DNA from: Pelagomonas calceolata
Taxonomy: Eukaryota > Sar > Pelagophyceae > Pelagomonadales > Pelagomonadaceae
DNA: 64,000 nucleotides
Direction of reading: 5' to 3'
NCBI GenBank assembly: GCA_918797485.1
Contig: CAKKNE010000002.1
Coordinates: forward strand, 5,856,501 to 5,920,500
A program made the position numbers and the translations under genes. A model generated the notes under the pieces. It worked only from the letters and a program-made list of their open reading frames with translations. It searched no databases and was not told the DNA's origin. The stretch's first letter is position 1. The number at the start of each line of letters is the position of its first letter. This document shows, in pieces, positions 1 to 64,000 of this stretch.

Positions 1-266
1 AGAAAGATAAAAGAGAGGCCTCGAAAGCCTCGACACGTGGGCGGGACCGCGGCGCGCCCTCGGGTTTTGAGCTTTGAGTAGAAGACCGGGGCAGAGACCG
101 TGTCCTGGGCAATACGCGCGGCGTGAGAGACCGGCTCTCTCATACTTCACCTCACTGGCGCCGCAACGTGCGCGCGGGCCAGCATCCGTGACCGTCGGTC
201 GCGAGATACTCAAAAGTTATTTAAATATCACAGCTTCTGCGTTTGAAGCGACGCCGGCGCGCTACA

Positions 267-972
267 ATGTCGACGGCGGCTAATGACGGCGCGCCCACCG
301 CGGCCGGCCCGCCCGCGGCGCCGCCCGGCGCGGCGACCGCGGCGACCGCGACGCCGCCAGCGACGACTCATGAGGCCTGGCTGACGCCGAGCGCCGCCGG
401 CTACAAGATTCAATTACAAGAAGACGTCCACGGCCGCACGCTGATCGCGGGCTTCGTCGACGTCCGCGTCCGCGAGCAGTCGGGCCTGCAAGTCGACGAC
501 GTCATCCTATCGATCCGCGGCGAGAGCGTCGAGGGCCTGGCCTTCGCGAGGACGACGGAGATGATCCGGCACCACGCGCGGGAGTTTGAGACGCTCGTGC
601 TTAAGGTGTCGCGGAAGGGCGCCCCCGAGCCCGCCCCCGCGGGCCCGCCACTCGCGACTGGAGACGACCTAGCGGACACGCGCGCGGAACCGGAAATATC
701 AGAAAGAGTACCGCGACAGCGGAAAGCAAAGGAAAAGAAGGAAGACGGCCGCCGGGCAGTTGACGGCGGCTGTTCGTTCGTGTTACCAATCCGCGTCGAG
801 GAGATTTGGCACGGACCTAGCGGATTGGAACGACGCCTCGCTACGGACGTACAAGGAGCGACTGGACGCGGCCTACCCGCAAGGGTTCCCGTCCACGCAT
901 CATTACGACGACCTCCGCCCGCGCTACGAGAAACTCGAGCTAGAACTCGAGCGGCTCGACCGGTCCTCCTAG
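267..972 (+). CDS. PDZ-domain protein, one short intron or a frameshift
   Basis: The start at 267 gives a low-complexity Ala/Pro/Thr N-terminus (about 35 residues), then a PDZ-like domain at roughly residues 37-115 with a SAAGYKIQL entry strand and a terminal TLVLKVSR strand. The frame from 267 becomes unlike protein after about 640. A second frame from 673 gives a basic stretch, then a helical acidic tail (YKERLDAAYPQGF, RYEKLELELERLD) ending at 972. A 67-bp intron from 606 (GTGTCG) to 672 (CCTAG) joins the two frames in phase 0, after the last PDZ strand. A sequencing indel is the alternative. PDZ domains bind C-terminal peptides; the partner is unknown. The gene is convergent with the RING gene ending at 1044. 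Confidence 0.6.
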
Positions 973-1043
973 GGCCTGCCTAAGGTTTTTTGTAGAGCCT
1001 AGCTCTAAGCAAAATAAGTAAAAGTAGTGCATTCACAAGAAGT

Positions 1044-2690
1044 TTACTCCATCCGCGCCTCCTCGCGCGCCCGGAGCCACGCGACGTCCCGCTGCACCGC
1101 GGCCAGCTGCTCGCGGAGCGCGTCGAGCGCCGCGGCGACGTCTGGTTGTTGAGGCTGCGCGAACCGCTCGGCGCGGAGCCGCGCGACCTCGGCCCTCTCA
1201 ACAGGCGCCGGTGAGCGCGGCGGCGACGCCGCGCCGGTCTCGGCGGCCGCGGACGCCGTCGCCGTCTCGTCCAACAGCAGGTCGAGCTCGCTCATCAGAA
1301 TGAAGCCGTCGCCGACGCGCAGATACTCGCCGTCGTCCGGCAGGGCCAGCACGTGCTCGCCGGCGGGCACCGTCCGCAGCGGCGGCGCCGCCGCGTCGCG
1401 CGTCGCCCGCACCGAAGCGCCGCCCGCGCGCGCCGTCCAGACGCGCGCGCCGCCGGACGGCGCCTGTGGCTCCTCCGCCGCCAAGTTGTGCTCGAGGCGC
1501 CGCAGCGCCGCCGCCAGCACGTCCTCGAGGCGCTGCGTGGGTTGCGGTTGCGCGGCCGCCGGCTGTTGTACGGCGCCGGCGCCTGGTTGCGCGGCCTCCG
1601 GCTGTCGAGGCGCGGCCCACCCCGCGCCGGGCTGCGGCTGCGCCTGCTCCTGCGCCGGCGGCTGCTGCGGAGCCGGCGCCGGCGCCTCGACGGGGATGTC
1701 CTGGCGGCACGTCGGGCACGACTGCTGCTGCTGGAGCCACAGCCGCAGACACGCGAAATGAAAGACGTGGCCGCAAGGTAACCGGCGCCCCTCGCTCATG
1801 TCGTCGCGACAGATGATGCAGATGCCGCCCGCCTCCCGTATTTCTTCCTCAGTAGCCGGGGGAAACCTTTCGTCCATGTTCGCCGTTAAGGCTCGGTACT
1901 TCTTGAAGGCTTGGAGCCGCTGTCGCAGTTGCACATACGACGCCCAGAGCTCCCTTACAATATGCAACGGTACGCCGTAGTAGGCAAACACTATAGAAAA
2001 GAAAACGACATAGGCCGCGAAGCGCAAAACTTCGGCAATGAAGTCCACAAAAAACGCGTACTGGGCCTTCGGGGGCCAGGTGCCATCGTAGCGTCTTTGC
2101 TCAATCGCATATAGTAAATACTTGCACGCGTCCGCGCCGAGGCCGGCTCCCAAAATAGCAAATTCAAAGCCGAATAGCAGTAAAACAGAAGGACCGTGCT
2201 TCAGGCACATGGCCGCGCAGCCGCCTAATGCGACGAGATCCACGACGCCCAACCAGAACATTAAAGCAGCCAACCGCCAGTGCTGCAAGGTGGACGTCTG
2301 CGGCGCGTGCTCGACGTGCTCCACTCTCGCATGGGCGAGCCAGTGGAAGACCTTGGCAAACAGTAAAGCCGTGAAGAGCGCAAACACCCTCGTCGTGAGC
2401 TCTTCCCGGAACACCGTCAATGCTAAACACGTCTCCGTGACTGCGTAGCGCGCGTTCTCGTGCAGTAGTTCGACCTCGGCCTCCCGTAACGACCCGAGAA
2501 ACACGGCCTTGGCCGACCGCCCCGCGAGCAGTGTGAGTACAATCACTTGGTTGCCCAGGGCTAACACACATAATTTGCTCGTCACTAGATAAACGACGGT
2601 AGGATAAAATTGTTCGCGCGTCGCCCAGGCGTAGCTGACGACGGCCGCCGTGACGGCCGAACTGCCGACGGTGTAGCGGGAGAAGACCAT
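1044..2690 (-). CDS. HRD1: HRD1/synoviolin-type ER membrane E3 ubiquitin ligase
   Basis: This 548-residue protein has about six hydrophobic segments in residues 1-270 and then a RING-H2 finger at roughly 287-326 (CIICRDDM, LPCGHVFHFACL, SCPTCR). A Gln/Pro/Ala-rich tail and a short C-terminal coiled-coil segment follow. The order of membrane domain, RING-H2 and low-complexity tail is that of HRD1/SYVN1, which ubiquitinates misfolded ER proteins during ER-associated degradation. The N-terminus MVFSRYTVGSS runs straight into the first membrane helix, which supports the start at 2690. No intron is needed. It is divergent from the gene at 3073, with a CTAG-bounded motif (2868-2889) between them. 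Confidence 0.88.
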   Translation of the reverse strand: MVFSRYTVGSSAVTAAVVSYAWATREQFYPTVVYLVTSKLCVLALGNQVIVLTLLAGRSAKAVFLGSLREAEVELLHENARYAVTETCLALTVFREELTTRVFALFTALLFAKVFHWLAHARVEHVEHAPQTSTLQHWRLAALMFWLGVVDLVALGGCAAMCLKHGPSVLLLFGFEFAILGAGLGADACKYLLYAIEQRRYDGTWPPKAQYAFFVDFIAEVLRFAAYVVFFSIVFAYYGVPLHIVRELWASYVQLRQRLQAFKKYRALTANMDERFPPATEEEIREAGGICIICRDDMSEGRRLPCGHVFHFACLRLWLQQQQSCPTCRQDIPVEAPAPAPQQPPAQEQAQPQPGAGWAAPRQPEAAQPGAGAVQQPAAAQPQPTQRLEDVLAAALRRLEHNLAAEEPQAPSGGARVWTARAGGASVRATRDAAAPPLRTVPAGEHVLALPDDGEYLRVGDGFILMSELDLLLDETATASAAAETGAASPPRSPAPVERAEVARLRAERFAQPQQPDVAAALDALREQLAAVQRDVAWLRAREEARME

Positions 2691-3072
2691 GGTTTTTTTA
2701 CGAGCCGCGCGTCGCGTTATTCAGCAGCAGTTCTCCTTGGCCCCGGGGGCGCCGCGGCGGCGTCTTTTCTGGGCCTACCGCGCTGCGGTGAAGAAAATAA
2801 AGACGCGCACGTCCCGGCTCGTCCTCAAACGCCCCAGCGCCGTCCGAGCTCCCCTCCTTATGGGCTAGCTAGCGTTGCGACACACTAGGAATTTTGGCAG
2901 CTGTGCCGCGATTCCCTCGAAACGCGGTCTTTGCGGCCAAAATCGGGGTTCAGTTGGTGTACAGCATCGACTATTCTCCCAGACTGTCGCACGCAACCAT
3001 CCATTGCACATATAAGCCGCCACAAGCCCCCGCACAGCTATCCAAGCACAAGCACTGCCGAAACAGTCAAAG
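2691..3072. promoter_or_regulatory. Divergent intergenic region
   Basis: This 382-bp spacer lies between two genes read outwards and must hold both promoters. It contains a copy of the dispersed CTAG-bounded motif at 2868-2889 and an AT-richer stretch (about 2990-3010, ACATATAAGCC) that could be a TATA-like element for the plus-strand gene. No RNA gene was seen. Confidence 0.4.
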
Positions 3073-4803
3073 ATGCTCCGGCTCCTCCTTTTCGTCAGCA
3101 TTTGGGCCACTGCCTACGGAGGTAAGCAAGACAGGTCGTTTGCCCAGATCTCGATAGATGGCCCCGTGGACGCACAGCCCAACAAGGGCAGCGCCCTCGA
3201 CCAGGAGATCCAAGCGTTAGATGAATTAATCAAAGCACAGCAGAAGAAGCTCGCCGCGCTCGGCGCGCTGCGGAAGGCAGGCACCGCGCCGCCCGACGAC
3301 GACGAGGGCACGTGTGCCGCGCTTCGAGAGGCGTCGAGGGAGCTCGCATGCGGCTCGAACGAAAAACGACGGCGGGAAGCGCCGAAGGACGTGGATGATG
3401 TGTTGGTCATGCGCGGCGAAATCACGGCGTCGTCGATCTACGAGGTGCTTCCATTTAGAACGCGCGCGCGGCCCTCCCCTCAACCCATGCGCCGCAAGCG
3501 CGGCCATCAACAAACGAGGGCCCCGCGCTACGACTACGTCAATATTTTGGTAGTTGTGGCACCGGATGGAAAAGCGACGTTCCATGAGAGCGGCGGCGCC
3601 GTCGTCGCTACGATAGATCTAGAACAAAAGAACGTGAAAACTCTAGCGTTCGACGGCGGGGACCAGCCTTTATTAGCGACGGCGAACGACGACGGTGTGA
3701 GGTTGCACAACCTGACCTTGTGGCGGGGGGAGCGGGTGATCGCCGGCAGAAGGCCGCGCTACGTTTATGATGACGAGGCGCCGCCGCCGCCGATCCCGGA
3801 GCCGTCGACGCGCACGGCGTCGGGCCTGGGTCTGGTCATTGGACGCGAGGTCGACCTGGTCCCTCTACCGATGCAAGTAGCGACGAAGAAGGGTCTCGTC
3901 GAAAAGCCTTCACCACCCAAGTTAGTAACCGTCTTCCCCTGGCGCAGCGTCGGTGCACATATTGCGACGCTCGACGAAGGCGGTCGGTTCATTTTGTGGA
4001 CGCGCAACGGCACCCAGAGGGGGTCGTTAAATCTGACGGCGTCTTCACTCACACGGGCGGGCAGCACCTTCGCCGCCGCCTCCGACAACGTCGTGCGCTT
4101 CGTCAGCGCGGGGCGCTGGCAGACGATGGCTGTCGAGTGCCGCGGGCCCCCGGCACTCGTATCGGATGTGGTATTTGACCCCTTGCGGCCCGAGCTCGTG
4201 CATGTCGCTTATGAAACTGGTGTGATTTTAACCTTCCGCAAGCCGCCCGTCTACGATTATGACGACGTCGTGCAAGAAAGACAATGTAGGTTGGCGGGCA
4301 AGCTGCCACAGACGCCCCATATATCTTCGGTCAAGCTCGCGGCCGTGCGCGGGTTTCTCATATCAAGCTCGTCCACCCATATCGCGGTGCACAACACGTC
4401 CTCCTCGTCGCCCGAGCACTACTACCTCGTCGGGGCCAAGGCCGTCTCCCCAAAGAAGGCGCGCGACCTTAGAGCTACTGTCGTCTCCGGCATGTATGCG
4501 CCTGAAGTAGTATTGGCCTTCCGCGAGGATGCCCAGATCAAGGTCTACGAGTCTTTGTTAAAACACGAGCCGCCGCTGCCGGCCGACGTGGCCTGGATGC
4601 GCGTGCCGATCCTGCTCATCGGGTTGGTAGTGGTCTTCGGCGTCCAGGTGTTCCGGGGCGGCGGCGGCGGCGGGCGGCGGCGCGGCCGCGGCGGGCTGTC
4701 GCCGTCGGACATGGACCGTCTCAATCAAATGGCCGGGCTCATGGGCGACAACCGGGGGTTCGGATCGCCGGCCGCGCGGGGGCGCGACTTCCCGCCGTAC
4801 TAG
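3073..4803 (+). CDS. Secretory-pathway type I membrane protein with a propeller-like lumenal region
   Basis: The 576-residue product begins with a signal peptide (MLRLLLFVSIWATAYG) and a short coiled coil (about residues 45-70). A long region of repeated beta-strand-like segments follows (for example LDEGGRFILWTRNGTQ), resembling degenerate WD/PQQ propeller blades. Near residues 506-530 is a single hydrophobic helix (VPILLIGLVVVFGVQVF), then a short Gly/Arg-rich cytosolic tail. The layout suggests an ER or surface membrane protein with a large lumenal or extracellular domain, broadly like EMC1-type or FG-GAP-type proteins, but no family was recognised. It is convergent with the giant gene ending at 5120. 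Confidence 0.65.
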   Translation: MLRLLLFVSIWATAYGGKQDRSFAQISIDGPVDAQPNKGSALDQEIQALDELIKAQQKKLAALGALRKAGTAPPDDDEGTCAALREASRELACGSNEKRRREAPKDVDDVLVMRGEITASSIYEVLPFRTRARPSPQPMRRKRGHQQTRAPRYDYVNILVVVAPDGKATFHESGGAVVATIDLEQKNVKTLAFDGGDQPLLATANDDGVRLHNLTLWRGERVIAGRRPRYVYDDEAPPPPIPEPSTRTASGLGLVIGREVDLVPLPMQVATKKGLVEKPSPPKLVTVFPWRSVGAHIATLDEGGRFILWTRNGTQRGSLNLTASSLTRAGSTFAAASDNVVRFVSAGRWQTMAVECRGPPALVSDVVFDPLRPELVHVAYETGVILTFRKPPVYDYDDVVQERQCRLAGKLPQTPHISSVKLAAVRGFLISSSSTHIAVHNTSSSSPEHYYLVGAKAVSPKKARDLRATVVSGMYAPEVVLAFREDAQIKVYESLLKHEPPLPADVAWMRVPILLIGLVVVFGVQVFRGGGGGGRRRGRGGLSPSDMDRLNQMAGLMGDNRGFGSPAARGRDFPPY

Positions 4804-5119
4804 GCGGTGCCGCGGTAAAGTTTTGGTCCAAAGCTGAGAGCAGCCGCTCTCTGCCTGATTATAGTGGGTACTAGTAGGTAGCCCGATTAACGAAGGCAGA
4901 CTTCTCAACGTCGGGAGCTCGCTACTGGGAGAGGATCGATGAGGCGGCGCCTCGTCCACATATGTAAGCATTTGCCTATTTATTTTTTTGTTGTCTCGAG
5001 CGGAGGCCCATAGGCGCGCGCCGAGCCCCGACCACGATAAAATCGCGCGCGCGGGCGCTGATAAGACCAACAACGCAAAGCCACACAAATTTTAAGCGCG
5101 CGCGCGGCCACACGGGGCA
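4804..5119. other. Convergent intergenic spacer
   Basis: This 316-bp gap lies between two genes facing each other. It is AT-richer than the flanking coding DNA (around 4980-5000). No conserved ORF, RNA or repeat was recognised; it probably holds both 3' untranslated regions. Confidence 0.4.
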
Positions 5120-8100
5120 TCAAGTCGGGGCATCAAGTCGCGGGGCGGGCGCGGGCGCCACTACTGGCCTCGTACTCGTGCGAGTCCAGGAAAGAAATGA
5201 CGGCAGGGACATCAGGGACGGTCGGCGCGCGACCTCCGCGTGCCGGCCCGGCCGCACCGCGGTCGGCGCCTCGACGTCGCCGCCGTCGTCGGCCGCCTCG
5301 GGCGCGGTATCGACAGCAGTCTTCTTGCCGCTGAAGGATGCGTAGTTCGAGGCGCGCGCGATGGAGTAGAGGCGGTGCGACGCTTTTTGCTTGTCGTAGA
5401 TGGCCTTCGGGACAATCTGCACCTCGACGATCAGCGGGGCGAGGCCCGGCGGGGCTGGCGGCTGGAACGCGAGGTTGACGAGCAAGTTGAACGGCTTTAC
5501 GCGCCCCGCGAGCTTGTTCTTGAGGCGGACGACCTTGAAAATGTCATCTTTCGCGAGCGCTTCGTACGCCGCGACAACCTGCTCCGCTCCGGCGACGACC
5601 ACGGAGGCTCGGAGGCAGTCGCCCAGCTTTTCCGCGCGCGGCCAGGGCTTGGCCTCGCGGCGATATTCGTCGACCTTGGCGCGCATGCGCGTCTTCTTTT
5701 TAATGGCGACGTCCGCGGCACACTCGAGCTCGACGCCCTCCGTGCCCGGGGGAAAGAGCTTCTCCAGCGCTTTTTTGAAGGCGGGAAACGCGGCGTTCGC
5801 CAGGTCGTGGAGCGCGCCGACGCAGACGCTCGCGTCGAGCTCGGACTCGAGCGCGGCGCCGCCCACCTTATCCTTGAAGGCGACGAGCTCGGCGCTCCGC
5901 AGCGCCGGCTGGTCCGTCCCGTTGTCGAAAGACTTGAGCGCGACGACGTCGGCGCCCCGGGGCTCGTCGAGGACCTTGGCTGCTGCCTCCGCGATGCGCG
6001 CCTGGGCCTGCTGGTTCAGGTCGTGCGCGATGAGCGCCAGGTCCACGAACCGCTCGAGGCGCCGCGGCTCCCGCGCGGATGCGAAGGCGCGGACAATTTG
6101 GATCTTCGTCGCCGCCCGCCGGAACTTCGCCAGGCCCGAGGCGAGATTTTCCTCGCGCGTCGGCGCGACGTCGTCGGGATCCGACGCCTCCCGCAGCAGC
6201 GAGCGTGCCGAGGACACTCCGGACGACGAGCGCGACAAGCTGAACGAAGACGGCGACGTCGGCGACTTGGGGGGCGAATGCAAGTTGGCGAGAGAGGTCG
6301 ATATTTGGTCAGACTTGTTCCTCGCCAGGGCCGCCAGGTGGAGCACGGGGTTCTCTTTCCGCGAATGCCATAGCTTCTGCGGGTGCTGGTCGTCGAGTTC
6401 GAAGAAGGGCTTCAGCACCTCGGCGTAGACGCGCAGGAGGGTGATCGGGGCGCCGCCCGGTGGCTGCGCGCGCCGGAGCCGCTCGAAGGCCGCGGTCGGG
6501 CTCAGGCACTCTTCCGTCAGTGTCGCGGCGAGCGGACCGGCGACGATATCCACGGACCGCTCGACGGCGCCGGCGTCGATGGCACCGTCCCCGCCCGCCT
6601 TCTTCGCGCGGGCGAGCATCGACTCCACGTGCCACTGCAGCACCTCCTCGGCGTGCACCTCGGGCGCCCAGACGCCCTCGAGCGCCAGCAGCGTCCCGGT
6701 GAAGTACGTCCAGGACTCGTCCCTGAGCTTGCCGTCGAACGCCTCCCTGAGAATTTGCCTCGACCTCTTGCGGACGTCCTCGCGGATCGCCTCCGCGTGC
6801 GCGCTCCGCAGCAGCTCCTCGACCTCCTCGGCCTCGACGGGCTCGTGCGCCTGGAGCCGCCGGGCGACGCCCCGGTAGCTCTCCGACACGAACGCCTGGT
6901 AGGCGAGGGGGAGCGAGGCCACGTTCAGCAGGAAGACGAGCGTGACCATCCATAACGCGTCTTTGCTGTCCTCGATCAAGTCGCCGACCAGGCAGACCGA
7001 GAGCAGCACGATCGAGAGCGCGAACCGCATCAGCGCCTCGACGACGTGCTGCAGGCCCGACGACGCGTAGGGTTTCAGCTGCAGCACGAACGTCCGGTGG
7101 ATGATCGTGACGATGAGGCAGAGCACGATGGAGATCTTGACGTCCGCCTTGAACCGGAAGAACCCCGTCACGAGCGACCGCAGGAAGATGGCTAGGACCT
7201 CGAACCACCAGTACTCCGCCTTGAGGTTATTCGTCAGAAACGCCAGCGCGCCGTCATCGACGTGGCGCGGGTCCTTGCGCTGCTCCTCCCCCCCGGCGGC
7301 GAGCCGGCGCGGCCGCCACAGCACGAGGAACAGGCACAGCGGAAACGTGACGTAGATCACCGCGCAGACAATCGCGTACGCCTTGTGGGCCTCGTAGCCC
7401 GGCCCGGAGCACCGGATGCTGTAGTCGCTGACCAGGAATTTGCGGTCGAAGGGTTCGTACTTCACGGTGCAGTTGAATATCTGGAAGATGGCGCAGCAGA
7501 TGGCGCTGTGGAACAGGCTGATCAGCAGCATCCACTTGGAGAGCACGCCGCCCAGGTCCTGGCGCACGGCCGCTGCGACTCTCCGATGGAGCGGGACGGC
7601 CTCCGCCGCCGCGCCTTCTTCCGCGAGGGCGTTCTGCGGTGCCGCGGGAGCGCCGCACGCCACGACGCGCGCGACCGCGCGGACGACGGCACAAACGATG
7701 AAGACGAGCAGTAAGGCCGGTGCCCCAAGCGTCGCCAACATCAGGAAATGGAAATAGTTGTACGTTCTGTAGCACTGCGCGATGCTGTGAAGCGACGACA
7801 GGTCGAACGTGAAGACGTCGAGGGCGCGCATGACCAATTGGGAAAATCCTGGAAGGGGAACTTGGTGGATGGAGACGAAGCGCGACATCGTCATGGCGAA
7901 GTAGACAAACTGGATCAGCACCGCTTCGAACCACTGGCGGTTGAAGCGGCTCCGGAGCCGCCGTATGCCGAGGATGACGAGCGCCCACGCGACGATCATC
8001 AGCAGGACAGTTAAAAGTTGTTTCATTTGCTCGCCGATCCTGTCGCAGCGTACGCACTCGGACACTGCTTTGAGATCCTCCTTGGTTTTGCTATTGCGAA

Positions 8101-11100
8101 AGTAACCCGACCGGCATAGCATGCACAGCGGGCCGTGGGCGTGGGTTTTGCAGAGACCGTTACCATACCCCTCCAGTCCCGGAGAAGAGCCCCGACAGGC
8201 GTCGTCGTCTTCCGGACATCGATAGACGGACGTCGACTCGGGACTGAAACGAAAGAAGTGTTCCTTGACCTCGAGCGTCGCCACGGTCGTGCCGTTCGCC
8301 GCGTTGCACCTTGCGCCCTTCAGCACATAAGCACCCACGTTCTGCCCGCACTGTCGACAGAACCCATCCACCAGGACCCATCCCTGCCGGCAGCACATGG
8401 CCGCGCCGCTCTCGGGCGCGTAGAAATTCTTTGGGCACGGCTCGCAGGGCGTCGGGCCGGTCGCGCTCTTGAACGTCCCGGGGCGACAGGCCTCGCAGCC
8501 TCCCGTCGATTCGTCGAAGAAGCTGCCCTCCGGGCACCCCGTCAAGTCGCATGCGCAGCCCACCGCGCGACCCCCGTCGTAGCAGCCCGGGCCCTGTAAC
8601 CCGCTCGTCGGCTCGCACGTGAAGCCCTGCTCCTCACACTCGCCGCCAACGACGGGGCACGCGTCGACGGCGTACGCGGTCGCTGCGAGGCCGGTGTACG
8701 TCTCGCCGACGTCGTTCCTGTCCGTCTCGAGGGAGACGCTGATGCCCGACGACGCGATGTCGTAGGACTTTTGGAAGGAAGTACTTGTGAGCTCTATGTC
8801 GGTGGCACCGGTGCTCCGGATGACCACCATGTCGCCCTCCTTCGCGGCCGACCGATACGGCTCGAGGTCTAGCGTCTCCACGACGACGCGGACGCTTCGA
8901 CCCGCGGCGGCCTGGAACTCCCAGGTGCAGTCCGCCGCGGCGGGCACCGGCTCGCCCGGCGCCTGCGAGACCATGACCATCGATTCGCCCGTGACCTTAG
9001 GCGCACCATCAAGGCAGTGCGGCACGGTGCAGGCGAGCCCGCCGTAGCCTGTGTCGCAGACGCACGTTCCTCCGTCGTCGCATGTCCCGTGGCCGCCGCA
9101 GTCCGCGTTACTCGCACAGGTGACGCTTTTGGCAACGTAGGTCGCACTGAACCCGCCGCGCCGGCCCCTCGAATCCGACGTAAAGACCAGGCTGGCCTTG
9201 CCGTCCGTCGTCGGCACCAGGATCGTGGCCGTGTCTTCGCCGGAGAGGCGCGCCCAGGTAACGTCACCGCTGTTTACAGATACAAAGTCAAAGGTCGGCT
9301 CGACGTCGTACGTGACAGTGAAGGACACATACCCGAAGCTCGTCCCGACGTCCGCGACGAAGTGGCACTCGGCCGAGTTGGGGTACGGCTCGTCGCGGTC
9401 GGGCGCCGTCGGCGACGAGCGGAATTCGCCCGTCGGGCCCGTCAGCGTCGTCGTGCCGAGGCAGGTCGCGAGCGAGCAGTCGGCGCCGCCGTAGCCCGCG
9501 TCGCACGTGCAGAGGCCCGAGGCGGCGTCACACTTTCCATTGCCGCAGGTCGAGTGGTCGGCGGCACACACCAAAGCTTCCGCGTCGTAGGAAGCGCTCC
9601 AGCCGTCCGTCAACAAGTAGTTGAAGGCGCGCTCCGTGACGCCGTCCGTCGTGAACTTGACGGTCATGTCGCCGGTCGTACGCAGCGGCGGCCAGGCGCG
9701 GTCGAAGCCGTGGAGCTTCGCGACGAGCGTCGAGCCGTCGAAGACCTCGACGAAGTCGCCCGTCCAGACGCGAAACACGGTGAACGTCAGCTCGACGACG
9801 CCGCCGGACGCGATGCGCCACTCGCACGCGAGGTTGTTCGAGTATGATGTCGTGGCACCATCGGTCAACGTTCCAGTCGTCGCCGTCAAATCCACTGTGC
9901 CAGAGCAGGTCGAGTCGGCGCTTTCTGGTATTGACGTGACGCCCGTACCGGCCGTGTCGAGGACGCTAGCCGGTATGCTAGCGAGGCCGTCCGCGAGAGA
10001 TTGAGCAGAAGTCGTCGCCGCGTAGAACGCGTCCTCGTCGACAGTGCCCGCCGGCGCGACCGCCGCGACGGTGTTCGTTTCGAGGTGGAACCGCGCCGTC
10101 GCCTTGAGCGCCGCGGCGATGCCTCCTCCGAGATAATCCGGGCCCTGCATCGTATCTGGAGAAACGAAGGAGAAGTACGAGAGGCCCGCCGCCGCCGTGT
10201 CGAGCTCGGCCTGCGTCGGCGAGGCCGAGGCGCCGTACGCGGCCGCGACGTCAGCCACGAAGCCGCCCGCGCCCGCGCCCCAGCGCGTCGAGGCGTCGTC
10301 GAGGTAGTCCGCGTCCAGCCGCGCGATGACGCCCGCGACGCGCTCGAGGACGTCGGGCCGCCGCGCGGCGAAGTCCGCGCGCGCGCTGATCGTGTTGAAC
10401 GTGGGCTTGCCCCAGTCGCTGAGCACTTGCGCCTGTTTGTTTTTCGTGAGCCTTCCTCTCGCGGTGTTGCGTCGACGGTGCCATCTCTCGTTCTCTCTTC
10501 TCTCTCTCTCTTGGTGGCGGTGGACCCGCGTCGACGGCGTCCAGCCATCGCTGCGGGCCATCCGGACGCTATCGACGCGCATGAAGGTGCCGTGAAATTT
10601 GATTCGCGCACCGCCCCGCGCCGGGAAGAGCATCGTGGCGTTGCGCTGGACCAGGCCGTCGATCCAGCCGCCCCAGACGAAGGCGCCGTCGATCGTGCCG
10701 GCGTCGTACAGGTCCAGGGGGTTCAGCCCGTTTAAATCGATTATGTCAAATCTCACGTCCGGGAACAGCGTCTGGATGTACATCATGTGGTAGTGCGCCG
10801 TCGAGCCAAAGGGCGTGCCGAACGTCCGCCCGTCGAGGTCCGGCGGCGATTGGATTTCGGGCCGCACCAACAACCCCTGCGACGAGCCCTTCTCGTGGGC
10901 CACGTATAAGTGCTTGATGTCGACGCCCCGCGCGACGGCGAAGGCCGCGGGCGTCGACCCGAGCAGCGCCACCTCGAGGTCGCCTTCGTCCAGCTTCGAG
11001 ACCACGAAGCCGCCGCTCGCCTGCGGCAGGCACGCCACCTCCACATCAGAAAAGTCGAACCAGCCGCGCGCGCACGCGACCTGGAACGGCTGCGCTTCCC

Positions 11101-11167
11101 CAAAGTAGCCGAGGCGCACCACCTCCGCCGACGCCGCCGCCGCGAGCGTCCATAACAGGCTGTTCAT
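5120..11167 (-). CDS. Giant receptor-like protein: TauA-like binding domain, CUB/EGF modules, multipass membrane region, RelA/SpoT-like tail
   Basis: The start at 11167 gives a signal peptide (MNSLLWTLAAAASA). Next comes a taurine/nitrate ABC-type solute-binding domain (LGSTPAAFAVARGVDIK; DGAFVWGGWIDGLV; SDWGKPTFNTISARADFA). Then follow about three CUB-like domains separated by EGF modules with CxCDxGYGGxxC spacing (unspliced residues about 415-870) and a GCC2/GCC3-type Cys-rich segment. About six to eight membrane helices follow (about 1045-1430), then a long cytosolic region. Residues about 1765-1940 resemble the RelA/SpoT nucleotidyltransferase fold (KLGDCLRASVVV, VRLKNKLAG, VEVQIVP, SHRLYSIARA). 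A decayed introner at 10433-10613 sits in the binding domain; removing 10433-10621 leaves 1952 residues and a smooth TauA-type sequence. Periplasmic-binding folds outside bacteria often act as ligand sensors, so a nutrient-sensing receptor is inferred. Enzymatic activity of the tail is unproven. Confidence 0.75.
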   Translation of the reverse strand: MNSLLWTLAAAASAEVVRLGYFGEAQPFQVACARGWFDFSDVEVACLPQASGGFVVSKLDEGDLEVALLGSTPAAFAVARGVDIKHLYVAHEKGSSQGLLVRPEIQSPPDLDGRTFGTPFGSTAHYHMMYIQTLFPDVRFDIIDLNGLNPLDLYDAGTIDGAFVWGGWIDGLVQRNATMLFPARGGARIKFHGTFMRVDSVRMARSDGWTPSTRVHRHQERERRENERWHRRRNTARGRLTKNKQAQVLSDWGKPTFNTISARADFAARRPDVLERVAGVIARLDADYLDDASTRWGAGAGGFVADVAAAYGASASPTQAELDTAAAGLSYFSFVSPDTMQGPDYLGGGIAAALKATARFHLETNTVAAVAPAGTVDEDAFYAATTSAQSLADGLASIPASVLDTAGTGVTSIPESADSTCSGTVDLTATTGTLTDGATTSYSNNLACEWRIASGGVVELTFTVFRVWTGDFVEVFDGSTLVAKLHGFDRAWPPLRTTGDMTVKFTTDGVTERAFNYLLTDGWSASYDAEALVCAADHSTCGNGKCDAASGLCTCDAGYGGADCSLATCLGTTTLTGPTGEFRSSPTAPDRDEPYPNSAECHFVADVGTSFGYVSFTVTYDVEPTFDFVSVNSGDVTWARLSGEDTATILVPTTDGKASLVFTSDSRGRRGGFSATYVAKSVTCASNADCGGHGTCDDGGTCVCDTGYGGLACTVPHCLDGAPKVTGESMVMVSQAPGEPVPAAADCTWEFQAAAGRSVRVVVETLDLEPYRSAAKEGDMVVIRSTGATDIELTSTSFQKSYDIASSGISVSLETDRNDVGETYTGLAATAYAVDACPVVGGECEEQGFTCEPTSGLQGPGCYDGGRAVGCACDLTGCPEGSFFDESTGGCEACRPGTFKSATGPTPCEPCPKNFYAPESGAAMCCRQGWVLVDGFCRQCGQNVGAYVLKGARCNAANGTTVATLEVKEHFFRFSPESTSVYRCPEDDDACRGSSPGLEGYGNGLCKTHAHGPLCMLCRSGYFRNSKTKEDLKAVSECVRCDRIGEQMKQLLTVLLMIVAWALVILGIRRLRSRFNRQWFEAVLIQFVYFAMTMSRFVSIHQVPLPGFSQLVMRALDVFTFDLSSLHSIAQCYRTYNYFHFLMLATLGAPALLLVFIVCAVVRAVARVVACGAPAAPQNALAEEGAAAEAVPLHRRVAAAVRQDLGGVLSKWMLLISLFHSAICCAIFQIFNCTVKYEPFDRKFLVSDYSIRCSGPGYEAHKAYAIVCAVIYVTFPLCLFLVLWRPRRLAAGGEEQRKDPRHVDDGALAFLTNNLKAEYWWFEVLAIFLRSLVTGFFRFKADVKISIVLCLIVTIIHRTFVLQLKPYASSGLQHVVEALMRFALSIVLLSVCLVGDLIEDSKDALWMVTLVFLLNVASLPLAYQAFVSESYRGVARRLQAHEPVEAEEVEELLRSAHAEAIREDVRKRSRQILREAFDGKLRDESWTYFTGTLLALEGVWAPEVHAEEVLQWHVESMLARAKKAGGDGAIDAGAVERSVDIVAGPLAATLTEECLSPTAAFERLRRAQPPGGAPITLLRVYAEVLKPFFELDDQHPQKLWHSRKENPVLHLAALARNKSDQISTSLANLHSPPKSPTSPSSFSLSRSSSGVSSARSLLREASDPDDVAPTREENLASGLAKFRRAATKIQIVRAFASAREPRRLERFVDLALIAHDLNQQAQARIAEAAAKVLDEPRGADVVALKSFDNGTDQPALRSAELVAFKDKVGGAALESELDASVCVGALHDLANAAFPAFKKALEKLFPPGTEGVELECAADVAIKKKTRMRAKVDEYRREAKPWPRAEKLGDCLRASVVVAGAEQVVAAYEALAKDDIFKVVRLKNKLAGRVKPFNLLVNLAFQPPAPPGLAPLIVEVQIVPKAIYDKQKASHRLYSIARASNYASFSGKKTAVDTAPEAADDGGDVEAPTAVRPGRHAEVARRPSLMSLPSFLSWTRTSTRPVVAPAPAPRLDAPT
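10433..10613. mobile_element. Introner element, decayed, in the TauA-like gene
   Basis: The ends are degraded (CTGTTTG on the left; GATTCGCGCACCG on the right). Flanks are 10425-10432 and 10614-10621, on the coding strand GCGCAAGT and GCGCGGGG (5 of 8 alike). Removing 10433-10621 with a GC 5' site and the element AG gives NATMLFP joined to AQVLSDWG in phase 0. The intron is 189 bp and open in frame, so automatic gene callers read it through as a Arg-rich insert. Confidence 0.7.
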
Positions 11168-11414
11168 GGTCTGCCCATGGGGCTGCTCTTGTCCGTTGCC
11201 GCTCGGGCAGCCTCCGAGTGCTCGGAAGTGGGCCTCGTCGAGGCCACGTCCGGACGCTTGGTCGCGAGAACGCCTTGCAACGCCTTGCTCGCAATCAAAT
11301 GGGCTGTTCGCGCTGCACAGGATTTTGCCGCACAAGTTCCTGTGCGGGATTATTCGAAACCTGCCCGCGCGAGGGATATACGGCCTGCGGCTAGAGAGGT
11401 CTCGACTTTAAAGT

Positions 11415-11436
11415 GCTAGTGTCTTTCTCAGCTAGG
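11415..11436 (+). repeat. CTAG-bounded intergenic motif, divergent copy
   Basis: GCTAGTGTCTTT...GCTAGGC lies between the divergent genes starting at 11167 and 11519. The core differs from the best copies but the spacing is kept. Confidence 0.55.
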
Positions 11437-11518
11437 CTGTGCTTTGGTTTGAACGCGGAGGCTGCCTCTCTCTACGAACGCCGCAGCCATCTGAGCTCGA
11501 TCGATCCGTGAATATAAG

Positions 11519-13821
11519 ATGCTGAGGCGGCTGGCCGCCCGCGCCGCGCGGCGGCGCCGCCGCCGGCGCGCGTCGACGGCCGACGTCTTCGTGAGTAGGC
11601 ACACGGCCGTGCCGCGCGAGGACGTCGACGCGTACGTCAAGACGCGTGTACTGCCGGCCGGCGGGCCGTCCCAGGCCGCGCGCGTCGACGGCAGCGGCGC
11701 CAACCTATTATTGAAGGAGTGCCCGTCCGCCGGCTTCTGCTCGCCCACCAAATACGCCGGCACGGGCAAGCCGGGCAACGACTACAAGTTTGCGATTCTG
11801 AGGGATGGTGGCGCGTATTTTTGCCATCGATGCGGCGGCAAGGGCTCGTGGTACGATTTGAGGTTGGGCATGTCCGGGGCGGTGCCCTCGTCCCTGGAGG
11901 GGGAGGTCCAGTCCACGCCGCGCGTGCGTTCGGGTGACACACCGAGGCCGGACGCCGCGATCGCCGCGCGGTGTCCCGTCGCGCTCTTCGACGCGCAAGG
12001 GAGTGAGGTCAAGCGGTATCTCAATGACACGCGCGGCTTGGACGATACTACACTAGCTGTCTACGGCGTGGGCTACGCTTCTCGCAAATTCCGGGACGGC
12101 GAGCGGTGGGTCGACGAGCCGTGCGCGACGTTCCCCTGGATCCAGGTTCCCGGCGACGGACCGGCGTCGACCGTGCGGCTGAAAGTTCGAAGTGTGCGCA
12201 CGAAGCGGCACATGCGCGTCGAGCCCGCCGGTTTTTTTCCCGCGTCCTTGTTTTTTCCTTCTTTACGTTGTTGCCGCGAGACTTCACGTGTCGCCACGCC
12301 GTCGCCGCCACGCCGTCGCCGCGAGACTTCACGCCATCGCCGCGACTCGTCGTGAGCGTGCTGCACACAGGCGGCGACTGGGGCCTCTTCGGCCTGCACA
12401 CCGTGCCGGCCGACGCGGCCGAGCTCGTCATCACGGAAGGCGAGTACGACGCGATGGCCGTCTACCAGGCGACGGGCCGCGCGGCGGTCTCGCTGCCGAA
12501 CGGCGCCGCGTCGCTGCCGCCGGCGGTCCTGCCGTTGCTGGAGCGGTTCAAGCGCATCTTTTTGTGGTGCGACGGCGACGAGGTGCCGGCGCGGCGTCCG
12601 TCTCCTGTCTTCCTGTGGTCCGGTGGCGTGGGGTGGGGTGGGACGACGAGGTCCAGCGCGACCACCGGCACGCCATCACCGCGACCCGTCCGTACCTGCG
12701 GCCGCGGCGCCCACGAGCCGGCCGCTGACCTGGGGGAGAGGCCCCCGCACGCCATCGACGTGTAACTCACACAGGCCGGCGTGAACGCGGCGCGGAAGTT
12801 CTCCGCGAAATTGGGGCGGCACCGCTGCGTGGTCGTGCGGGCGCCGGACGATTGTAAAGATGCGAACGATTGTCTGAGGAAGGACCCTTCATTGGTCAAG
12901 CGCGCCTTGGACGACGCCGGCGCGCCGGACCATGACGGGTTGGTGTCCTTCAAGGAGCTGCGGGGCCAGGTCCTGCACGAGCTGCGGCACCCCGATTTGT
13001 ACGTCGGCGCGCCTTTACCCTCTTTTCCGAAGCTTACGGGCCTGGTGAAAGGCGCAAGGCCCGGCGAGCTCACGTTGCTGACGGGGCCTTCAGGCGCGGG
13101 CAAGACGACACTGGCGTCGCAAATTTCCATTGATTTACTAGAGTCCGGCGCGCCGACGCTCTGGGGCTCGTTCGAGGTCAAGAACTCGGCGCTCGCCATC
13201 AAGATGCTGCGGCAGCAGGCGCGACGGCGCGACGGCCTGCCGAACGAGCCGCGGTTACTAGATGCATTGTGTGACGACTTCCAGCGGTTACCTCTCCATT
13301 TCATGCGCTTCCACGCGGCGACGGAGGTTGATGATGTTGTCGACGCGATGGAGTTCGCGGCCTACGTCCACGACGTCGAGCACGTCGTCCTGGACAACCT
13401 GCAGTTCATGACGCAGGCGGGGCCGCGCGACGCGTCGCGCTTCGAGGCCCAGGACCGGGCCATCGCGCGGTTCCGCGACTTCGCGACGCGGCGCGGCGTC
13501 CACGTGGTCTTGGTGGTCCACCCGCGCAAGGAGGACCCGACGCAGAAGCTGGCGCTGACGTCGATCTACGGCGGCGCGAAGGCGGCGCAGGAGGCCGACA
13601 ACGTCCTGATCCTCCAGGCGCCCGCGCAGCCGGTGGCGCCGGGCCACGCGTCGTCGCAGCAGTCGCAGGCGCCCATCCCGAAGTGGGTCGAGGTCGCGAA
13701 GAACCGCTACGCGGGCACGCTGGGTTCAGTGATGATGGCCTTCAACGACACGACGTGCCGGTACTACGAGCTTTCCGCGGGCGCGTCGGCCTCGTCGGCG
13801 TCGGGCGCGGCGGTGAGGTAA
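11519..13821 (+). CDS. TWINKLE: TWINKLE-type organellar DNA primase-helicase (three exons)
   Basis: Exons 11519-12230, 12371-12582 and 12775-13821 give 656 residues. An Arg-rich leader (mitochondrial or plastid targeting) is followed by a primase zinc-binding region (YFCHRCGGKGSWYDL), the conserved GG-DWGLFG segment formed across intron 1, and a TOPRIM motif (ITEGEYDAMAVYQ). Then come the RecA-type helicase with Walker A (GPSGAGKTT), Walker B (HVVLDNLQF) and HPRKE arginine-finger region. This is the T7 gp4/TWINKLE family, which unwinds organellar DNA at the fork; algal homologues keep both primase and helicase modules. Intron 1 (140 bp) is GT-AG with ends CACACAG; intron 2 (192 bp) also ends CTCACACAG, so both may be old introners. 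Frame is kept at both junctions. Confidence 0.9.
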
Positions 13822-14200
13822 TCTTGTTTTCTCTAGTTTCCTTTTTGAAGTGCCCTTGTGTTTGTGGTCGCTATTTTTGCTACTACTTACGTACTCCCAG
13901 ACGACGGCTGCGTTTCGCGGGCGCGGAGCGCGGCTCGCGCGTTTCGCAAATCATTCTCGATCCTTTCTGTGAGCGGGTGCGCGCCACCCATCACACGGCG
14001 CGCGATCCGTTCAATTTCCTCGAACGTCGTCACGCTTTCGCGCAGATCGTCAAGCGTGGCGGCGGCGTCCTGGGCCACACGTGGGCCGTCGGGACGCGGG
14101 CCGAGCTCGACGCGGCCGGGTGGGCTGAGGAGGCCTACCCGAACGAAGACGTCGCGGATTATTAGGGGCGCGCATCTCAAGAAAGTAAAACTTCCAAAAA
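13822..14200. other. Convergent spacer with an unassigned minus-strand ORF
   Basis: This 379-bp gap follows TWINKLE and precedes the 3' end of the DHHC gene. The minus strand holds a 97-codon frame (13887-14180) with an amphipathic stretch (TLDDLRESVTTFEEIERIARR), and the plus strand is also open for part of the way. Neither has a recognisable domain and in this GC-rich DNA both could be chance. No RNA gene seen. Confidence 0.3.
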
Positions 14201-15548
14201 TTAGTCCGACTTCTCCCCCGCGGCCGCGGCCGCCGCGTCGTCACCATGGCTGACGCCGTCGCCGTTGGCCGGCCGCCGCCGCGCGACGCTCCCGTTCGTT
14301 TTGGACACGGCGCCCTCGTCGGCCAGCGGCGGGTTGTCGAAGTAGCCGGTCTGCCTGAGCTCGGCGACGATCGCCGCGTCCGTGAGGCCGCGGCGCCGCT
14401 TCATCCCCGCGAAGACCCCCGTCCAGCCGGGGTACGTCCGAAAGTCGGGGCCCTTGCGGTACTCGCGCGCCGACTTTTCGAGGTTCGTCTCGCCGGTCTT
14501 CGCGAGCGACGCGTAGATCCACAGCAAAATACCCACGCCCAGCGCGATGCCGAGCGACACGGCGGCGATGAGGACGAGGCCGCCGTCGCGCGTCGCCGCG
14601 CTTTGCCGGAACACGGACATCGTCGTCACGACGCCGGGGCTAAAGCGCGAGCTTCGGATAAAACGACTGAGCTCGTCCTTGCCCAAATCGCCGCCGCCGC
14701 GCCAGCTGTACGTCGCGATGAGCTCGAAGACGGCGTAGATCACGACGAACCACGTGCCCGCGCAGACGCTGAACAGGAAGACGACAAAGTCCGAGAGATT
14801 GTCCGCGCCGACGCAGTTGTGCAGGAACGCGCAGTGGTGGTCCATCTTGTCGACGCACACGGAGCACGTGCTACAGTGGTGCGTCCGCGGCGGCTTGAGG
14901 TTGTTGCAGACGTCGCACCACGGCAGGCGCTCCGGCGCCAACGCCGCGCGATCCGTCGCCGGCGCGACCGCGCGGAGCCGCCGCGCCCACTCGTCCTTCG
15001 CGCACCGCGGCACGGCGCCCGGCGTCGACGTCGCGGCGCGCCGGAAGGTCGCCGTCGCCATCACCGACAGGACCAGCGATACGGTCCAGGCGAGCAGCCA
15101 GAGCGGCCAGGCGTAGTCCCTGCGCGAGCTACGTCTTGGCGCCGTCGATGCGACTCTCGTGGCGACTCGACGCCGTCGATGCGACTCTCGAGGCGACTCG
15201 GCGCCGTCGATGCGACTCTCGTGGCGACTCGACGCCGTCGATGCGACTCTCGAGGCGAATGTATCCGTAAAAACTGACGCCGGGACCGCGCCGCGAGATC
15301 ATCGGTAAAAAAAAGAGCAGGCCCGACCCCACGATGCCAACGAGCGCCGTCGTGGCGATGGCGTTCGTGATTCGCGAGAAGTAGAAGCGGCACAGCCCGC
15401 AGTAGAGAAGGCCCGGCACGAAGCCGCGCGCGTAGTTCGGCCGGCCGTTCACCTTGCGACAGTGGCCGCAGCGCCAGTACTTTGAGTGCTCCTTCGGCAG
15501 GCTGAGGAGGGTCTTGCAGTGGTAGCAGGCCGTCTGCTTGGCGTCCAT
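14201..15548 (-). CDS. DHHC-type protein S-palmitoyltransferase with N-terminal zinc-ribbon segment
   Basis: The 3' exon encodes the Cys-rich domain (WCDVCNNLKPPRTHHC, STCSVCVDKMDHHC, FLHNCVG) with the catalytic DHHC, between hydrophobic segments; these enzymes attach palmitate to cysteines of membrane-associated proteins. The 5' exon starts at 15548 and carries Cys pairs (CYHCKTLL, WRCGHCRK, YCGLCRF) and a membrane helix (TTALVGIVGSGLLFFLP). An intron of about 150-170 bp between roughly 15120 and 15290 holds a 31-bp tandem repeat. The exact splice sites could not be fixed because several GT and AG choices are possible. After the acceptor the frame supplies a second membrane helix (WPLWLLAWTVSLVLSV) directly before the Cys-rich domain, as expected. 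If the two exons are separate genes, the DHHC protein would start near 15064. Confidence 0.75.
15141..15258. repeat. 31-bp tandem repeat, 3.8 copies, inside the DHHC-gene intron
   Basis: Copies begin at 15141, 15172, 15203 and 15234. Each starts GCCGTCGATGCGACTCTCG. Positions 20 and 30 alternate (T/A and A/G) between successive copies, so the array looks like a 62-bp dimer that was duplicated. Confidence 0.85.
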
Positions 15549-16357
15549 TTTTGAGTGACTCGCTGGGTCGCCGGTGCTTTCCCGCGCCTCTGAGATTTTT
15601 TACTGCTTGTGCGGTTTGTTGGTGCGTCGCGCGTCTCTAACGCTACTGGCCCTGGCAGGTCGCGTGCCGCCGCGCCCTGCGATCCCCGCGCGCGCGGATT
15701 TTGGCAGCCTTTTGTGCAAAAGTGGCAGCCTTGCTGTTGAATCACGCAGCTGCGCCTCCGCTTTGCTTTAAGGGGTCGCGACGGCCACTTTGAGGGTTTT
15801 TGGAGTTGTCGCGCGTCTTTTTTGCGTCGCGACTCGCGTGTCGCGCGGGTGCCATTTACTCTAAATAGGGTTTTTGCTCGGGTCAATTCAGGGAGCAAGG
15901 AACGACCGGCGAAACCAGATGCAGCCCATTATCAGATCGCGCAAGATCGCCGGTTCAATTCTCCCATTTGTACGGAGTGATCTCCCGGCCATGAATACTT
16001 TTCTTCGGATAAGTTCGTGTCGTACGCATTAAAACGCGTGCACCATCTAGTGGTTAGGACGAATATTCGTTACTTCAACGAAATTCCAATTGCGCTTGAC
16101 AATAAGGCTGTATTTTTTGCATTTTTTTACCTCTCTACCCAGTACCCCCCCCTTAGAACGAGTTTGCAGTATTTTCAGGAAAATAGGCAGCGACGCCCAC
16201 ATTTTTCCTTCTCACACCCTTACCATAGAGTTAGCAGCCTAAAATCGACCTCCAGGACAGCTCCGACCGCCGCAGTCGCGAGACACCCAACACTTGGGGC
16301 AGCATCTCGACGACGACGCCGTCGAGCACCAATAACAAAGAAAGGGGCAGCCAAACA
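15549..16357. other. Long divergent intergenic region, AT-rich towards the proton channel
   Basis: This 809-bp region separates two genes read outwards. The part 16010-16220 is clearly lower in GC than the rest of the window, with T runs near 16113-16130. A tRNA A-box-like string (CTAGTGGTTAGGA, about 16048) and a TTCGT/ACGAA hairpin follow, but no matching T-arm or acceptor stem was found. No coding gene is supported. Confidence 0.35.
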
Positions 16358-17505
16358 ATGACAGACGTCAACTTCGACGAATTCCAAGCCATACGACGAC
16401 GAAAAGCCCAGGACGACGAGGAGGATGAGGACACAAAAGAGGAACCAGCAGCCACACCCAAAGAAGAGGAGGAGGAGGAACCCGACGGCCTCGCGGAGCG
16501 CGCCGGCGCCTTCGCGGAGCTGCCCGAGGTGCAGCTGCTGCTCTGCGTCGCGATCCTCGCGGACGTGGCGGGCGCGGCCGTGACGGCGGCGCGCGACGAC
16601 GGCGCTCCAGCGTTTTTGGTCAGGGCGGCGGCGGCCTTCCCGGGCTTCGTGAACTTCCTGTACGCCTTCGAGCTGCTGGCGCTGGCGACGGCCTTCAAGC
16701 TGCGCATGCTGACGCACCCGGGGCTGCTGCTCGACGTGGGCATCGTTTCCGTACCTCCGGCGTCCTTTGTTTTTTTCGGCGCGTCGATGGCGTTATGGAG
16801 GGCGCACGTCGCGTCGATGGCGTCCGGGGTGGCCCACATCCATGGCTGGCCGCCGTCGACGCGGCTCCACCGCCATCGAGAGATAATTCGTCGAGCTATC
16901 CAACGCCGCCGTGAGAGGACAGAGTTGGTGTGAAGATGGCACTGGACGCCATCGACGCGGTCTTCGCCAACGTCGCTACGCCGCCACCGCGACAGAATAA
17001 AAAGGACAAAAAAACACAGGCCCTCTTCGCCGCCGACCCCGAAGGCAACACCAACACGATCCGCCTCTTGGGCTTCTTAAGGTTGTGGCGCCTGAGCCGC
17101 CTCCACGAGACGCTCGTCGCGGCGGAACGGACGCGAACCGAGGAAAAGGCGCAAGAAGCGCGGACGGAGCGCGAGCGCGCGTTAAGAGCAGAGGTCGAGC
17201 GCGCGCGATTGGAAGGCGTCGCGGCCGAGAGCGCGAACGCACGCCAAAGATTAGAGAAGATGGCGCGCGCGTTCAAGGACGAGATCGACACGCTCAACGA
17301 GGCTTTAGTGATCGCCGCGCGGGACATCGCCGAGGCCGCGGACTCGGAGATCGAGTCCGAGAACGAACGAGAGGGCGGAGATGTACAAGAGGCGTACGCG
17401 CGCGCGCCGAAGGACCTGCGGCGGGCCGAGCCGCGGCCGCCGAAGCAAAAAGCCCCCACTCGCTTCGTCGTGGACCCGTCGGGCGCCTACGAGGCGAAGG
17501 AGTAA
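16358..17505 (+). CDS. HVCN1: Voltage-gated proton channel (Hv1/HVCN1 family)
   Basis: Two exons (16358-16744 and 16936-17505) give 318 residues. An acidic N-terminus is followed by four membrane helices. S1 carries the selectivity-type Asp (CVAILADVAGAA, residue 69). S3 is formed across the junction (GLLLDVGI joined to MALDAIDAVF). S4 contains the family signature RxWRxxR (FLRLWRLSRLH). A long charged coiled coil follows, as in dimeric Hv1. There is no separate pore domain, so the voltage sensor itself conducts protons. The 191-bp GT-AG intron joins in phase 0. Such channels regulate pH or drive action potentials in marine algae; the role here is inferred. Confidence 0.88.
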
Positions 17506-17577
17506 CGACCTGAATTGTTTTTGGGGAGGGGTCGCGGCGATGGCGTCTAGCTCTTCGTACTTATAAACAAAACAGAA

Positions 17578-18849
17578 TCAGCGCCGGCCAAACGACGTGT
17601 TCTGGACGTCCGGCGCCGCGGGCAGCGCCTCGGGCCGGTCGCCGTCGGTCGGCAGCTCGAGCGTCGCGACGGCGCCGCCTTCGGCGGACGCGAGCGTCAG
17701 CGCGCCGCCGTAGTGCGCCGCGTAAAGTTTTGACATGGGGAGACCTGTGTGGAAATATTGCATGGACGTTCGTGAGCCTCCACGCCATTGAGCCGACGCG
17801 ATCACGAGGACAACATCGCGTCGACGGCGTGGCGAAATTTGATTTCCACACAGGGGCAAACCCATGCCGACGCCCGAAATGGGCTTTTGTGAGCCCGAGT
17901 TGTAGGACCCGCCCGGCTCGTCGAGCCGGTCGTAGCGCGACGACAGGTCCGGCCGGATGCGCAGCAACGCGTCGGGATCCTCCAGGCCGCCGCCGTGATC
18001 GACGATGGATATGGTCGACGCCGCGAGCGCGATCTCGACCGGCGGCAACTCCTCGTCCCAGGCGTCCGAGTTCGGCCCGTGCTTCGCCACGTGCTTCTCG
18101 ATGGTGGCCACCAGCGCGTTCTTTAGTAGCTCGCGCACGACGTGCGTCGCGTGCGCCGGGACACACGCCGCCGCCGAGCCGTCGTCCGCGATGGACACGG
18201 GCGGCGGGTCCGCGAGGTCGTAGGCGTGCTCGCAGACAAGCTGCGCGTCGCCCACCGCCGCCCCGACGACGTTGATGAGCTTGGCGTCGAGGCGAGCGGC
18301 GCCCGTGCCGTGCGCCGGCGGCGCGGCCAGCGTCGCGCCGGGGTTCTCGAGTTCCGGCGCGTGGGCCAGCAGGTGATTCCGCAGCACCGTCGACGCGCCG
18401 ATGTGCGCCGCAAGGAGGTCCTCGAGCAGGCCCGCCGCGGAGACCGGCACGTTGCCCTCGCGCAGCGCGTCGACGACGCTCGGCACGAAGGACGAGTGGC
18501 GCTCCTCGATCGACTTGAACGAGCGGTGCAGCGCCGCGATGTCGGCGTCCGAGGCGCGCGCCGCCGCGGCGATCTCGTCGCCCGCGGCCAGCTCCGTCGC
18601 GACGCCCTTGTAGAGCGCCGTGAGCGTGCCGAGGTCGCGGTTCGTCGGCGCCGTCGCCTCCAGCGCGGTGCAGCGCGCGACCTGCTCCTCGACGCGATCC
18701 GACAATTCGACGTGCGCGCGCTGCGCCGCTTTGATCAGATCCGGGTCCTCCGCGTGTTCGACCAGTTGCTGCAGCGTCCGCGGCGTCGTCGCCATGCATC
18801 GTTTGACGGCTCGCGCCGTTGCGCGACGAATGGTGAGCACTGCTCGCAT
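17578..18849 (-). CDS. Mitochondrial PDK/BCKDK-type protein kinase
   Basis: Exons 17862-18849 and 17578-17744 give 384 residues. The start at 18849 gives a basic amphipathic leader (MRAVLTIRRATARAVKR), typical of mitochondrial import. A four-helix regulatory domain is followed by a GHKL ATPase: N-box (ELLKNALVATIEKH), G1-like box (IVDHGGGL) and G2 (GVGMGLPMSKLYAAHYGG). These kinases phosphorylate and inhibit pyruvate or branched-chain 2-oxoacid dehydrogenase E1; which substrate cannot be decided here. An introner (17745-17853) interrupts the G2 box. Splicing from GT at 17861-17860 to AG at 17746-17745 restores GMGLPMSK exactly; reading through inserts about 39 residues. Confidence 0.85.
   Translation of the reverse strand: MRAVLTIRRATARAVKRCMATTPRTLQQLVEHAEDPDLIKAAQRAHVELSDRVEEQVARCTALEATAPTNRDLGTLTALYKGVATELAAGDEIAAAARASDADIAALHRSFKSIEERHSSFVPSVVDALREGNVPVSAAGLLEDLLAAHIGASTVLRNHLLAHAPELENPGATLAAPPAHGTGAARLDAKLINVVGAAVGDAQLVCEHAYDLADPPPVSIADDGSAAACVPAHATHVVRELLKNALVATIEKHVAKHGPNSDAWDEELPPVEIALAASTISIVDHGGGLEDPDALLRIRPDLSSRYDRLDEPGGSYNSGSQKPISGVGMGLPLCGNQISPRRRRDVVLVIASAQWRGGSRTSMQYFHTGLPMSKLYAAHYGGALTLASAEGGAVATLELPTDGDRPEALPAAPDVQNTSFGRR
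17745..17853. mobile_element. Introner element in the PDK/BCKDK-type kinase gene
   Basis: The 109-bp element runs from CTGTGTGGAAATATT to GATTTCCACACAG on the plus strand. Flanking 8-mers on the coding strand are GTTTGCCC and GTCTCCCC (6 of 8 alike). The 5' splice site is the GT of the upstream 8-mer and the 3' AG is the element end; the intron is 17745-17861. Confidence 0.85.
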
Positions 18850-19035
18850 GGTGTTTGTGGTCCAGGAATGTCCAGACACGAGTGTGCAGCAATGAGGGCA
18901 AAGAGGTAGCGATGACAAGTTTTGTGGACGCAGCGAGCTGTGGGCGCAGCGATGTGATTCGTGCGCGGCGCGGCAATGCTCGTACTTCAGCAATGTGCGC
19001 ACGCGGCGGCACGACCTCGAGTGGTGGGCTTTTGT

Positions 19036-19056
19036 CTAGTGCCTAAGGCCGCTAGC
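19036..19056 (+). repeat. CTAG-bounded intergenic motif
   Basis: CTAGTGCCTAAGGCCGCTAG lies upstream of the minus-strand kinase start at 18849 (about 190 bp), in the common antisense-to-plus orientation relative to that gene. Confidence 0.6.
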
Positions 19057-19136
19057 TGCCCGCGCAAAAATACAGGTGATGGTCTTTACAGGGGACTAGA
19101 CACAATGATTTCGGGGACTGGACAGGGGAACAATGA

Positions 19137-20437
19137 TCAGGGCGCCTTCTGGAACGTCCAGAGCACGAGCCGCCCCTCGACGAGGACCTCCCGGTGCAGC
19201 CGCAGGCCGTGCTTCGCGGCCGACGTCGCCGCCTCGAAGTCGATCTTGTCGAGGTAGCCGTTCAGGTACGGCTCGCCGCTCAGCATGATCGGCGACGGGT
19301 TGTACTCCGGGTGGATGTCGCAGAGCGCGAGCGTCCCGCCCGGCGCGAGCAACCGGAAGCCCTCGCGCAGGATCTGGCGCCGCGCCGCCGCCGGCGCCTC
19401 GTGGAGCAGGAAGAAGACGGAGACGACGTCGGCCTTGCCGCCCGCGAGCCCCGTCGCCTCGGCGTTGTGCCTTTTATAAGTCACGTCGTTGCAGAAGTCC
19501 AGCGAGCCCGTGTTCGTCAGGTCCCTCGCCGCCCGCAGCATCTCGGGCGACGTGTCGACGCCGACGACGGACGCCTGGTACCTTTTTCGCAGCGATCTAG
19601 CCGTGGCGCCCGTGCCCGTGCCGAGGTCGACGCAATTCGTCACGGGCGGCGCGCCGACGATGGTTCGCGCCGCGTCGACGACGTCCCAGGCCGCGTTGCG
19701 CCTGTGTCGAAATCAACCAGTGAGTTAGGCGCGGTTACATCTCCGCGTCGATGGGTGGAAACTCCACGCCATCACGCCATCACGCAGACGCAGCGACGGG
19801 TACAACATCGCTTCGATGGCGTGGGTCGCCAAAAAATTGATTTCCACACGGCGTTGCGCGTGTCCAAGCCGCCGTACGCGAAGGCGTCCAAACCCGCCGT
19901 GAACGTCGGCGCGAGGAACGCGTGCACCGCGCCCGAGGACCCGACGTTGCCCCAGCCGTGGATGCGCGGGTCGGCCCAGTACTTCAAAGCCAGCTCCGGG
20001 AAGTCGGTCTCGTCCTTGTAGCTCCGCTGCTCCGTCGGCTCGAGCGCCGCGGGCGTGAAGGCGCACGGCTTGTTCTTCGCCCACTTCAGGACGTTGTTCT
20101 TGGCGTCCTTCGGGAGCGGCGGCGTCGTCGGCGCGCTCGCGCCGGCGTCGTCCTCCGAGGACGCGAGGTTGGCGCTGGCGCCGTTGTTGAAGTCGTCGGC
20201 TGTCGGCGGCGGCGCGCCGGTTCGTGTGAGTTTCGGCGACGACGCGACGCGCCCGCTGTCCGCCGCGGTCGTCGCAGCGTCTGTTTCCGAGTCGACGGAC
20301 GACAAGGGCGTTTTTGGCGCGAAGAGCGTCGGCGCTTCTTGTTGGCCTGACAGCGGTTTTACGCGCTTGTTGTTATTGAATAAAGGCCGCAACGCTGTCG
20401 CGGCGGTCAGCGCGAGTAACACGACAAGGCTCTTCAT
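19137..20437 (-). CDS. Secreted or plastid-targeted SAM-dependent methyltransferase
   Basis: Exons 19860-20437 and 19137-19701 give 380 residues. The N-terminus MKSLVVLLALTAATALRP is a signal peptide followed by a low-complexity stretch, consistent with ER or complex-plastid targeting. The class I methyltransferase fold lies after the junction: motif I (CVDLGTGTGATARSL), the acidic Asp of motif II (VVGVDTSPEM), and post-I motifs (DVVSVFFLLHE, LAPGGTLALCDI). The substrate is unknown. The introner at 19702-19851 is excised with a GC 5' site, giving GGLDT joined to RNAAWDVVDAA with no residue lost. Without splicing, the methyltransferase domain is out of frame with the leader. Confidence 0.8.
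19702..19851. mobile_element. Introner element in the methyltransferase gene
   Basis: The 150-bp element runs from CTGTGTCGAAATCAACC to TTGATTTCCACACGG, with a perfect 8-bp duplication CGTTGCGC at 19694-19701 and 19852-19859. On the coding strand the duplication is GCGCAACG, so the 5' splice site is GC. The interior carries CCACGCCATC and GATGGCGTGG as an inverted pair. Confidence 0.9.
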
Positions 20438-20743
20438 TAGTTATTAACCACAGCGCGAGCACTACGAACAAAACACAATTTTGAGTGCGGTCACCAGCCG
20501 CGCTCTGCCGCAACGGACATAAAAAAAGGGACGCAGAAAGACGCCGGCCCCCGATTTCGGACGCTTCCGAAGCAAAAACGACGCCTCCCCGACCACCGGA
20601 AGCAGCGCCAGACGAACCCCCGGGGGCGTGGAGATGGGCTGCTTCCGTCGCGACGAAATGCAAGCTCTACAAGACAAACGCCGCCGAAACGCCACAAAAG
20701 CAAACGCCGCCGAAGCGAAAAAAGCAAGAATCGGAGAATAATA
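20438..20743. other. Tandem intergenic spacer
   Basis: This 306-bp gap between two minus-strand genes contains the promoter of the methyltransferase gene and the 3' end of the transporter. No conserved ORF or repeat was recognised. Confidence 0.3.
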
Positions 20744-22099
20744 TTAAACAAAAGAGACAGGCATGGACGTCGGCGACACGGGCGAGTCGACGGTACGAGA
20801 CCGTCGAGGCGGCGCGGGCCCGAGCGCCGCGGACCGGACAAACAGCCCAAATCCCAGCGCCAGTAGCGCGGCGAGGAGCCCCATGGCGCCGGCATAAACA
20901 CGCCGCCCGTGGAAGTAGGCGAAGGCTAGATTCGCGAGGACGTGCGCGGCCGCCGCCAAAGCTTCACAAGCCCCAAAGGCCACGCCGACGGACGACGCGC
21001 TGCATAAAGTAGCGCGCAGCCGCGCCAGCAGTAACGTGGGCAGGACCGCATGACCTAAAGCGACGCAGCCCACGCAGCCCAGGAGTTGGATCCGCGACAC
21101 GTCCGCGCAGAGGGCCAAGACGGCGAGCGCCGCTATGCCCAGCATGAGTGCTGTGCAGGCGTTGCGCTGGGCCATCGACGCGCGGTCCGCCAATTTACCG
21201 GCGTAGGGCGCGAGCACCGCGCTTAACAAAGGTACGCTTGAGGCCATCAGACCCGCCGTGCGCACGTCGTAACTAAACCGCTGCACGAAGATGGCCGACG
21301 AGAACTGCTCGAAGACCTTGAAACTCCCGAAGACGCAGGCGTGCGCGCCGGCCACCAGCCAGTACCGCTGCGACGCGAAGAACGGGCAGTCGGCGGGCCG
21401 CCGTCGCGCCCGTCGCACGGACGAGGCCGTCGCGGCCGCCCCCAGCGACAGCGTCTGCACCGCTAACGCCGCGGCGAGCGGTGTTGCCACTGTGCCCGTT
21501 TTAACGGCCAAGGGCGCCGCCGCCGCGCGGCCCGCCCACGCGCCGAGGTTCGCGAACGCGGCGAGCACGCCCTGCGCGTAGGCCTGGTCCTCCTTCCTTT
21601 CGGAAGCAATCGCCCGCGACGCAACAACTAAACACCCGTGCCCGACGCCGAGCACGACGCCGCCCGCCAGCACCGCCGCCGGCGAGCCCTGCACGAGCCC
21701 ACCCGCGCAGATGGCGCCGCCTAATAAAGCGACGGAGGCAAACACGATGGCCGCCCGCCGCGGGTGCGCGTCGAAGGCGAGGCCCCCCAGTAAGGGGGTC
21801 ACGGTCGCGCCCGGCGCGCCGATCGCGGCCATGAGCGCGCCGTAGCGCGCCGCGCCGAGCTGCAGTAAGGGTTGCAGCGACGCCAACGCGTTCTTGAAGC
21901 AGTGGCCGCCGACGGCCATGGCCGACAGGCGCGCGAGGTCGCAGGCGATCGCCTCGCGCCGTCGTCGTCCTATCGTCACGGCGGGGAGGCTGGAGTAGTA
22001 GTCCGGTTTCTTCGTCGCGAGCCGCGCCGCCTCCGTGGGGAGCGCCGGGGCGTCGGACGGGTCCGGCATGAGCTCGGCTTCGGCCGGCGGCCGGCACAT
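20744..22099 (-). CDS. Major facilitator superfamily transporter, MFSD1-like
   Basis: This 451-residue protein shows about twelve hydrophobic segments arranged as two halves split by a basic loop (RRARRRPADCPF). A loop 2-3 type motif lies after the second helix (GGLAFDAHPRRAA) and a second one in the other half (AGKLADRASMAQR), as in major facilitators. The overall style resembles the lysosomal/MFSD1 and bacterial multidrug groups; the substrate cannot be named. The start at 22099 or Met11 (22069) is possible. Its 3' end is about 300 bp from the preceding minus-strand gene, which starts at 20437. Confidence 0.72.
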   Translation of the reverse strand: MCRPPAEAELMPDPSDAPALPTEAARLATKKPDYYSSLPAVTIGRRRREAIACDLARLSAMAVGGHCFKNALASLQPLLQLGAARYGALMAAIGAPGATVTPLLGGLAFDAHPRRAAIVFASVALLGGAICAGGLVQGSPAAVLAGGVVLGVGHGCLVVASRAIASERKEDQAYAQGVLAAFANLGAWAGRAAAAPLAVKTGTVATPLAAALAVQTLSLGAAATASSVRRARRRPADCPFFASQRYWLVAGAHACVFGSFKVFEQFSSAIFVQRFSYDVRTAGLMASSVPLLSAVLAPYAGKLADRASMAQRNACTALMLGIAALAVLALCADVSRIQLLGCVGCVALGHAVLPTLLLARLRATLCSASSVGVAFGACEALAAAAHVLANLAFAYFHGRRVYAGAMGLLAALLALGFGLFVRSAALGPAPPRRSRTVDSPVSPTSMPVSFV

Positions 22100-22138
22100 G
22101 GTTGCTGTCTCACTGCTGCAAGCGGAATCTCAATCTGA

Positions 22139-22836
22139 CTCCAAACACAGAACTGTCAAGGTGTGACGGCCGTCCGCCGTAGGGGGGGTCCCTGGGGGTC
22201 GCTGCGGGTCTTGATAGCTTGCGTTTAGGGCCGGCACGAGCCGCTATCGCGCATCGAGGAGAGGACACGCGCTTCGGCATCGTGCGGGTTCACACGTCTC
22301 CCTTTCGCAGAGACCGCGTATGGGGCCACGGGAGCTGCCTGACGCCCGCGAACAAGCTGCGGGAAGCTCGGCTGTGTTCGCGGGCGCGCCGGCGGCGACC
22401 GCGGTCCCGTCTCTTGACTTTTTGATGGGACTCTTGCTTCGTGATGGACCTGCAGGTTCTATACTTGAGTCCTCGCTCTGCTTACGACGGTCGAGCTCAA
22501 ATGGCTTGATCAGACCAGACGGGGTCCCGCGGCCCACCCACGGGTGGGATGAGGCTCGAATTTGGCCTCGCTGTCGCCCTTTGGGGTCACTCTTCTGTTT
22601 CATCCGGCACGCGAAGAGAGGTTTGATGCGTCGATGGCGTAAGAGGCCGCCGGATGAAGGCCGCGGCGCGGCGCGAGCTCAGCCTACACCTATGGGCAAC
22701 ACATCCTCTCAACCCCGGAGCCTCATCGACGCGCGTAAACAGAAGCAGTACCGCGGCGCGGGCAAACCCCCCGAGAGCCGCCGACGCGACACCAAGAAAG
22801 CTTCAAACCACCAATCCTTACGAAGGACAAGGGCAC
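22139..22836. other. Unexplained 700-bp region
   Basis: No convincing gene was found between the transporter start and the dioxygenase 3' end. The minus strand is open from 22603 to 22244 (119 codons, basic, Ser/Pro-rich, no domain). Several short inverted repeats occur (for example CCCACCCACGGGTGGG near 22545). A non-coding RNA is possible but no known class was recognised. Confidence 0.3.
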
Positions 22837-24275
22837 CTATCGCGACGCCGGCACCTCCTCCCTCTGTTCAACCTCCTCCTCCTCGACGGCCTGGTCCTTC
22901 TTCTTGAGGACGTTGCCCCACGACGCGAACTGCTCGAAGGTCTTGGCGCTGAACATGGCGCCGACCATCCGGCCAAACCCTTCCCGCGATCGGCCCACAT
23001 CCCCATTGAACCGCGCGACGACCTCGGCCGGGTCGGGCCGCGGCCAGATCTTGGGAAAGTGCGGGTCCGTCAGCGGGTCGCCGTGCTTCAGCGAGTGGCG
23101 GCCCATGTCCGCGAATTCCACTTTTTCTTTGTCGACGTACGTCGCATCGTCGATCGCGACGGTCCCGCCCAGCACCCGCCGCTTCATGGAGCCCCAGTCC
23201 TGGCTGGTGGGGCCGTCGATCTTGTGGATCGTCCGCGCGTGCCAGACGATCAGATCGCCGGCCTTCGGTCGGAAGGTCGTGAAGTCGTGATATTCGGGCA
23301 AATCGCCCTCGTCGATGTTCACAAACACGGCATCTTCCGGCACGCACTTGTTGTTCTGCGACTTCTTGAGGTAGACGGGCGCGCCGTAGTCCTTGGGCGA
23401 GTCGTCCATCGTGACCCACCACCTTAACGCATTATCGAAGCCTGTGTGTGCATGGATCCGTGAGTTTCGCGTCGCGGCGATGGCGTGGAGGTCGTGATTC
23501 AGCCGCGTGTGGCGCCACGCTATCGAGCAGGCGCCGCGTCGATGGCTCGCGAGGCGCCACGGCGCGCGTCGATAGCGTGCCGGCGCTCGACTCGCCGTCG
23601 CGGCGGCGTGCGAGCGTCAGAGGCGGGCCGCGGGCGCGCTCGACGAACGCCGCACGTCGAGCCAAGCGCAAGTCGCGAAGGAAGCAAAAAAACGGGGACG
23701 CCGCGAAACGAACCGACGGGCCCGTTCTGGTTGTCCTGGTGCCACTTGAAGCCCTTGTTCGGGTTCACCATCAGTAAGTCGGTAGTCACTCGTACCGAGT
23801 CCTTGGCGCCCCCGAGCTGCGCGAGCGCCGTCGACACGGGCGAGTGGTACAAAAACTTGATGAACGCGTCGTTCGTCGTCCAGATGTTGCGCTGGATGTA
23901 ATCATATAAACCCGACGCGACGCCCGGCGACGCCCAGATGTGCGGGTGCTCGACCTGCCAGTCGGTGATCTCCCGCAGGTGCGCGAGCCATTCTTTGTTT
24001 AACAATCCCGGGATGACCACCACGCCTTCCCGCTCGAGCTCGGCCTTCTGCTCGGCCGTGATCTCGAAGGGCGCCGGCGTCGGGTTCCGCTCGTCGCAGC
24101 CGGCGGGCAGCGCGACGCCGGGGTCCTGGTTGTTGTACACATACTCCCAGACATTCACGTCGATGCCGTGCCTTCGGATGCCAGTCCTCGGCGGCGCCGT
24201 GCGCGCGGGCGGCGCGACGAGCGCGAGCGCGAGCGGCAGGGCCGCCGCGGCGGCGTAGATGCGCGAGGGAGCCAT
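22837..24275 (-). CDS. Phytanoyl-CoA dioxygenase-like Fe(II)/2-oxoglutarate oxygenase
   Basis: Exons 23714-24275 and 22837-23441 give 388 residues. A signal or transit peptide (MAPSRIYAAAAALPLALALVAPP) precedes the double-stranded beta-helix fold. The iron HxD pair is visible in KWHQDNQNGPVG. The frame resumes after the intron as FDNALRWWVTMDD, and a distal histidine/Arg region follows (DLIVWHARTIHKIDGPTS). PhyH-like enzymes hydroxylate diverse lipids and small molecules; the substrate is unknown. The 272-bp intron (23442-23713) joins in phase 1 and has an introner-like acceptor (CACACACAG) and inner fragments such as GGCGATGGCGTGGAG. Confidence 0.8.
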
Positions 24276-24712
24276 GGTGCTGTGTGCCGCGCGCGCGCTT
24301 TTCGTAGCGCTGCGACGGGCGGCTGTGGGTCGTCTGGACCGTACAGCAGTGAGATCGCACGGCTGCGTCGCGCGTTGCTATGGATTCGGCTGCAAATGGC
24401 ACGAGACCAAAAAGTAAAGCAGGCTTGGATCGTGGTACGCCATCGGGTCAATCACTCACAGAAGCGTCGCTGGGGCCCGGCTGCAGCGCCTTCAGGACCC
24501 CTCGGTCACGCTTGGACCGGGGAGAAGAGGCCTCTCTCTCGTTCGGGTTCCTAGTAGAGTGAGCTCTAGAGGGGTTGAGGAGAGGAGCCCGAGCTTGGAC
24601 AGCGCAGAGTCCTCTGTAACGGCGCAATCCACATAACAGAAGCGCGTATACCCGCCGCGAGAGCTGCCACGACCGCGCAGTTGCTGCAAGGCCAAGCGCC
24701 GCGTCAAAAACG
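24276..24712. promoter_or_regulatory. Divergent intergenic region upstream of POR
   Basis: This 437-bp gap separates two genes read outwards. It contains scattered open frames on the minus strand but none with a domain. A light-responsive promoter for the POR gene would be expected here; no element could be assigned. Confidence 0.3.
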
Positions 24713-26103
24713 ATGAGGTTGATCCCGGTCTTGCTGCCGAGCCTGGCCACGGCCTTGGTGGCGCCGGCGCGCCCCCTCACGGTGACCCCGGCGCGATTAG
24801 CCCCCTTGCAAGCCGGCGCCGTCGCCGACGCCGAAAAACTGAAGGTGGCGCCCAAGCTCGAGAGCCCGCCCGTCGACTCCAGCGGCACGCTCCCGAAGGT
24901 GAACGGCGGCATCGTCATCGGCACGCGCAAGCTCGCCGTCGTGACGGGCGCGTCGTCCGGTTTAGGGTTGTACGGCGCCTTGTCCCTCGCCAAGCGCGGC
25001 GACTACTACGTGGTCCTCGCGTGCCGGAACGTCGAGCGCGCCGAGCGCGTCGCCAAGGAGATGGGCTTCCCCGCCAACAGCTACACGGTCATCAAGTGCG
25101 AGCTCGGGTCCTTCAAGAGCGTGCGAGACTTCGTTTTTAATCTCAGAGCCTTCAAGGGGCCCCGAGGGCTAGATGCTCTGGTTTGCAACGCGGCCGTCTA
25201 CCTGCCGGTCCGCGCCGCGGCGTCTTCATTGATCTTGAACGTGACGTCTTCGTGAGACCACGCCGCCTCGACGGCGTCGACGCGGCCGTCCGAGATTCGA
25301 CGCGTCTCGCGAGAGCGCCGCGGCGGTACGGGTGAACCGCCGGACACCCACAAAGGGGACCCAAAGATCACAAAACCACCACGCAGGCGGACCCCAAACC
25401 CAGATTCACGGAGGACGGCTACGAGATGTCCATGGGCGTGAACCACCTGGGCCACTTCCTCCTCACTCAATTACTCATGTCCGACCTCGAGAAGGCGAAG
25501 AACGCGCGGTGTATCATCGTTGGTTCGATTACGGGCAACTCCAATACCATCGGCGGTGGTTTAGTGTATCCTCGAGCCGATTTGGGCGACCTGTCCGGCC
25601 TCAAGGCCGGACCGGGTTCGGAGATGGCCGACGGCAAGCCCTTCTTCGGCGCCAAGGCCTACAAAGATTCGAAGGTCTGCAACATGATGACGGTCCAGGA
25701 GATGCACCGCCGCTTCCACGACAAGACGGGGATTACGTTCTCCTCCTTGTATCCTGGGTGTATTGCGGAGACAGGGCTCTTCAGAGAAAAGCGGGGCTGG
25801 TTCCGGTCGCTCTTCCCGGTCTTCATGAAGTACGTGACGGGAGGGTACGTCTCGGAGGCCGAGGCCGGAGATAGATTGGCCCAGGTCGTGTATGATCCGG
25901 TGGCGTCGAAGAGCGGCGTCTACTGGTCGTGGAACGGCAACGCGCAGCAGGTCGGGCTGTACGATCCCTCTTCCGGTAGCGTCAAGGGCGCGGGCGGCTC
26001 CGGGGGCGAGATCTTCGAGAACAAATACTCCTCGTCGACGGCGGACGAGCGGACCGCGGCGGAGATGTACGAGGCGTCGATGAAGGCCTGCGGCCTCGCA
26101 TGA
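24713..26103 (+). CDS. POR: Light-dependent NADPH:protochlorophyllide oxidoreductase
   Basis: Exons 24713-25207 and 25387-26103 give 403 residues. A signal-plus-transit leader is followed by a short-chain dehydrogenase fold: NADPH motif TGASSGLG, strand [24 protein letters not shown], catalytic Ser region ([10 protein letters not shown]) and the YxxxK pair (AYKDSKVCN). The C-terminal WSWNGNAQQ and the long insertion with [11 protein letters not shown] are POR-specific. The enzyme reduces ring D of protochlorophyllide in light, the committed step to chlorophyll, in the plastid. The 179-bp intron (25208-25386) joins in phase 0 and contains a degenerate introner-like core (CGCCTCGACGGCGTCG). Confidence 0.93.
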
Positions 26104-26550
26104 GCCTCGGACAACATTGCTGCTGTTTTCCCTCCGTCGTCTTACCCCCGTTCATAAATGATGAATAGTGAATTCGTTCTTCCGCGACTGCCCCGCCTTT
26201 GCGGCGATGGCGTCGAGCCGTGTTGCTTAGAGCTTGACCGCACGCCCGCCCTGCCCCCGGTCCCCATACGCCGCCACGGTCACCCCGAGTGTTAGCTCGG
26301 AGGCGACGACGGCGAGGGGGGAGCAGGCCGGACGCCGGAATCCCAAGGCCGCGACGGTGGCGCATCGGGGGCCGCCGCGGTATAGCTGTTACGGAGCTAG
26401 GACTAGTGGGCGGTGCACCCTGGGGGAGGCACACTCGGGCGATGGCGTATGAGGGCCAGGGGCGGCCGGGCAAACGGTCGCGCAGCCCCTACGTCGGCTC
26501 CGCGGCTAGGAGGCATGCCCCAACGTAGGGGGCGTATCTAGTACAAGTGC
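26104..26550. other. Convergent spacer with dispersed repeat
   Basis: This 447-bp gap holds one copy of the GACTAGTGGGCGG repeat (26390-26434), found elsewhere downstream of genes at 45790 and 53112. Nothing else was recognised. Confidence 0.4.
26390..26434 (+). repeat. GACTAGTGGGCGG repeat, copy 1
   Basis: GGAGCTAGGACTAGTGGGCG continues into a GTGCACCC segment and GGGGGAGGCACAC. It matches the copies at 45790, 45840 and 53112. All lie 3' of plus-strand genes. Confidence 0.65.
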
Positions 26551-29500
26551 TTAGGTCAGCGGCGAGCCGTCGTCGTCGGGCGGCGGCGGCGGCGCGAAGG
26601 GTGCCGGCGCCGGCGCGAAGCCGACGCGCGTCGAAGAGGGCGTCGCCGTCGGCGTCGCGCCGGGGTCCGGCCGCGACGGGTCGTCGGGGAAGTCCCACTG
26701 GTGCTCGGGCGCCTTGCCCAGCCTCAGATTCTGTCTATCTTGGGTAATCTTCCGCCGCCCCTCGAGCAGGCGGTAGATGCGCCGCTTGATAGGAAGAATT
26801 CGCGAGTACTGGAATTGAGCTTTCACATAGAGCACCGCGGCCTCCTGCGGGATGCCGAACTGGGCCGTCGTCGTCGCCGTCGGTCGCAAGATTGAGAGAG
26901 TCAGGGCCTGCTTCCTCTGGTCGGATAAGTCGGACAAGGCTATAGTAGTAGAGCCTCGCTTGAGTCTTTTCGCGTGGTCCATGATCTCGATGAAGATCTC
27001 CGCTTTGCTTGTTTTCACTGGTGCGAGCGAGAAGGTCTGGTTGAAGACCATGCGCGCGCCCGCGCTCCGCAGGTCCTCCGGGAGCTCATTGGAGCGCGGC
27101 GGTTTTTTGGCCGGTTTCGAGACCTGGGGCGCCGGGCCGGGAGGACCTTCGTAGGCTCGTTGATGTCTCGGAGTAGGATCGCGCACGTGCACGACCGCTC
27201 TACAAGAAGAAGCATTGACGGGGTCGTGGCGCTGGCCGACGTTCTCGGCCTCGAGTACCGTTAAAGTGACCATGCCTAGGGCCAGGCCCGGCGTCCTTCT
27301 GGAGTACGAAACCCCACAATCTTCATTAAAGACCTCGGTCTTGCACGCGACTCTGTACTGTGATCGTGCGATCGTGACATCAGACTCACAAGCTCGCAAT
27401 TTCTCGTCCAAGTAAGCGATGCGTGACCGTGTAAATGGAGACATGCCATCCGTCGTCGACTGCGACCGCTCCCTAACTTCGCTCCGGTCGACGTGGCCCC
27501 GCTTCAGGCCCGCCACCTCGTCCTCATCGTCTTCGAAGACCTCTTCGAACCTACAGTGCTTGTGCCGGTCGACGACGTGCTCCTGGCGCTTCTGGATCTC
27601 TTCGAGCCGCGTCGGTATGCCCGTCGAACACAGGTGGGCTAGAGCTTTGGTCAGGAGTAGGAGTTGTTCGACCACAAAAAAAGCGCACAGTTTCTCATTC
27701 GAGGACCAGTCCTCGAGGGACTTCGTCGTATACACAATGATGCCGGCGTTCGTGAACACGGCCAGCAACGACATGGTGTCCATGAGCGTGCCCCACGAGC
27801 CCACGGTCTCCGCGGGCGTCGGCGTCGGCCGCTGCGAGTCACAAACGAGTCCATAGGCGTCGACGCGCATCTGCAGCAGAATTTCTAAAGCGGCCAACAA
27901 CGGCATGTAGTAGAAGCCCAAGGACCACATACAAACTAAACCCATCTGCAAGACGATCTCCGCGTAGTCGTCGAACAGCCCCTCGTATTCCTCGAGCTCC
28001 GCCTCGTCCACAAAGGCCGGGTGCTCCAAGGCTTTCAGCCGGTCTCCCTCCTCCACATCATCATGCATCGGGTTCTCTCCATCGTTATCTTCATTAGTAT
28101 CGGCCTCCGGGAGCACGAGCTTGAGGAAGGCCTTGTAGGACCTCGAAACGCAGCCGCCGCCCACAATCCCCCACAGGGCTAAGGCAAACCTAACCCCGAA
28201 AATGACGCCCGTCAGGCGCTTCAGGTCGCTCAAACAGTTGTCGTCTCCACTAATGCAGCCCCAGTACCAGCCCTTGAAGAAGGCTGTGAGTGCTAGCGAA
28301 CTATAGTTGTTCATAATTTCAAACGCAAAAACTTTCAACACCAAATTGTTGTCGTAGTTCGTTTGCGTCTGGTAGTTCTCGGATTCGTTCAGGTAGTAGG
28401 CGATGGGGTTGTACAGGCGCGAGAACCATTGGATCAGGATCGCGATGAGCAGCGGCAACACGTAGCCCGCGAGCGACGCCGGCAGCACGTCCAACAACTT
28501 GTACTCCAATTCAAAAATCAACGCGAAGATCACCAAGATCAGCAAGGCCAACAATGCCACAATAATTGAATTGAAAAACTGCGTCCGCGCCCGCTTCTCC
28601 GCCGGGTAGTAGGTCTCGTTCTGGTTCGTGATCGGCGACAGCCTTCTAGGCTCGTCCGCGTCTCCCACAAACTGCGGCCGGTCGGCCTCCTCCTCCTCGA
28701 AGTCCAGCATGCCCCACTTCGTCGCGCACCACTGCTGCTCGACGTCCCAGCCGTCCTTATATAAGGCGGACCAGGCCACGAGGAAGAACGCTAAACTGAC
28801 CTGGACGGGCTTCCACCAGCCCTCGTCGTCTGCTGATTGGCCGGTCACGAATTCGTAGATGCCCGCCGCCGTGAGCACGATTGTTGGGGTCGTCAATGAA
28901 TAGCCGTAGTAGCCCAACCACGCAAAATATAACGCCACCTGTTCCCCGAAGTACGCGCGGATCTCCATGAGCGGCTGCGCCCACGGCCTCTCCCAGTACT
29001 GGCACGCCTCGCCCTTGTCGATTTGCGGCATGCTGACGCGCGGCGCGCCGCAGTCCCGGGGACCCGACCGCCAAAATAAAACCCAGTGGTCGCTGAACCA
29101 TTCCAGAGTTAATGATTCTCCGGCATTGGCGTCGTGCAGCGCGAGGCACTGCTCGACGACCTTGTGCTCCACCAACACGCCGAAGTCGAAGTGCTCGTCC
29201 ATGATCTTCGACGTGAGGTAGAGGCGGTCCTTGGGCAGGAAGAGCGTCTTGCCTCGGACCGAAGGGTACTCGTCATACAAGTGCCGCGATTCGGGCGCCG
29301 TCGTAAAGTCCGCGTGGGCCGGGAACCGGTTCGTCACCGGCACGCGGTCCGCGATTCTTTCCAGAGTGTGCACGCGCCGCGACCAGTGTTTTTTGGTAGG
29401 CTCGGCCTCGTCGAAGACGGCCGCGTCGTTCGGGCCCACCTTCCCGGCCCGATACAAATCCTCTAATAGTTCATTGGCCTGGTTCTTCTCGTACAAGATA

Positions 29501-30141
29501 CTCTCCTCGACGATCTCGCAGAAGATGGGCTTGCCCTCGGCGTCCTGGTCGGCGGACTTGCGCCAGAACTCGGGCCCGGGGTCGACCTCGCCCCGGAACT
29601 TGAGCTTGTGGTTCAGCTCGTCGGCCTTGCGCTCGAGGAGCGCCATGGGCGCGCGCACGCGGCAGAAGACCTTCGAGCCGTCCTGCGCGAGCGTCAGCTC
29701 GAGCTGCAGGCCGGCCTTCGTCAGGCGGTCGACGACGTGCTCCCGCACGAGCCCCTGCAGGGCCGTCAGGGGCACGGTGTCGCCGCCCTCCGCGCTCGAC
29801 ACGGTGTCCGTCCGGAAGCGCGACACCCACTCCTGCCGGAGCCACTCGATGCCCGCCGTCTTCCGGTCCTCGTCGCCGGGGATGGCCTGGAACCAGAGCG
29901 TCTCGATCTGGCACCAGCTGATGCGGTCGCCCTCGGCCTCGCTCTCGTCGTCGTCCGGCCGCGGGAAGACCAAGAGGAAGTCGTACTTGTCGCACGTCGG
30001 GTCGAACTGCACGCCGTCGCTGTCCGTCGGGTAGTTCCGGCTTCTCCGCTTCTTCTGGCGGTCCCCGGGGAAGTTGTAGACGGCGCCGCCGTCCACGAGG
30101 CTCTCGCGCAGCTCGCGCTGGCGGCTGGACACGAGCCCCAT
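26551..30141 (-). CDS. Anoctamin/TMEM16 family membrane protein with C-terminal C2-like domain
   Basis: The start at 30141 (MGLVSSRQREL) gives 1196 residues; the frame is open further upstream but that would overlap the divergent gene. An N-terminal cytosolic dimerisation region is followed by the anoctamin signature (ERPWAQPLMEIRAYFGEQVA, ALYFAWLGYYGYSL). About ten membrane helices follow, and the Ca-site helix region reads LFDDYAEIVLQMGLVCMWSL. Acidic loops are present. After the membrane domain, residues about 1000-1150 look like a C2 domain (LGMVTLTVLEAENVG, IFIEIMDHAKR). Anoctamins are Ca-activated chloride channels or lipid scramblases. The fused C2 tail is uncommon. Confidence 0.85.
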   Translation of the reverse strand: MGLVSSRQRELRESLVDGGAVYNFPGDRQKKRRSRNYPTDSDGVQFDPTCDKYDFLLVFPRPDDDESEAEGDRISWCQIETLWFQAIPGDEDRKTAGIEWLRQEWVSRFRTDTVSSAEGGDTVPLTALQGLVREHVVDRLTKAGLQLELTLAQDGSKVFCRVRAPMALLERKADELNHKLKFRGEVDPGPEFWRKSADQDAEGKPIFCEIVEESILYEKNQANELLEDLYRAGKVGPNDAAVFDEAEPTKKHWSRRVHTLERIADRVPVTNRFPAHADFTTAPESRHLYDEYPSVRGKTLFLPKDRLYLTSKIMDEHFDFGVLVEHKVVEQCLALHDANAGESLTLEWFSDHWVLFWRSGPRDCGAPRVSMPQIDKGEACQYWERPWAQPLMEIRAYFGEQVALYFAWLGYYGYSLTTPTIVLTAAGIYEFVTGQSADDEGWWKPVQVSLAFFLVAWSALYKDGWDVEQQWCATKWGMLDFEEEEADRPQFVGDADEPRRLSPITNQNETYYPAEKRARTQFFNSIIVALLALLILVIFALIFELEYKLLDVLPASLAGYVLPLLIAILIQWFSRLYNPIAYYLNESENYQTQTNYDNNLVLKVFAFEIMNNYSSLALTAFFKGWYWGCISGDDNCLSDLKRLTGVIFGVRFALALWGIVGGGCVSRSYKAFLKLVLPEADTNEDNDGENPMHDDVEEGDRLKALEHPAFVDEAELEEYEGLFDDYAEIVLQMGLVCMWSLGFYYMPLLAALEILLQMRVDAYGLVCDSQRPTPTPAETVGSWGTLMDTMSLLAVFTNAGIIVYTTKSLEDWSSNEKLCAFFVVEQLLLLTKALAHLCSTGIPTRLEEIQKRQEHVVDRHKHCRFEEVFEDDEDEVAGLKRGHVDRSEVRERSQSTTDGMSPFTRSRIAYLDEKLRACESDVTIARSQYRVACKTEVFNEDCGVSYSRRTPGLALGMVTLTVLEAENVGQRHDPVNASSCRAVVHVRDPTPRHQRAYEGPPGPAPQVSKPAKKPPRSNELPEDLRSAGARMVFNQTFSLAPVKTSKAEIFIEIMDHAKRLKRGSTTIALSDLSDQRKQALTLSILRPTATTTAQFGIPQEAAVLYVKAQFQYSRILPIKRRIYRLLEGRRKITQDRQNLRLGKAPEHQWDFPDDPSRPDPGATPTATPSSTRVGFAPAPAPFAPPPPPDDDGSPLT

Positions 30142-30427
30142 GCTTGGGCTGCCCCTGCGGGCCGCCCCTTTTATGAATGAGACCTGGTGGTCTGTGCAGC
30201 CTCCGCTCGCCGGCTGCCGCCGGGAATTGGCCTCTCCAAGGAGGAGGATGGCTGTGTTGGCTGTGAATCGAAGCTCGCGGGTTCGATCAACCGCACGCCA
30301 GCGGAGGAGCGCTCGCGTGGCGCTCCGACGGCTCGCCCGACGATGGCATCGTTGGGGTTTTGAATCCATTTTTTTGGTCGGGACGACTGGGGGGCAGCAG
30401 CACAGCGTCTCGGGCAGCCTCGCGACG

Positions 30428-32539
30428 ATGGAGGCGGCCACCAGCGATGGGTCCGCGAGCAGCAGCGTGGTCCCCTCGTCGAGCGGTGCGACGACGCCGA
30501 CGCGGTCGAGCACCGTGGCCTCCGCTCAGACAAATGACAGTGAGGCCGAGGCGGCGGCGGCCGAGGCGGCGGCGCTGCGGGTCGAGATGGCGGCGCTGCA
30601 GGAACGGCTCGCCCGGGCCGAGGCCAAAGAGCGAAGTTGCCGGGCGAAGGCCGCCGTCGCGGACGCGGACGCCGGACCGGCGCCGGAGGCCGACGCGCCG
30701 ACGATGCTCGTCACCGAGTTCGAGGGATATGAGGAGGGCCCGCCCGACGAGTTACAACGCATGCAAGTATTAAACGAAGACGGCGAGCTCGTGGACAAGC
30801 CGCCCCTCGACGAGGCGGAGCAGAAGCGTCCCATGGCCGAGCACGACGCGCACCTCGCGGGGCTCGCGAAGACGGCGCTGGCGCACCGGCGGAAGGGCCG
30901 GTACAAGGCCGCCGCCTCATCCAGACTCGAGGCGCTCTCGTACGCGCGGAACGTCCACCGGGCCCGCGCGCAGGGCCTGGCGCACGAGTCCGTGACGCCG
31001 GAGGCCGCGCGGGACCGCCTCAGTTCCGCCGTCGTGAATTACGTCGGCGAGGCCGTCGGCGAGTACAACGACCGCGGTAGGAGGGCGTTGAAACGGGGCA
31101 AAACGGGCGACTACCGCGAGGCGTGCCAGTACTTTGCGGCCTTCCGCGAGACGATCAAGAAGCTGGGCAAGGAGACGCACGAGCTGCCCGGCGCCGTGTG
31201 CGAGGCGTGGTCCCGCTTCGCGTCGCAGGAACTCGCGTACGCCCTATATACGCTCGGCCGCGGCGAGCTCGCGGGCCACGCGGGCGCGAAGCGGCGGCCG
31301 GGCTGCGAGGGCCCCGTCGACGCCTGTGCCACGCTGAAAGCAGCTTTAGACCTCGATCCGGGCCTCGCGGGCCCGCATCGGAGCGCGGCCCTCGGGGACC
31401 TCGCGGCGGCGCTCGACGGCCGCGGCGCGCCGCGCGCCGCCGTCCTCGCGGCGCGCGACGGCCAGGTCGCGGCGATGGCGGCGCCCGAGGAGGTGGAGCC
31501 GGCGGGCGTCTTCGACCGCGCGCGCCGCGCGGCGCCGCCGGCGCGCTGGACCGACGCCGACGCGCGCGTCGCGGCGCTCGCCGACGCGGCGCGCCTCGCC
31601 GGCGAGCTCGTGCGCAATCGGTGTCTTCATCCGTTCTTGTGTGTGGCTGCTCGAGTCGGGGCGCGATAGTGGTACTCTCGCTCACGCCGTTTCCTCACGC
31701 AGGGCGACCATAAAGCCGCGGCGGACCGCGCGAACGACGCCGTGCGCGCGGCGACGTCGCCGCCGGCGCACGCGGCGGCGGCGCTCGCCGTCGGTCGCGC
31801 GGCGCTGGCGCGCGGCGACGCGCGCGCGGCGGCCGCGGCGCTCCGCGACGCCTTGAATGACACGGCGCTGCCGGCGGATTTGCGGCCGGGCGCGCAGCGC
31901 GACCGCGACGCGGCCGAGGCCACGGCCGCCGTCGCCGTGACCGCGCCGCCGGGGGCACCGGTGCCCTGGTACGCCCCGCCTCCGGCGGAAACTGCCGATC
32001 CGGCCGACGACGCTGCCATCGAGGCGGCGCAGGCCGCCCTCTGGAGCAAGAAGGACGCGCGGAAGGCGGCGGGGATCCTCCGGCGCGCCGTCGCCGGCGC
32101 CGAGCGGGCGCCGGCGGCGCTGCTGGCCTTCCTGTACGGCGTCGAGGCTCTCGTGCTGCGGGCGGACGCCGCGGAGGCGTCCCACGTGCTCGCGCGCGCG
32201 CGGCGCGCCGCCGGCCGCGATCCAGCCCTCGGCGACTGCGCGTGCTGCGGCGCGGCGATGAGCGTCGACGCCCCGGCCGCGGACCGGCCCTTCGTGCTCG
32301 GGTGCGGCCACTGCTTCCACGCGCCGTGCCTCGCCGGCTTCTGCGCGAAGCAGCAGGGCGAGTGCCCGTCGTGCGGGAAGACCGCGGACGCCGAGGACGT
32401 CGCGTGCTTGTGGCTGTGGGCCTTTGGCGACCGCGCCGCCCGCGGGGAGCCGCTCTCGGACGCGCAGCGCGCGCTCGCGAACGAGCTCTGCGACGCCGGG
32501 CTGGCGAAGCGGATCCAGCCTCCCTCGTCGTCCTCGTAG
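30428..32539 (+). CDS. TPR-like helical protein with C-terminal RING-type zinc finger
   Basis: Exons 30428-31609 and 31703-32539 give 672 residues. A Ser/Ala-rich N-terminus is followed by a coiled coil (LRVEMAALQERLARAEAK). Long helical repeats resembling TPRs span about residues 130-560 (HRRKGRYKAAASSRLEAL; FLYGVEALVLRADAAEASHV). A Cys/His finger lies near the end (CACCGAAM, LGCGHCFHAPCL, CPSCGK), which could bind zinc as a RING-H2. The combination recalls VPS11/VPS18-type HOPS/CORVET subunits, but no clathrin-repeat propeller is present, so a ubiquitin ligase is equally possible. The 93-bp intron (31610-31702) joins in phase 0 (AGEL to GDHKAAADRAND). Confidence 0.7.
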
Positions 32540-32626
32540 TCGTTAAATTAGTTTGTCTCCTACCTGGTCGCGCCACAAGCGCCGCAGAAGCGGATCCAGC
32601 CGTCGTCTAGTGAAATTAGTTGTCCC

Positions 32627-33143
32627 CTACCTGGCCGCCCCACAGCTTCCGCAGAAGCGTGCGTCCGACTTCATCGGTGCGCCGCACTGCGTGCAGAATC
32701 CGGAGGGTGCCGGCGGCGCTGATGCGCCGACGACGACGGCGTTCACGGGCGGCGCCACGCCGAGCACCTGGCCCGTGGCGACTGGCTCGCCGTCCCTGAC
32801 GACAAGTGAGTAGTGCGTGCGCGTGCGCGTGTGGTAGCCGCCGCGGCGGTGGCCGATGGCCGTGTCCGTGCCCACGCCCGTGCCGACGCCGGAGTCGTAG
32901 TAGGTGCTGTAGGTTTGGTAGCTTTCGAGCGTTAAACCGACCCCGTGGCGTTCGTAGTTGGGCGACATGCGGTTGATCGCGGCCTGTGCAGATGATCGCG
33001 TCGATACCCACGCCATCGACGCGGCGTCTCTCTCGAGTGCTGCACCCGACTCACTGGTTAATTTCCACACGGATTGCCGCGGGCACGTCCGTGCTCATGG
33101 CCTTTGAGAGCTGCCGCGCGTTCGCGCTAGCGCAAAGGACCAT
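32627..33143 (-). CDS. Small double zinc-ribbon protein
   Basis: Exons 33081-33143 and 32627-32983 give 139 residues. The N-terminal part contains a repeated Gly/Thr region (SGVGTGVGTDTAIGHRRGG). The C-terminus has two CxxC pairs, CTQCGAPMKSDARFCGSCGA, a classic zinc ribbon. The introner at 32984-33072 splits the gene after STDVP; splicing with a GC 5' site gives VPAAINRMSPNY. The start could also be Met16 (33098). Function unknown. Confidence 0.65.
32984..33072. mobile_element. Introner element in the zinc-ribbon gene
   Basis: The 89-bp element runs from CTGTGCAGATGATCG to TTAATTTCCACACGG. Flanks on the plus strand are ATCGCGGC (32976-32983) and ATTGCCGC (33073-33080), 6 of 8 alike. On the coding strand the upstream 8-mer is GCGGCAAT, supplying a GC 5' site; the element end supplies AG. 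The intron is 32984-33080. Confidence 0.8.
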
Positions 33144-33284
33144 GGGAGATGTATCTTACTCTAGAAGCGGCGGCGTAGGCGGCGTAGGCGATTGCACATG
33201 TATTGTACCACCCTAGACGACCTCGGGGAGACCGCAGGACCACGAATTGACAGAATTCAACCGGCGCGGCCGCCCTGGTGGGAT

Positions 33285-33430
33285 CGTCAATTTCGCGAAT
33301 TAAAAAAATTAATTTTTTCGCCCCCCAGTAAGTGCCCCATTGATCTCTTTGGACCATTAGCGAACCGAACGGCACTCAAACGACTGCATGGCGCGTTCGA
33401 GTGCTGGCTAGTGTCTTAGGTCGCTAGCTC
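33285..33430 (+). repeat. Dispersed AT-rich repeat, copy A
   Basis: This copy matches 53186-53310, including AAATTAATTTTTT, CCCATTGATCTCTTTGGACC and the CTAG motif at its right end. It has an extra 20-25 bp segment around 33387-33406. Confidence 0.8.
33407..33428 (+). repeat. CTAG-bounded intergenic motif
   Basis: GCTAGTGTCTTAGGTCGCTAG is part of repeat copy A, between divergent genes. Confidence 0.65.
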
Positions 33431-33708
33431 GGCCTGCTCTTTTTTTGCATGCCAGTAAAGCTAAATCACTTGCGATTGAGCCCCCTTACTCCAGAGCTCG
33501 CGGGTTTCTACGTCGACAGCGTTTGCATGCCAGCCGTACGAATTGTCCTCTCCGGCTAAACAGCTTTTATCTACACAGCCGCGACTTCTCCTGTGGCTCA
33601 GCCTCGTAATTGCATCCCTTATCAGCGCCCCAGCGCAAGAGGGCTGCTGGGTGACACTCACTATGCATCAGCAGGAGCCTGCGTGACCGGGATACCTAAC
33701 ATAAAAAA

Positions 33709-34410
33709 ATGACCGCCCACGAGGAGGCGCGCGCGACCACGTCGCTCGTCGTCTACGAGCCACCGGCGGTGCTGAACGTCCAGCAAGCCGAGCGGCGCTA
33801 CGAGCTACCACGGACCGGTGCCGTCTTCGTGCGCCAGGCGTGGGGCAGCGGCGACACCGGGGCGGCGCAGTGGCCGGCGGGTGTGGAACTGGCCAAGCTG
33901 ATCGATTCCGAGGGCCCGGAACGCTGGCGCGGCAAGCGCGTGCTCGAGATCTCGGCCGGCGGCGGCGCGGTCGTTGCCATTGCTCTTATGCGCGCGGGCG
34001 CCACCGTTGTTGCCACGGACGCCGACGCCGAGGCTTTGAAGCTACACGAGGAGAATGCGCGGGCAAATATCGAGCCCGACGTCTTCGCGTCGCGCTACCG
34101 CGGAGCTCTCGTGCTGCGCTGGGGCGACGATCCGGCGGCGGCCATCTCGGCCCTGGGTGGTTCCCCCGACGTCGTCGTCGCCTCGGACGTCGCCTACCCA
34201 GGCACGCGCGACGCGTGGCCCGCCTTCGCGCGGACCCTCGTCGCCGTCGGCGCTGGCGCGCGTATGCTGTACGGCCACGCGAGCCGCTACGAGGCCGTCG
34301 ACCGGCGGTTCTTTCGCGTGCTGCGCGAGGGTGGCGTGCGAGCGGAGCGCGTCGTCGACAAGGGTTCGGTGGCGGGCGTGGGGCTGTTCGAGCTTGTTGT
34401 TGGTTCTTAA
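33709..34410 (+). CDS. METTL21-type (methyltransf_16) protein lysine methyltransferase
   Basis: This single-exon 233-residue protein has the seven-beta-strand layout of the METTL21/FAM86 group. The features are WGSGDTGAAQWPAGVELAK before motif I, motif I (RVLEISAGGGAVVAIAL, with Ser/Ala in place of the usual GxG), motif II (VVATDADAEAL), and the family Asp-rich strand (DVVVASDVAYP), where DxxY is a family hallmark. Members trimethylate lysines on chaperones and translation factors. The substrate cannot be inferred. Confidence 0.75.
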   Translation: MTAHEEARATTSLVVYEPPAVLNVQQAERRYELPRTGAVFVRQAWGSGDTGAAQWPAGVELAKLIDSEGPERWRGKRVLEISAGGGAVVAIALMRAGATVVATDADAEALKLHEENARANIEPDVFASRYRGALVLRWGDDPAAAISALGGSPDVVVASDVAYPGTRDAWPAFARTLVAVGAGARMLYGHASRYEAVDRRFFRVLREGGVRAERVVDKGSVAGVGLFELVVGS

Positions 34411-34454
34411 TTTGTGTGATCTAACCTAGCCTCCAAGCGGGTGCGAAAGACAAC

Positions 34455-36023
34455 TTACGGAGTCCACCCCGAAAACGACGACGACCGCCGCCGCAGCGCG
34501 TCGTCCGCGAGCCGCAGCGCGCGCGACGCCGCCTCGCCGTCGCGGCGCGCGACGTCTCGGAGCGCGTCCCAGTCGGGCCGCGGCGCCGGCGACGGAGGCG
34601 TCGCCGGCGGCGTTTGAGGCGGTGACGGCGGCGAGACCGGCGCCGGCGGCGCGGGGACAACGGCCGCGCGACGAGCTTCGGCCTCGCGCGCCGCCGCGCG
34701 ACCCGCGGCGGCCTCGCGCGCGGCCTCGCGACGAGCGGTGGTCTCGCGCGCCTCGGTGGCCCGACGCGCTGCGGCGGCCACGCGGCGCTTCTCCGCGACG
34801 AGCCGCCGCGCCGCGTCGGCCGCCGCGGCGCGGTCGTAGGCCCCGTCGACGGCCGCGTCCGCCGCGCGCACCGCCCTCGCGGAGGCGTCGCAGGCCCTGG
34901 AGGCCACCGCGGTCGCGGTGGCCGCCGCGTCGACGCGGTCGCGCGAGGCCACCGCCCGCGCGAGCTGCTCGCCGGGCGCGCGCGCCGGCGCCTTGGCGCC
35001 GACCCACGCCAACGAATGGGCGCCGCCGGCCGCGACGCGCGCCACCTCGTCTACCTCCACGCGCAGGGGCGTCGGGGACCCGTCGGGCGCGTCGTTCGCG
35101 AGGCGGCCCGCGCGGCCCGCGCCCCAGGCCCAGACCGCGCCGTCGGCGTCCACGGCCACGGCGTGGTCCTCGCCCAGCGCCACCTCCATGCACCGGTCGA
35201 AGGGCGTCTTGACAGGACGGTCGCGGTCGTCGCGGTCGCCCAGGCCGAGCTGGCCGCTGCCGTTGCAGCCCCAGGTCCACAGCGCGCCCCGGCCGTCGAT
35301 CGCCGCCGACGAAGCCCCGCCCGCCGCGATCTTGGCGATGCTCGCGCCGCCGCCGAAGCGGACGCGGCCCGGCGCCGCGGCGTCGCCGCCGCGGCCGAGG
35401 CGGCCCGTCGCCGCAACGCCCCACGACGAGGCCCGGCCCGCGCGGTCGAGGAGCAGCGCGTGGTGGTCGCCCGCCGCGCAGGCGACGGCCGTCACGCCAC
35501 TCACGGCCGCGGGCGCCGTCGCCCGGTCGCAGATGGCACCCCACGTGTAGACGGAGCCGTCCGCGCGGACCACCACCACAAAGGCCGCGCCGCACGCGAC
35601 CTCCACGACGCCGTCGACGGCCGGGAAGGCGGGTTGAGCCACCAGCGCGACCTTTGGCTCGGCCACGCCGCACTGCTGCCGTTCGTTCGCGCCCCAGCAG
35701 GCGACGCGGCCGTCGACCAGCGCGGCGGCGGCGAAGCCCCGGCCCGCCGCCACGCGCAGGGCCTTGACGCTCAGCGGGATTTTCACGGGCGCGACGGGCT
35801 TATCCTTCGTAGCCACGCCCTTGCCGCACTGCCACACGCCGCCGCCGTGGTCGACGACGACGGAGTCGAAGGCCGACGCCGCGGCGTCGCGCAGCGGACC
35901 GGGAGCGGTGAGCTCGGCCGGCGCGCGCGCGACGGCGACGCGGTCGGCCTTGGCGCCGCACTGGCCGTGCGCCGACCAGCCCCACCAGTAGAGGCGCTCC
36001 TGCTTCCGCTCGGGCCAGAGCAT
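34455..36023 (-). CDS. RCC1-repeat protein with Ala/Arg-rich coiled-coil tail
   Basis: The start at 36023 (MLWPERK) gives 522 residues. Repeated RCC1 blades occur in residues about 15-345 (YWWGWSAHGQCG; GAICDR; WTWGCNGSGQLGLGD; VWAWGAGRAGRL), suggesting a seven-bladed propeller. A long Ala/Arg coiled coil follows (ARRATEARETTARRE), then a Pro-rich linker. RCC1 propellers serve as GEFs or protein-interaction hubs; which one is unclear. The start codon lies only 2 bp after the stop of the Cys-rich ORF upstream on the same strand. Confidence 0.75.
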   Translation of the reverse strand: MLWPERKQERLYWWGWSAHGQCGAKADRVAVARAPAELTAPGPLRDAAASAFDSVVVDHGGGVWQCGKGVATKDKPVAPVKIPLSVKALRVAAGRGFAAAALVDGRVACWGANERQQCGVAEPKVALVAQPAFPAVDGVVEVACGAAFVVVVRADGSVYTWGAICDRATAPAAVSGVTAVACAAGDHHALLLDRAGRASSWGVAATGRLGRGGDAAAPGRVRFGGGASIAKIAAGGASSAAIDGRGALWTWGCNGSGQLGLGDRDDRDRPVKTPFDRCMEVALGEDHAVAVDADGAVWAWGAGRAGRLANDAPDGSPTPLRVEVDEVARVAAGGAHSLAWVGAKAPARAPGEQLARAVASRDRVDAAATATAVASRACDASARAVRAADAAVDGAYDRAAAADAARRLVAEKRRVAAAARRATEARETTARREAAREAAAGRAAAREAEARRAAVVPAPPAPVSPPSPPQTPPATPPSPAPRPDWDALRDVARRDGEAASRALRLADDALRRRSSSFSGWTP

Positions 36024-36025
36024 GG

Positions 36026-36340
36026 TCACTTCTTCGGCGGGCCGACGACGCGGCGCTTGAAGATTTCCTTGCCCGTGCCCGTGTTCTCGACGGGCTTGAC
36101 GCCCTCGCACTGCTCGCAACTCGCGCAGCGGCACTTGTAGGTCGTTTGGTGGATTTTGCACAGCCGCGGGTAGTTGCAGTTCGGCGGGCAGCCGCCCTTG
36201 CAGACCGGGACGGGCGTCGGCGCCGGTGTCGTGGCCAGCTCGACCTGCTGGGCCTCGCCCGCGGGCTTCTCGAGCTCGTCGGCGGTGGCGACCGCTGCGA
36301 GGACTGCGAGGAGCAGGGGCAGCAGTCGACGGCGCCCCAT
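36026..36340 (-). CDS. Small secreted Cys-rich protein
   Basis: The 104-residue product begins with a clear signal peptide (MGRRRLLPLLLAVLAAVATA). A short Thr/Pro linker and a region with eight cysteines follow (CKGGCPPNCNYPRLC, CRCASCEQC). No enzyme family was recognised; it may be a secreted binding module. The stop at 36026-36028 is 2 bp from the RCC1 start, so this could instead be the first exon of the RCC1 gene, via a roughly 50-bp intron from GTCGTCGG to AAGCAG. Confidence 0.6.
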   Translation of the reverse strand: MGRRRLLPLLLAVLAAVATADELEKPAGEAQQVELATTPAPTPVPVCKGGCPPNCNYPRLCKIHQTTYKCRCASCEQCEGVKPVENTGTGKEIFKRRVVGPPKK

Positions 36341-36757
36341 GCACGGTATTCCTGCCGCAGTTACTGTTGGGGGCAGCCCCTCCGCGCTCTGGCTGCCTGC
36401 CGCAAAGAGCTACGAGCTTGTATTGGGCAGCCCCTCTGCGCTCTGGCCCTCTGCTGCCAGGCCAAGAGTCCGCCGCCGAGCAAGTGGCTTGCCCGCCAAT
36501 CACGGCTGCAGAGCGAACCTTCACGCCACTTGAGCCCTCCTGCAGATTGGCTCGTCGTTTTTCCACCGAGTTCAAAGCGGGTTTTGGGACTCGACCTCGA
36601 TCGATTTTTTATGCTGAGCGCTGCGAAACTCGAGCGATTTGCCCATACACTCGCGCATTGCTCCGGACGTACCTTTAGAAAGAGCTCCGCATTACAACGA
36701 AGAGCGGTTGCAACCGTAGCGCGTCTACACACGCCACTGCGGCACGATCGCACAACC

Positions 36758-37126
36758 ATGGCGGCCGCGCCCCCGCCCATGACCCCGGAAAAAGCAAAAC
36801 TCATCCTCAAGGAGACGATCACGCTCTTCAGCCAACCCGAGAACCAGAAGCGGCTGACGGACGCGCTCGCCGAGGTCGCGCAGCTGCCGCCGGAGCAGCA
36901 GCCCATGGGCAAGATGGCCAAGCTCATGCCCATCGTGACCGAACTCGCGGGCGGCAAGCTGCAGGAGTACGGCCTGCCGAACGTCATGATGGGGGTGATG
37001 CAGATCCAGGCCGTCGGCCAGCAGGACCCGGTGGTCATGGAGGGCGTCCAGCTGCTGACGGCGGCGACGATGGGCAACGTGCCCGACGCCGCCACGCTTC
37101 AAGCTTTTGTCGCGAAGTGCGGCTAG
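36758..37126 (+). CDS. Small helical protein of unknown function
   Basis: The 122-residue ORF starts in a good context (ACCATGG) after an upstream A-rich tract. It is Met/Gln-rich and mostly helical (KAKLILKETITLFSQPENQKR; GKMAKLMPIVTELAGGK). No membrane segment or motif was recognised. It is convergent with the methyltransferase gene, 21 bp apart. Confidence 0.6.
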   Translation: MAAAPPPMTPEKAKLILKETITLFSQPENQKRLTDALAEVAQLPPEQQPMGKMAKLMPIVTELAGGKLQEYGLPNVMMGVMQIQAVGQQDPVVMEGVQLLTAATMGNVPDAATLQAFVAKCG

Positions 37127-37147
37127 TTTATATTTAAGTCTATTGTT

Positions 37148-37849
37148 TTATCCGTACTCGTGGACGACGAGCTCCACTTCCCTGCATGCCGACCGGCGCT
37201 TCGTGAAGACGTAGACCGCCGGCCCGGCCGACGCGTGCGCGTCGACGCGCCAGGCCGCGTCGACCTCCGAGAGCCCCGCGAGCACGGCCTCGAGCCACGC
37301 GTCGTCGCCGTCCGGCCTGCGGTGCGACACGACGACGAAGCGCCCTCCACGCTTCAGGACGCGGCCCGCGGCGGCGCAGGCCTCCGTCGCCGCCGCGGCG
37401 TCGCCGGAAATCAAGGCGTCGACGGTGCCCTTGTCGACGACCACGTCGAAGGTCGCGTCCGCGAACGGGGCCAGCGTCGTGGCGTCGGCCTCGACGAGCT
37501 CGACGTGGCACGACTCGGAGCGCTCCTTCACGCTGCGCAGGGCCGCGGCCGCGCAGTCGACGCCGACGAGGCGCCCCGCGTAGCCCGCCTCGCGCATGTC
37601 GCACAGCAGGCGCGACGTGCCGCAGCCGAGGTCGAGGACCGACGAGCGGCGCTTGACGAAGCCGAGCAGCGGCCGCAGATCGTCAAAACTCAAAAACCAC
37701 TCGAAGACGTCGCCGTCGCCGACCGCCGCGTAGCGCGCGGCCCAGTAGCGCTGCGTCGCGTAGCGGTGCTCCTCGCCGGCGGGCGGCGGCGCGTGCGCCG
37801 GGGTCTTTTTACGCCGCGGCGGCATTGAAGCTGCAGTGTTCACGAGCAC
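37148..37849 (-). CDS. EEF1A lysine methyltransferase 4/METTL13-like methyltransferase
   Basis: This 233-residue protein contains the family pattern YWAARYA, FEWFLSFDDL, SAM motif I (SVLDLGCGTSRLL), motif II (LVGVDCAAAA), and the diagnostic FDVVVDKGTVDALIS, a close match to the DKGTLDA signature of the METTL13/EEF1AKMT4 group. A late strand RFVVVSH follows. It probably methylates a lysine on elongation factor 1A or a related protein. The start may be Met1 (37849) or Met9 (37825). Confidence 0.82.
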   Translation of the reverse strand: MLVNTAASMPPRRKKTPAHAPPPAGEEHRYATQRYWAARYAAVGDGDVFEWFLSFDDLRPLLGFVKRRSSVLDLGCGTSRLLCDMREAGYAGRLVGVDCAAAALRSVKERSESCHVELVEADATTLAPFADATFDVVVDKGTVDALISGDAAAATEACAAAGRVLKRGGRFVVVSHRRPDGDDAWLEAVLAGLSEVDAAWRVDAHASAGPAVYVFTKRRSACREVELVVHEYG

Positions 37850-38145
37850 TTGCCTTTCACTAATAACTCACGTTGACGAATGCGCCGCAGAAGAGCTGGT
37901 TTTTGTGTAATGCACGCTGTGCCCCCTGCAAAAGCCTGCCTGCTTAGAGCAAGTCTCGGCTGGCTGCCCGGGAGTCACACAAGGCGCGAGTCCTCCCGGC
38001 GCAGGACGGAGGCATCTTAGCGTACCGCTGGAGCCGTCAGAAACGCGCATCGTGCGGGTCAAGCTGATATGAAGCGCGCCAACGAAGGGCTGCCCGGCCG
38101 CTGCCGAGGCTGCCCCGGCCCAGGTCGCCGAAGGAGTCGTCCAGC

Positions 38146-39401
38146 ATGGCCACCTTCGCCGAGGAGCTGGACGAAGATCTGATCCGTGAGGCCCGGGCCA
38201 ACTCCCAACATCTCCTGGGGACGCCCATGGCTCATGCGTTCAAAAACTACGGCGCAGACCGCGCGAAGCAGGCCAAGGACGCGGCGCTGCAGGCGAAGCT
38301 CGCCGACGCCCTGAAAACGGGCGTGAAACTCGACGAGGCGCGGCTCAACCCGAACGCGGCGCGCGAGTACGACGCGCGCCTCGCGGCCGACGTCGCGCGC
38401 GCCGCGGCGGCGGCGCACGGCACCGTGAGCGACGACGACGACGACGACGACGACGGCGAGAAGCCCGCGGAGGCGGAGGCGACGCGCGCCGACTGCCTCA
38501 AGGCGGCCGAGGTTCTCCACCGCTGCGAGCTCCTTAAACAGGAGGGCAACGCGGCCTTCCGGGCCGCGTGTGCGGAAGAAGATGAACATAAAGCGAGGGA
38601 GGTCGCCTTCGACGCCGCGATCTACTACCTGGATGTCCTGGACGCGATCTACGTCGCGGAGCAGCGGCCGATGGCTCCCGACCAGCAGGAGGCCATGCGC
38701 GCCCTGAAGCTGGCGACCCTCTTGAATCGGGGCGCGGCGCTGAACAAGCAGCTCGACTGGAAGCTGTCGCTCAAGGCTTGCAACCAGGCGCTCCTGCTCG
38801 ACAAGGACAACGTCAAGGGTTTGTATCGGCGGGCCGTGGCGCTCGCCGGCCTCGGGCAAGGGGCCGAGGCCGAGGGGGATCTGTTGCGGGTGCTGGAGCT
38901 GGCGCCGCAGAACAAGGACGCGCAGCGGCGGCTCCGCGAGCTCCGCAAGGCCATGAAGAAGAAGCCGAAGCAGCCGAAGAAGGCGCCTCCTTCATCCGCG
39001 GAGGCCGAGGACGGGTTCACGCCCCTGTCTGACGACGGTGCATAAATCAAATTGTCGCGGCGCGTCCCCGACTCACCAGTTGATTCGCGCACAGGTCGCA
39101 GTCGCCGGAGGAGGCCGCGGAGCTGAAGCGCATGGAGGCGGATTATAACGCCGCCAACGCCGCGATCGCGCGCGCGCGGAAGGCGCACCCGCCGCCGCCG
39201 CCGCCGCCCGCGCCGGCACCTACCGAGGCGGACCTGGCGTTCGCGGAGGCCGTCGCCGCGGCGGAGCGCCTGCCGAAGCCGCCCTTCGACCCGTACGACG
39301 TCGTCGGTTTGGACGGCGACGGTCACTCGACAGGTGCGGACTTCGAGCGGGCCTTCGAGGAGGACATGAGGAAGCGGGCCGCCGCCGCCTCGGGGGAGTA
39401 G
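38146..39401 (+). CDS. TPR co-chaperone-like protein
   Basis: Exons 38146-39026 and 39095-39401 give 395 residues. A helical N-terminus and an acidic run of Asp (about residues 86-93) precede three TPR repeats (LLKQEGNAAFRAA; LLNRGAALNKQLDWKLSLKACNQALLLD; KGLYRRAVALAGLGQGAEAEGDLLRVLEL), like those in immunophilins and HSP90 co-chaperones. A Lys-rich stretch and a Pro run follow. Intron 39027-39094 comes from a decayed introner; splicing gives TPL-SQSPEEAAELKRMEADYN in frame, whereas reading through stops at once. Confidence 0.75.
39036..39094. mobile_element. Introner element, strongly decayed, in the TPR gene
   Basis: This 59-bp remnant has CGGTGCATAAATCAA at the left and CCAGTTGATTCGCGCACAG at the right, recognisable against the canonical ends. 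The flanks begin GTCTGACG (39027) and GTCGCAGT (39095). The 5' splice GT is at 39027-39028. Confidence 0.65.
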
Positions 39402-39424
39402 TAATCTGGTGTTTTTGTCACCGA

Positions 39425-39446
39425 GCTAGCGTTTGAAGACACTAGG
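39425..39446 (-). repeat. CTAG-bounded intergenic motif
   Basis: GCTAGC...GACACTAGG lies about 45 bp before the next plus-strand start (39489), in the common orientation. Confidence 0.65.
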
Positions 39447-39488
39447 GATGCCAAGCCCTGGAAGCAGCATCAGCTGCAGCCTCTGTGC

Positions 39489-40445
39489 ATGCCGACGTGT
39501 GGTCTTCATAAGCATTGCATCTATAAGTGCACAGCAATTCATTGCAGCGCAACGGGTCCCAGAGCACTGCACACTGTAGGCATTCCGGACAAGGCAAAGC
39601 TGGCGCAAGCGGGCCGGCGCACGCGACGACGCCGCCGACGACACTTGCTCGCACGCCATCGAGCAGCGCTGCGCAAGGCGCCGCCGCCGCGACCGCTGCC
39701 GCGCGGGCTATGGCCGGAGCGTGGTGCGGTGCCGCGGCGCTGCGCACCCGCATCGGTCGAGGCCTGCGCGCCGCGCGTGTTGCTTCGGACACAAGACTAC
39801 GCGGTGCTGTGCAAGCCGCCGGACGTGCGGATGGACGGCCTGCACGATAGTGTGACGATGGATACGCTGGCGCGCGCGTGGCTTCCCGACGCGACGATCA
39901 AATATTGCCACCGCCTCGACTACGGCACCTCGGGCCTCTTGCTGGGAGCCCTGCACTCGCGGGCGGCGGCGGCGGCGGGCCGCGCCTTCGAGGACCGGAC
40001 GACGCGGAAGACGTACCTCGGCGTCGTCGCGGGCGTCGTGCGAGGGGCCTTCGCGATCGACTACCCGCTCGCGACGAGCGACGGCTTCCGCGTGCGCGTC
40101 GGCGGCGCGGGCGCCAAGGCGGCGTCGACGCGCGTCCGCGCGCTCGCGGCGTGCCGCTACCGGGGCGTCGCGTGCACGAAGGTGGCCCTGACGCCGCACA
40201 CGGGGCGGCGGCACCAGCTCCGCGCGCACTTGGCCGCCGCGGGCGTGCCCCTCGTCGGCGACGCGACCTACGACGACGGCCCGACGGCGGCCGCGGCGCG
40301 GATGATGCTCCACGCCTGGAAGCTCCGCGTGCCGCTGCCCGAGGGCCGCCGCCTCGTCGCGCGGAGCCGCGACCCGTTTCCGATACGCGGGGGACGGCTG
40401 CGGCCGCGCGTCGACCCAGGGCTCGGGCGCGCGCGGATTGCGTAG
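39489..40445 (+). CDS. RluA-family pseudouridine synthase
   Basis: This 318-residue protein carries the catalytic signature CHRLDYGTSG (Asp acts on the target uridine), the upstream YAVLCKPPDV, the strand RTTRKTYLGVV, and the C-terminal THTGRRHQLRAHL and LHAWKLRVPLP motifs. It isomerises uridine to pseudouridine in rRNA or tRNA. The basic N-terminal stretch of about 80 residues may be an organellar leader, and the true start may be downstream of 39489. Confidence 0.88.
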   Translation: MPTCGLHKHCIYKCTAIHCSATGPRALHTVGIPDKAKLAQAGRRTRRRRRRHLLARHRAALRKAPPPRPLPRGLWPERGAVPRRCAPASVEACAPRVLLRTQDYAVLCKPPDVRMDGLHDSVTMDTLARAWLPDATIKYCHRLDYGTSGLLLGALHSRAAAAAGRAFEDRTTRKTYLGVVAGVVRGAFAIDYPLATSDGFRVRVGGAGAKAASTRVRALAACRYRGVACTKVALTPHTGRRHQLRAHLAAAGVPLVGDATYDDGPTAAAARMMLHAWKLRVPLPEGRRLVARSRDPFPIRGGRLRPRVDPGLGRARIA

Positions 40446-40485
40446 TAGTTATGTTCAACTTATGTATTCGAGAGAGAGCGTCCCC

Positions 40486-41098
40486 TCAGCAGAACCAGTT
40501 CTTGTACGACGCGCACCAGGCGATCATGCGGTCGTACCGCTCGACCGCTGACGCGGCCTTGGCCCGCCGCGCGCGCAGGCCCTTCACTTTTCTGTTAATT
40601 TCGATGCCCTTGTCGACGCAGAGCGATCGCTCGTCCCCGGCCGTCGCATAGAGGCAGCGGCGGTCGATTTGAGCTCGCAACTTGGTGACCGCCTTGAACT
40701 CTCCATCGAAGACTTTGAGCCGTTCCGACTCCACGTCGCGGAGCGACTCGTAGGAGAACATCATCTCCTGGGCGCTTCGATACATGATCGCAAGTACTTC
40801 GTCGCACTTTCCGAGGAAGGTGGAGATGAGGTCCGAGACGACGGCCCGGTCGAAGGCGCGCCTGTGAAACAAATCGTAGCTGAGCCAGCTCGATGGCGCG
40901 CGATTTCCACGCAGAGGCGCGCTCGATCTTCGCGAGGCCCCAGTCGAGGACGGCGCCGAGGCCGCGCGACGGCTTCTGCGGGACGTAGGCGACGACGCCC
41001 GCCGGCGCGGCGAGCGCGCACGACCGCGGGCTCAGTTCCGTCGACGACAGCAAAACTATGGCGACGAGCGCAACGCCGCGGAGGCGTAAGGCATTCAT
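40486..41098 (-). CDS. Secreted or plastid-targeted helical protein of unknown function
   Basis: Exons 40923-41098 and 40486-40861 give 183 residues. The start at 41098 gives a leader (MNALRLRGVALVAIVLLSS) with a possible transit region (CALAAPAGVVAYVPQ). The mature part is helical with KCDEVLAIMYRSAQEMMFSYESL, and a Cys-containing C-terminus (WCASYKNWFC). No family was recognised. Splicing out the small introner gives KIERAFDRAVVSDL. Confidence 0.6.
40862..40914. mobile_element. Introner element, short, in the secreted-protein gene
   Basis: At 53 bp it is the smallest copy. It runs from CTGTGAAACAAATCG to CGATTTCCACGCAG, with a perfect duplication AGGCGCGC at 40854-40861 and 40915-40922. 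On the coding strand the duplication is GCGCGCCT, so the 5' site is GC. The intron is 40862-40922 (61 bp). Confidence 0.85.
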
Positions 41099-41517
41099 AT
41101 TGCCTGAAACCGCCAAGCCTTGATTTCGAGATTAATCGTTGCTCAGAAGGAGTACTTAAGCGGTCACGAACGCTAGACTAACTCGTGCGCCGGCGAAGCT
41201 GCGTACAAGGAGAAACGCTCAAAAGGGCAATTTAAACCCCTATCGTTGCTCAGACGGCCGCGGTTAGATTGAGCGGGCCGAACTTCTGATGATTTTACGT
41301 TCCCTCGGACTGAGTCTTAAGATTGTGCCTCTACTGGCGGCTTAAGGTGGCGTGAAAACTCAGGCTACGTGCTAGTGTCTTACAGCCCGCTAGCTAATTC
41401 TCCCGAGAGCAGCCACCAGCGAAGCGAGCCAAGCAGGAGTCTGAGGCATCGCGCACTTGGACGGTAGCGTGGGCTGCTCGCGACGCACACAGGAAGCTCC
41501 GCTGCTGCTCAATCGCG
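41099..41517. promoter_or_regulatory. Divergent intergenic region
   Basis: This 419-bp gap holds a good CTAG-bounded motif copy (41371-41394) and short imperfect repeats including GTTGCTCAGA at 41128 and 41245. No RNA gene was seen. Confidence 0.4.
41371..41394 (+). repeat. CTAG-bounded intergenic motif
   Basis: GCTAGTGTCTTACAG...CGCTAGC is one of the best-conserved copies, between divergent genes. Confidence 0.75.
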
Positions 41518-42837
41518 ATGCCTAACACATCTGTCCGCCTTCTCTGCAGCATCGCAGCTGCCGCTGCGCTCGCGGCGCCGCGCTGCGCCAGGCCAACGCA
41601 GACGAAGCTCGCCGCGGCGACGGCCGACCCCGCCGTCGCGTCGCGCGAGGCTTTTGATGACGTCGTCCAGAAGACGTACGGTCGCTACCCGGTCACGATT
41701 GTCCGCGGCAGCGGCTGCGAATTGGAAGACGACGCCGGGCGGACGTACCTGGACTTCGTGGCGGGCATCAGCACCTGCTGCCTGGGCCACGGCGACCAGC
41801 GCCTCGTCGACGCGATCACGAAACAGATCCAGGAGGTGCACCACGTGAGCAACCTGTACTACATCCCGAACCAGGGGGCCCTGGCGGCGTGGCTCGTCAA
41901 GAACACGGCCGGCCTCGACAAGGCCTTCTTCTGCAACTCCGGGGGCGAGGCCAACGAGGCCGCCATCAAGCTCTCCCTGAAGCACGCGGTCCAGGAGCGA
42001 GGCCTCAAGGACCCCGTCATCCTCACGGCCTACGGCTCCTTCCACGGGCGCACCATGGCCACGATCAGCGCGACGGCGCAGCCCAAGTACCACGGGCCCG
42101 AAGGGTGCTGGCAGGTGAAGGGCCTCGCGGAGCACTTCGAGTTCAACGATATCGCGTCGCTCGAGGCGGCGTTCGAGAAGCACGAGGTCGCGGCGATCCT
42201 GGTGGAGCCGATCCAGGGCGAGGGCGGCGTGCGCGTCGGGACGCAAGAATTCCTGCAGAAGGCGAGGGAGCTCTGCGACGCGTCGGGCGCGCTCCTCGTC
42301 TTCGACGAGGTCCAGTGCGGCGTCGGCCGCACGGGCCGGCTCTGGGGCCACGAGCACGTTAATGTAATACCGGACGTGCTCACGTGCGCCAAGGCCCTGG
42401 GCGGCGGCGTGCCGATCGGGGCCATGCTCTGCGCGGACAAGGCGAACGTCTTCGCGCCGGGCGACCACGCGACGACGTACGGCGGCAACCCCCTCGCCTG
42501 CGCCGCCGCGCTGGCCGTCGCGAGGGCCGTCGACGACGACGGCCTCGTCGCGAACGCGGCCGCGCGCGGCGCGCAGCTCGAGGCGGGCCTCCGCGCCATG
42601 GGCGACAAGTACGCGGGGAAAATCACGGAGGTCCGGGGCCGCGGCCTGCTGCTGGGCCTGGAACTCTCGTCGGAGCTGGGCGGCGCGGCGAAGTTCGTCC
42701 AGGCCGCCGCGGACCGCGGGCTCCTGCTCGTGCCGGCCGGCGCGGACGTCGTGCGCTTCGTGCCGCCACTCGTCGTCAAGGCCGAGCAGGTCGACGCCGC
42801 GCTCGGGATCCTCGAGGAGTGCCTCGCCGAGGCCTGA
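41518..42837 (+). CDS. argD: Acetylornithine aminotransferase, plastid-type
   Basis: This single-exon 439-residue protein begins with a secretory/plastid leader (MPNTSVRLLCSIAAAAALA). It then follows the class III PLP aminotransferase pattern: ISTCCLGHGD, FCNSGGEANEAAIKL, SFHGRTMATISATAQ, the cofactor Asp in LLVFDEVQCGVGRTG, and the PLP lysine in LTCAKALGGGVPIGAM, then HATTYGGNPLACAAAL. The ArgD group converts N-acetylglutamate semialdehyde to N-acetylornithine in arginine synthesis. Ornithine aminotransferase and GABA transaminase are related but less similar. Confidence 0.88.
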   Translation: MPNTSVRLLCSIAAAAALAAPRCARPTQTKLAAATADPAVASREAFDDVVQKTYGRYPVTIVRGSGCELEDDAGRTYLDFVAGISTCCLGHGDQRLVDAITKQIQEVHHVSNLYYIPNQGALAAWLVKNTAGLDKAFFCNSGGEANEAAIKLSLKHAVQERGLKDPVILTAYGSFHGRTMATISATAQPKYHGPEGCWQVKGLAEHFEFNDIASLEAAFEKHEVAAILVEPIQGEGGVRVGTQEFLQKARELCDASGALLVFDEVQCGVGRTGRLWGHEHVNVIPDVLTCAKALGGGVPIGAMLCADKANVFAPGDHATTYGGNPLACAAALAVARAVDDDGLVANAAARGAQLEAGLRAMGDKYAGKITEVRGRGLLLGLELSSELGGAAKFVQAAADRGLLLVPAGADVVRFVPPLVVKAEQVDAALGILEECLAEA

Positions 42838-43677
42838 GGTAACGTACTCTAGATATTATTCCGCCCCACCTCGTCGGCGATCTTACTAGATATTATTCCG
42901 CCCCACCTCGTCGGCGATCGCGGCCGCGACTTCGCGGGGCGACCAGTTCTTGCGGGGCGGCCGCGGCGCCGCCGCGGGCCGGCCCTGAAACGCGGAATTC
43001 TTTTTCCGACGCGGTAGGTCCGCGTTCTTCTTCCCGGGCCGGCCGGGCCGCCTCGTGTCGATGGGCGGCTGCCGCGTCTCGACGTAGTGCCGCACTTCGC
43101 GCGCGGCGACGTACCTCGCGCGCGCCGGCCTGCGCGGCTCGGAAGTCGCCACGATGGAGCAATTACTGTGCGCACGCGCGGACGTCTTGGTCATGTGCGC
43201 CCGGCGCGAGGGCTGCGCGTGCGGGCGGGGCCTGAAGTCCGGGTTCGTGGCCGCGATCCACGCGCACCGTGGTATGAGCGGGCTGTCGACGCAAGTGAAT
43301 CAGAAGGGCGGCATTTGGAACTACGTCGAAGAACCGGGCTGGGACCTTCGGGCGGCGAGCCGCGTTCCGATGTAGGGCCGCGGCCCCGGAAGGGCGGCCG
43401 TCGCCGCGACGACAGGCGCGCGCGCCGGCGAACTAGCTCGTCGCCATCCCCGGGCACTATTCGTCACCCGGCCCGCGCGTAAAGAGTGGATCTCGAAACG
43501 TGAAGTGCGACGCGTAGCGAGAGTATCGTCTAATCCAGTAATTGAGCTAGTTATAACCCACTAGATTTTCTGGACGCTCGACGCGCTGCTGCTGCTGAGA
43601 CAGACGCAGCCGCACGGCCGGCAACCACCTCACGCAGTCTGACCGCCGCGCACACAAAAAGGGCTGCCCGGGCAGCG
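42838..43677. other. Intergenic region with tandem duplication and unassigned ORFs
   Basis: Directly after the argD stop is a 37-bp tandem duplication (42849-42885 and 42886-42921). The minus strand is open for 102 codons (42886-43194; basic, with an AT-hook-like RRPGRPGKK and the end SPREVAAAIADEVG). The plus strand is open for 73 codons (43154-43375; CARREGCACGRG). Neither has a clear family. The minus frame is the more protein-like and may be a small DNA-binding protein or a pseudogene. A degenerate CTAG-bounded motif lies at 43546-43564. Confidence 0.35.
42849..42921. repeat. 37-bp tandem duplication
   Basis: Two copies start CTAGATATTATTCCGCCCCA and run through ACCTCGTCGGCGATC. The second merges into the minus-strand ORF, encoding its last residues (DEVGRNNI). 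Confidence 0.8.
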
Positions 43678-45726
43678 ATGGCGGCCCAGCTCAGTGCGGC
43701 GGAGGCCGACAAAGAGATCAGGGACTTAATGAGAGCCCTCGAGGACCTGAAGACCCAGCCCCAGCCCTGCCTGCCCTGCTTCGAGCCGCCCGCATTAGAT
43801 CTGAAGGACCTCGAGGACGGCTCGAGCTGCTTCGAACGCGACACATATACTATTCGTCATGCAGTGTTTGATTGGACGGTCGACTTAGAAAAGAGGCGCA
43901 TCGAGGGCACGGTCACCTTGTCGGCGACGCGGTGTCAGACGCGGTCTCACCACGAACCGACGCAGCTGCGGCTCGACGCGCACCGCGCGATGACGGTCGA
44001 GTCGATCCGGTGGCGGCTCATGAGCCTGGACTTCGAGAAGACGCGGTGGGGCGACGTCGGCGACGAGATTGTCGTAGAGATGCCCGACGACTTCCGGGAA
44101 GGCGACGTCACCATCACCTACGGCACGACGGGCGGGCCCGCGTCGACGTGGCTCCGGCCGAAGCAGGGCGGCCCGGCCCTCTACGCGACGGGCCAGTGCT
44201 GCGCGAACCGGGCGCTCTTCCCCTGCTTCGACATTCCCTCGCAGCGATTCACCTGGGCCGCGTCCATCCGAGTCAAGGACGAGTACAACGTAGTCGCCGC
44301 GGCCGAGAAGAAGGGCGAACGCGTCGAGGGCGGCTGGCGCGTCTGCAGGTTCGAGATGGCCACGCCCGTGCCCTCGTACTTAGTCGCCGTGGCCATTGGC
44401 GTTCTGGAGAAGAGGGACGTCGGGCCGCGGTCGACGCTCTACGCGCATCCCTCGACGATGGAAGCCGCGGAAGAGGAGCTCCGGGGCGTACCCGAAAAGT
44501 ACCTCACGGCCGCCGAGACCATGTTCGGGCCCTACGCCTGGGGCCGCTTCGACGTGGTCGTCATGCCCCGGGCCTTCGCTCGCAGCAGCGTGGCGCACCC
44601 GAACCTCACGTTCCTGGCGCCCTCGGTGATCGTCGGGGACGGCTCGCTCGCCTACACCGTGGCCCACGAGGTCGCCGCCACCTATTTCGGGGCGCTGGTG
44701 ACGAACGCGTCCTGGGCCGAGTGCTTCCTGAACGAAGGGCTCGCGACGTACGCCTCCCGGCGGCTGACGTACGAGGTCGACGGCGCCGCGCTCGCGGACC
44801 TCGAGGCGCGGGTCGGGAGGCGATTGCTCGAGCACGAGATCAACCTGGTGCAGTCCGAGGAGAGCGGCGGGCTGTTCTCGCGGCTCCGCGTGCCCATCAA
44901 CTACGGCGTCGACCCCGACGACACGAACACCGACGTGCCGTACGAGAAGGGCTTCGCCTTTTTGTGCGCCATGCGCGACGCCGTCGTCGACTCCTTCCAC
45001 CCCGTCCGGTACAGCGAGGACCAGAAGCGGGCGGCTTTGGATCCGTTCCTCGAGTCCTACGTCCGGGCGTTCGCGAAGAAATCCATCTATGCGGAGGACT
45101 TCGTCGGGCACTTCGTCAAGGTGCACAAACGGGCCGCGCTCCAGGTCGACTTCCCGCGGTGGCTCGACGGCGCGGGCGTGCCCCCGTACGAACCCGAGAC
45201 GCCCGCCTGCGACGCGTCGATCGCCGCCTGCGAGGCCGCGGTCGACCGCATCCAGACCGACGGGATGCGGGTCGGCCAGCTGTGGCGGACGTGGCCGACG
45301 CCGCAACGGGCCTACTTGCTGGATCTGCTGTGCGGCACGCCGCCGGAGGACGACGCCGCGCCGCCCGCGCAGTTGTACGCGTTCTGCCGGGCGGCGGGCC
45401 TCTCCGATTCGAGGAACGGCGAGCTCACGATGCGCTGGGCGCTCTTGGTGTTGCGGGACCGCCTCGAACTGAAGGACGAGGACGTCGAGCGCCACTTGCA
45501 GCTGACCGCGAGGCAAAAATTCGTGCTGCCGGTCTTCCGCGCCCTGGCGGCGCTCGAGCCGGAGCGCGCGGTGAACTGCCTGTTCAAGATCGGGTTGGGG
45601 CTGGAGGACCGGCTCCGGCGGAAGCTCGACCGCGTCGTCGAGGCGGACCCCGACACGCTCGCGGACGCGAAGAAGAAGGGGGTCTTCGCGAAGCTCTGCG
45701 AGATGCACGACAAGGGGTTGTTGTGA
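43678..45726 (+). CDS. M1/leukotriene-A4-hydrolase-like aminopeptidase homologue missing a zinc ligand
   Basis: This single-exon 682-residue protein has an N-terminal beta domain, a catalytic-like domain and an LTA4H-type C-terminal helical domain (MRWALLVLRDRLEL, ARQKFVLPVFRALAAL). In the active site the family HExxH reads HEVAA (residues 330-334), so the second zinc histidine is Ala. The third ligand Glu is kept in FLNEG (Glu353). The upstream GGMEN exopeptidase motif is replaced by SSVAH (VMPRAFARSSVAHPNLTF). The frame is open and codon use even throughout, so this is not an obvious frameshift. It is most likely a pseudoenzyme or has changed chemistry. Confidence 0.8.
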   Translation: MAAQLSAAEADKEIRDLMRALEDLKTQPQPCLPCFEPPALDLKDLEDGSSCFERDTYTIRHAVFDWTVDLEKRRIEGTVTLSATRCQTRSHHEPTQLRLDAHRAMTVESIRWRLMSLDFEKTRWGDVGDEIVVEMPDDFREGDVTITYGTTGGPASTWLRPKQGGPALYATGQCCANRALFPCFDIPSQRFTWAASIRVKDEYNVVAAAEKKGERVEGGWRVCRFEMATPVPSYLVAVAIGVLEKRDVGPRSTLYAHPSTMEAAEEELRGVPEKYLTAAETMFGPYAWGRFDVVVMPRAFARSSVAHPNLTFLAPSVIVGDGSLAYTVAHEVAATYFGALVTNASWAECFLNEGLATYASRRLTYEVDGAALADLEARVGRRLLEHEINLVQSEESGGLFSRLRVPINYGVDPDDTNTDVPYEKGFAFLCAMRDAVVDSFHPVRYSEDQKRAALDPFLESYVRAFAKKSIYAEDFVGHFVKVHKRAALQVDFPRWLDGAGVPPYEPETPACDASIAACEAAVDRIQTDGMRVGQLWRTWPTPQRAYLLDLLCGTPPEDDAAPPAQLYAFCRAAGLSDSRNGELTMRWALLVLRDRLELKDEDVERHLQLTARQKFVLPVFRALAALEPERAVNCLFKIGLGLEDRLRRKLDRVVEADPDTLADAKKKGVFAKLCEMHDKGLL

Positions 45727-45789
45727 GTACTAGTAACTGTGTTTGGTCTTATCGACGCGCGCCTCCGCGTTTAGGAAATCCAGATTGGT

Positions 45790-45890
45790 ACGGTGTGCTA
45801 GGACTAGTGGGCGGAGCCCCTGCGTTTGGAGTATTGTTACGGTGCTAGCACTAGCGGGCGGAGCCCCTGGGGGGGAGACACCCCTGCGTT
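45790..45890 (+). repeat. GACTAGTGGGCGG repeat, two tandem-like copies
   Basis: The first copy is GTGCTAGGACTAGTGGGCGG followed by AGCCCCTG. The second, after GTTACG, begins GTGCTAGCACTAGCGGGCGG. The intervening CTGCGTT is repeated with AGGAAATCC nearby. Confidence 0.7.
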
Positions 45891-45901
45891 AGGAAATCCG
45901 C

Positions 45902-45925
45902 GCTAGCGGCCTGTAAGACACTAGG
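45902..45925 (-). repeat. CTAG-bounded intergenic motif, consensus copy
   Basis: It reads GCTAGCGGCC then TGTAAGACACTAGG, identical over the core to 54659 and (in reverse complement) 62521. Confidence 0.85.
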
Positions 45926-45991
45926 GATCTAGCAGAGCTGCCACAGCTCGCGTGGGGCAGCCCCGCGGTCGCGCGCGGCCTTTTCGAAGCG

Positions 45992-48534
45992 ATGCGCCGC
46001 GGCCGGCAGCCCCTGGTGGCCGCCGTGCTCGCGCTCACCCGGGCGGCCCGCTGCCCCGACGAGCCCTGGCTGGACTGCGGCGCCGCGCCGCCGCCGCCGC
46101 CGCCGCCCGTGGCGCCGTCCGGCGGCGACCTGTTGCCCGCGGCGGCGGACCCGCTCCTGCTGCCGCGCACGGCCGCGACGCTCGACGGCCACTCGGCGAC
46201 GACCGACGAGGCGCTGAACGCGGCGGGCGCGGCCGGCAACCACACGTCGCACTTCGTCGCGTTCCGCTGCAAGCACTCCATGGGCTACCTCCAGCGGAGC
46301 GCCCACCCCGTGCTGGGGACCAAGGTCGACGTGACGCCCTACTCGGACAAGGAGCTCTTGCCGCCCCGGGAGGCGATCTGGCGGCTGGCCCAGGCGCCGG
46401 GGGGCCTCAGCGTCCTGGAAGCGCTGGACGGCCACCACCTCCTGACGATGCACGGCCGCCTGCGGACGCCGCCCTGGATGCTCTTCGTCGTGCCGCCGGC
46501 GGCGGGCATGGACGCGACGTCCACGCCCGACGACCTGACGTTCCGCGTGGAGCTGGACGAGCGCACGCTGAAGGACGACCGGGAGCGCCGGGCCGACGGG
46601 CGGCTCTACGCCGTCGGCGCCGGGGCCTACGTGAACTGCGTCGACGGGAAGCACCTGCGGGGCCACTCGGGCGGCGCGAACCGGCGCAAGGCGGCGACGC
46701 GCGAACCGTCCACGCTACTCGAGATCTGGACGCTGTCGGCGGCGCAGGCGCGCCGCGCCGAGGCCTTCCGGGAGGCCTACGCGCCCCCTCCCAAAAAAAT
46801 CCTGCAAAAGCCGAAGAGCCCCTTCGGGCTGTTTTCCAAGCCGCTCGCCCCCCGTCCTGCAAAGAAGAAGGGCGCGGGCAGCCCGACGGAGGAGGCGCCC
46901 GTCGGCGGCCACCAGGGGCGCTGCGACGGCGCGTGCGCCGGCGAGCCGCGATCGACCGAGGGCTACTACCCGGCGGCCGTCGAGGCCTTCGCGGGCTTCG
47001 TCTGCCCGTCGGCCTTCCGCGACGCGAGCGACTGGGTCTTCGCCTGGCCCTGGCAGCACTTCTCCGAGAAGGCCTGGGTCGCGCCGACGAAGACGGCCGC
47101 CTCCTGTTTACCCCAAATTCCCGTCGTGTACGCCCACGCCAACCGGGTCCCGAAGACCGTGGACTGGGCCGTCCGGGAGCTGAAGCGGCCCTTCGTGCTG
47201 ATCAGCGGGCAGTCGGACTTTGCGGCCTCGAGGTACAAGCAGGTCCTGGGCCAGAAGCTGCTGCATCGGTGGTACGCGCAGAATGCGGACATGCAACATC
47301 GGAAGCTGCGGCCCATTCCCATCGGCCTGAACTGCTTCGAGCAGGCGCCCGAGATGAAACGCGCCCTGAAAAATATACCGGCCAAGCAGAAGAAGGTCTG
47401 GGTCAACTTCGGCAACACGCACGCGAAGCGCCGGGACGCCTGGCGCTGGTTCTGCGGGGACTTGCCCAAGACGAGCGTCGCCCCGAAGCCCTGGGCGACG
47501 TGCGAAATCAAGAAGACGAAGAACAACGTGCGGAACAACCCCCACCTCGTCGCGTACTACGGGCGCGTCGCGGCGCACCGCTACGTGGCGGCCTGTGTGG
47601 AAATCAACCAGTGCGTCGGGTGCACCCGACAATTCTTCACTAAGTCATTTCTCAGCGATGGCGCGGCCGACCTGGCTCGGACGAGCGGCGAGGAACCGGC
47701 ATCGCCACGCCATCGAGCAGGCGTCGCGTTGATGGCGTAGAGGACGAAACGACGATTCAGCACGAACGCATCGTAAAATTTGATTTCCACACAGGTGGCG
47801 GCGCCCCGCGGGAACGGCCTGGACACGCATCGGCTGTGGGAGGCCCTGTACCTGGGCTGCGTGCCCATCGTCCAGTCCGGGCCGCTCGACGCCCTGTACA
47901 AGCGCGTCGGCGCGCTGGTCGTGCGGTCCTGGACGCAGGTCACGTCCCACTTGTTGGATTCCGAGTACGATCGCCTGGTGGCGATTCAGCGGAACGCCTC
48001 GGATCTCCTCACGCCGGGCCACTGGAAGCGTTTGATCGAGAGCGACCGGCGCGCGGCGATGGACAAGTCGGCGAAGAGCAGTGACCGGGGGCGGTGCTGG
48101 GGGCTCGGGGCCGCGCCGGCGTAAAAGTAGTACTTGTGTGACGCGGCGACGCCATCGACGCGCCACTCCCATTCCTCGCGTTCGCGTCTGCTCCCGGCGA
48201 CGCAGAGCGCGGGACTTCTACGAAGTCCGGCGCGCCGAGCCCGTGCCGCGTCACCAAGGTGAACACGCCCCGCCAGCCGAGCTACCCGCGGCTGCTCGCG
48301 CGCTGCGGCGCCTTCGACTACCGGAAGCTCACCAAGGCGTACTGGTTCTGGGAGATGCGCCGCGACGACCGCGCTCGAGCGGGACCGCCGCCCGACGGCG
48401 AGGACCTGCCGCCGGCGGTGCGGGTGGCGTTCGGGCGGGGACCGGGGCGGCGGCGGCGCTTCTCCGGAAGGGGCGCCGAGGCCGGCCTCGCGAAGCTCCC
48501 GCCGTTCCTCGCGAGACACGTCGCGACAATTTGA
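45992..48534 (+). CDS. Exostosin/GT47-like glycosyltransferase with signal peptide
   Basis: Exons 45992-47584 and 47795-48080 are well supported; a third exon, 48206-48534, is proposed. An N-terminal signal-anchor region is followed by a long Pro/Ala-rich segment. The exostosin-like C-terminal half contains VYAHANRVPKTVDWAV, VLISGQSDFAASRYK, KVWVNFGNTHAKRR, and the typical NGLDTHRLWEALYLGCVPIV (joined across the introner at 47593-47794). Such enzymes add sugars to secreted glycans. Without the third exon the protein ends at 48124 (640 residues). With it, a phase-compatible splice from GTGACC (48081) to GCAG (48205) adds PSYPRLLARCGAFDYRKLTKAYWFWEM and gives 735 residues. Confidence 0.75.
47593..47794. 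mobile_element. Introner element, full-length, in the glycosyltransferase gene
   Basis: The 202-bp element runs from CTGTGTGGAAATCAACC to TTGATTTCCACACAG, with a perfect duplication GTGGCGGC at 47585-47592 and 47795-47802. Splicing from GT at 47585 gives RYVAAPRGNGLDT. The interior holds CCACGCCATCGA and TGATGGCGT, and it is nearly the same element as 53978-54166. Confidence 0.95.
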
Positions 48535-48614
48535 GTTGTGCCCTCGACGAAGCCAGAGGAGAAAACCAGCTATACGAACGCGCCCGTCGACGAGGGGCTA
48601 AAATCACAAACTAC

Positions 48615-49223
48615 TTACCCGGGGTTCGCGCCCCACTCGACCGGGTCCGCGGCGCCCGACGAGAGCTTCTGCCACGCGCTGAAGGGCACGACGGGCGGGC
48701 CCGTCTTCAGCAGCAAGACGACCTTGTCCTTCTTGACGCGGCAGCGGCACCGCGCCGGCACGATCACGTCGTACAGCTCCGGGACCAGGAGACGCTGGTT
48801 GACGCCGCCGTGCACCCGCAGGTCCAGGGACCGCTCGCCGAAGTCCGCCTGCACGGAGCCCTCGGGCAGCTCGTGGACGCCCGGCAGCGTCAGGTAGACC
48901 GTCACGCGGCCCTTGCGGTCGTCCCAATCAAAAGCGAAGGTCGTGATCGGCTCGTACGCGACCGGCTTCGGGAGCGCGACCTCCTCGGCGGCGGCGGCAT
49001 CCGCCCAGCCGCCCGCGGCGTCCGCGAGCTTCAGGAACGTCTGCGCGTCCTCCAGTGTTCGTCGCTCGGAGACCTCGATCCTTTGGTCGGCCTCGAGGAC
49101 GCGCCCCGTCGGCTCGGCGTCGGGGCCGGGGCCAGTCCGGACGTCCGTCTTTGATCGGACCACGTATGCGTACTTCGCGACGTCCGGACGTCCTTCCGTC
49201 CAGCGGGTGTAGAGGCCTGACAT
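48615..49223 (-). CDS. CS-domain (p23/CacyBP-like) protein
   Basis: This 202-residue protein begins with an SH3-like or small beta region (YAYVVRSKTDVRTGPG). Residues about 90-180 form a CS domain (ITTFAFDWDDRKGRVTVYLTL, VQADFGERSLDLRVHG, RVKKDKVVLLLK) and a WQKL tail, closest to CacyBP/SIP and p23-type HSP90 co-chaperones. It probably binds HSP90 or a ubiquitin ligase. The start at 49223 is supported by the length of the N-terminal domain. Confidence 0.75.
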   Translation of the reverse strand: MSGLYTRWTEGRPDVAKYAYVVRSKTDVRTGPGPDAEPTGRVLEADQRIEVSERRTLEDAQTFLKLADAAGGWADAAAAEEVALPKPVAYEPITTFAFDWDDRKGRVTVYLTLPGVHELPEGSVQADFGERSLDLRVHGGVNQRLLVPELYDVIVPARCRCRVKKDKVVLLLKTGPPVVPFSAWQKLSSGAADPVEWGANPG

Positions 49224-49589
49224 GTCTTTTTTTGACGATGTCGAGCAAGAGTATCCCCGCCTACACGGACGTGGGCCTAGATTCGCAAGACTAGGTACTT
49301 TTTTTTGTGTGCTGCTGTGCGGTGCTTAGAAGTCTGTGTGCGTGCCACACACGTGGGTGTGCGGCCTCGTAGTGCCACCAGAGCGACTGTAGTAGACTGA
49401 TCTGTACGACCGCTGCGTGCCACACCAGGCAGCCGCGAGCTGCGCAGGCTTTGGGAGGCCTGGGCTTGCTAATGCTAGGGATGCCTAGTGTCTTACCGCT
49501 AGCCCGCCCGGCTCCGCACGGCGCTCGCGTAGTTCTAGCACCGTCACAATAATCCCGCATAGCCGGTGCTGACAGACAAAACCAACGAA
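49224..49589. promoter_or_regulatory. Intergenic region between tandem minus-strand genes
   Basis: This 366-bp gap carries a CTAG-bounded motif (49484-49503) about 260 bp upstream of the CS gene start. No other feature was recognised. Confidence 0.4.
49484..49503 (+). repeat. CTAG-bounded intergenic motif, shortened
   Basis: CCTAGTGTCTTACCGCTAGC is missing about 3 bp of the core. It lies in the common orientation upstream of the minus-strand CS gene. Confidence 0.65.
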
Positions 49590-51653
49590 CTAACACGGGC
49601 TAGGCGCCTCAAACAAATCCCCCTCCGAAATCTCCGCCATGAGCACGCGTGGCGTCGAGTCGATCCCGACGGATGACGAGTCGCGCGCCCGCCGGTGCGC
49701 GTCGAGGGCGCGGACGCGGTCGACGCACGGCGCCAGCGCGCGCTTGTACGCCATCTGGCGGGACGCGTCGACGGCGCCCAGATCCCAGCACGCGGCGCCC
49801 TGCCGCTGGAGCCAGCCGCAGGTGGCGAAGGCGAGGAGAAAGCCCGGGCTCCCGATGTGCGAGCCACGGTCCACGCACCGCGTCGCCACGTAGACGCCCG
49901 CTCCGGCCGCGTGCGCGACGTCCAGTGCGCAACACGACTCGCCCTCCCAGAGCTCGAAGACCAGAAGCTTGCCTTCTTCAAGCAGGGCCTCGTAGAGAGC
50001 GACGGCGCGCTTCGACGACGCCCAGCACCCCAACGCGCCGTCGTGGCGCGCGCCCAGGGCCGCGACGACCTTGTCAATGGGCAGGGTGTTCATCCTTAGC
50101 GAACACGAGACGCCCGCCTTCGTCGCGCGGCGCAGCTGACGCCGCAGGTCGCCTCGACGCTTCTTCAGCGCCCGGCGCAGGTCGGCCGGCACCGGCGGGA
50201 AAAAGGAATCGCTCTGCAGACCGATGGTGGACCGCGTCGAGCCGAGCTGCGCCGCCAGCGCGACCAGACCGTCGCCCTGCTTGTTCCCGCCGCCGTAGGC
50301 GTAGCCGAAACCCGCGGCTAATAAGTTTTGCACGCGCTCAGCATCCTTCGATGAATCGTTCGGCGTGTTGCTGAGCATCGAGCTGTGCGCGCACACGGTC
50401 ACGTCACCGCCCACGAGACTTTCGGCGAGGCACGTCGCCTCAGCGTCCAACGCCGATAGGTCGTCGACGCACGCGGCGCTCAGATCACGCGCCACGACCG
50501 GGCTCGCCGTGGACCCGCCCGCCGCTAAGGCGCCGAGCAGCGCTCCGTGGGGCGGCGGCCGCGGCGCCAGCAGACCGAGACCGAGCATCGGCTCCGGTCG
50601 TATCGCTCGAATCGCTGTAATATCTGCAGGTGCGACGGCCGACGCGTTTCGAAGCGCCGTCGCGACCCTTAGGAGGTGCGGCGCCCAGGCGGCATGCGCG
50701 GTGCCGTCGACGCACGCGGCGAGTTCTTCGCAGGCGCCGGCGAGCGCGGCGCGCCTCTCCGGCGCGGCGGCGGACGCCCGCGCGGCCTCGAACGCCGTGA
50801 GGGTCTCCGTGAGCACGGGGGCGACGGCGGGAGCAATCAGCTGAGCCATGGTCTGCATCTGCGACGCGGCGGCCGTCGCGGTGTCGCCGTTGCCCTCTAC
50901 ACTATCCGTAGGGGCGTCGACCCGCGCCGCGTATAGCGACAGGTCGTCCGTGGCCTGCGACAGCGCCGACTCGAGGTCCGAGAAGCCCGTCGCGCCGCCG
51001 GGGGCCATGGCCAGCAGCGGCTGCAGCGCGGTCATCGTCTCGCGCAGGGGGCCGTCCAGGGCGGCGCGCAGGGCCGCGGCCGTCTGGGCGGCGGCGGCGT
51101 ACCGAGTCTGTACGTCTAGTAAAGCTGCAGCGGCGGCGGCGTTCGGCGCGGCGCCCGCCGCGACGCGTCGCTGGAACGCGTCCTTGACGGCGGCGGGCCG
51201 CGGAGGCGGCGCGCCGACGCGCATGAGCTGGTCCGACGCGGCGTCGAGCGTCCGCGCGAACCGCCGCGTCTCCGACTCGACGCTCAGGATCGCTCGCCCA
51301 CAGCGCACGACGCCGCAGCGGGAGACGAGGACCGCGTGCGCATGTTTTTTTCGCGAGACGCCGTCGTCAAAGCAGGCAGCATGGCCGCCCGCTACGAGGA
51401 GGACGGTTCCCGCCGCGACGCGCTCGTCCCTGGCGGCCGCCGGATCGATGACGGCGCAGGCGCGGCCCGCGACGGCTTCGAGCGACGCGGCGAGCGCATC
51501 GTCGACTGCGCCGCCGACGCTGTCCCGCAGCGCTGCGGCGAGCGGACCGTCGACTGCCGTGGCACTGAAGGCCGTGGCTACGTCTTGGGCCCATTTGTCG
51601 TCTGGAGTGGGCATTCCTGCTGGCACCATGAGTGTTTGGCCATGCAGGACCAT
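49590..51653 (-). CDS. Aat-like acyltransferase domain protein with long helical N-terminus
   Basis: This 687-residue protein has a long Ala-rich helical region (about residues 1-430). The C-terminal domain resembles leucyl/phenylalanyl-tRNA-protein transferase: SFFPPVPADLRRALKKRRGD, FELWEGESCCALDVAHAAGAGVYVATRCVDR, GSPGFLLAFATCGWLQRQGAACWDLGAVDAS, QMAYKRALAPC. In bacteria Aat moves Leu or Phe from tRNA to N-terminal Arg or Lys of proteins marked for degradation. The fusion to a helical N-terminal region is unusual. The C-terminal domain could instead be a distant GNAT relative. Confidence 0.65.
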   Translation of the reverse strand: MVLHGQTLMVPAGMPTPDDKWAQDVATAFSATAVDGPLAAALRDSVGGAVDDALAASLEAVAGRACAVIDPAAARDERVAAGTVLLVAGGHAACFDDGVSRKKHAHAVLVSRCGVVRCGRAILSVESETRRFARTLDAASDQLMRVGAPPPRPAAVKDAFQRRVAAGAAPNAAAAAALLDVQTRYAAAAQTAAALRAALDGPLRETMTALQPLLAMAPGGATGFSDLESALSQATDDLSLYAARVDAPTDSVEGNGDTATAAASQMQTMAQLIAPAVAPVLTETLTAFEAARASAAAPERRAALAGACEELAACVDGTAHAAWAPHLLRVATALRNASAVAPADITAIRAIRPEPMLGLGLLAPRPPPHGALLGALAAGGSTASPVVARDLSAACVDDLSALDAEATCLAESLVGGDVTVCAHSSMLSNTPNDSSKDAERVQNLLAAGFGYAYGGGNKQGDGLVALAAQLGSTRSTIGLQSDSFFPPVPADLRRALKKRRGDLRRQLRRATKAGVSCSLRMNTLPIDKVVAALGARHDGALGCWASSKRAVALYEALLEEGKLLVFELWEGESCCALDVAHAAGAGVYVATRCVDRGSHIGSPGFLLAFATCGWLQRQGAACWDLGAVDASRQMAYKRALAPCVDRVRALDAHRRARDSSSVGIDSTPRVLMAEISEGDLFEAPSPC

Positions 51654-52025
51654 TTGTGGTTCTATCGCGTTTCGCGGATATATCGCACAACGGCGTCGCG
51701 ACCGCTAATTCCTTAGCAAGCAAAGGTAAAGCTAAACGCTGTCGACGTAAAGCTCCGTCTTTTTTGGCACCTAGCGGGCTTGTAACACACTAGCCGCAGG
51801 CGTATTTGGCCGCGGCCGGGTTGACCGGCGTGTGGAGTCTCAAACTCGAAGGAGGCTGTACGGAAGCCTCGTCACGCCGCCGAAGCACCTTGACGGTTCG
51901 GGACGAGCGCGCCCCGGCAGCCGCCAAAGCAAAAAGCGGACGCCCTCGGCGCGCCTGAGCGGCGCCCGAGGCCCGCGCCCGCAACAAACAAAAAAGGTGA
52001 CTCGCGCCGCCCGCCCTAGACTACG
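51654..52025. promoter_or_regulatory. Divergent intergenic region
   Basis: This 372-bp gap holds a CTAG-bounded motif copy (51770-51794), about 230 bp upstream of the HIR start, and AACAAACAAAAAA before that start. No other feature was seen. Confidence 0.4.
51770..51794 (-). repeat. CTAG-bounded intergenic motif, divergent copy
   Basis: CCTAGCGGGCTTGTAACACACTAGC differs by a few bases in the core from the consensus. Confidence 0.55.
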
Positions 52026-53056
52026 ATGGCCTGCAACCAGTGCTTCTGCCTCGCCTGCGTCCGCACGAACACGGTGGCCCTCGTCGAAAGGTGCGGCAAA
52101 TTCCAGGCCATCAAAGGCCCGGGCTGCCAGTGTCTGGTGTGGCCCGTCGATTCTATTGTCGGGCGGGTTTCACTGAGAGTGCGGCAGCTCGACGTGAACT
52201 GCGAAACAAAGACCAAGGATAATGTTTTTGTCAACGTCGTTATTAGCGTGCAATATCAAGTGGTACTCGAGAAGGCCTTTGACGCGTTCTACAAGTTGGC
52301 GAACCCCGAGATCCAGATCCAGGCCTATGTCTTCGACGTCGTGCGGTCGGAGCTGCCGAAGATGGAGCTCGACGAATCGTTCTCGAACAAGGAACAGCTG
52401 GCCAACGAGGTGAAGCACCACCTCGACGAGACGATGATGTCCTTCGGCTACTCGATCATCAAGGCGTTAGTTACGGATATAAGCCCGGACGCGCGCGTCA
52501 AGATCTGTGTGGAAATCAAAATTTTACGGCGCGCTCGTGCTGAATCATCGCGTCGTCCTCCACGCCATCGACGCGACGCCTGCTCGATGGCGTGGCGATG
52601 CCGGTTCCTCACCGCTCGACCGAGGACGGCCGCGTAATCGGGTGCAACTGGTTGATTTCCACACAGGTCAAGATGTCCATGAACGAGATCAACGCTTCTC
52701 GCCGATTGAGGGAGGCCGCCAAGGAGAAGGCCGAGGCCGACAAGATCGTCCAAGTGAAGGCGGCCGAGGCGGACGCCGAGTCCAAGTACCTCTCGGGCGT
52801 CGGCGTCGCGCGCCAGCGCCAGGCCATCGTCGGCGGTCTCCAAGACTCGATCATCGAGTTTAGCGGCGAGATCGCGGGCACGACGCCGAAGGACGTCATG
52901 GACCTGTTGTTACTGACGCAGTACTTCGACATGCTCAAGGACGTCGGGTCCTCCGGCAGCGGCGGCAAGACGTTATTTCTGCCGCACGCGCCGTCGGCCG
53001 TCGGCGATCTGCAGGATTCGCTCAAGAACGGGCTCATGGGGTCGCTGAACAAGTAG
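52026..53056 (+). CDS. HIR-type SPFH/band 7 membrane protein
   Basis: Exons 52026-52496 and 52667-53056 give 286 residues, closely following the plant hypersensitive-induced reaction family. Visible motifs are a Cys-rich, probably acylated N-terminus (ACNQCFCLAC), VERCGKFQAIKGPGCQ, LRVRQLDVNCETKTKDNVFV, FDAFYKLANPEIQIQAYVFD, the coiled coil INASRRLREAAKEKAEADK, and ESKYLSGVGVARQRQAIVGG. HIR proteins form membrane rings and organise plasma-membrane microdomains. The introner lies at VKMSMNEIN; splicing restores ARVKMSMNEIN. Confidence 0.9.
52505..52666. mobile_element. Introner element in the HIR gene, opposite orientation
   Basis: The 162-bp element has a perfect duplication GTCAAGAT at 52497-52504 and 52667-52674. 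Its interior is the reverse complement of the elements at 47593 and 53978. The 5' splice site is the GT of the upstream duplication; the 3' AG is the element end. Confidence 0.95.
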
Positions 53057-53111
53057 TCCCGCGTAGTAGGCGTAATCGTCTTCTTCCTTTCTTCGGTGTC
53101 CTCTTTGGTTA

Positions 53112-53165
53112 ACGGTGCGAGGACTAGTGGGCGGAGCCCCTGCCCAGGGCTGGGGGAGAGACACA
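53112..53165 (+). repeat. GACTAGTGGGCGG repeat, copy 4
   Basis: GCGAGGACTAGTGGGCGG is followed by AGCCCCTGCCC and GGGGGAGAGACAC. It lies 60 bp after the HIR stop. Confidence 0.7.
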
Positions 53166-53185
53166 GCGCTGAACCGCCCTGGCAC

Positions 53186-53310
53186 TGTCGCGACATCAAG
53201 AAATTAATTTTTTTGGCCCCCAATACGTGTCCCATTGATCTCTTTGGACCATTATCGGACCGAACGATACTTGAACGACTGCTTGCTAGTGTCTAACAGG
53301 CGCTAGCTCG
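53186..53310 (+). repeat. Dispersed AT-rich repeat, copy B
   Basis: This is the partner of 33285-33430, lacking a 20-25 bp insert. It ends in the CTAG motif at 53285-53307. Confidence 0.8.
53285..53307 (+). repeat. CTAG-bounded intergenic motif, reversed orientation
   Basis: GCTAGTGTCTAACAGGCGCTAG is the one clear case in which a non-divergent copy points the opposite way relative to its downstream gene (53398). Confidence 0.7.
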
Positions 53311-53397
53311 ACTTCGAGCCACAAGCCTCTGCGGCAGGATCCAAGCAGGCTTCTGGCACTGATCCTCACACGAGGAGATTGCACACAGCGCTCAAAC

Positions 53398-54560
53398 ATG
53401 CCAGAGCCCAGCGATGCGAACAAGCGCCAGAAACCGGAGGACGCGGCGCCAGCCTTCTCGGACACGATATCGAACTTCGCCGTCGAAGAAACGCTGCGCT
53501 TCGAGGCCGGCGGCCGACTCGCCGTCGTGCTCGGCAAGCTCGACGGCCGGGATTGCGTGCTGGAGCTCAAGCAGCGCGCGGCCCTCGCGGACCCGCGGGC
53601 GCTGGAAGACGCCCTGCCGAAACTGAAGCTCACGCTGACGAACCACTCGGGCGCCGAGTACTCGTACTACGCGGCGACCGACCCGACGACGGGCGCGACC
53701 TACGACCTGGAGGCGGTCTGGCCCGCGCCCGAGCGCCTCGTCCAGCGCAAGCGGCCCGCCGAGATCTGCGTCGTCGAGGAGACCGCGGAGGCCTATGATA
53801 GGGTCGTGCGGCCCTTCGCCGAGGCCCAGGCCGCGAAGATCGGCTGGATCGACGCCGTCTGTGCGCTCGAGAAGGAGCGGGAGCGCAACCTCCACGCCTG
53901 CGACGCTTTCGTCGTCAACGTGGACACGAAGTGGAGCACGCACGGGCCTTTCGACGCGGACCGGGCGACGTGGCGCGCTGTGTGGAAATCAACCAGTGTG
54001 TCGGGTGTACTAAGTCATTTCTCGGCGTATGACGCGGCCGTCCTGGCTCGGTCGAGCGGCGAGGAACCGGCATCGCCACGCCATCGAGCAGGCGTCGCGT
54101 CGATGGCGTGGAGGACGACGCGACGATTCAGCACGAACGCGCCGTAAAATTTTGATTTCCACACAGGTGGCGCGGCGCGGACTGGACGCGCGACTTATAC
54201 CTGCTGGCCATCTCGAAGGACGCGTCGCTCAAGTCGATGCGGGACCTGCGCGGGCCGGACGGGGCGGGGCTCTGCCGCGCGATGCGGGCCGCGCTCTTGC
54301 GATGCGCGGCGGACGTCTACGGCGTCCCCGCCACGAAACTTCGAGTGTTCTTCCACTACCAGCCCCAGTTCTACCGCCTCCACGCGCACTGCACGCGCGC
54401 CGAGCACACGAATCCCGGGTGCGAGTGCGACCGCGCGCACCTGCTGACGACCGTCGCGGCGAATTTGGATCTCGCGCCGGACTACTATGCGCGGGCGCCG
54501 CTGACGTACAAGCTGCGCCTCGGCGAGAAGCTCCACGGGCTTCTGTCGGCGGGCGCGTAA
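53398..54560 (+). CDS. DCPS: DcpS scavenger mRNA decapping enzyme
   Basis: Exons 53398-53969 and 54167-54560 give 321 residues. The N-terminal domain-swap region is followed by the cap-binding half and the HIT motif (VFFHYQPQFYRLHAHCT). The central catalytic His of the HIT triad is present, but the first His is Arg here (usual HxHxH, here RLHAH). Downstream ERAHLL-type helix (CDRAHLLTTVAANLDLAP) and YKLR strand agree. DcpS hydrolyses m7GpppN left by 3'-5' decay. The introner removal restores ATWRGADWTRDLYLLAI. Confidence 0.85.
53978..54166. mobile_element. Introner element, full-length, in the DcpS gene
   Basis: The 189-bp element has a perfect duplication GTGGCGCG at 53970-53977 and 54167-54174. 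It is the same orientation as 47593-47794 and nearly identical apart from a short deletion near the left end. The interior inverted pair CCACGCCATCGA / TCGATGGCGTGG is perfect. Confidence 0.95.
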
Positions 54561-54886
54561 ACGCGTAGTCACGGTGGGGAGGGCTCCGGGGATCGGTGTT
54601 TTGTGGGACCGATGCGTCTGGTCGCGTCGACGATCCGTGCGACCCCATTGCGCTGTTCGCTAGCGGCCTGTAAGACACTAGACAGCGAGAGAGCACAGCA
54701 GCAATCGCCGCAACGCGGCGATCCAGCTGCCGCCGACCAAAAACCGGTTTCGCGCCACGCGCGCACCCCTTCGCGACTGCGTCGCCACTTCCAACCACTT
54801 CCTATGCAGCAGTACTAAGCCAACAAGCTCGTCTCTAAGGGCTCCGCGCTCTCAGCGGCCGCTGGCGGCGCCGCGGCGGCCCCAGG
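54561..54886. promoter_or_regulatory. Intergenic region between tandem plus-strand genes
   Basis: The 326-bp gap contains the consensus CTAG-bounded motif (54659-54681) about 205 bp before the MYND start. Confidence 0.4.
54659..54681 (-). repeat. CTAG-bounded intergenic motif, consensus copy
   Basis: GCTAGCGGCC then TGTAAGACACTAG, identical over the core to 45902. Confidence 0.85.
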
Positions 54887-56038
54887 ATGAGCGCCGCGAC
54901 GTGCGCCATGTGTGGCGCGCCGGATCCGCCAGAGCGTTGCCCCGGCTGCGGGGGCCCGCGCTACTGCGACGACGCCTGTAGGCGGGCGGACTGGGGCCAG
55001 GGCCATGCCAGGCTGTGCGCTCTACGGTACTGCCAGCGCCTGGCGGCCGACGGCCAGGAACCCAAATTCTTCCTGCCGCCGGAGGCGGGCCCCCTGAAGC
55101 CGGTGTCGCTGCTGACCGTGCGGACGGAGGCCGCGCTGCCCCTCAGGGTTGACGAGGCGGACAGCTTCATCCGGTCGCGGCCGCCGGGCTACTGGCAGCT
55201 GGCCGCGAACCGCGGGCTGAACCTCTACGACGGCCTGCGGTTCGTCGTCTCGGTGCGGCACGGTGACGCCGCGGACCGCGAGCCCGACTTCCTCGTGGAG
55301 GGCACCTCTTCCAACTTGCTCCTGTTGGTGCACGAGGTCGCGCCGGGTGTGAGAAGGTGCCTCGAGGACGGCGAGGGCGACGACGACATTTCCAGAAGGC
55401 GGCGGTCCTTCGCGCGGGCCCTCGAGGCCGTCAGCTCCTTCGGCGGGGAAGCGGAGATGGTGCTGGTCGTGCGCTACGAGGGCAGCGGGGGCCGGGTGCA
55501 AGCTAAGCGCGTGCCGCTCCCCTGCGCGGCGAACACGGCCTCGACGTCCAAGCCCTGGTGGCGCGCGGCCCTCGCCAAGGACGTGTTGCAGGACTTGTAT
55601 GCGCAGAAGAAGGCGGCGAACGAGGCGTTCGTGCGGGGGCGCCAGAGCGGCGAGCTCGCGGACGCCCTGCGCGGCTACGACAACATAATCGCGACCATCG
55701 AGACGGCCTGCGCGCGGCCGCCGCGGGAGGCCGTCGGGCCCTGCGCCGCGACGCAGCAGCTCCTGGCCACGTGTCTGGCCAATCGAGCGGCGTGCCGCGC
55801 GCGGCTGGGGGACGTCGAGAATCTGCAGCGGGCCGAGGACGACTGCCGGGAGGCGCTGGAGGGCCCCTTCACGGCCTGGCTGCGGCAGAAACTCGACCCC
55901 GTCGCGGCGAAGCTCGCCGAGAAGGTAAACTTGCGGCGGCGCGAGGCGAACGAGAAGCTCTACGAGGCCCTCGGCTGCGGGGGCCTGCCGCCCGGTCCCC
56001 CGGCGCCGCCGGCTTCAGAGAAGTCGCCGCCGGCATGA
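54887..56038 (+). CDS. MYND zinc-finger protein with TPR-like tail
   Basis: This single-exon 383-residue protein begins with a MYND finger (CAMCGAPDPPERCPGC, RYCDDACRRADWGQGHARLC), including the two C-x2-C and final H-x3-C ligands. A central beta/alpha region of unknown type follows, then a helical TPR-like C-terminal part (KKAANEAFVRGRQSGELADALRGYD; LANRAACRARLGDVENLQRAEDD). MYND fingers bind Pro-rich peptides. No SET domain is present, so it is not a SMYD methyltransferase. Confidence 0.8.
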   Translation: MSAATCAMCGAPDPPERCPGCGGPRYCDDACRRADWGQGHARLCALRYCQRLAADGQEPKFFLPPEAGPLKPVSLLTVRTEAALPLRVDEADSFIRSRPPGYWQLAANRGLNLYDGLRFVVSVRHGDAADREPDFLVEGTSSNLLLLVHEVAPGVRRCLEDGEGDDDISRRRRSFARALEAVSSFGGEAEMVLVVRYEGSGGRVQAKRVPLPCAANTASTSKPWWRAALAKDVLQDLYAQKKAANEAFVRGRQSGELADALRGYDNIIATIETACARPPREAVGPCAATQQLLATCLANRAACRARLGDVENLQRAEDDCREALEGPFTAWLRQKLDPVAAKLAEKVNLRRREANEKLYEALGCGGLPPGPPAPPASEKSPPA

Positions 56039-56884
56039 ATGTTTGACAAGAAGACAAAACGACAAAAAACGATAAAAAACGAAAAAGACAGCTAACGCTA
56101 CGTAAACGCGCGCGGGCGAGGCGCAGGCGCCGCGCGTCCAGAAAAACTCGAAAAAGGGCCGATCGGTCCACGAAAACCCCAGAAAAAACACCGTGTAGTA
56201 GGATGTGTTTCCCTAGCTTGATAGTCGCGTCGACAGCGGGTCGGGCTGGGGTTTCTTACGTCGCGCGCCCCCCTACCTAGGGCTAGGCGCTCCGCTCCTC
56301 CTGGCACGGGTTTTCAACGCCTGGAGCCGTCCCCCGACAAGTTCACTCGGCGTTGCCGGATGGTGGCGCAATCGGCGCGGCGGTCGGCCGCGTCATATTT
56401 CGGACCGACCGGATTACCTGGGCAAGCAGGCGGCGCGCAGGCCGGTCAACCAGGGCTAGCTCATAGTCCTCTCTTTACTCATACAGGTAGCGGTGACACG
56501 ACTCGGCCTGGGCATGTGGCAAACGATTACAATCCTCCAGTGTCCCCCCAGGCAGACCCTGCTCCTTCCGACACAGGCCGCAATAAAATGCTTGCAGAGA
56601 CCGACAGCGGTCGGGTTGGGTTTCTTACGTCTTTCGTCCTCCGCGCGTTGAATCCTGGCGCGCATGCCGTGGGGGGCTAGAAGTTGCGGGTAAGGATGGG
56701 GGGGGTATACTATAAAGTATATAAGTATGGTACTGTATGGTATCGCAGGGCGCAGCATCAGACTACCGCAGTATTCACAGAGAGACGCCGAGACAAGCCA
56801 GTAGCAGGTGTTTAATTGAGCAACAAGAGTGCTGCGAGAACGCGACAAAGCGTGCAGCCTACAGCACTGCAAGTTGGTCAGATT
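56039..56884. other. Intergenic region with short repeats
   Basis: This 846-bp gap contains A-rich DNA just after the MYND stop (GACAAAAAACGATAAAAAAC). Two copies of a roughly 30-bp string (GACAGCGG...GGGTTTCTTACGTC) lie at 56232-56262 and 56603-56631. A T/A-rich stretch at 56710-56740 (ACTATAAAGTATATAAG) may be a TATA-like promoter for the next gene. No RNA gene was recognised. Confidence 0.45.
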
Positions 56885-57583
56885 ATGAACACACTGGCAG
56901 CCACACTGCTTCTGCTGCATCCTGCGCAATGCCTGCGCTTCCGCCGCGGTTCGTTCGGCGACCTCGTACCGATAGCCACAACCATGGCGAAAAACCTCAT
57001 GAACCCGCTGTCGATCAAGGTCGACTGCTTCGAGGTCGCCGAGTCGGAGGGCCAACGCATTGGCTGGGGGCAGCTGCGACCGCTCGGTCCTGCCGCCGCC
57101 GACCCGGACGACTTCGACGCGGCGCCTGGATCCCGTGGGGCCGACGACGTGGATGCGGCGTGGGACGCGCTGCCCGACCCGCCGACGGGATTTGCGTCTT
57201 TACCCTGGACTGACGAGTACAAGGCGTTCGCGCGCGGCGCCGATGAACGACGAAGGGGACGCGACGCGGCATCGGCTGACGCGCCGCAGCTCTGGGAGCT
57301 TGCCAGCGTTTTTGTCCTCGAGGAGCACAGACACCGCGGGACCGGGGCAGCGATCGTCCGACGGCTGCTGGAGCGGCACGCGGCGCGCGGGCTCAGCGCG
57401 GCGGATATCTACCTGCTGACGCTCGCCTCGACGGCGGGGTGGTACGAGGGCCTTGGCTTCGAGCAGGTATCCGAACCGCGCGACGTGCCGGAGCCGATGG
57501 CCTTCGAGGTCGCGGCGGGCCGCGTCGTCACGGGGCTCATCGGCGCGGAGCTCGTTGTGATGCGTGGGGTTGAAACAACGTAA
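56885..57583 (+). CDS. GNAT-family acetyltransferase with N-terminal leader
   Basis: The start at 56885 gives 232 residues with a hydrophobic leader (MNTLAATLLLLHPAQCL), suggesting ER or plastid targeting. The GNAT fold follows: LASVFVLEEHRHRGTGAAIVRRLL includes the acetyl-CoA pyrophosphate loop (RxxGxA), then a late strand (IYLLTLASTAGWYEGLGFEQV) with the Tyr often used as general acid. The substrate is unknown. Confidence 0.78.
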   Translation: MNTLAATLLLLHPAQCLRFRRGSFGDLVPIATTMAKNLMNPLSIKVDCFEVAESEGQRIGWGQLRPLGPAAADPDDFDAAPGSRGADDVDAAWDALPDPPTGFASLPWTDEYKAFARGADERRRGRDAASADAPQLWELASVFVLEEHRHRGTGAAIVRRLLERHAARGLSAADIYLLTLASTAGWYEGLGFEQVSEPRDVPEPMAFEVAAGRVVTGLIGAELVVMRGVETT

Positions 57584-57746
57584 TTCATTACACAACTAGC
57601 TGCTAATTTGGCCCTCCCGCAGCATGCTCCACGTGTGGTATTCACCGATGGAAGTACCGATGGCCAAGTCGATGGCCCGGGGGCAGGTATATTCGTCCCA
57701 TTGTTAAGGACAAGCAACTCACTTAACTAGACGCGCGAAGTCTCCT

Positions 57747-60224
57747 CTACGCCGTCGACGCAGCCGTCGCCGCGGGCACCAGCGCGCGCAGGCTCTCCGG
57801 GAACGGCTCGCTCGGCGGGTCGCGCTTCTCGAAGACCTTGAAGCTACCGCGCGCGTTCCTTCCCTCCCGACCCGTATCATTATAAGCCCGCCAGTGCGCC
57901 CGGAGCTCCGCGTTCATCGCCGCGCCCTCGAGGCCGTGCTCATGTAAAGTCTCCGCCGCGTCGACGAAGCCGAGGTGGACGGCTCCGTGCTGCTCTTTCA
58001 CTGACGTGGGCAATTGCAAAGGATAATAACCGGCCGCAAACACCACCACGTCGTACTTGCCCTCGTTACCCTTCTTTTCGATATCTCCACCAAAAAACGC
58101 AGCGCCGCCGTCCGCGGCGGTCTGCGCGGCCTCACCGAATCTCTCCGTGTGCCGCTGTTTCTTCCTCTTATCGCCGGCGGCTGGACCGGCGAACGCGACG
58201 ACCACCGGTTTCAAACCGCCGTTCCCGTCGCTCTTCAGGAACGCGCCGCGCCGGATCAACAGCGCGTCGGCGGCCGCAGCGGCTAGTTGATCGTCGATCG
58301 TGGCCCAGAGCCGCGGCCGCGAGCTCTTGTTCCGCTCGTCGTACTCCTCCGCGACGACCGCCTCCCACGCCTCCTCGAGCGTCTCGCCGCCGACGATCAT
58401 GGCCTTGGTCTTGGGGTCGCGGACGATGTCCATGACGCGTCTCAACAACGGAACGGCCTCGTCGCTCGGCTGCTTCGCCCGGAAGTAGATCGAACCCTTG
58501 CAGCGCTGCCCGTCGTCGTCCACGTCCCAGGACACCGTGCCGTCGTCGTTGCAGATGCCGAGCTGGCGGCCGACGGCGCCGAAGAGGATCCACTTTCTAC
58601 GTTTATGAGCGAAGAACGCCGCGAGCTCGGTCAGCACGCTCGCAATGTTAATGCCCGCCTCCTCGAAGTCGACCGGCCGACCCGCGATCTCGGACGCGAG
58701 GCGCAGCATCACTAATACAATCGCATACGCGGTCTCCGTGAAGAACACGCTTCGGTCGGCAGGAAAGATGTCGCTGCTATAGATGACGTCCGTCGACCGC
58801 ACCGTGACCCTAAACGGTTCGACCAGCCGCTGGCCCTGCAACCACTTCAAATAACGCACGTGGTTCGTCGCGATCACGACCCTGAGAGTTTCGCCGCCGT
58901 GGACGCGTCTCGCCATCGCGGCGCGTTTCACGCCCTGGCACCGGACGCCCTCGATCTCGATGTCTTGGCGATCACTGTCCGTTTTGAGGTCGACGGCGGC
59001 CCGGCACCTCTGGAAGTGCGGCCCGCCACCGGTCCACTTGTCGCCTGCTAAGTCATGGAGGTTGTGCGGGTCGACGCCGCCGCCGAAGTAGGCGACCCGC
59101 GCGGCAGCGCGCCGCGTCGCGAGCAGGGCGCGCTGCGCCGGGAGCGCGGCGTCGACGAGCGCGAGCGCGTCGCCGGCCAAAACGACGTCGCGCGCGCGCC
59201 GCGCGTCGAGGAGCGACGTGACGGGCGCGAGCATCGCCGCGACGGAGTCGACGGCGGCGTCGCCCTGCAGCGCGACCAGGCCCTCGCGCGCGGCGAGGGC
59301 GTCGCGGGCGTCCTCGAGCGCGTGCACCGCCCGCCCGGCCTCGACCAAAGCCGCGGTCGACCCCTTGACAAGCCGCGAGAACGCCCAGAGCGCCTCGAAC
59401 AACTCCTTGATGTACCCGTTGTGGACCAACGAGTCTAACGAGGAGCGGCCGGTGCGGCAGTTCATGATTATTACTTTCACGAGGTCCATGAGGTCTCGGG
59501 CCTCCTTCGTCCCCAGGCCGAGCGTCACGAACGCGGTCATGAGGCCCGCAAAGTCCCAGTCCAGCTCCGGCACGCGGCTCGGCACGGGCGGGCCGTGCAG
59601 GTAGCCGAAGGTCTCCTTCATGTAGCGCAGCGTCTCGCCGCCGTCGAGCGAGATCTTGTCCTTGCTCACCGTCGCGAGGCCGAGCTTGTCGAGGGCGAGG
59701 CCGAACGCCGAGAACGACGCGTACGTCCAGTTCTTGTCGTTCTCGTCCAGTAACGAGCCCATGGCCTCGACGAACGTCACGAGGTTGGCGGTGTGGTCTC
59801 CCGAGCATGACAGCTTGCGGCTGCCGCACAGCACCGTCCAGTCGCCGTCGACGTTCCGCGCGAGGAAGCGCTGCCACAACGTCGCGTCGCACAGCAAAGC
59901 TTCGGTCGCGGCGGCGATCTGCATCAGCGCGAGGGCCTTCTCGTGTTTGGGGAACCGCGACAGATGAATCACGAGAGCGGTGAGCGAGCTGCGCTCGTTC
60001 GTCACGTCCTTGCGGCAGCGGGGTGGCCCCATCGCACGAATGTAATGTCTCCTTTTTGCAGCTGTCTTCGAAGCGCACGCCTGACCCGCTGCAGGAGTGG
60101 CTCGCAGCGGTGCGAATTGCAGCGTCTCTTGTTTTGTAGCTTTGTCGCAGCAGTAAACGTCTCTCAAAACGAATCCTGCGGCGCGTACGAGCTCGTTTGC
60201 GCTCGCCACCGATAAAAGCCTCAT
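57747..60224 (-). CDS. Large protein of unknown function (825 residues)
   Basis: No family was recognised. Visible features are a Cys-containing N-terminus that could be a leader (or start at Met65, 60032), a helical first half (TALVIHLSRFPKHEKALALMQIAAATEALL), an Ala-rich helical segment about residues 280-370, and a second half of beta/alpha strands (GSIYFRAKQPSDEAVPLLRRVMDI; YDVVVFAAGYYPLQLPTSVKEQ). Codon usage is uniform and the frame is uninterrupted over 2.5 kb, so it is a real gene. No membrane segment. Confidence 0.7.
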   Translation of the reverse strand: MRLLSVASANELVRAAGFVLRDVYCCDKATKQETLQFAPLRATPAAGQACASKTAAKRRHYIRAMGPPRCRKDVTNERSSLTALVIHLSRFPKHEKALALMQIAAATEALLCDATLWQRFLARNVDGDWTVLCGSRKLSCSGDHTANLVTFVEAMGSLLDENDKNWTYASFSAFGLALDKLGLATVSKDKISLDGGETLRYMKETFGYLHGPPVPSRVPELDWDFAGLMTAFVTLGLGTKEARDLMDLVKVIIMNCRTGRSSLDSLVHNGYIKELFEALWAFSRLVKGSTAALVEAGRAVHALEDARDALAAREGLVALQGDAAVDSVAAMLAPVTSLLDARRARDVVLAGDALALVDAALPAQRALLATRRAAARVAYFGGGVDPHNLHDLAGDKWTGGGPHFQRCRAAVDLKTDSDRQDIEIEGVRCQGVKRAAMARRVHGGETLRVVIATNHVRYLKWLQGQRLVEPFRVTVRSTDVIYSSDIFPADRSVFFTETAYAIVLVMLRLASEIAGRPVDFEEAGINIASVLTELAAFFAHKRRKWILFGAVGRQLGICNDDGTVSWDVDDDGQRCKGSIYFRAKQPSDEAVPLLRRVMDIVRDPKTKAMIVGGETLEEAWEAVVAEEYDERNKSSRPRLWATIDDQLAAAAADALLIRRGAFLKSDGNGGLKPVVVAFAGPAAGDKRKKQRHTERFGEAAQTAADGGAAFFGGDIEKKGNEGKYDVVVFAAGYYPLQLPTSVKEQHGAVHLGFVDAAETLHEHGLEGAAMNAELRAHWRAYNDTGREGRNARGSFKVFEKRDPPSEPFPESLRALVPAATAASTA

Positions 60225-60362
60225 GATCTGGACGGGTTTTCCGGCTTTTTGCGCGACCCTCGCCGAGGAGCGCGACTTACGCAGATAAATATCGTCGTTT
60301 TCAGTAGCATGCTTGCCAAATTACGCGCCACGAACATACATGTTGTCCGGCAAGTCGCCAAC

Positions 60363-61090
60363 ATGCCAAGCAAGGAGGCTGACCGCTGCGTCAAGGCCGA
60401 CAATCCGGACGCGGCGGTCGACGCGTGGCGCGTGAGCAACGCGGCCGAGACTCGCGACACGGCGGAGGCCGCGTCGATGACATCGGAGGGCGTGAAAGAC
60501 CCCGCGCCGGCCGCGCCGGCCGAGACTGACCCGAGTTTGGAGGATCAGCCCGCGCCGGCGGAGCTGCAGTTCTCCGCGGCGGAGGAGGACGACGGCGCGC
60601 AGTCCGTCGACCACGACGCAACGCCCAAGCTCGACGACGCGGCATCTGTGAGCTCGCATGGCGAGGCGGATGACGGCGCGCTCGCGGCGGCGCAGGGCGG
60701 CCTGGGGCGCCGCGGACCTCGTCCGGGTCGGAAGGCGCCTCTGCTGATGATTTGGACGCGGCCCCCGAAGACAGCGACGAGGCCGCCGCGTCGACGACAT
60801 CGTCAATAGATAGGGACGTTGCTCCAGCCGTCACCGTACAGGCGACGACGCCGGCGGCGCCGCGGCATGTGCGCCCGGCGCGCCAGCGCCAACGCGCAAT
60901 TGCACCAGGTCTCACGCCGGTAGCGAGCGTAGCCGCGGCGGCATTGGATATGTCGACCCCTCCCCTGAGGGTCCTCGCAGACGACATGCGACGCGAAGGG
61001 CGCGACGTGACGGTGTTCAGTCTCGCCAATGCGTTTGCGAACACGTTGCTTGACGAAGACGAGGTCGAAGACGAAGACTCGTCTCCGTAG
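60363..61090 (+). CDS. Acidic low-complexity protein, frame change near 60690
   Basis: From 60363 the frame reads an Ala/Asp/Glu-rich acidic region (ASVSSHGEADDGALAAAQ) that becomes Arg-rich and stops at 60809. Frame 2 from about 60695 gives SGSEGASADDLDAAPEDSDE and a C-terminus with a helix and acidic end (LANAFANTLLDEDEVEDED), stopping at 61090. A small intron or a 1-bp indel in the GC run 60690-60720 would join them. No domain was recognised. Confidence 0.5.
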
Positions 61091-61301
61091 ACCAATAGCT
61101 ATGCCGGTGGCGGCGCCCATCGCGCTATCAAGGACCGCATCACACGCGCGTTGCTCGAGCCGGCTCAGACGACGGCTAGGATGACACCGAGACTAGGTCA
61201 TAAAAACCCGACCGTGACAGTGTCAAAAGTCCAATACCTAAAAAAATTACTTAAAGCCGAGACTGCAGGCACCAGGCAACCCGCACCTGAATCACAACAA
61301 G

Positions 61302-62366
61302 TTACGCGCCGTCTACGAGGGCCCTACAGGTCTCCGTGAAGGCCTCGGGCATGCCGTTTTCGCCGAGCGCGTAGCCGCCCTCCAGCCCGAGCGCAACGCG
61401 CGTCCGCGGGTACCGCGCGAGGATCGCGTCCACGGATTGTGCGAAGTCGGAAGGCTGAAGCGTCATCGTCGCGAGGGGGTCGGGCTCGAGCGCGTCGTAG
61501 CCCGAGCACACGAGGAGGCAGTCCGGTGCGGGATCAAGCAGAAAGGGCAGCGCCTTGTCGCGCAGCGCCGCGAAGTACTCGTCCGAGCCCGACCCCTTGG
61601 GCAGCGGCAAATTCAAAATGTTGCCCAGCGCGCCCCGGTCGGACTCGTCCTGGCCCGTGCCCGGGAACCCGCCCGCCTCGTGGATCGAACAGTAGCGCAC
61701 GCGCGGCTCTTGACCGAAGATGGCCGCGACGCCGTTGCCGTGGTGCACGTCCCAATCTAGAATAGAGACGGCCGACCTATGCGGAAATATTGCGTGGACC
61801 TTCGTGAACCTCCACGTGGCGCGCCCGAACTTTGATTTCCACACGGCGGCCGACGCGCCGCCCTCCAGCGCCTTGGCTACGGCCGCGCATGCGTAGTTCA
61901 CGAGCCCAAAGCCCATGGCCGTCGTCCGCGTCGCGTGGTGGCCCGCGGGCCGACTGAGAGCGAAGGCCGGGCCCTCGTCGTCCACGGCCAGCGCGACGGC
62001 GTCGGCCCAGGCCCGCGTGCCGTCCAACACGGCCTCCCAGCTCCCCGGCGCGCAGTACGTGTCCGTGTCGAAGCCGCCTCCCGTTTGGGACATGGCCTGG
62101 ACCTCGCGCAGGTGGTCGACGTCGTGCACCAATTTCAGCGCGTCGACGGCGTCGAAGACCGTGCACGTCGTCGAGTTCACCGCGTTGCGCCAGTCTTTGA
62201 CTTTCACGTCCGACGCGAGGAGGGCCGCTTTTGCACTTTCCAACCTTTCGGGCACTTCGGCGTGGTTGGCGGACGGCGGGCGGTGGAGCTTGTGCAGGGA
62301 CTGCTCGATGATGGTCAAGGCTTGCAGCGTGGCGAGCAGGGGCAGGAGGCGCAGGAGTGGCTGCAT
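61302..62366 (-). CDS. Histone-deacetylase-like/acetylpolyamine-amidohydrolase enzyme with leader
   Basis: Exons 61855-62366 and 61302-61776 give 328 residues. A signal-like N-terminus (MQPLLRLLPLLATLQALT) precedes the arginase/deacetylase fold: RPAGHHATRTTAMGF (His-His), ILDWDVHHGNG (zinc Asp/His), SGYDALEPDP (zinc Asp region) and EGGYALG. The zinc ligands appear intact. Class II HDACs and polyamine deacetylases share this pattern. The leader suggests an ER or plastid location. Introner excision gives GASAVSILDWDVHHGNG. Confidence 0.82.
   Translation of the reverse strand: MQPLLRLLPLLATLQALTIIEQSLHKLHRPPSANHAEVPERLESAKAALLASDVKVKDWRNAVNSTTCTVFDAVDALKLVHDVDHLREVQAMSQTGGGFDTDTYCAPGSWEAVLDGTRAWADAVALAVDDEGPAFALSRPAGHHATRTTAMGFGLVNYACAAVAKALEGGASAAVWKSKFGRATWRFTKVHAIFPHRSAVSILDWDVHHGNGVAAIFGQEPRVRYCSIHEAGGFPGTGQDESDRGALGNILNLPLPKGSGSDEYFAALRDKALPFLLDPAPDCLLVCSGYDALEPDPLATMTLQPSDFAQSVDAILARYPRTRVALGLEGGYALGENGMPEAFTETCRALVDGA
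61777..61846. mobile_element. Introner element, short, in the deacetylase gene
   Basis: The 70-bp element runs from CTATGCGGAAATATT to GATTTCCACACGG, with a perfect duplication CGGCCGAC at 61769-61776 and 61847-61854 (coding strand GTCGGCCG). The intron is 61777-61854, 78 bp. Confidence 0.9.
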
Positions 62367-62859
62367 TTTGCTCTGCAGTGCCTGGCAGTATCAATGCGCG
62401 ATTAGCAATGCTTGCAGCAGCAAGCCAAAAAAGTGATGCCGAGTCCAGCAGGCGCAGCTGCTCAGGCTCAGGCTCAGGCTTGCTTGGTACAATAATATTA
62501 TGACATTGTCATGCGGCATCCCTAGTGTCTTACAGGCCGCTAGCTCAGCAACTCGAGACCCCTGCTGTCAGGTATGGTACAACACGCAAAGAGACGCGGA
62601 GAGAGGGTCGAGCGGGCTGTGAAAAAGCAGGTAGTGGGAGGGATGGGGGCCCTGATGAGGCGCTGGCGGAGTTGGCTCGCGGCCCCGCGTTCAGTCAATA
62701 ACGGTATGCAGCCATTCATGCTCGGAGATAGTCATTTGTGCAAGTATTGACGAGTGCAGCGGCAATCGTTAAGCAAATCGGCCAAAAAACCACTGGTGCA
62801 GCCCTGCAGTGGCTGCAACAGCCACCGCGGAGCACCCGAGGCGAATCGCGGAGCACCCG
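62367..62859. promoter_or_regulatory. Divergent intergenic region
   Basis: The 493-bp gap contains the consensus CTAG-bounded motif (62521-62544) and a short AGGCTC tandem near 62462-62478. No RNA gene was seen. Confidence 0.45.
62521..62544 (+). repeat. CTAG-bounded intergenic motif, consensus copy
   Basis: CCTAGTGTCTTACAG then GCCGCTAGC, with the upstream GGCATC also shared with copies at 39425 and 49484. Confidence 0.85.
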
Positions 62860-63846
62860 ATGGCCCACTTGCTGCTCCTTGCACTATGCGTAGCGACGAG
62901 CAACTCGATTGCCCTCCACGCGCCGGCTCGAGTGAAGACGCTCGGCGCGACGCGGTCGGCGCTGGCGTTGCTCAAAGCGGGCGACTTTGAGCACTTGGCG
63001 CGGCAGTTTAGCAACTCCGAGGGCATCCTCGCGCTGACGCTGCCCGGCAGCCGCCAGCGGTGCCTCGTCATCCACGAGAGCCGGGCCGACCTCGCGCGGC
63101 GCATGTGCGCGTCGTCGGTTCTGAAAGACAGGGTCGCCGGCGACGTGGCGTTCCCGGGCCTGACGCGCCAGCGGGACGGCGAGCGCTACGCGGCCGCGAA
63201 GACGGCGCTCAACTCAGCGCTGTGCGGCGTATCGGCCAGACGGCGTATCGGCCAAACGGCCTTCGCCGCGGCCTTCGACGCGGACCACATACATGACGAC
63301 GACGCCTACGCGCTGTGCGTCGCGCGCTGTGCGCTACGCGCAACTCTCTTCGGCGACGACGAGGACACGGCGACGGCGTTCCTGGGACCGGCCGCGCTCG
63401 CGACGTCGGCGGCGGCGCCGCCGCCGCCGAGGCAGAGCGCGATGCGCGCCAGGCTGCGCGTCGCCGCGCGTCAGGCGAAGCTGCTGATGTCGGGCGCGCC
63501 GTTCTTCGAAGTCGTCGATGGCTTCACGAACGTGGACGCGAAGACGCTGCGCGCGCGCCGCGGCGTCCGGAACCCGGCGCCTGCGGCCGCCGCGGCGTTC
63601 CGCGCGGAGACGGAAGCCAGGCGCGAGGCGGCGATCGCGGCGCGGCGGCGCGGTGGCGCGGGAGCCGACGGCTCGGCGGTCGCGCGGCTCTGCGCGGACG
63701 CCTCGCTCGAGGACGCGGACGTGGCGGCGGCGCTGTGGGACCTCATTGTCGCGGGCACAGCGACGACGGCCGAGCTCGCCTCCGAGGCGCTCAAAATCGG
63801 ACGCGGCGACGGCTCGGTCGACGCGACCGCCCTCGTCGAGGACGTC
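62860..63846 (+). CDS. Cytochrome P450-like protein, partial (5' exon)
   Basis: The window cuts this gene. The start at 62860 (or 62809) gives a signal or membrane leader (MAHLLLLALCVATSNSIAL), a region reminiscent of the P450 N-half (FSNSEGILALTLPGSRQR; FPGLTRQRDGERYAAAK), and an I-helix-like segment (LWDLIVAGTATTAELAS). The Asp/Glu usual after AGT is Ala here. The heme-binding Cys would be in later exons. The frame runs to VEDV at 63846 where an introner begins. The P450 call is tentative. Confidence 0.45.
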
Positions 63847-63854
63847 GCGAGAGC

Positions 63855-64000
63855 CTGTGTGGAAATCAAAATTTAACGGCGCGTTCGTGCTGAATCATCG
63901 CGTCGACCTCCACGCCATCGACGCGACGCCTGCTCGATGGCGTGGCGATGCCGGTTCCTCGCCGCTCGTGCACCCGACGCACTGGTTGATTTCCACACAG
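63855..64000. mobile_element. Introner element at the window edge
   Basis: This 146-bp element runs from CTGTGTGGAAATCAAAATT to TTGATTTCCACACAG, ending at the last base of the window. The upstream 8-mer is GCGAGAGC (63847-63854). Its interior is the reverse complement of 47593 minus about 50 bp. The downstream duplication is outside the window. Confidence 0.9.

What the first reader, a model, noticed from the sequence alone, without database searches (positions are those of the whole stretch)
10433..64000. Eleven introner elements, each using its own target duplication as 5' splice site
Copies at 10433, 17745, 19702, 32984, 39036, 40862, 47593, 52505, 53978, 61777 and 63855 share inverted ends and have 8-bp flanking direct repeats (perfect in six complete copies). 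In all ten complete cases the frame is restored only when the 5' splice site is the GT or GC starting the upstream repeat and the 3' site is the element's CACAG/CACGG-side AG. Introners in Aureococcus are known (DNA-transposon-like, with duplications, Huff and colleagues 2016); the specific set and the rule are read here directly.
Basis: partly seen in the sequence, partly recalled or inferred. Interest (0 to 1): 0.85.

Follow-up and report, generated by a model that had tools for sequence, protein, structure and literature searches.

The report
Transposon-made introns in Pelagomonas calceolata
Small jumping DNA elements have landed in the genes of an abundant ocean alga and appear to be cut out as ready-made introns, each using the first two bases of the DNA it duplicated on landing as the intron start; this is a known kind of element in a host where it was only hinted at before, with some unusual splice-site features.

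Summary
Six of ten complete copies have perfect 8-bp duplications; the eleventh, completed beyond the window, is perfect too. The genome holds 1,562 exact ends (control 0); 1,495 have GT/GC at the outer end of the adjoining 8-mer on at least one strand (chance about 34%). With the gene strand called from codon usage alone, GT/GC sits on the sense side in 60 of 61 copies and on the antisense side in 11 of 61, the background rate: the rule reflects splicing, not target preference. Frames join in 42 of 42 callable copies; AG is kept at the sense 3' end in 65 of 65. Homology and the GY rule pick the duplication start. Oddity: no donor consensus past GY, though U1 looks canonical. No mobilising transposase found. 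New member of a known kind. No RNA evidence was available.

The parts
10433..10621 (-). Predicted intron: divergent introner 10433-10613 plus GC-starting upstream copy (5/8) at 10614-10621, in an NMT1-like substrate-binding/CUB protein gene
   Evidence: End scan and flanks; frames agree; NMT1 match runs across the junction, 31.1 bits exact vs 29.3 with +12 nt vs 28.7 retained
17745..17861 (-). Predicted intron: introner 17745-17853 plus GTTTGCCC at 17854-17861 (6/8), in a mitochondrial PDK/BCKDK-type kinase gene
   Evidence: HATPase_c and PDK2 alignments continuous over SGVGM|GLPMSK; 31.7 bits exact, 27.3 with +12, 26.4 retained
19702..19859 (-). Predicted intron: introner 19702-19851 plus GCGCAACG (8/8, GC donor), methyltransferase gene
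   Evidence: junction lies before the Pfam domain, so homology says nothing here
32984..33080 (-). Predicted intron: introner 32984-33072 plus GCGGCAAT (6/8, GC donor), near the 5' end of a gene
   Evidence: only the downstream exon side scores as coding; a short upstream ATG exon would be in frame (letters; not shown to be real)
39027..39094 (+). Predicted intron: strongly diverged element 39036-39094 with GT 9 bp upstream, TPR protein gene
   Evidence: best frames join if 68 nt are removed, not 67; no duplication recognisable
40862..40922 (-). Predicted intron: introner 40862-40914 plus GCGCGCCT (8/8, GC donor)
   Evidence: no Pfam family for the protein
47585..47794 (+). Predicted intron: GTGGCGGC (8/8) plus introner 47593-47794, GT47 exostosin-like gene
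   Evidence: GT47 match (24.5 bits, below Pfam's cut-off) crosses the junction; no match at E 0.001 with +12 nt
52497..52666 (+). Predicted intron: GTCAAGAT (8/8) plus introner 52505-52666, SPFH/Band-7 gene
   Evidence: Band_7 111.5 bits across the junction vs 103.2 with +12 nt
53970..54166 (+). Predicted intron: GTGGCGCG (8/8) plus introner 53978-54166, DcpS-like gene
   Evidence: junction lies in an insertion relative to DcpS; 49.8 vs 49.0 bits with +12 nt
61777..61854 (-). Predicted intron: introner 61777-61846 plus GTCGGCCG (8/8), histone-deacetylase gene
   Evidence: HDAC alignment passes EGG|ASAV with a one-residue gap just before it; 187.1 bits exact, 184.3 with +12, 171.7 retained
63847..64000 (+). 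Predicted intron: GCGAGAGC (8/8, GC donor) plus introner 63855-64000
   Evidence: second duplication copy lies just beyond the window
16792..16883 (+).
   Evidence: blastn 86% to the 10433 copy, E 6e-18; frame change
23469..23549 (-).
   Evidence: 73 blastn matches, best E 7e-10; frame change and a CTGTGTGTG-like end just left of the match

Best explanation
The elements are non-autonomous DNA transposons (MITE-like introners) of Pelagomonas calceolata. Each has inverted ends CTGTGTGGAAATCAA ... TTGATTTCCACACAG, and insertion duplicates a host 8-mer. The end carries a branch-site-like TTGAT, a short TTTCC tract and the acceptor CACAG; because the ends are inverted copies, an insertion in either orientation presents an acceptor to a gene read on either strand. 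The donor is supplied by the host: the GT or GC that starts the upstream copy of the 8-mer. Removing duplication plus element restores the pre-insertion mRNA. Shown here: ends, duplications, the genome-wide GY rule, its confinement to the sense strand, frame continuity, sense-only retention of AG, better homology of the exact splice. Inferred: that the spliceosome uses these sites, the branch point, that insertions without a sense GY were lost because they were not spliced, and mobilisation by a transposase that I did not find.
For: Ends and duplications. Genome counts: 1,562 exact ends, control 0; 987 preceded by GYN6, 1,002 by RC, 494 by both, so 1,495 of 1,562 carry GY on at least one strand; background GY frequency 0.185. 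Strand called from codon usage of flanks only: 61 of 75 copies callable, sense GY 60 of 61, antisense GY 11 of 61. Frames agree in 42 of 42 callable of 65 sense-assigned copies. AG kept at the sense 3' end 65 of 65; its complement CT kept at the sense 5' end 55 of 65. Ends without the AG complement (CVGTG...) should lie on the 5' side: 112 of 124 have GYN6 in front, against 987 of 1,562 intact ends. No other AG between the putative branch A and the acceptor in 65 of 65. The exact splice scores above the +12 isoform in 6 of 6 genes tested and above retention in 3 of 3. Both orientations relative to the gene: 25 and 18 of 65, 22 unclassified.
Against: No RNA data. 67 of 1,562 exact ends lack GY on both strands. 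12 of 124 CV ends lack GY. 39036 and 10433 have little family sequence. No empty site was seen: 11 of 11 C1 regions compared are intact in the duplicated C5 copy too. Frame alone allows other GY-AG pairs. Homology margins are small for 53978 (49.8 vs 49.0 bits) and 10433 (31.1 vs 29.3), and GT47 is below Pfam's cut-off. The C1 sample was picked by an exact end and so leans to young copies.
Confidence: 0.9

Rival explanations
1. The element carries both splice sites: the donor is the GT at positions 5-6 of the 5' inverted end, so splicing leaves the 8-bp duplication plus CTGT, adding four codons. This mode is reported for an Aureococcus sp. metagenome genome.
For: 12 nt keeps the frame; the GT+12/AG pair is listed as frame-compatible and open in 7 of 9 copies (the printed lists were cut at 14 pairs and those of 10433 and 39036 do not show it). 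63 of 65 sense-assigned copies keep GY at element positions 5-6, and none of 42 shows an in-frame stop in the added stretch. PMC9860276 Fig. 2F legend.
Against: It predicts no constraint on the first two bases of the duplication, yet sense GY is 60 of 61 against 11 of 61 antisense. The exact splice gives higher Pfam scores in 6 of 6 genes, though by little in two. The stop-free added stretch is expected anyway, because the upstream 8-mer copies coding sequence in frame. It may still be a minor isoform, especially where the donor is GC.
Confidence: 0.06
2. The GY rule reflects a target preference of the transposase, and the elements are ordinary MITEs that need not be spliced.
For: GY at one end or the other of 1,495 of 1,562 targets.
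Against: A target preference has no reason to follow the gene strand; GY is at background on the antisense side, loss of the AG complement is confined to the sense 5' side, frames join in 42 of 42, and in 6 of 9 window copies retention would bring a stop or a frame shift into the gene.
Confidence: 0.02
3. The repeats are an older transposon family whose members became introns secondarily and whose duplications are chance.
For: 13 of 65 C1 copies match at 6 or fewer of 8 positions.
Against: 33 of 65 have 8/8 and 19 have 7/8; full-length copies are up to 95.6% identical.
Confidence: 0.01

Closest known systems
Introner elements of Aureococcus anophagefferens and Micromonas pusilla (Huff, Zilberman and Roy 2016; not held; what I know of it is recalled or from passages of other papers)
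   Same: Pelagophyte host for Aureococcus; PMC7789003 (passage) says A. [quoted passage not shown] PMC9860276 (section 8) calls some algal introners MITE-like with duplications and inverted ends; PMC9481584 (passage) notes a 210-bp intron-length peak in P. calceolata like that of A. anophagefferens introners
   Different: Different genus; sequence relationship could not be tested because I had no Aureococcus genome to search
Symbiodinium microadriaticum introners (PMC9860276 Fig. 2B legend, section 7 read)
   Same: Inverted ends, acceptor carried by the element, donor taken from the duplication
   Different: 4-bp duplication there, 8-bp here; unrelated host
Aureococcus sp. TARA_AOS_82_MAG_00129 introners, family 4 (PMC9860276 Fig. 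2F legend, and passage)
   Same: 8-bp duplication; assigned there to a pelagophyte genus
   Different: Both splice sites carried and 12 bp added to the mRNA; not the main mode here
MITEs with 8-bp duplications (hAT, P, Merlin-like; recalled)
   Same: Short, inverted ends, 8-bp duplication
   Different: Ends CTGTG do not fit the recalled hAT pattern; the one hAT element found has CAGGG ends

Membership tests
Introner elements | Many similar introns at unrelated positions in many genes | tested here: met
   72 of 75 copies (65 from C1, 10 of the window) in one similarity cluster; 1,562 exact ends
Introner elements | Removal of the element restores the reading frame | tested here: met
   42 of 42 callable copies of 65
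Introner elements | Splice sites formed by element end and/or duplication | tested here: met
   by sequence only: sense GY 60 of 61, sense AG 65 of 65
Introner elements | RNA evidence of splicing | not testable with these tools
   no RNA reads or transcripts among the tools
Introner elements | Recent gain: presence/absence at orthologous sites | tested here: inconclusive
   11 of 11 compared C1 regions have the same DNA in the C5 duplicate; no relative's genome compared
TIR DNA transposon / MITE | Inverted ends and fixed-length duplication | tested here: met
   8/8 in 33 and 7/8 in 19 of 65
TIR DNA transposon / MITE | Cognate autonomous element with the same ends | tested here: inconclusive
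   PF05699 one hit, no introner end in the 9.9 kb around it; PF18758, PF21787 and PF10551 no hit; for the first two of these no control genome rang either; other families not searched
hAT superfamily | 8-bp duplication | tested here: met
hAT superfamily | Ends beginning C/TA(G/A)NG (recalled) | tested here: not met
   ends begin CTGTG
Aureococcus sp. type that carries both splice sites | Donor inside the element, 12 bp added to the mRNA | tested here: not met
   sense GY at the duplication start 60 of 61; exact splice scores higher in 6 of 6; a minor isoform is not excluded

The most novel reading that the evidence does not exclude
The donor site of these introns is chosen by position rather than by sequence: a canonical U1 faces donors that carry almost no information beyond GY, 29% of them GC, and the site used is usually not the best U1 match nearby, so the inverted end (or its RNA hairpin) 8 nt downstream acts as a ruler that fixes the donor. 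Each transposition would then create an intron wherever GY happens to stand 8 nt from the element, and the duplication length of the transposase would be part of the splicing code.
Probability: 0.25. Interest if true: 0.8.

Novelty: new member of a known kind. Interest (0 to 1): 0.5.

Why it matters
Introners are a leading answer to how introns arise in bulk. A family of this size in a chromosome-scale 32-Mb genome of an ocean-wide alga gives a natural experiment: hundreds of introns with a shared acceptor but nearly random donors. Two open questions become directly testable with RNA-seq of this species: how little donor sequence a spliceosome with a canonical U1 needs, and how GC donors perform against GT in near-identical intron bodies. 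It also corrects the host species.

Tried and rejected
Autonomous partner: Pfam families PF05699, PF18758, PF21787 and PF10551 were searched in the genome. One hAT was found, with its own CAGGG ends and TTGCTCGC duplication and no introner end within the fetched 9.9 kb at up to 3 mismatches. MULE gave no hit though its control rang in 3 of 14 genomes; for KDZ and PF21787 no control rang, so absence is not shown. Viral carriers: one exact 21-base pattern scan of viral contigs found none. Empty sites in the C1/C5 duplication: none in 11 regions; of the 13 sampled C1 regions below 393 kb, L013 and L016 were not compared. The +12 donor was tested and judged minor; its stop-codon test was dropped as uninformative, since the duplicated 8-mer was coding to begin with. 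Hairpin of the ends as an obligatory signal: the two copies folded (52505, 47593) pair their ends, but window copies with strongly diverged ends still follow the rule, so it is not clearly required.

The C1 sample: 100 listed ends of 1,562 gave 71 regions, all fetched. 65 complete elements were called; 11 of 71 regions gave none under the pairing rule. On inspection 5 of these 11 (L019, L025, L034, L037, L067) have a recognisable partner end or an 8/8 duplication; the other 6 (L017, L027, L053, L055, L068, L074) have no convincing partner within about 600 bp, so a longer element is not excluded there. Sense assignment dropped 9 of 65 C1 copies as ambiguous. Genome counts include copies in the duplicated chromosome ends and are not fully independent.
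Full report
WHAT IS THERE. The ten complete ones are 53-202 bp long; adjoining 8-mers are identical in six, 6/8 in two, 5/8 in one and not recognisable in one, 39036. The eleventh ends exactly at the window edge; one further fetch shows its second 8-mer, GCGAGAGC, identical to the first.

WHERE IT COMES FROM. The window is G000:C2:5856501-5920500; the assembly has 32,445,274 bases in 8 contigs. C7 is 90,574 and C8 39,373 bases. Eleven regions near the start of C1 have 98.4-100% identical counterparts near the start of C5. The Pelagomonas calceolata RCC100 paper (PMC9481584; passages) describes six nuclear contigs totalling 32.4 Mb, a 90-kb plastid, a 39-kb mitochondrion and a 393-kb duplication between ends of contigs 1 and 5. 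I therefore take the host to be this species (Pelagophyceae), not Aureococcus; no marker gene was compared. The same paper says that the intron length peak near 210 bp is characteristic of the introners of A. anophagefferens and refers to a supplementary note that I could not read. So introners here have been hinted at in print.

IS IT SPLICED? No RNA was available, so I used five tests. (1) Genome counts: 1,562 exact ends against 0 for the reversed control; 987 are preceded by GYN6, 1,002 by RC and 494 by both, so 1,495 of 1,562 have GY on at least one strand, against about 34% expected from the window's GY frequency of 0.185. (2) Strand: among 65 complete copies sampled from C1 plus ten of the window, the coding strand was called from codon usage of the flanks alone in 61 of 75; the sense end has GY in 60 of 61, the antisense end in 11 of 61, i.e. 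background. The one exception is 39036, with GT one base further out. A target preference would not follow the gene strand. (3) Frame: 42 of 42 copies with confident frames on both sides join in frame. (4) Acceptor: AG is present at the sense 3' end in 65 of 65 sense-assigned copies (56 of the 65 from C1, nine ambiguous ones dropped, plus nine of the window), while its complement at the sense 5' end is lost in 10 of 65. Genome-wide, 124 ends have another base in place of that T; on this reading they should be 5' ends, and 112 of 124 have GYN6 in front, against 987 of 1,562 intact ends; 12 of 124 do not fit. (5) Homology: spliced proteins match PDK/BCKDK kinase, SPFH, DcpS, histone deacetylase, NMT1-like and weakly GT47 families across the junction; of the nine proteins scanned, one had no Pfam family and in two the junction lies outside the matched domain. 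The exact splice scores above a 12-nt-longer isoform in 6 of 6 (31.1/29.3, 31.7/27.3, 24.5/none, 111.5/103.2, 49.8/49.0, 187.1/184.3 bits) and above retention in 3 of 3.

Within 30 nt of the predicted sites, each of nine copies has 4 to 26 GY-AG pairs that keep the frame, the predicted pair included, and three copies stay open and in frame even if retained. Frame alone does not choose the donor. A GT 12 nt inside keeps the frame in 7 of the 9 as listed, and a donor with that geometry is reported for an Aureococcus sp. metagenome genome (PMC9860276, section 7 read). The GY rule and homology favour the duplication start; the other may be a minor isoform.

HOW IT PROBABLY WORKS. The inverted end read on the sense strand, TTGATTTCCACACAG, holds a branch-site-like TTGAT with the A 12 nt from the end, a short pyrimidine tract and the acceptor (the branch point is inferred). 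As the other end is its complement, insertion in either orientation serves a gene on either strand: 25 copies have the CCAGTG subterminal motif next to the sense 5' end, 18 next to the sense 3' end, 22 neither. The host 8-mer supplies the donor. Of 65 sense-assigned copies 46 have GT and 19 GC. As dinucleotides GC is 2.4 times commoner than GT here (0.131 and 0.054), so GT is about six-fold favoured but GC is well tolerated. A GC share of 29% is not unprecedented: PMC9860276 gives 0 to 50% GC donors across introner families. Positions +3 to +8 lie close to background, with A at +3 in 8% and G at +5 in 32%. Two U1 candidates were found, both below Rfam's cut-off (64.3 and 58.0 against 69.5 bits) but with the canonical 5' end AUACUUACCUG. 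The predicted donor is the best or joint best U1 match among GY from -15 to +60 in only 12 of 65 copies, and 33 of 46 GT users have a strictly better GT there; still, its mean rank fraction is 0.40 where 0.5 would be chance, so sequence may have a small say. Something besides donor sequence must help to define the site; distance to the inverted end is my most novel reading, not shown.

MOBILISATION. Full-length copies are about 203 bp and the closest sampled pair is 95.6% identical; no identical pair was seen, so how recent the activity is remains open. The genome search found one hAT, with complete ends (CAGGGCAGCAGAAGGGCAAG, 20/20) and an 8-bp duplication; its ends differ from the introner's and no introner end lies within the 9.9 kb fetched. 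KDZ (PF18758), the RNase-H-like PF21787 (P-element type by recall) and MULE (PF10551) gave no hit; for the first two no control rang either, so absence is not shown.

NOVELTY. New member of a known kind. Paper searches for introner with Aureococcus, with target site duplication and splice site, with Pelagomonas, with transposase and autonomous, with GC-AG, for introner elements with nucleosome-sized exons, introner from 2022 on, and Pelagomonas calceolata with intron listed no title or abstract start that treats this family; the only mention I saw is the sentence in PMC9481584. I saw listings, passages of PMC9481584, PMC7789003 and PMC12768974, and sections 7 and 8 plus passages of PMC9860276. 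Huff et al. 2016 is not held.

Noticed in passing
L010:3950-7600 (G000 C4): A complete-looking hAT element, 3,651 bp, perfect 20-bp ends, 8-bp duplication TTGCTCGC, 721-aa open frame with a hAT dimerisation domain; a stretch at element positions 2532-2598 is 88% identical to the introner interior, so it seems to carry an old introner.
   Followed up: partly
sense 5' inverted end, position 2 (sample of 65 copies): The T of CTGTG at the sense 5' end is changed in 10 of 65 copies, against about 1.5 on average for the other 14 positions; C, G and A all occur, and each unpairs the A of the acceptor AG in the hairpin of the ends. Tolerated variation or selection to free the acceptor (124 such ends genome-wide).
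   Followed up: partly
L082 and L083 (G000 C1): Two U1 candidates with canonical 5' ends but scores below the Rfam cut-off (64.3 and 58.0 against 69.5 bits).
   Followed up: partly
window 26394, 45795, 45842, 53115: Repeated 29-nt motif like GTGCTAGGACTAGTGGGCGGAGCCCCTGC, four copies, 79-97% identical to the reference copy.
   Followed up: no
window 45902-45928 and 62518-62544: Perfect 27-bp inverted pair GCTAGCGGCCTGTAAGACACTAGGGAT, 16.6 kb apart.
   Followed up: no
window 33288-33390 and 53183-53285: 103-bp repeat, 83% alike, outside the introners.
   Followed up: no
window 15132-15286: Tandem array of a 31-bp unit.
   Followed up: no
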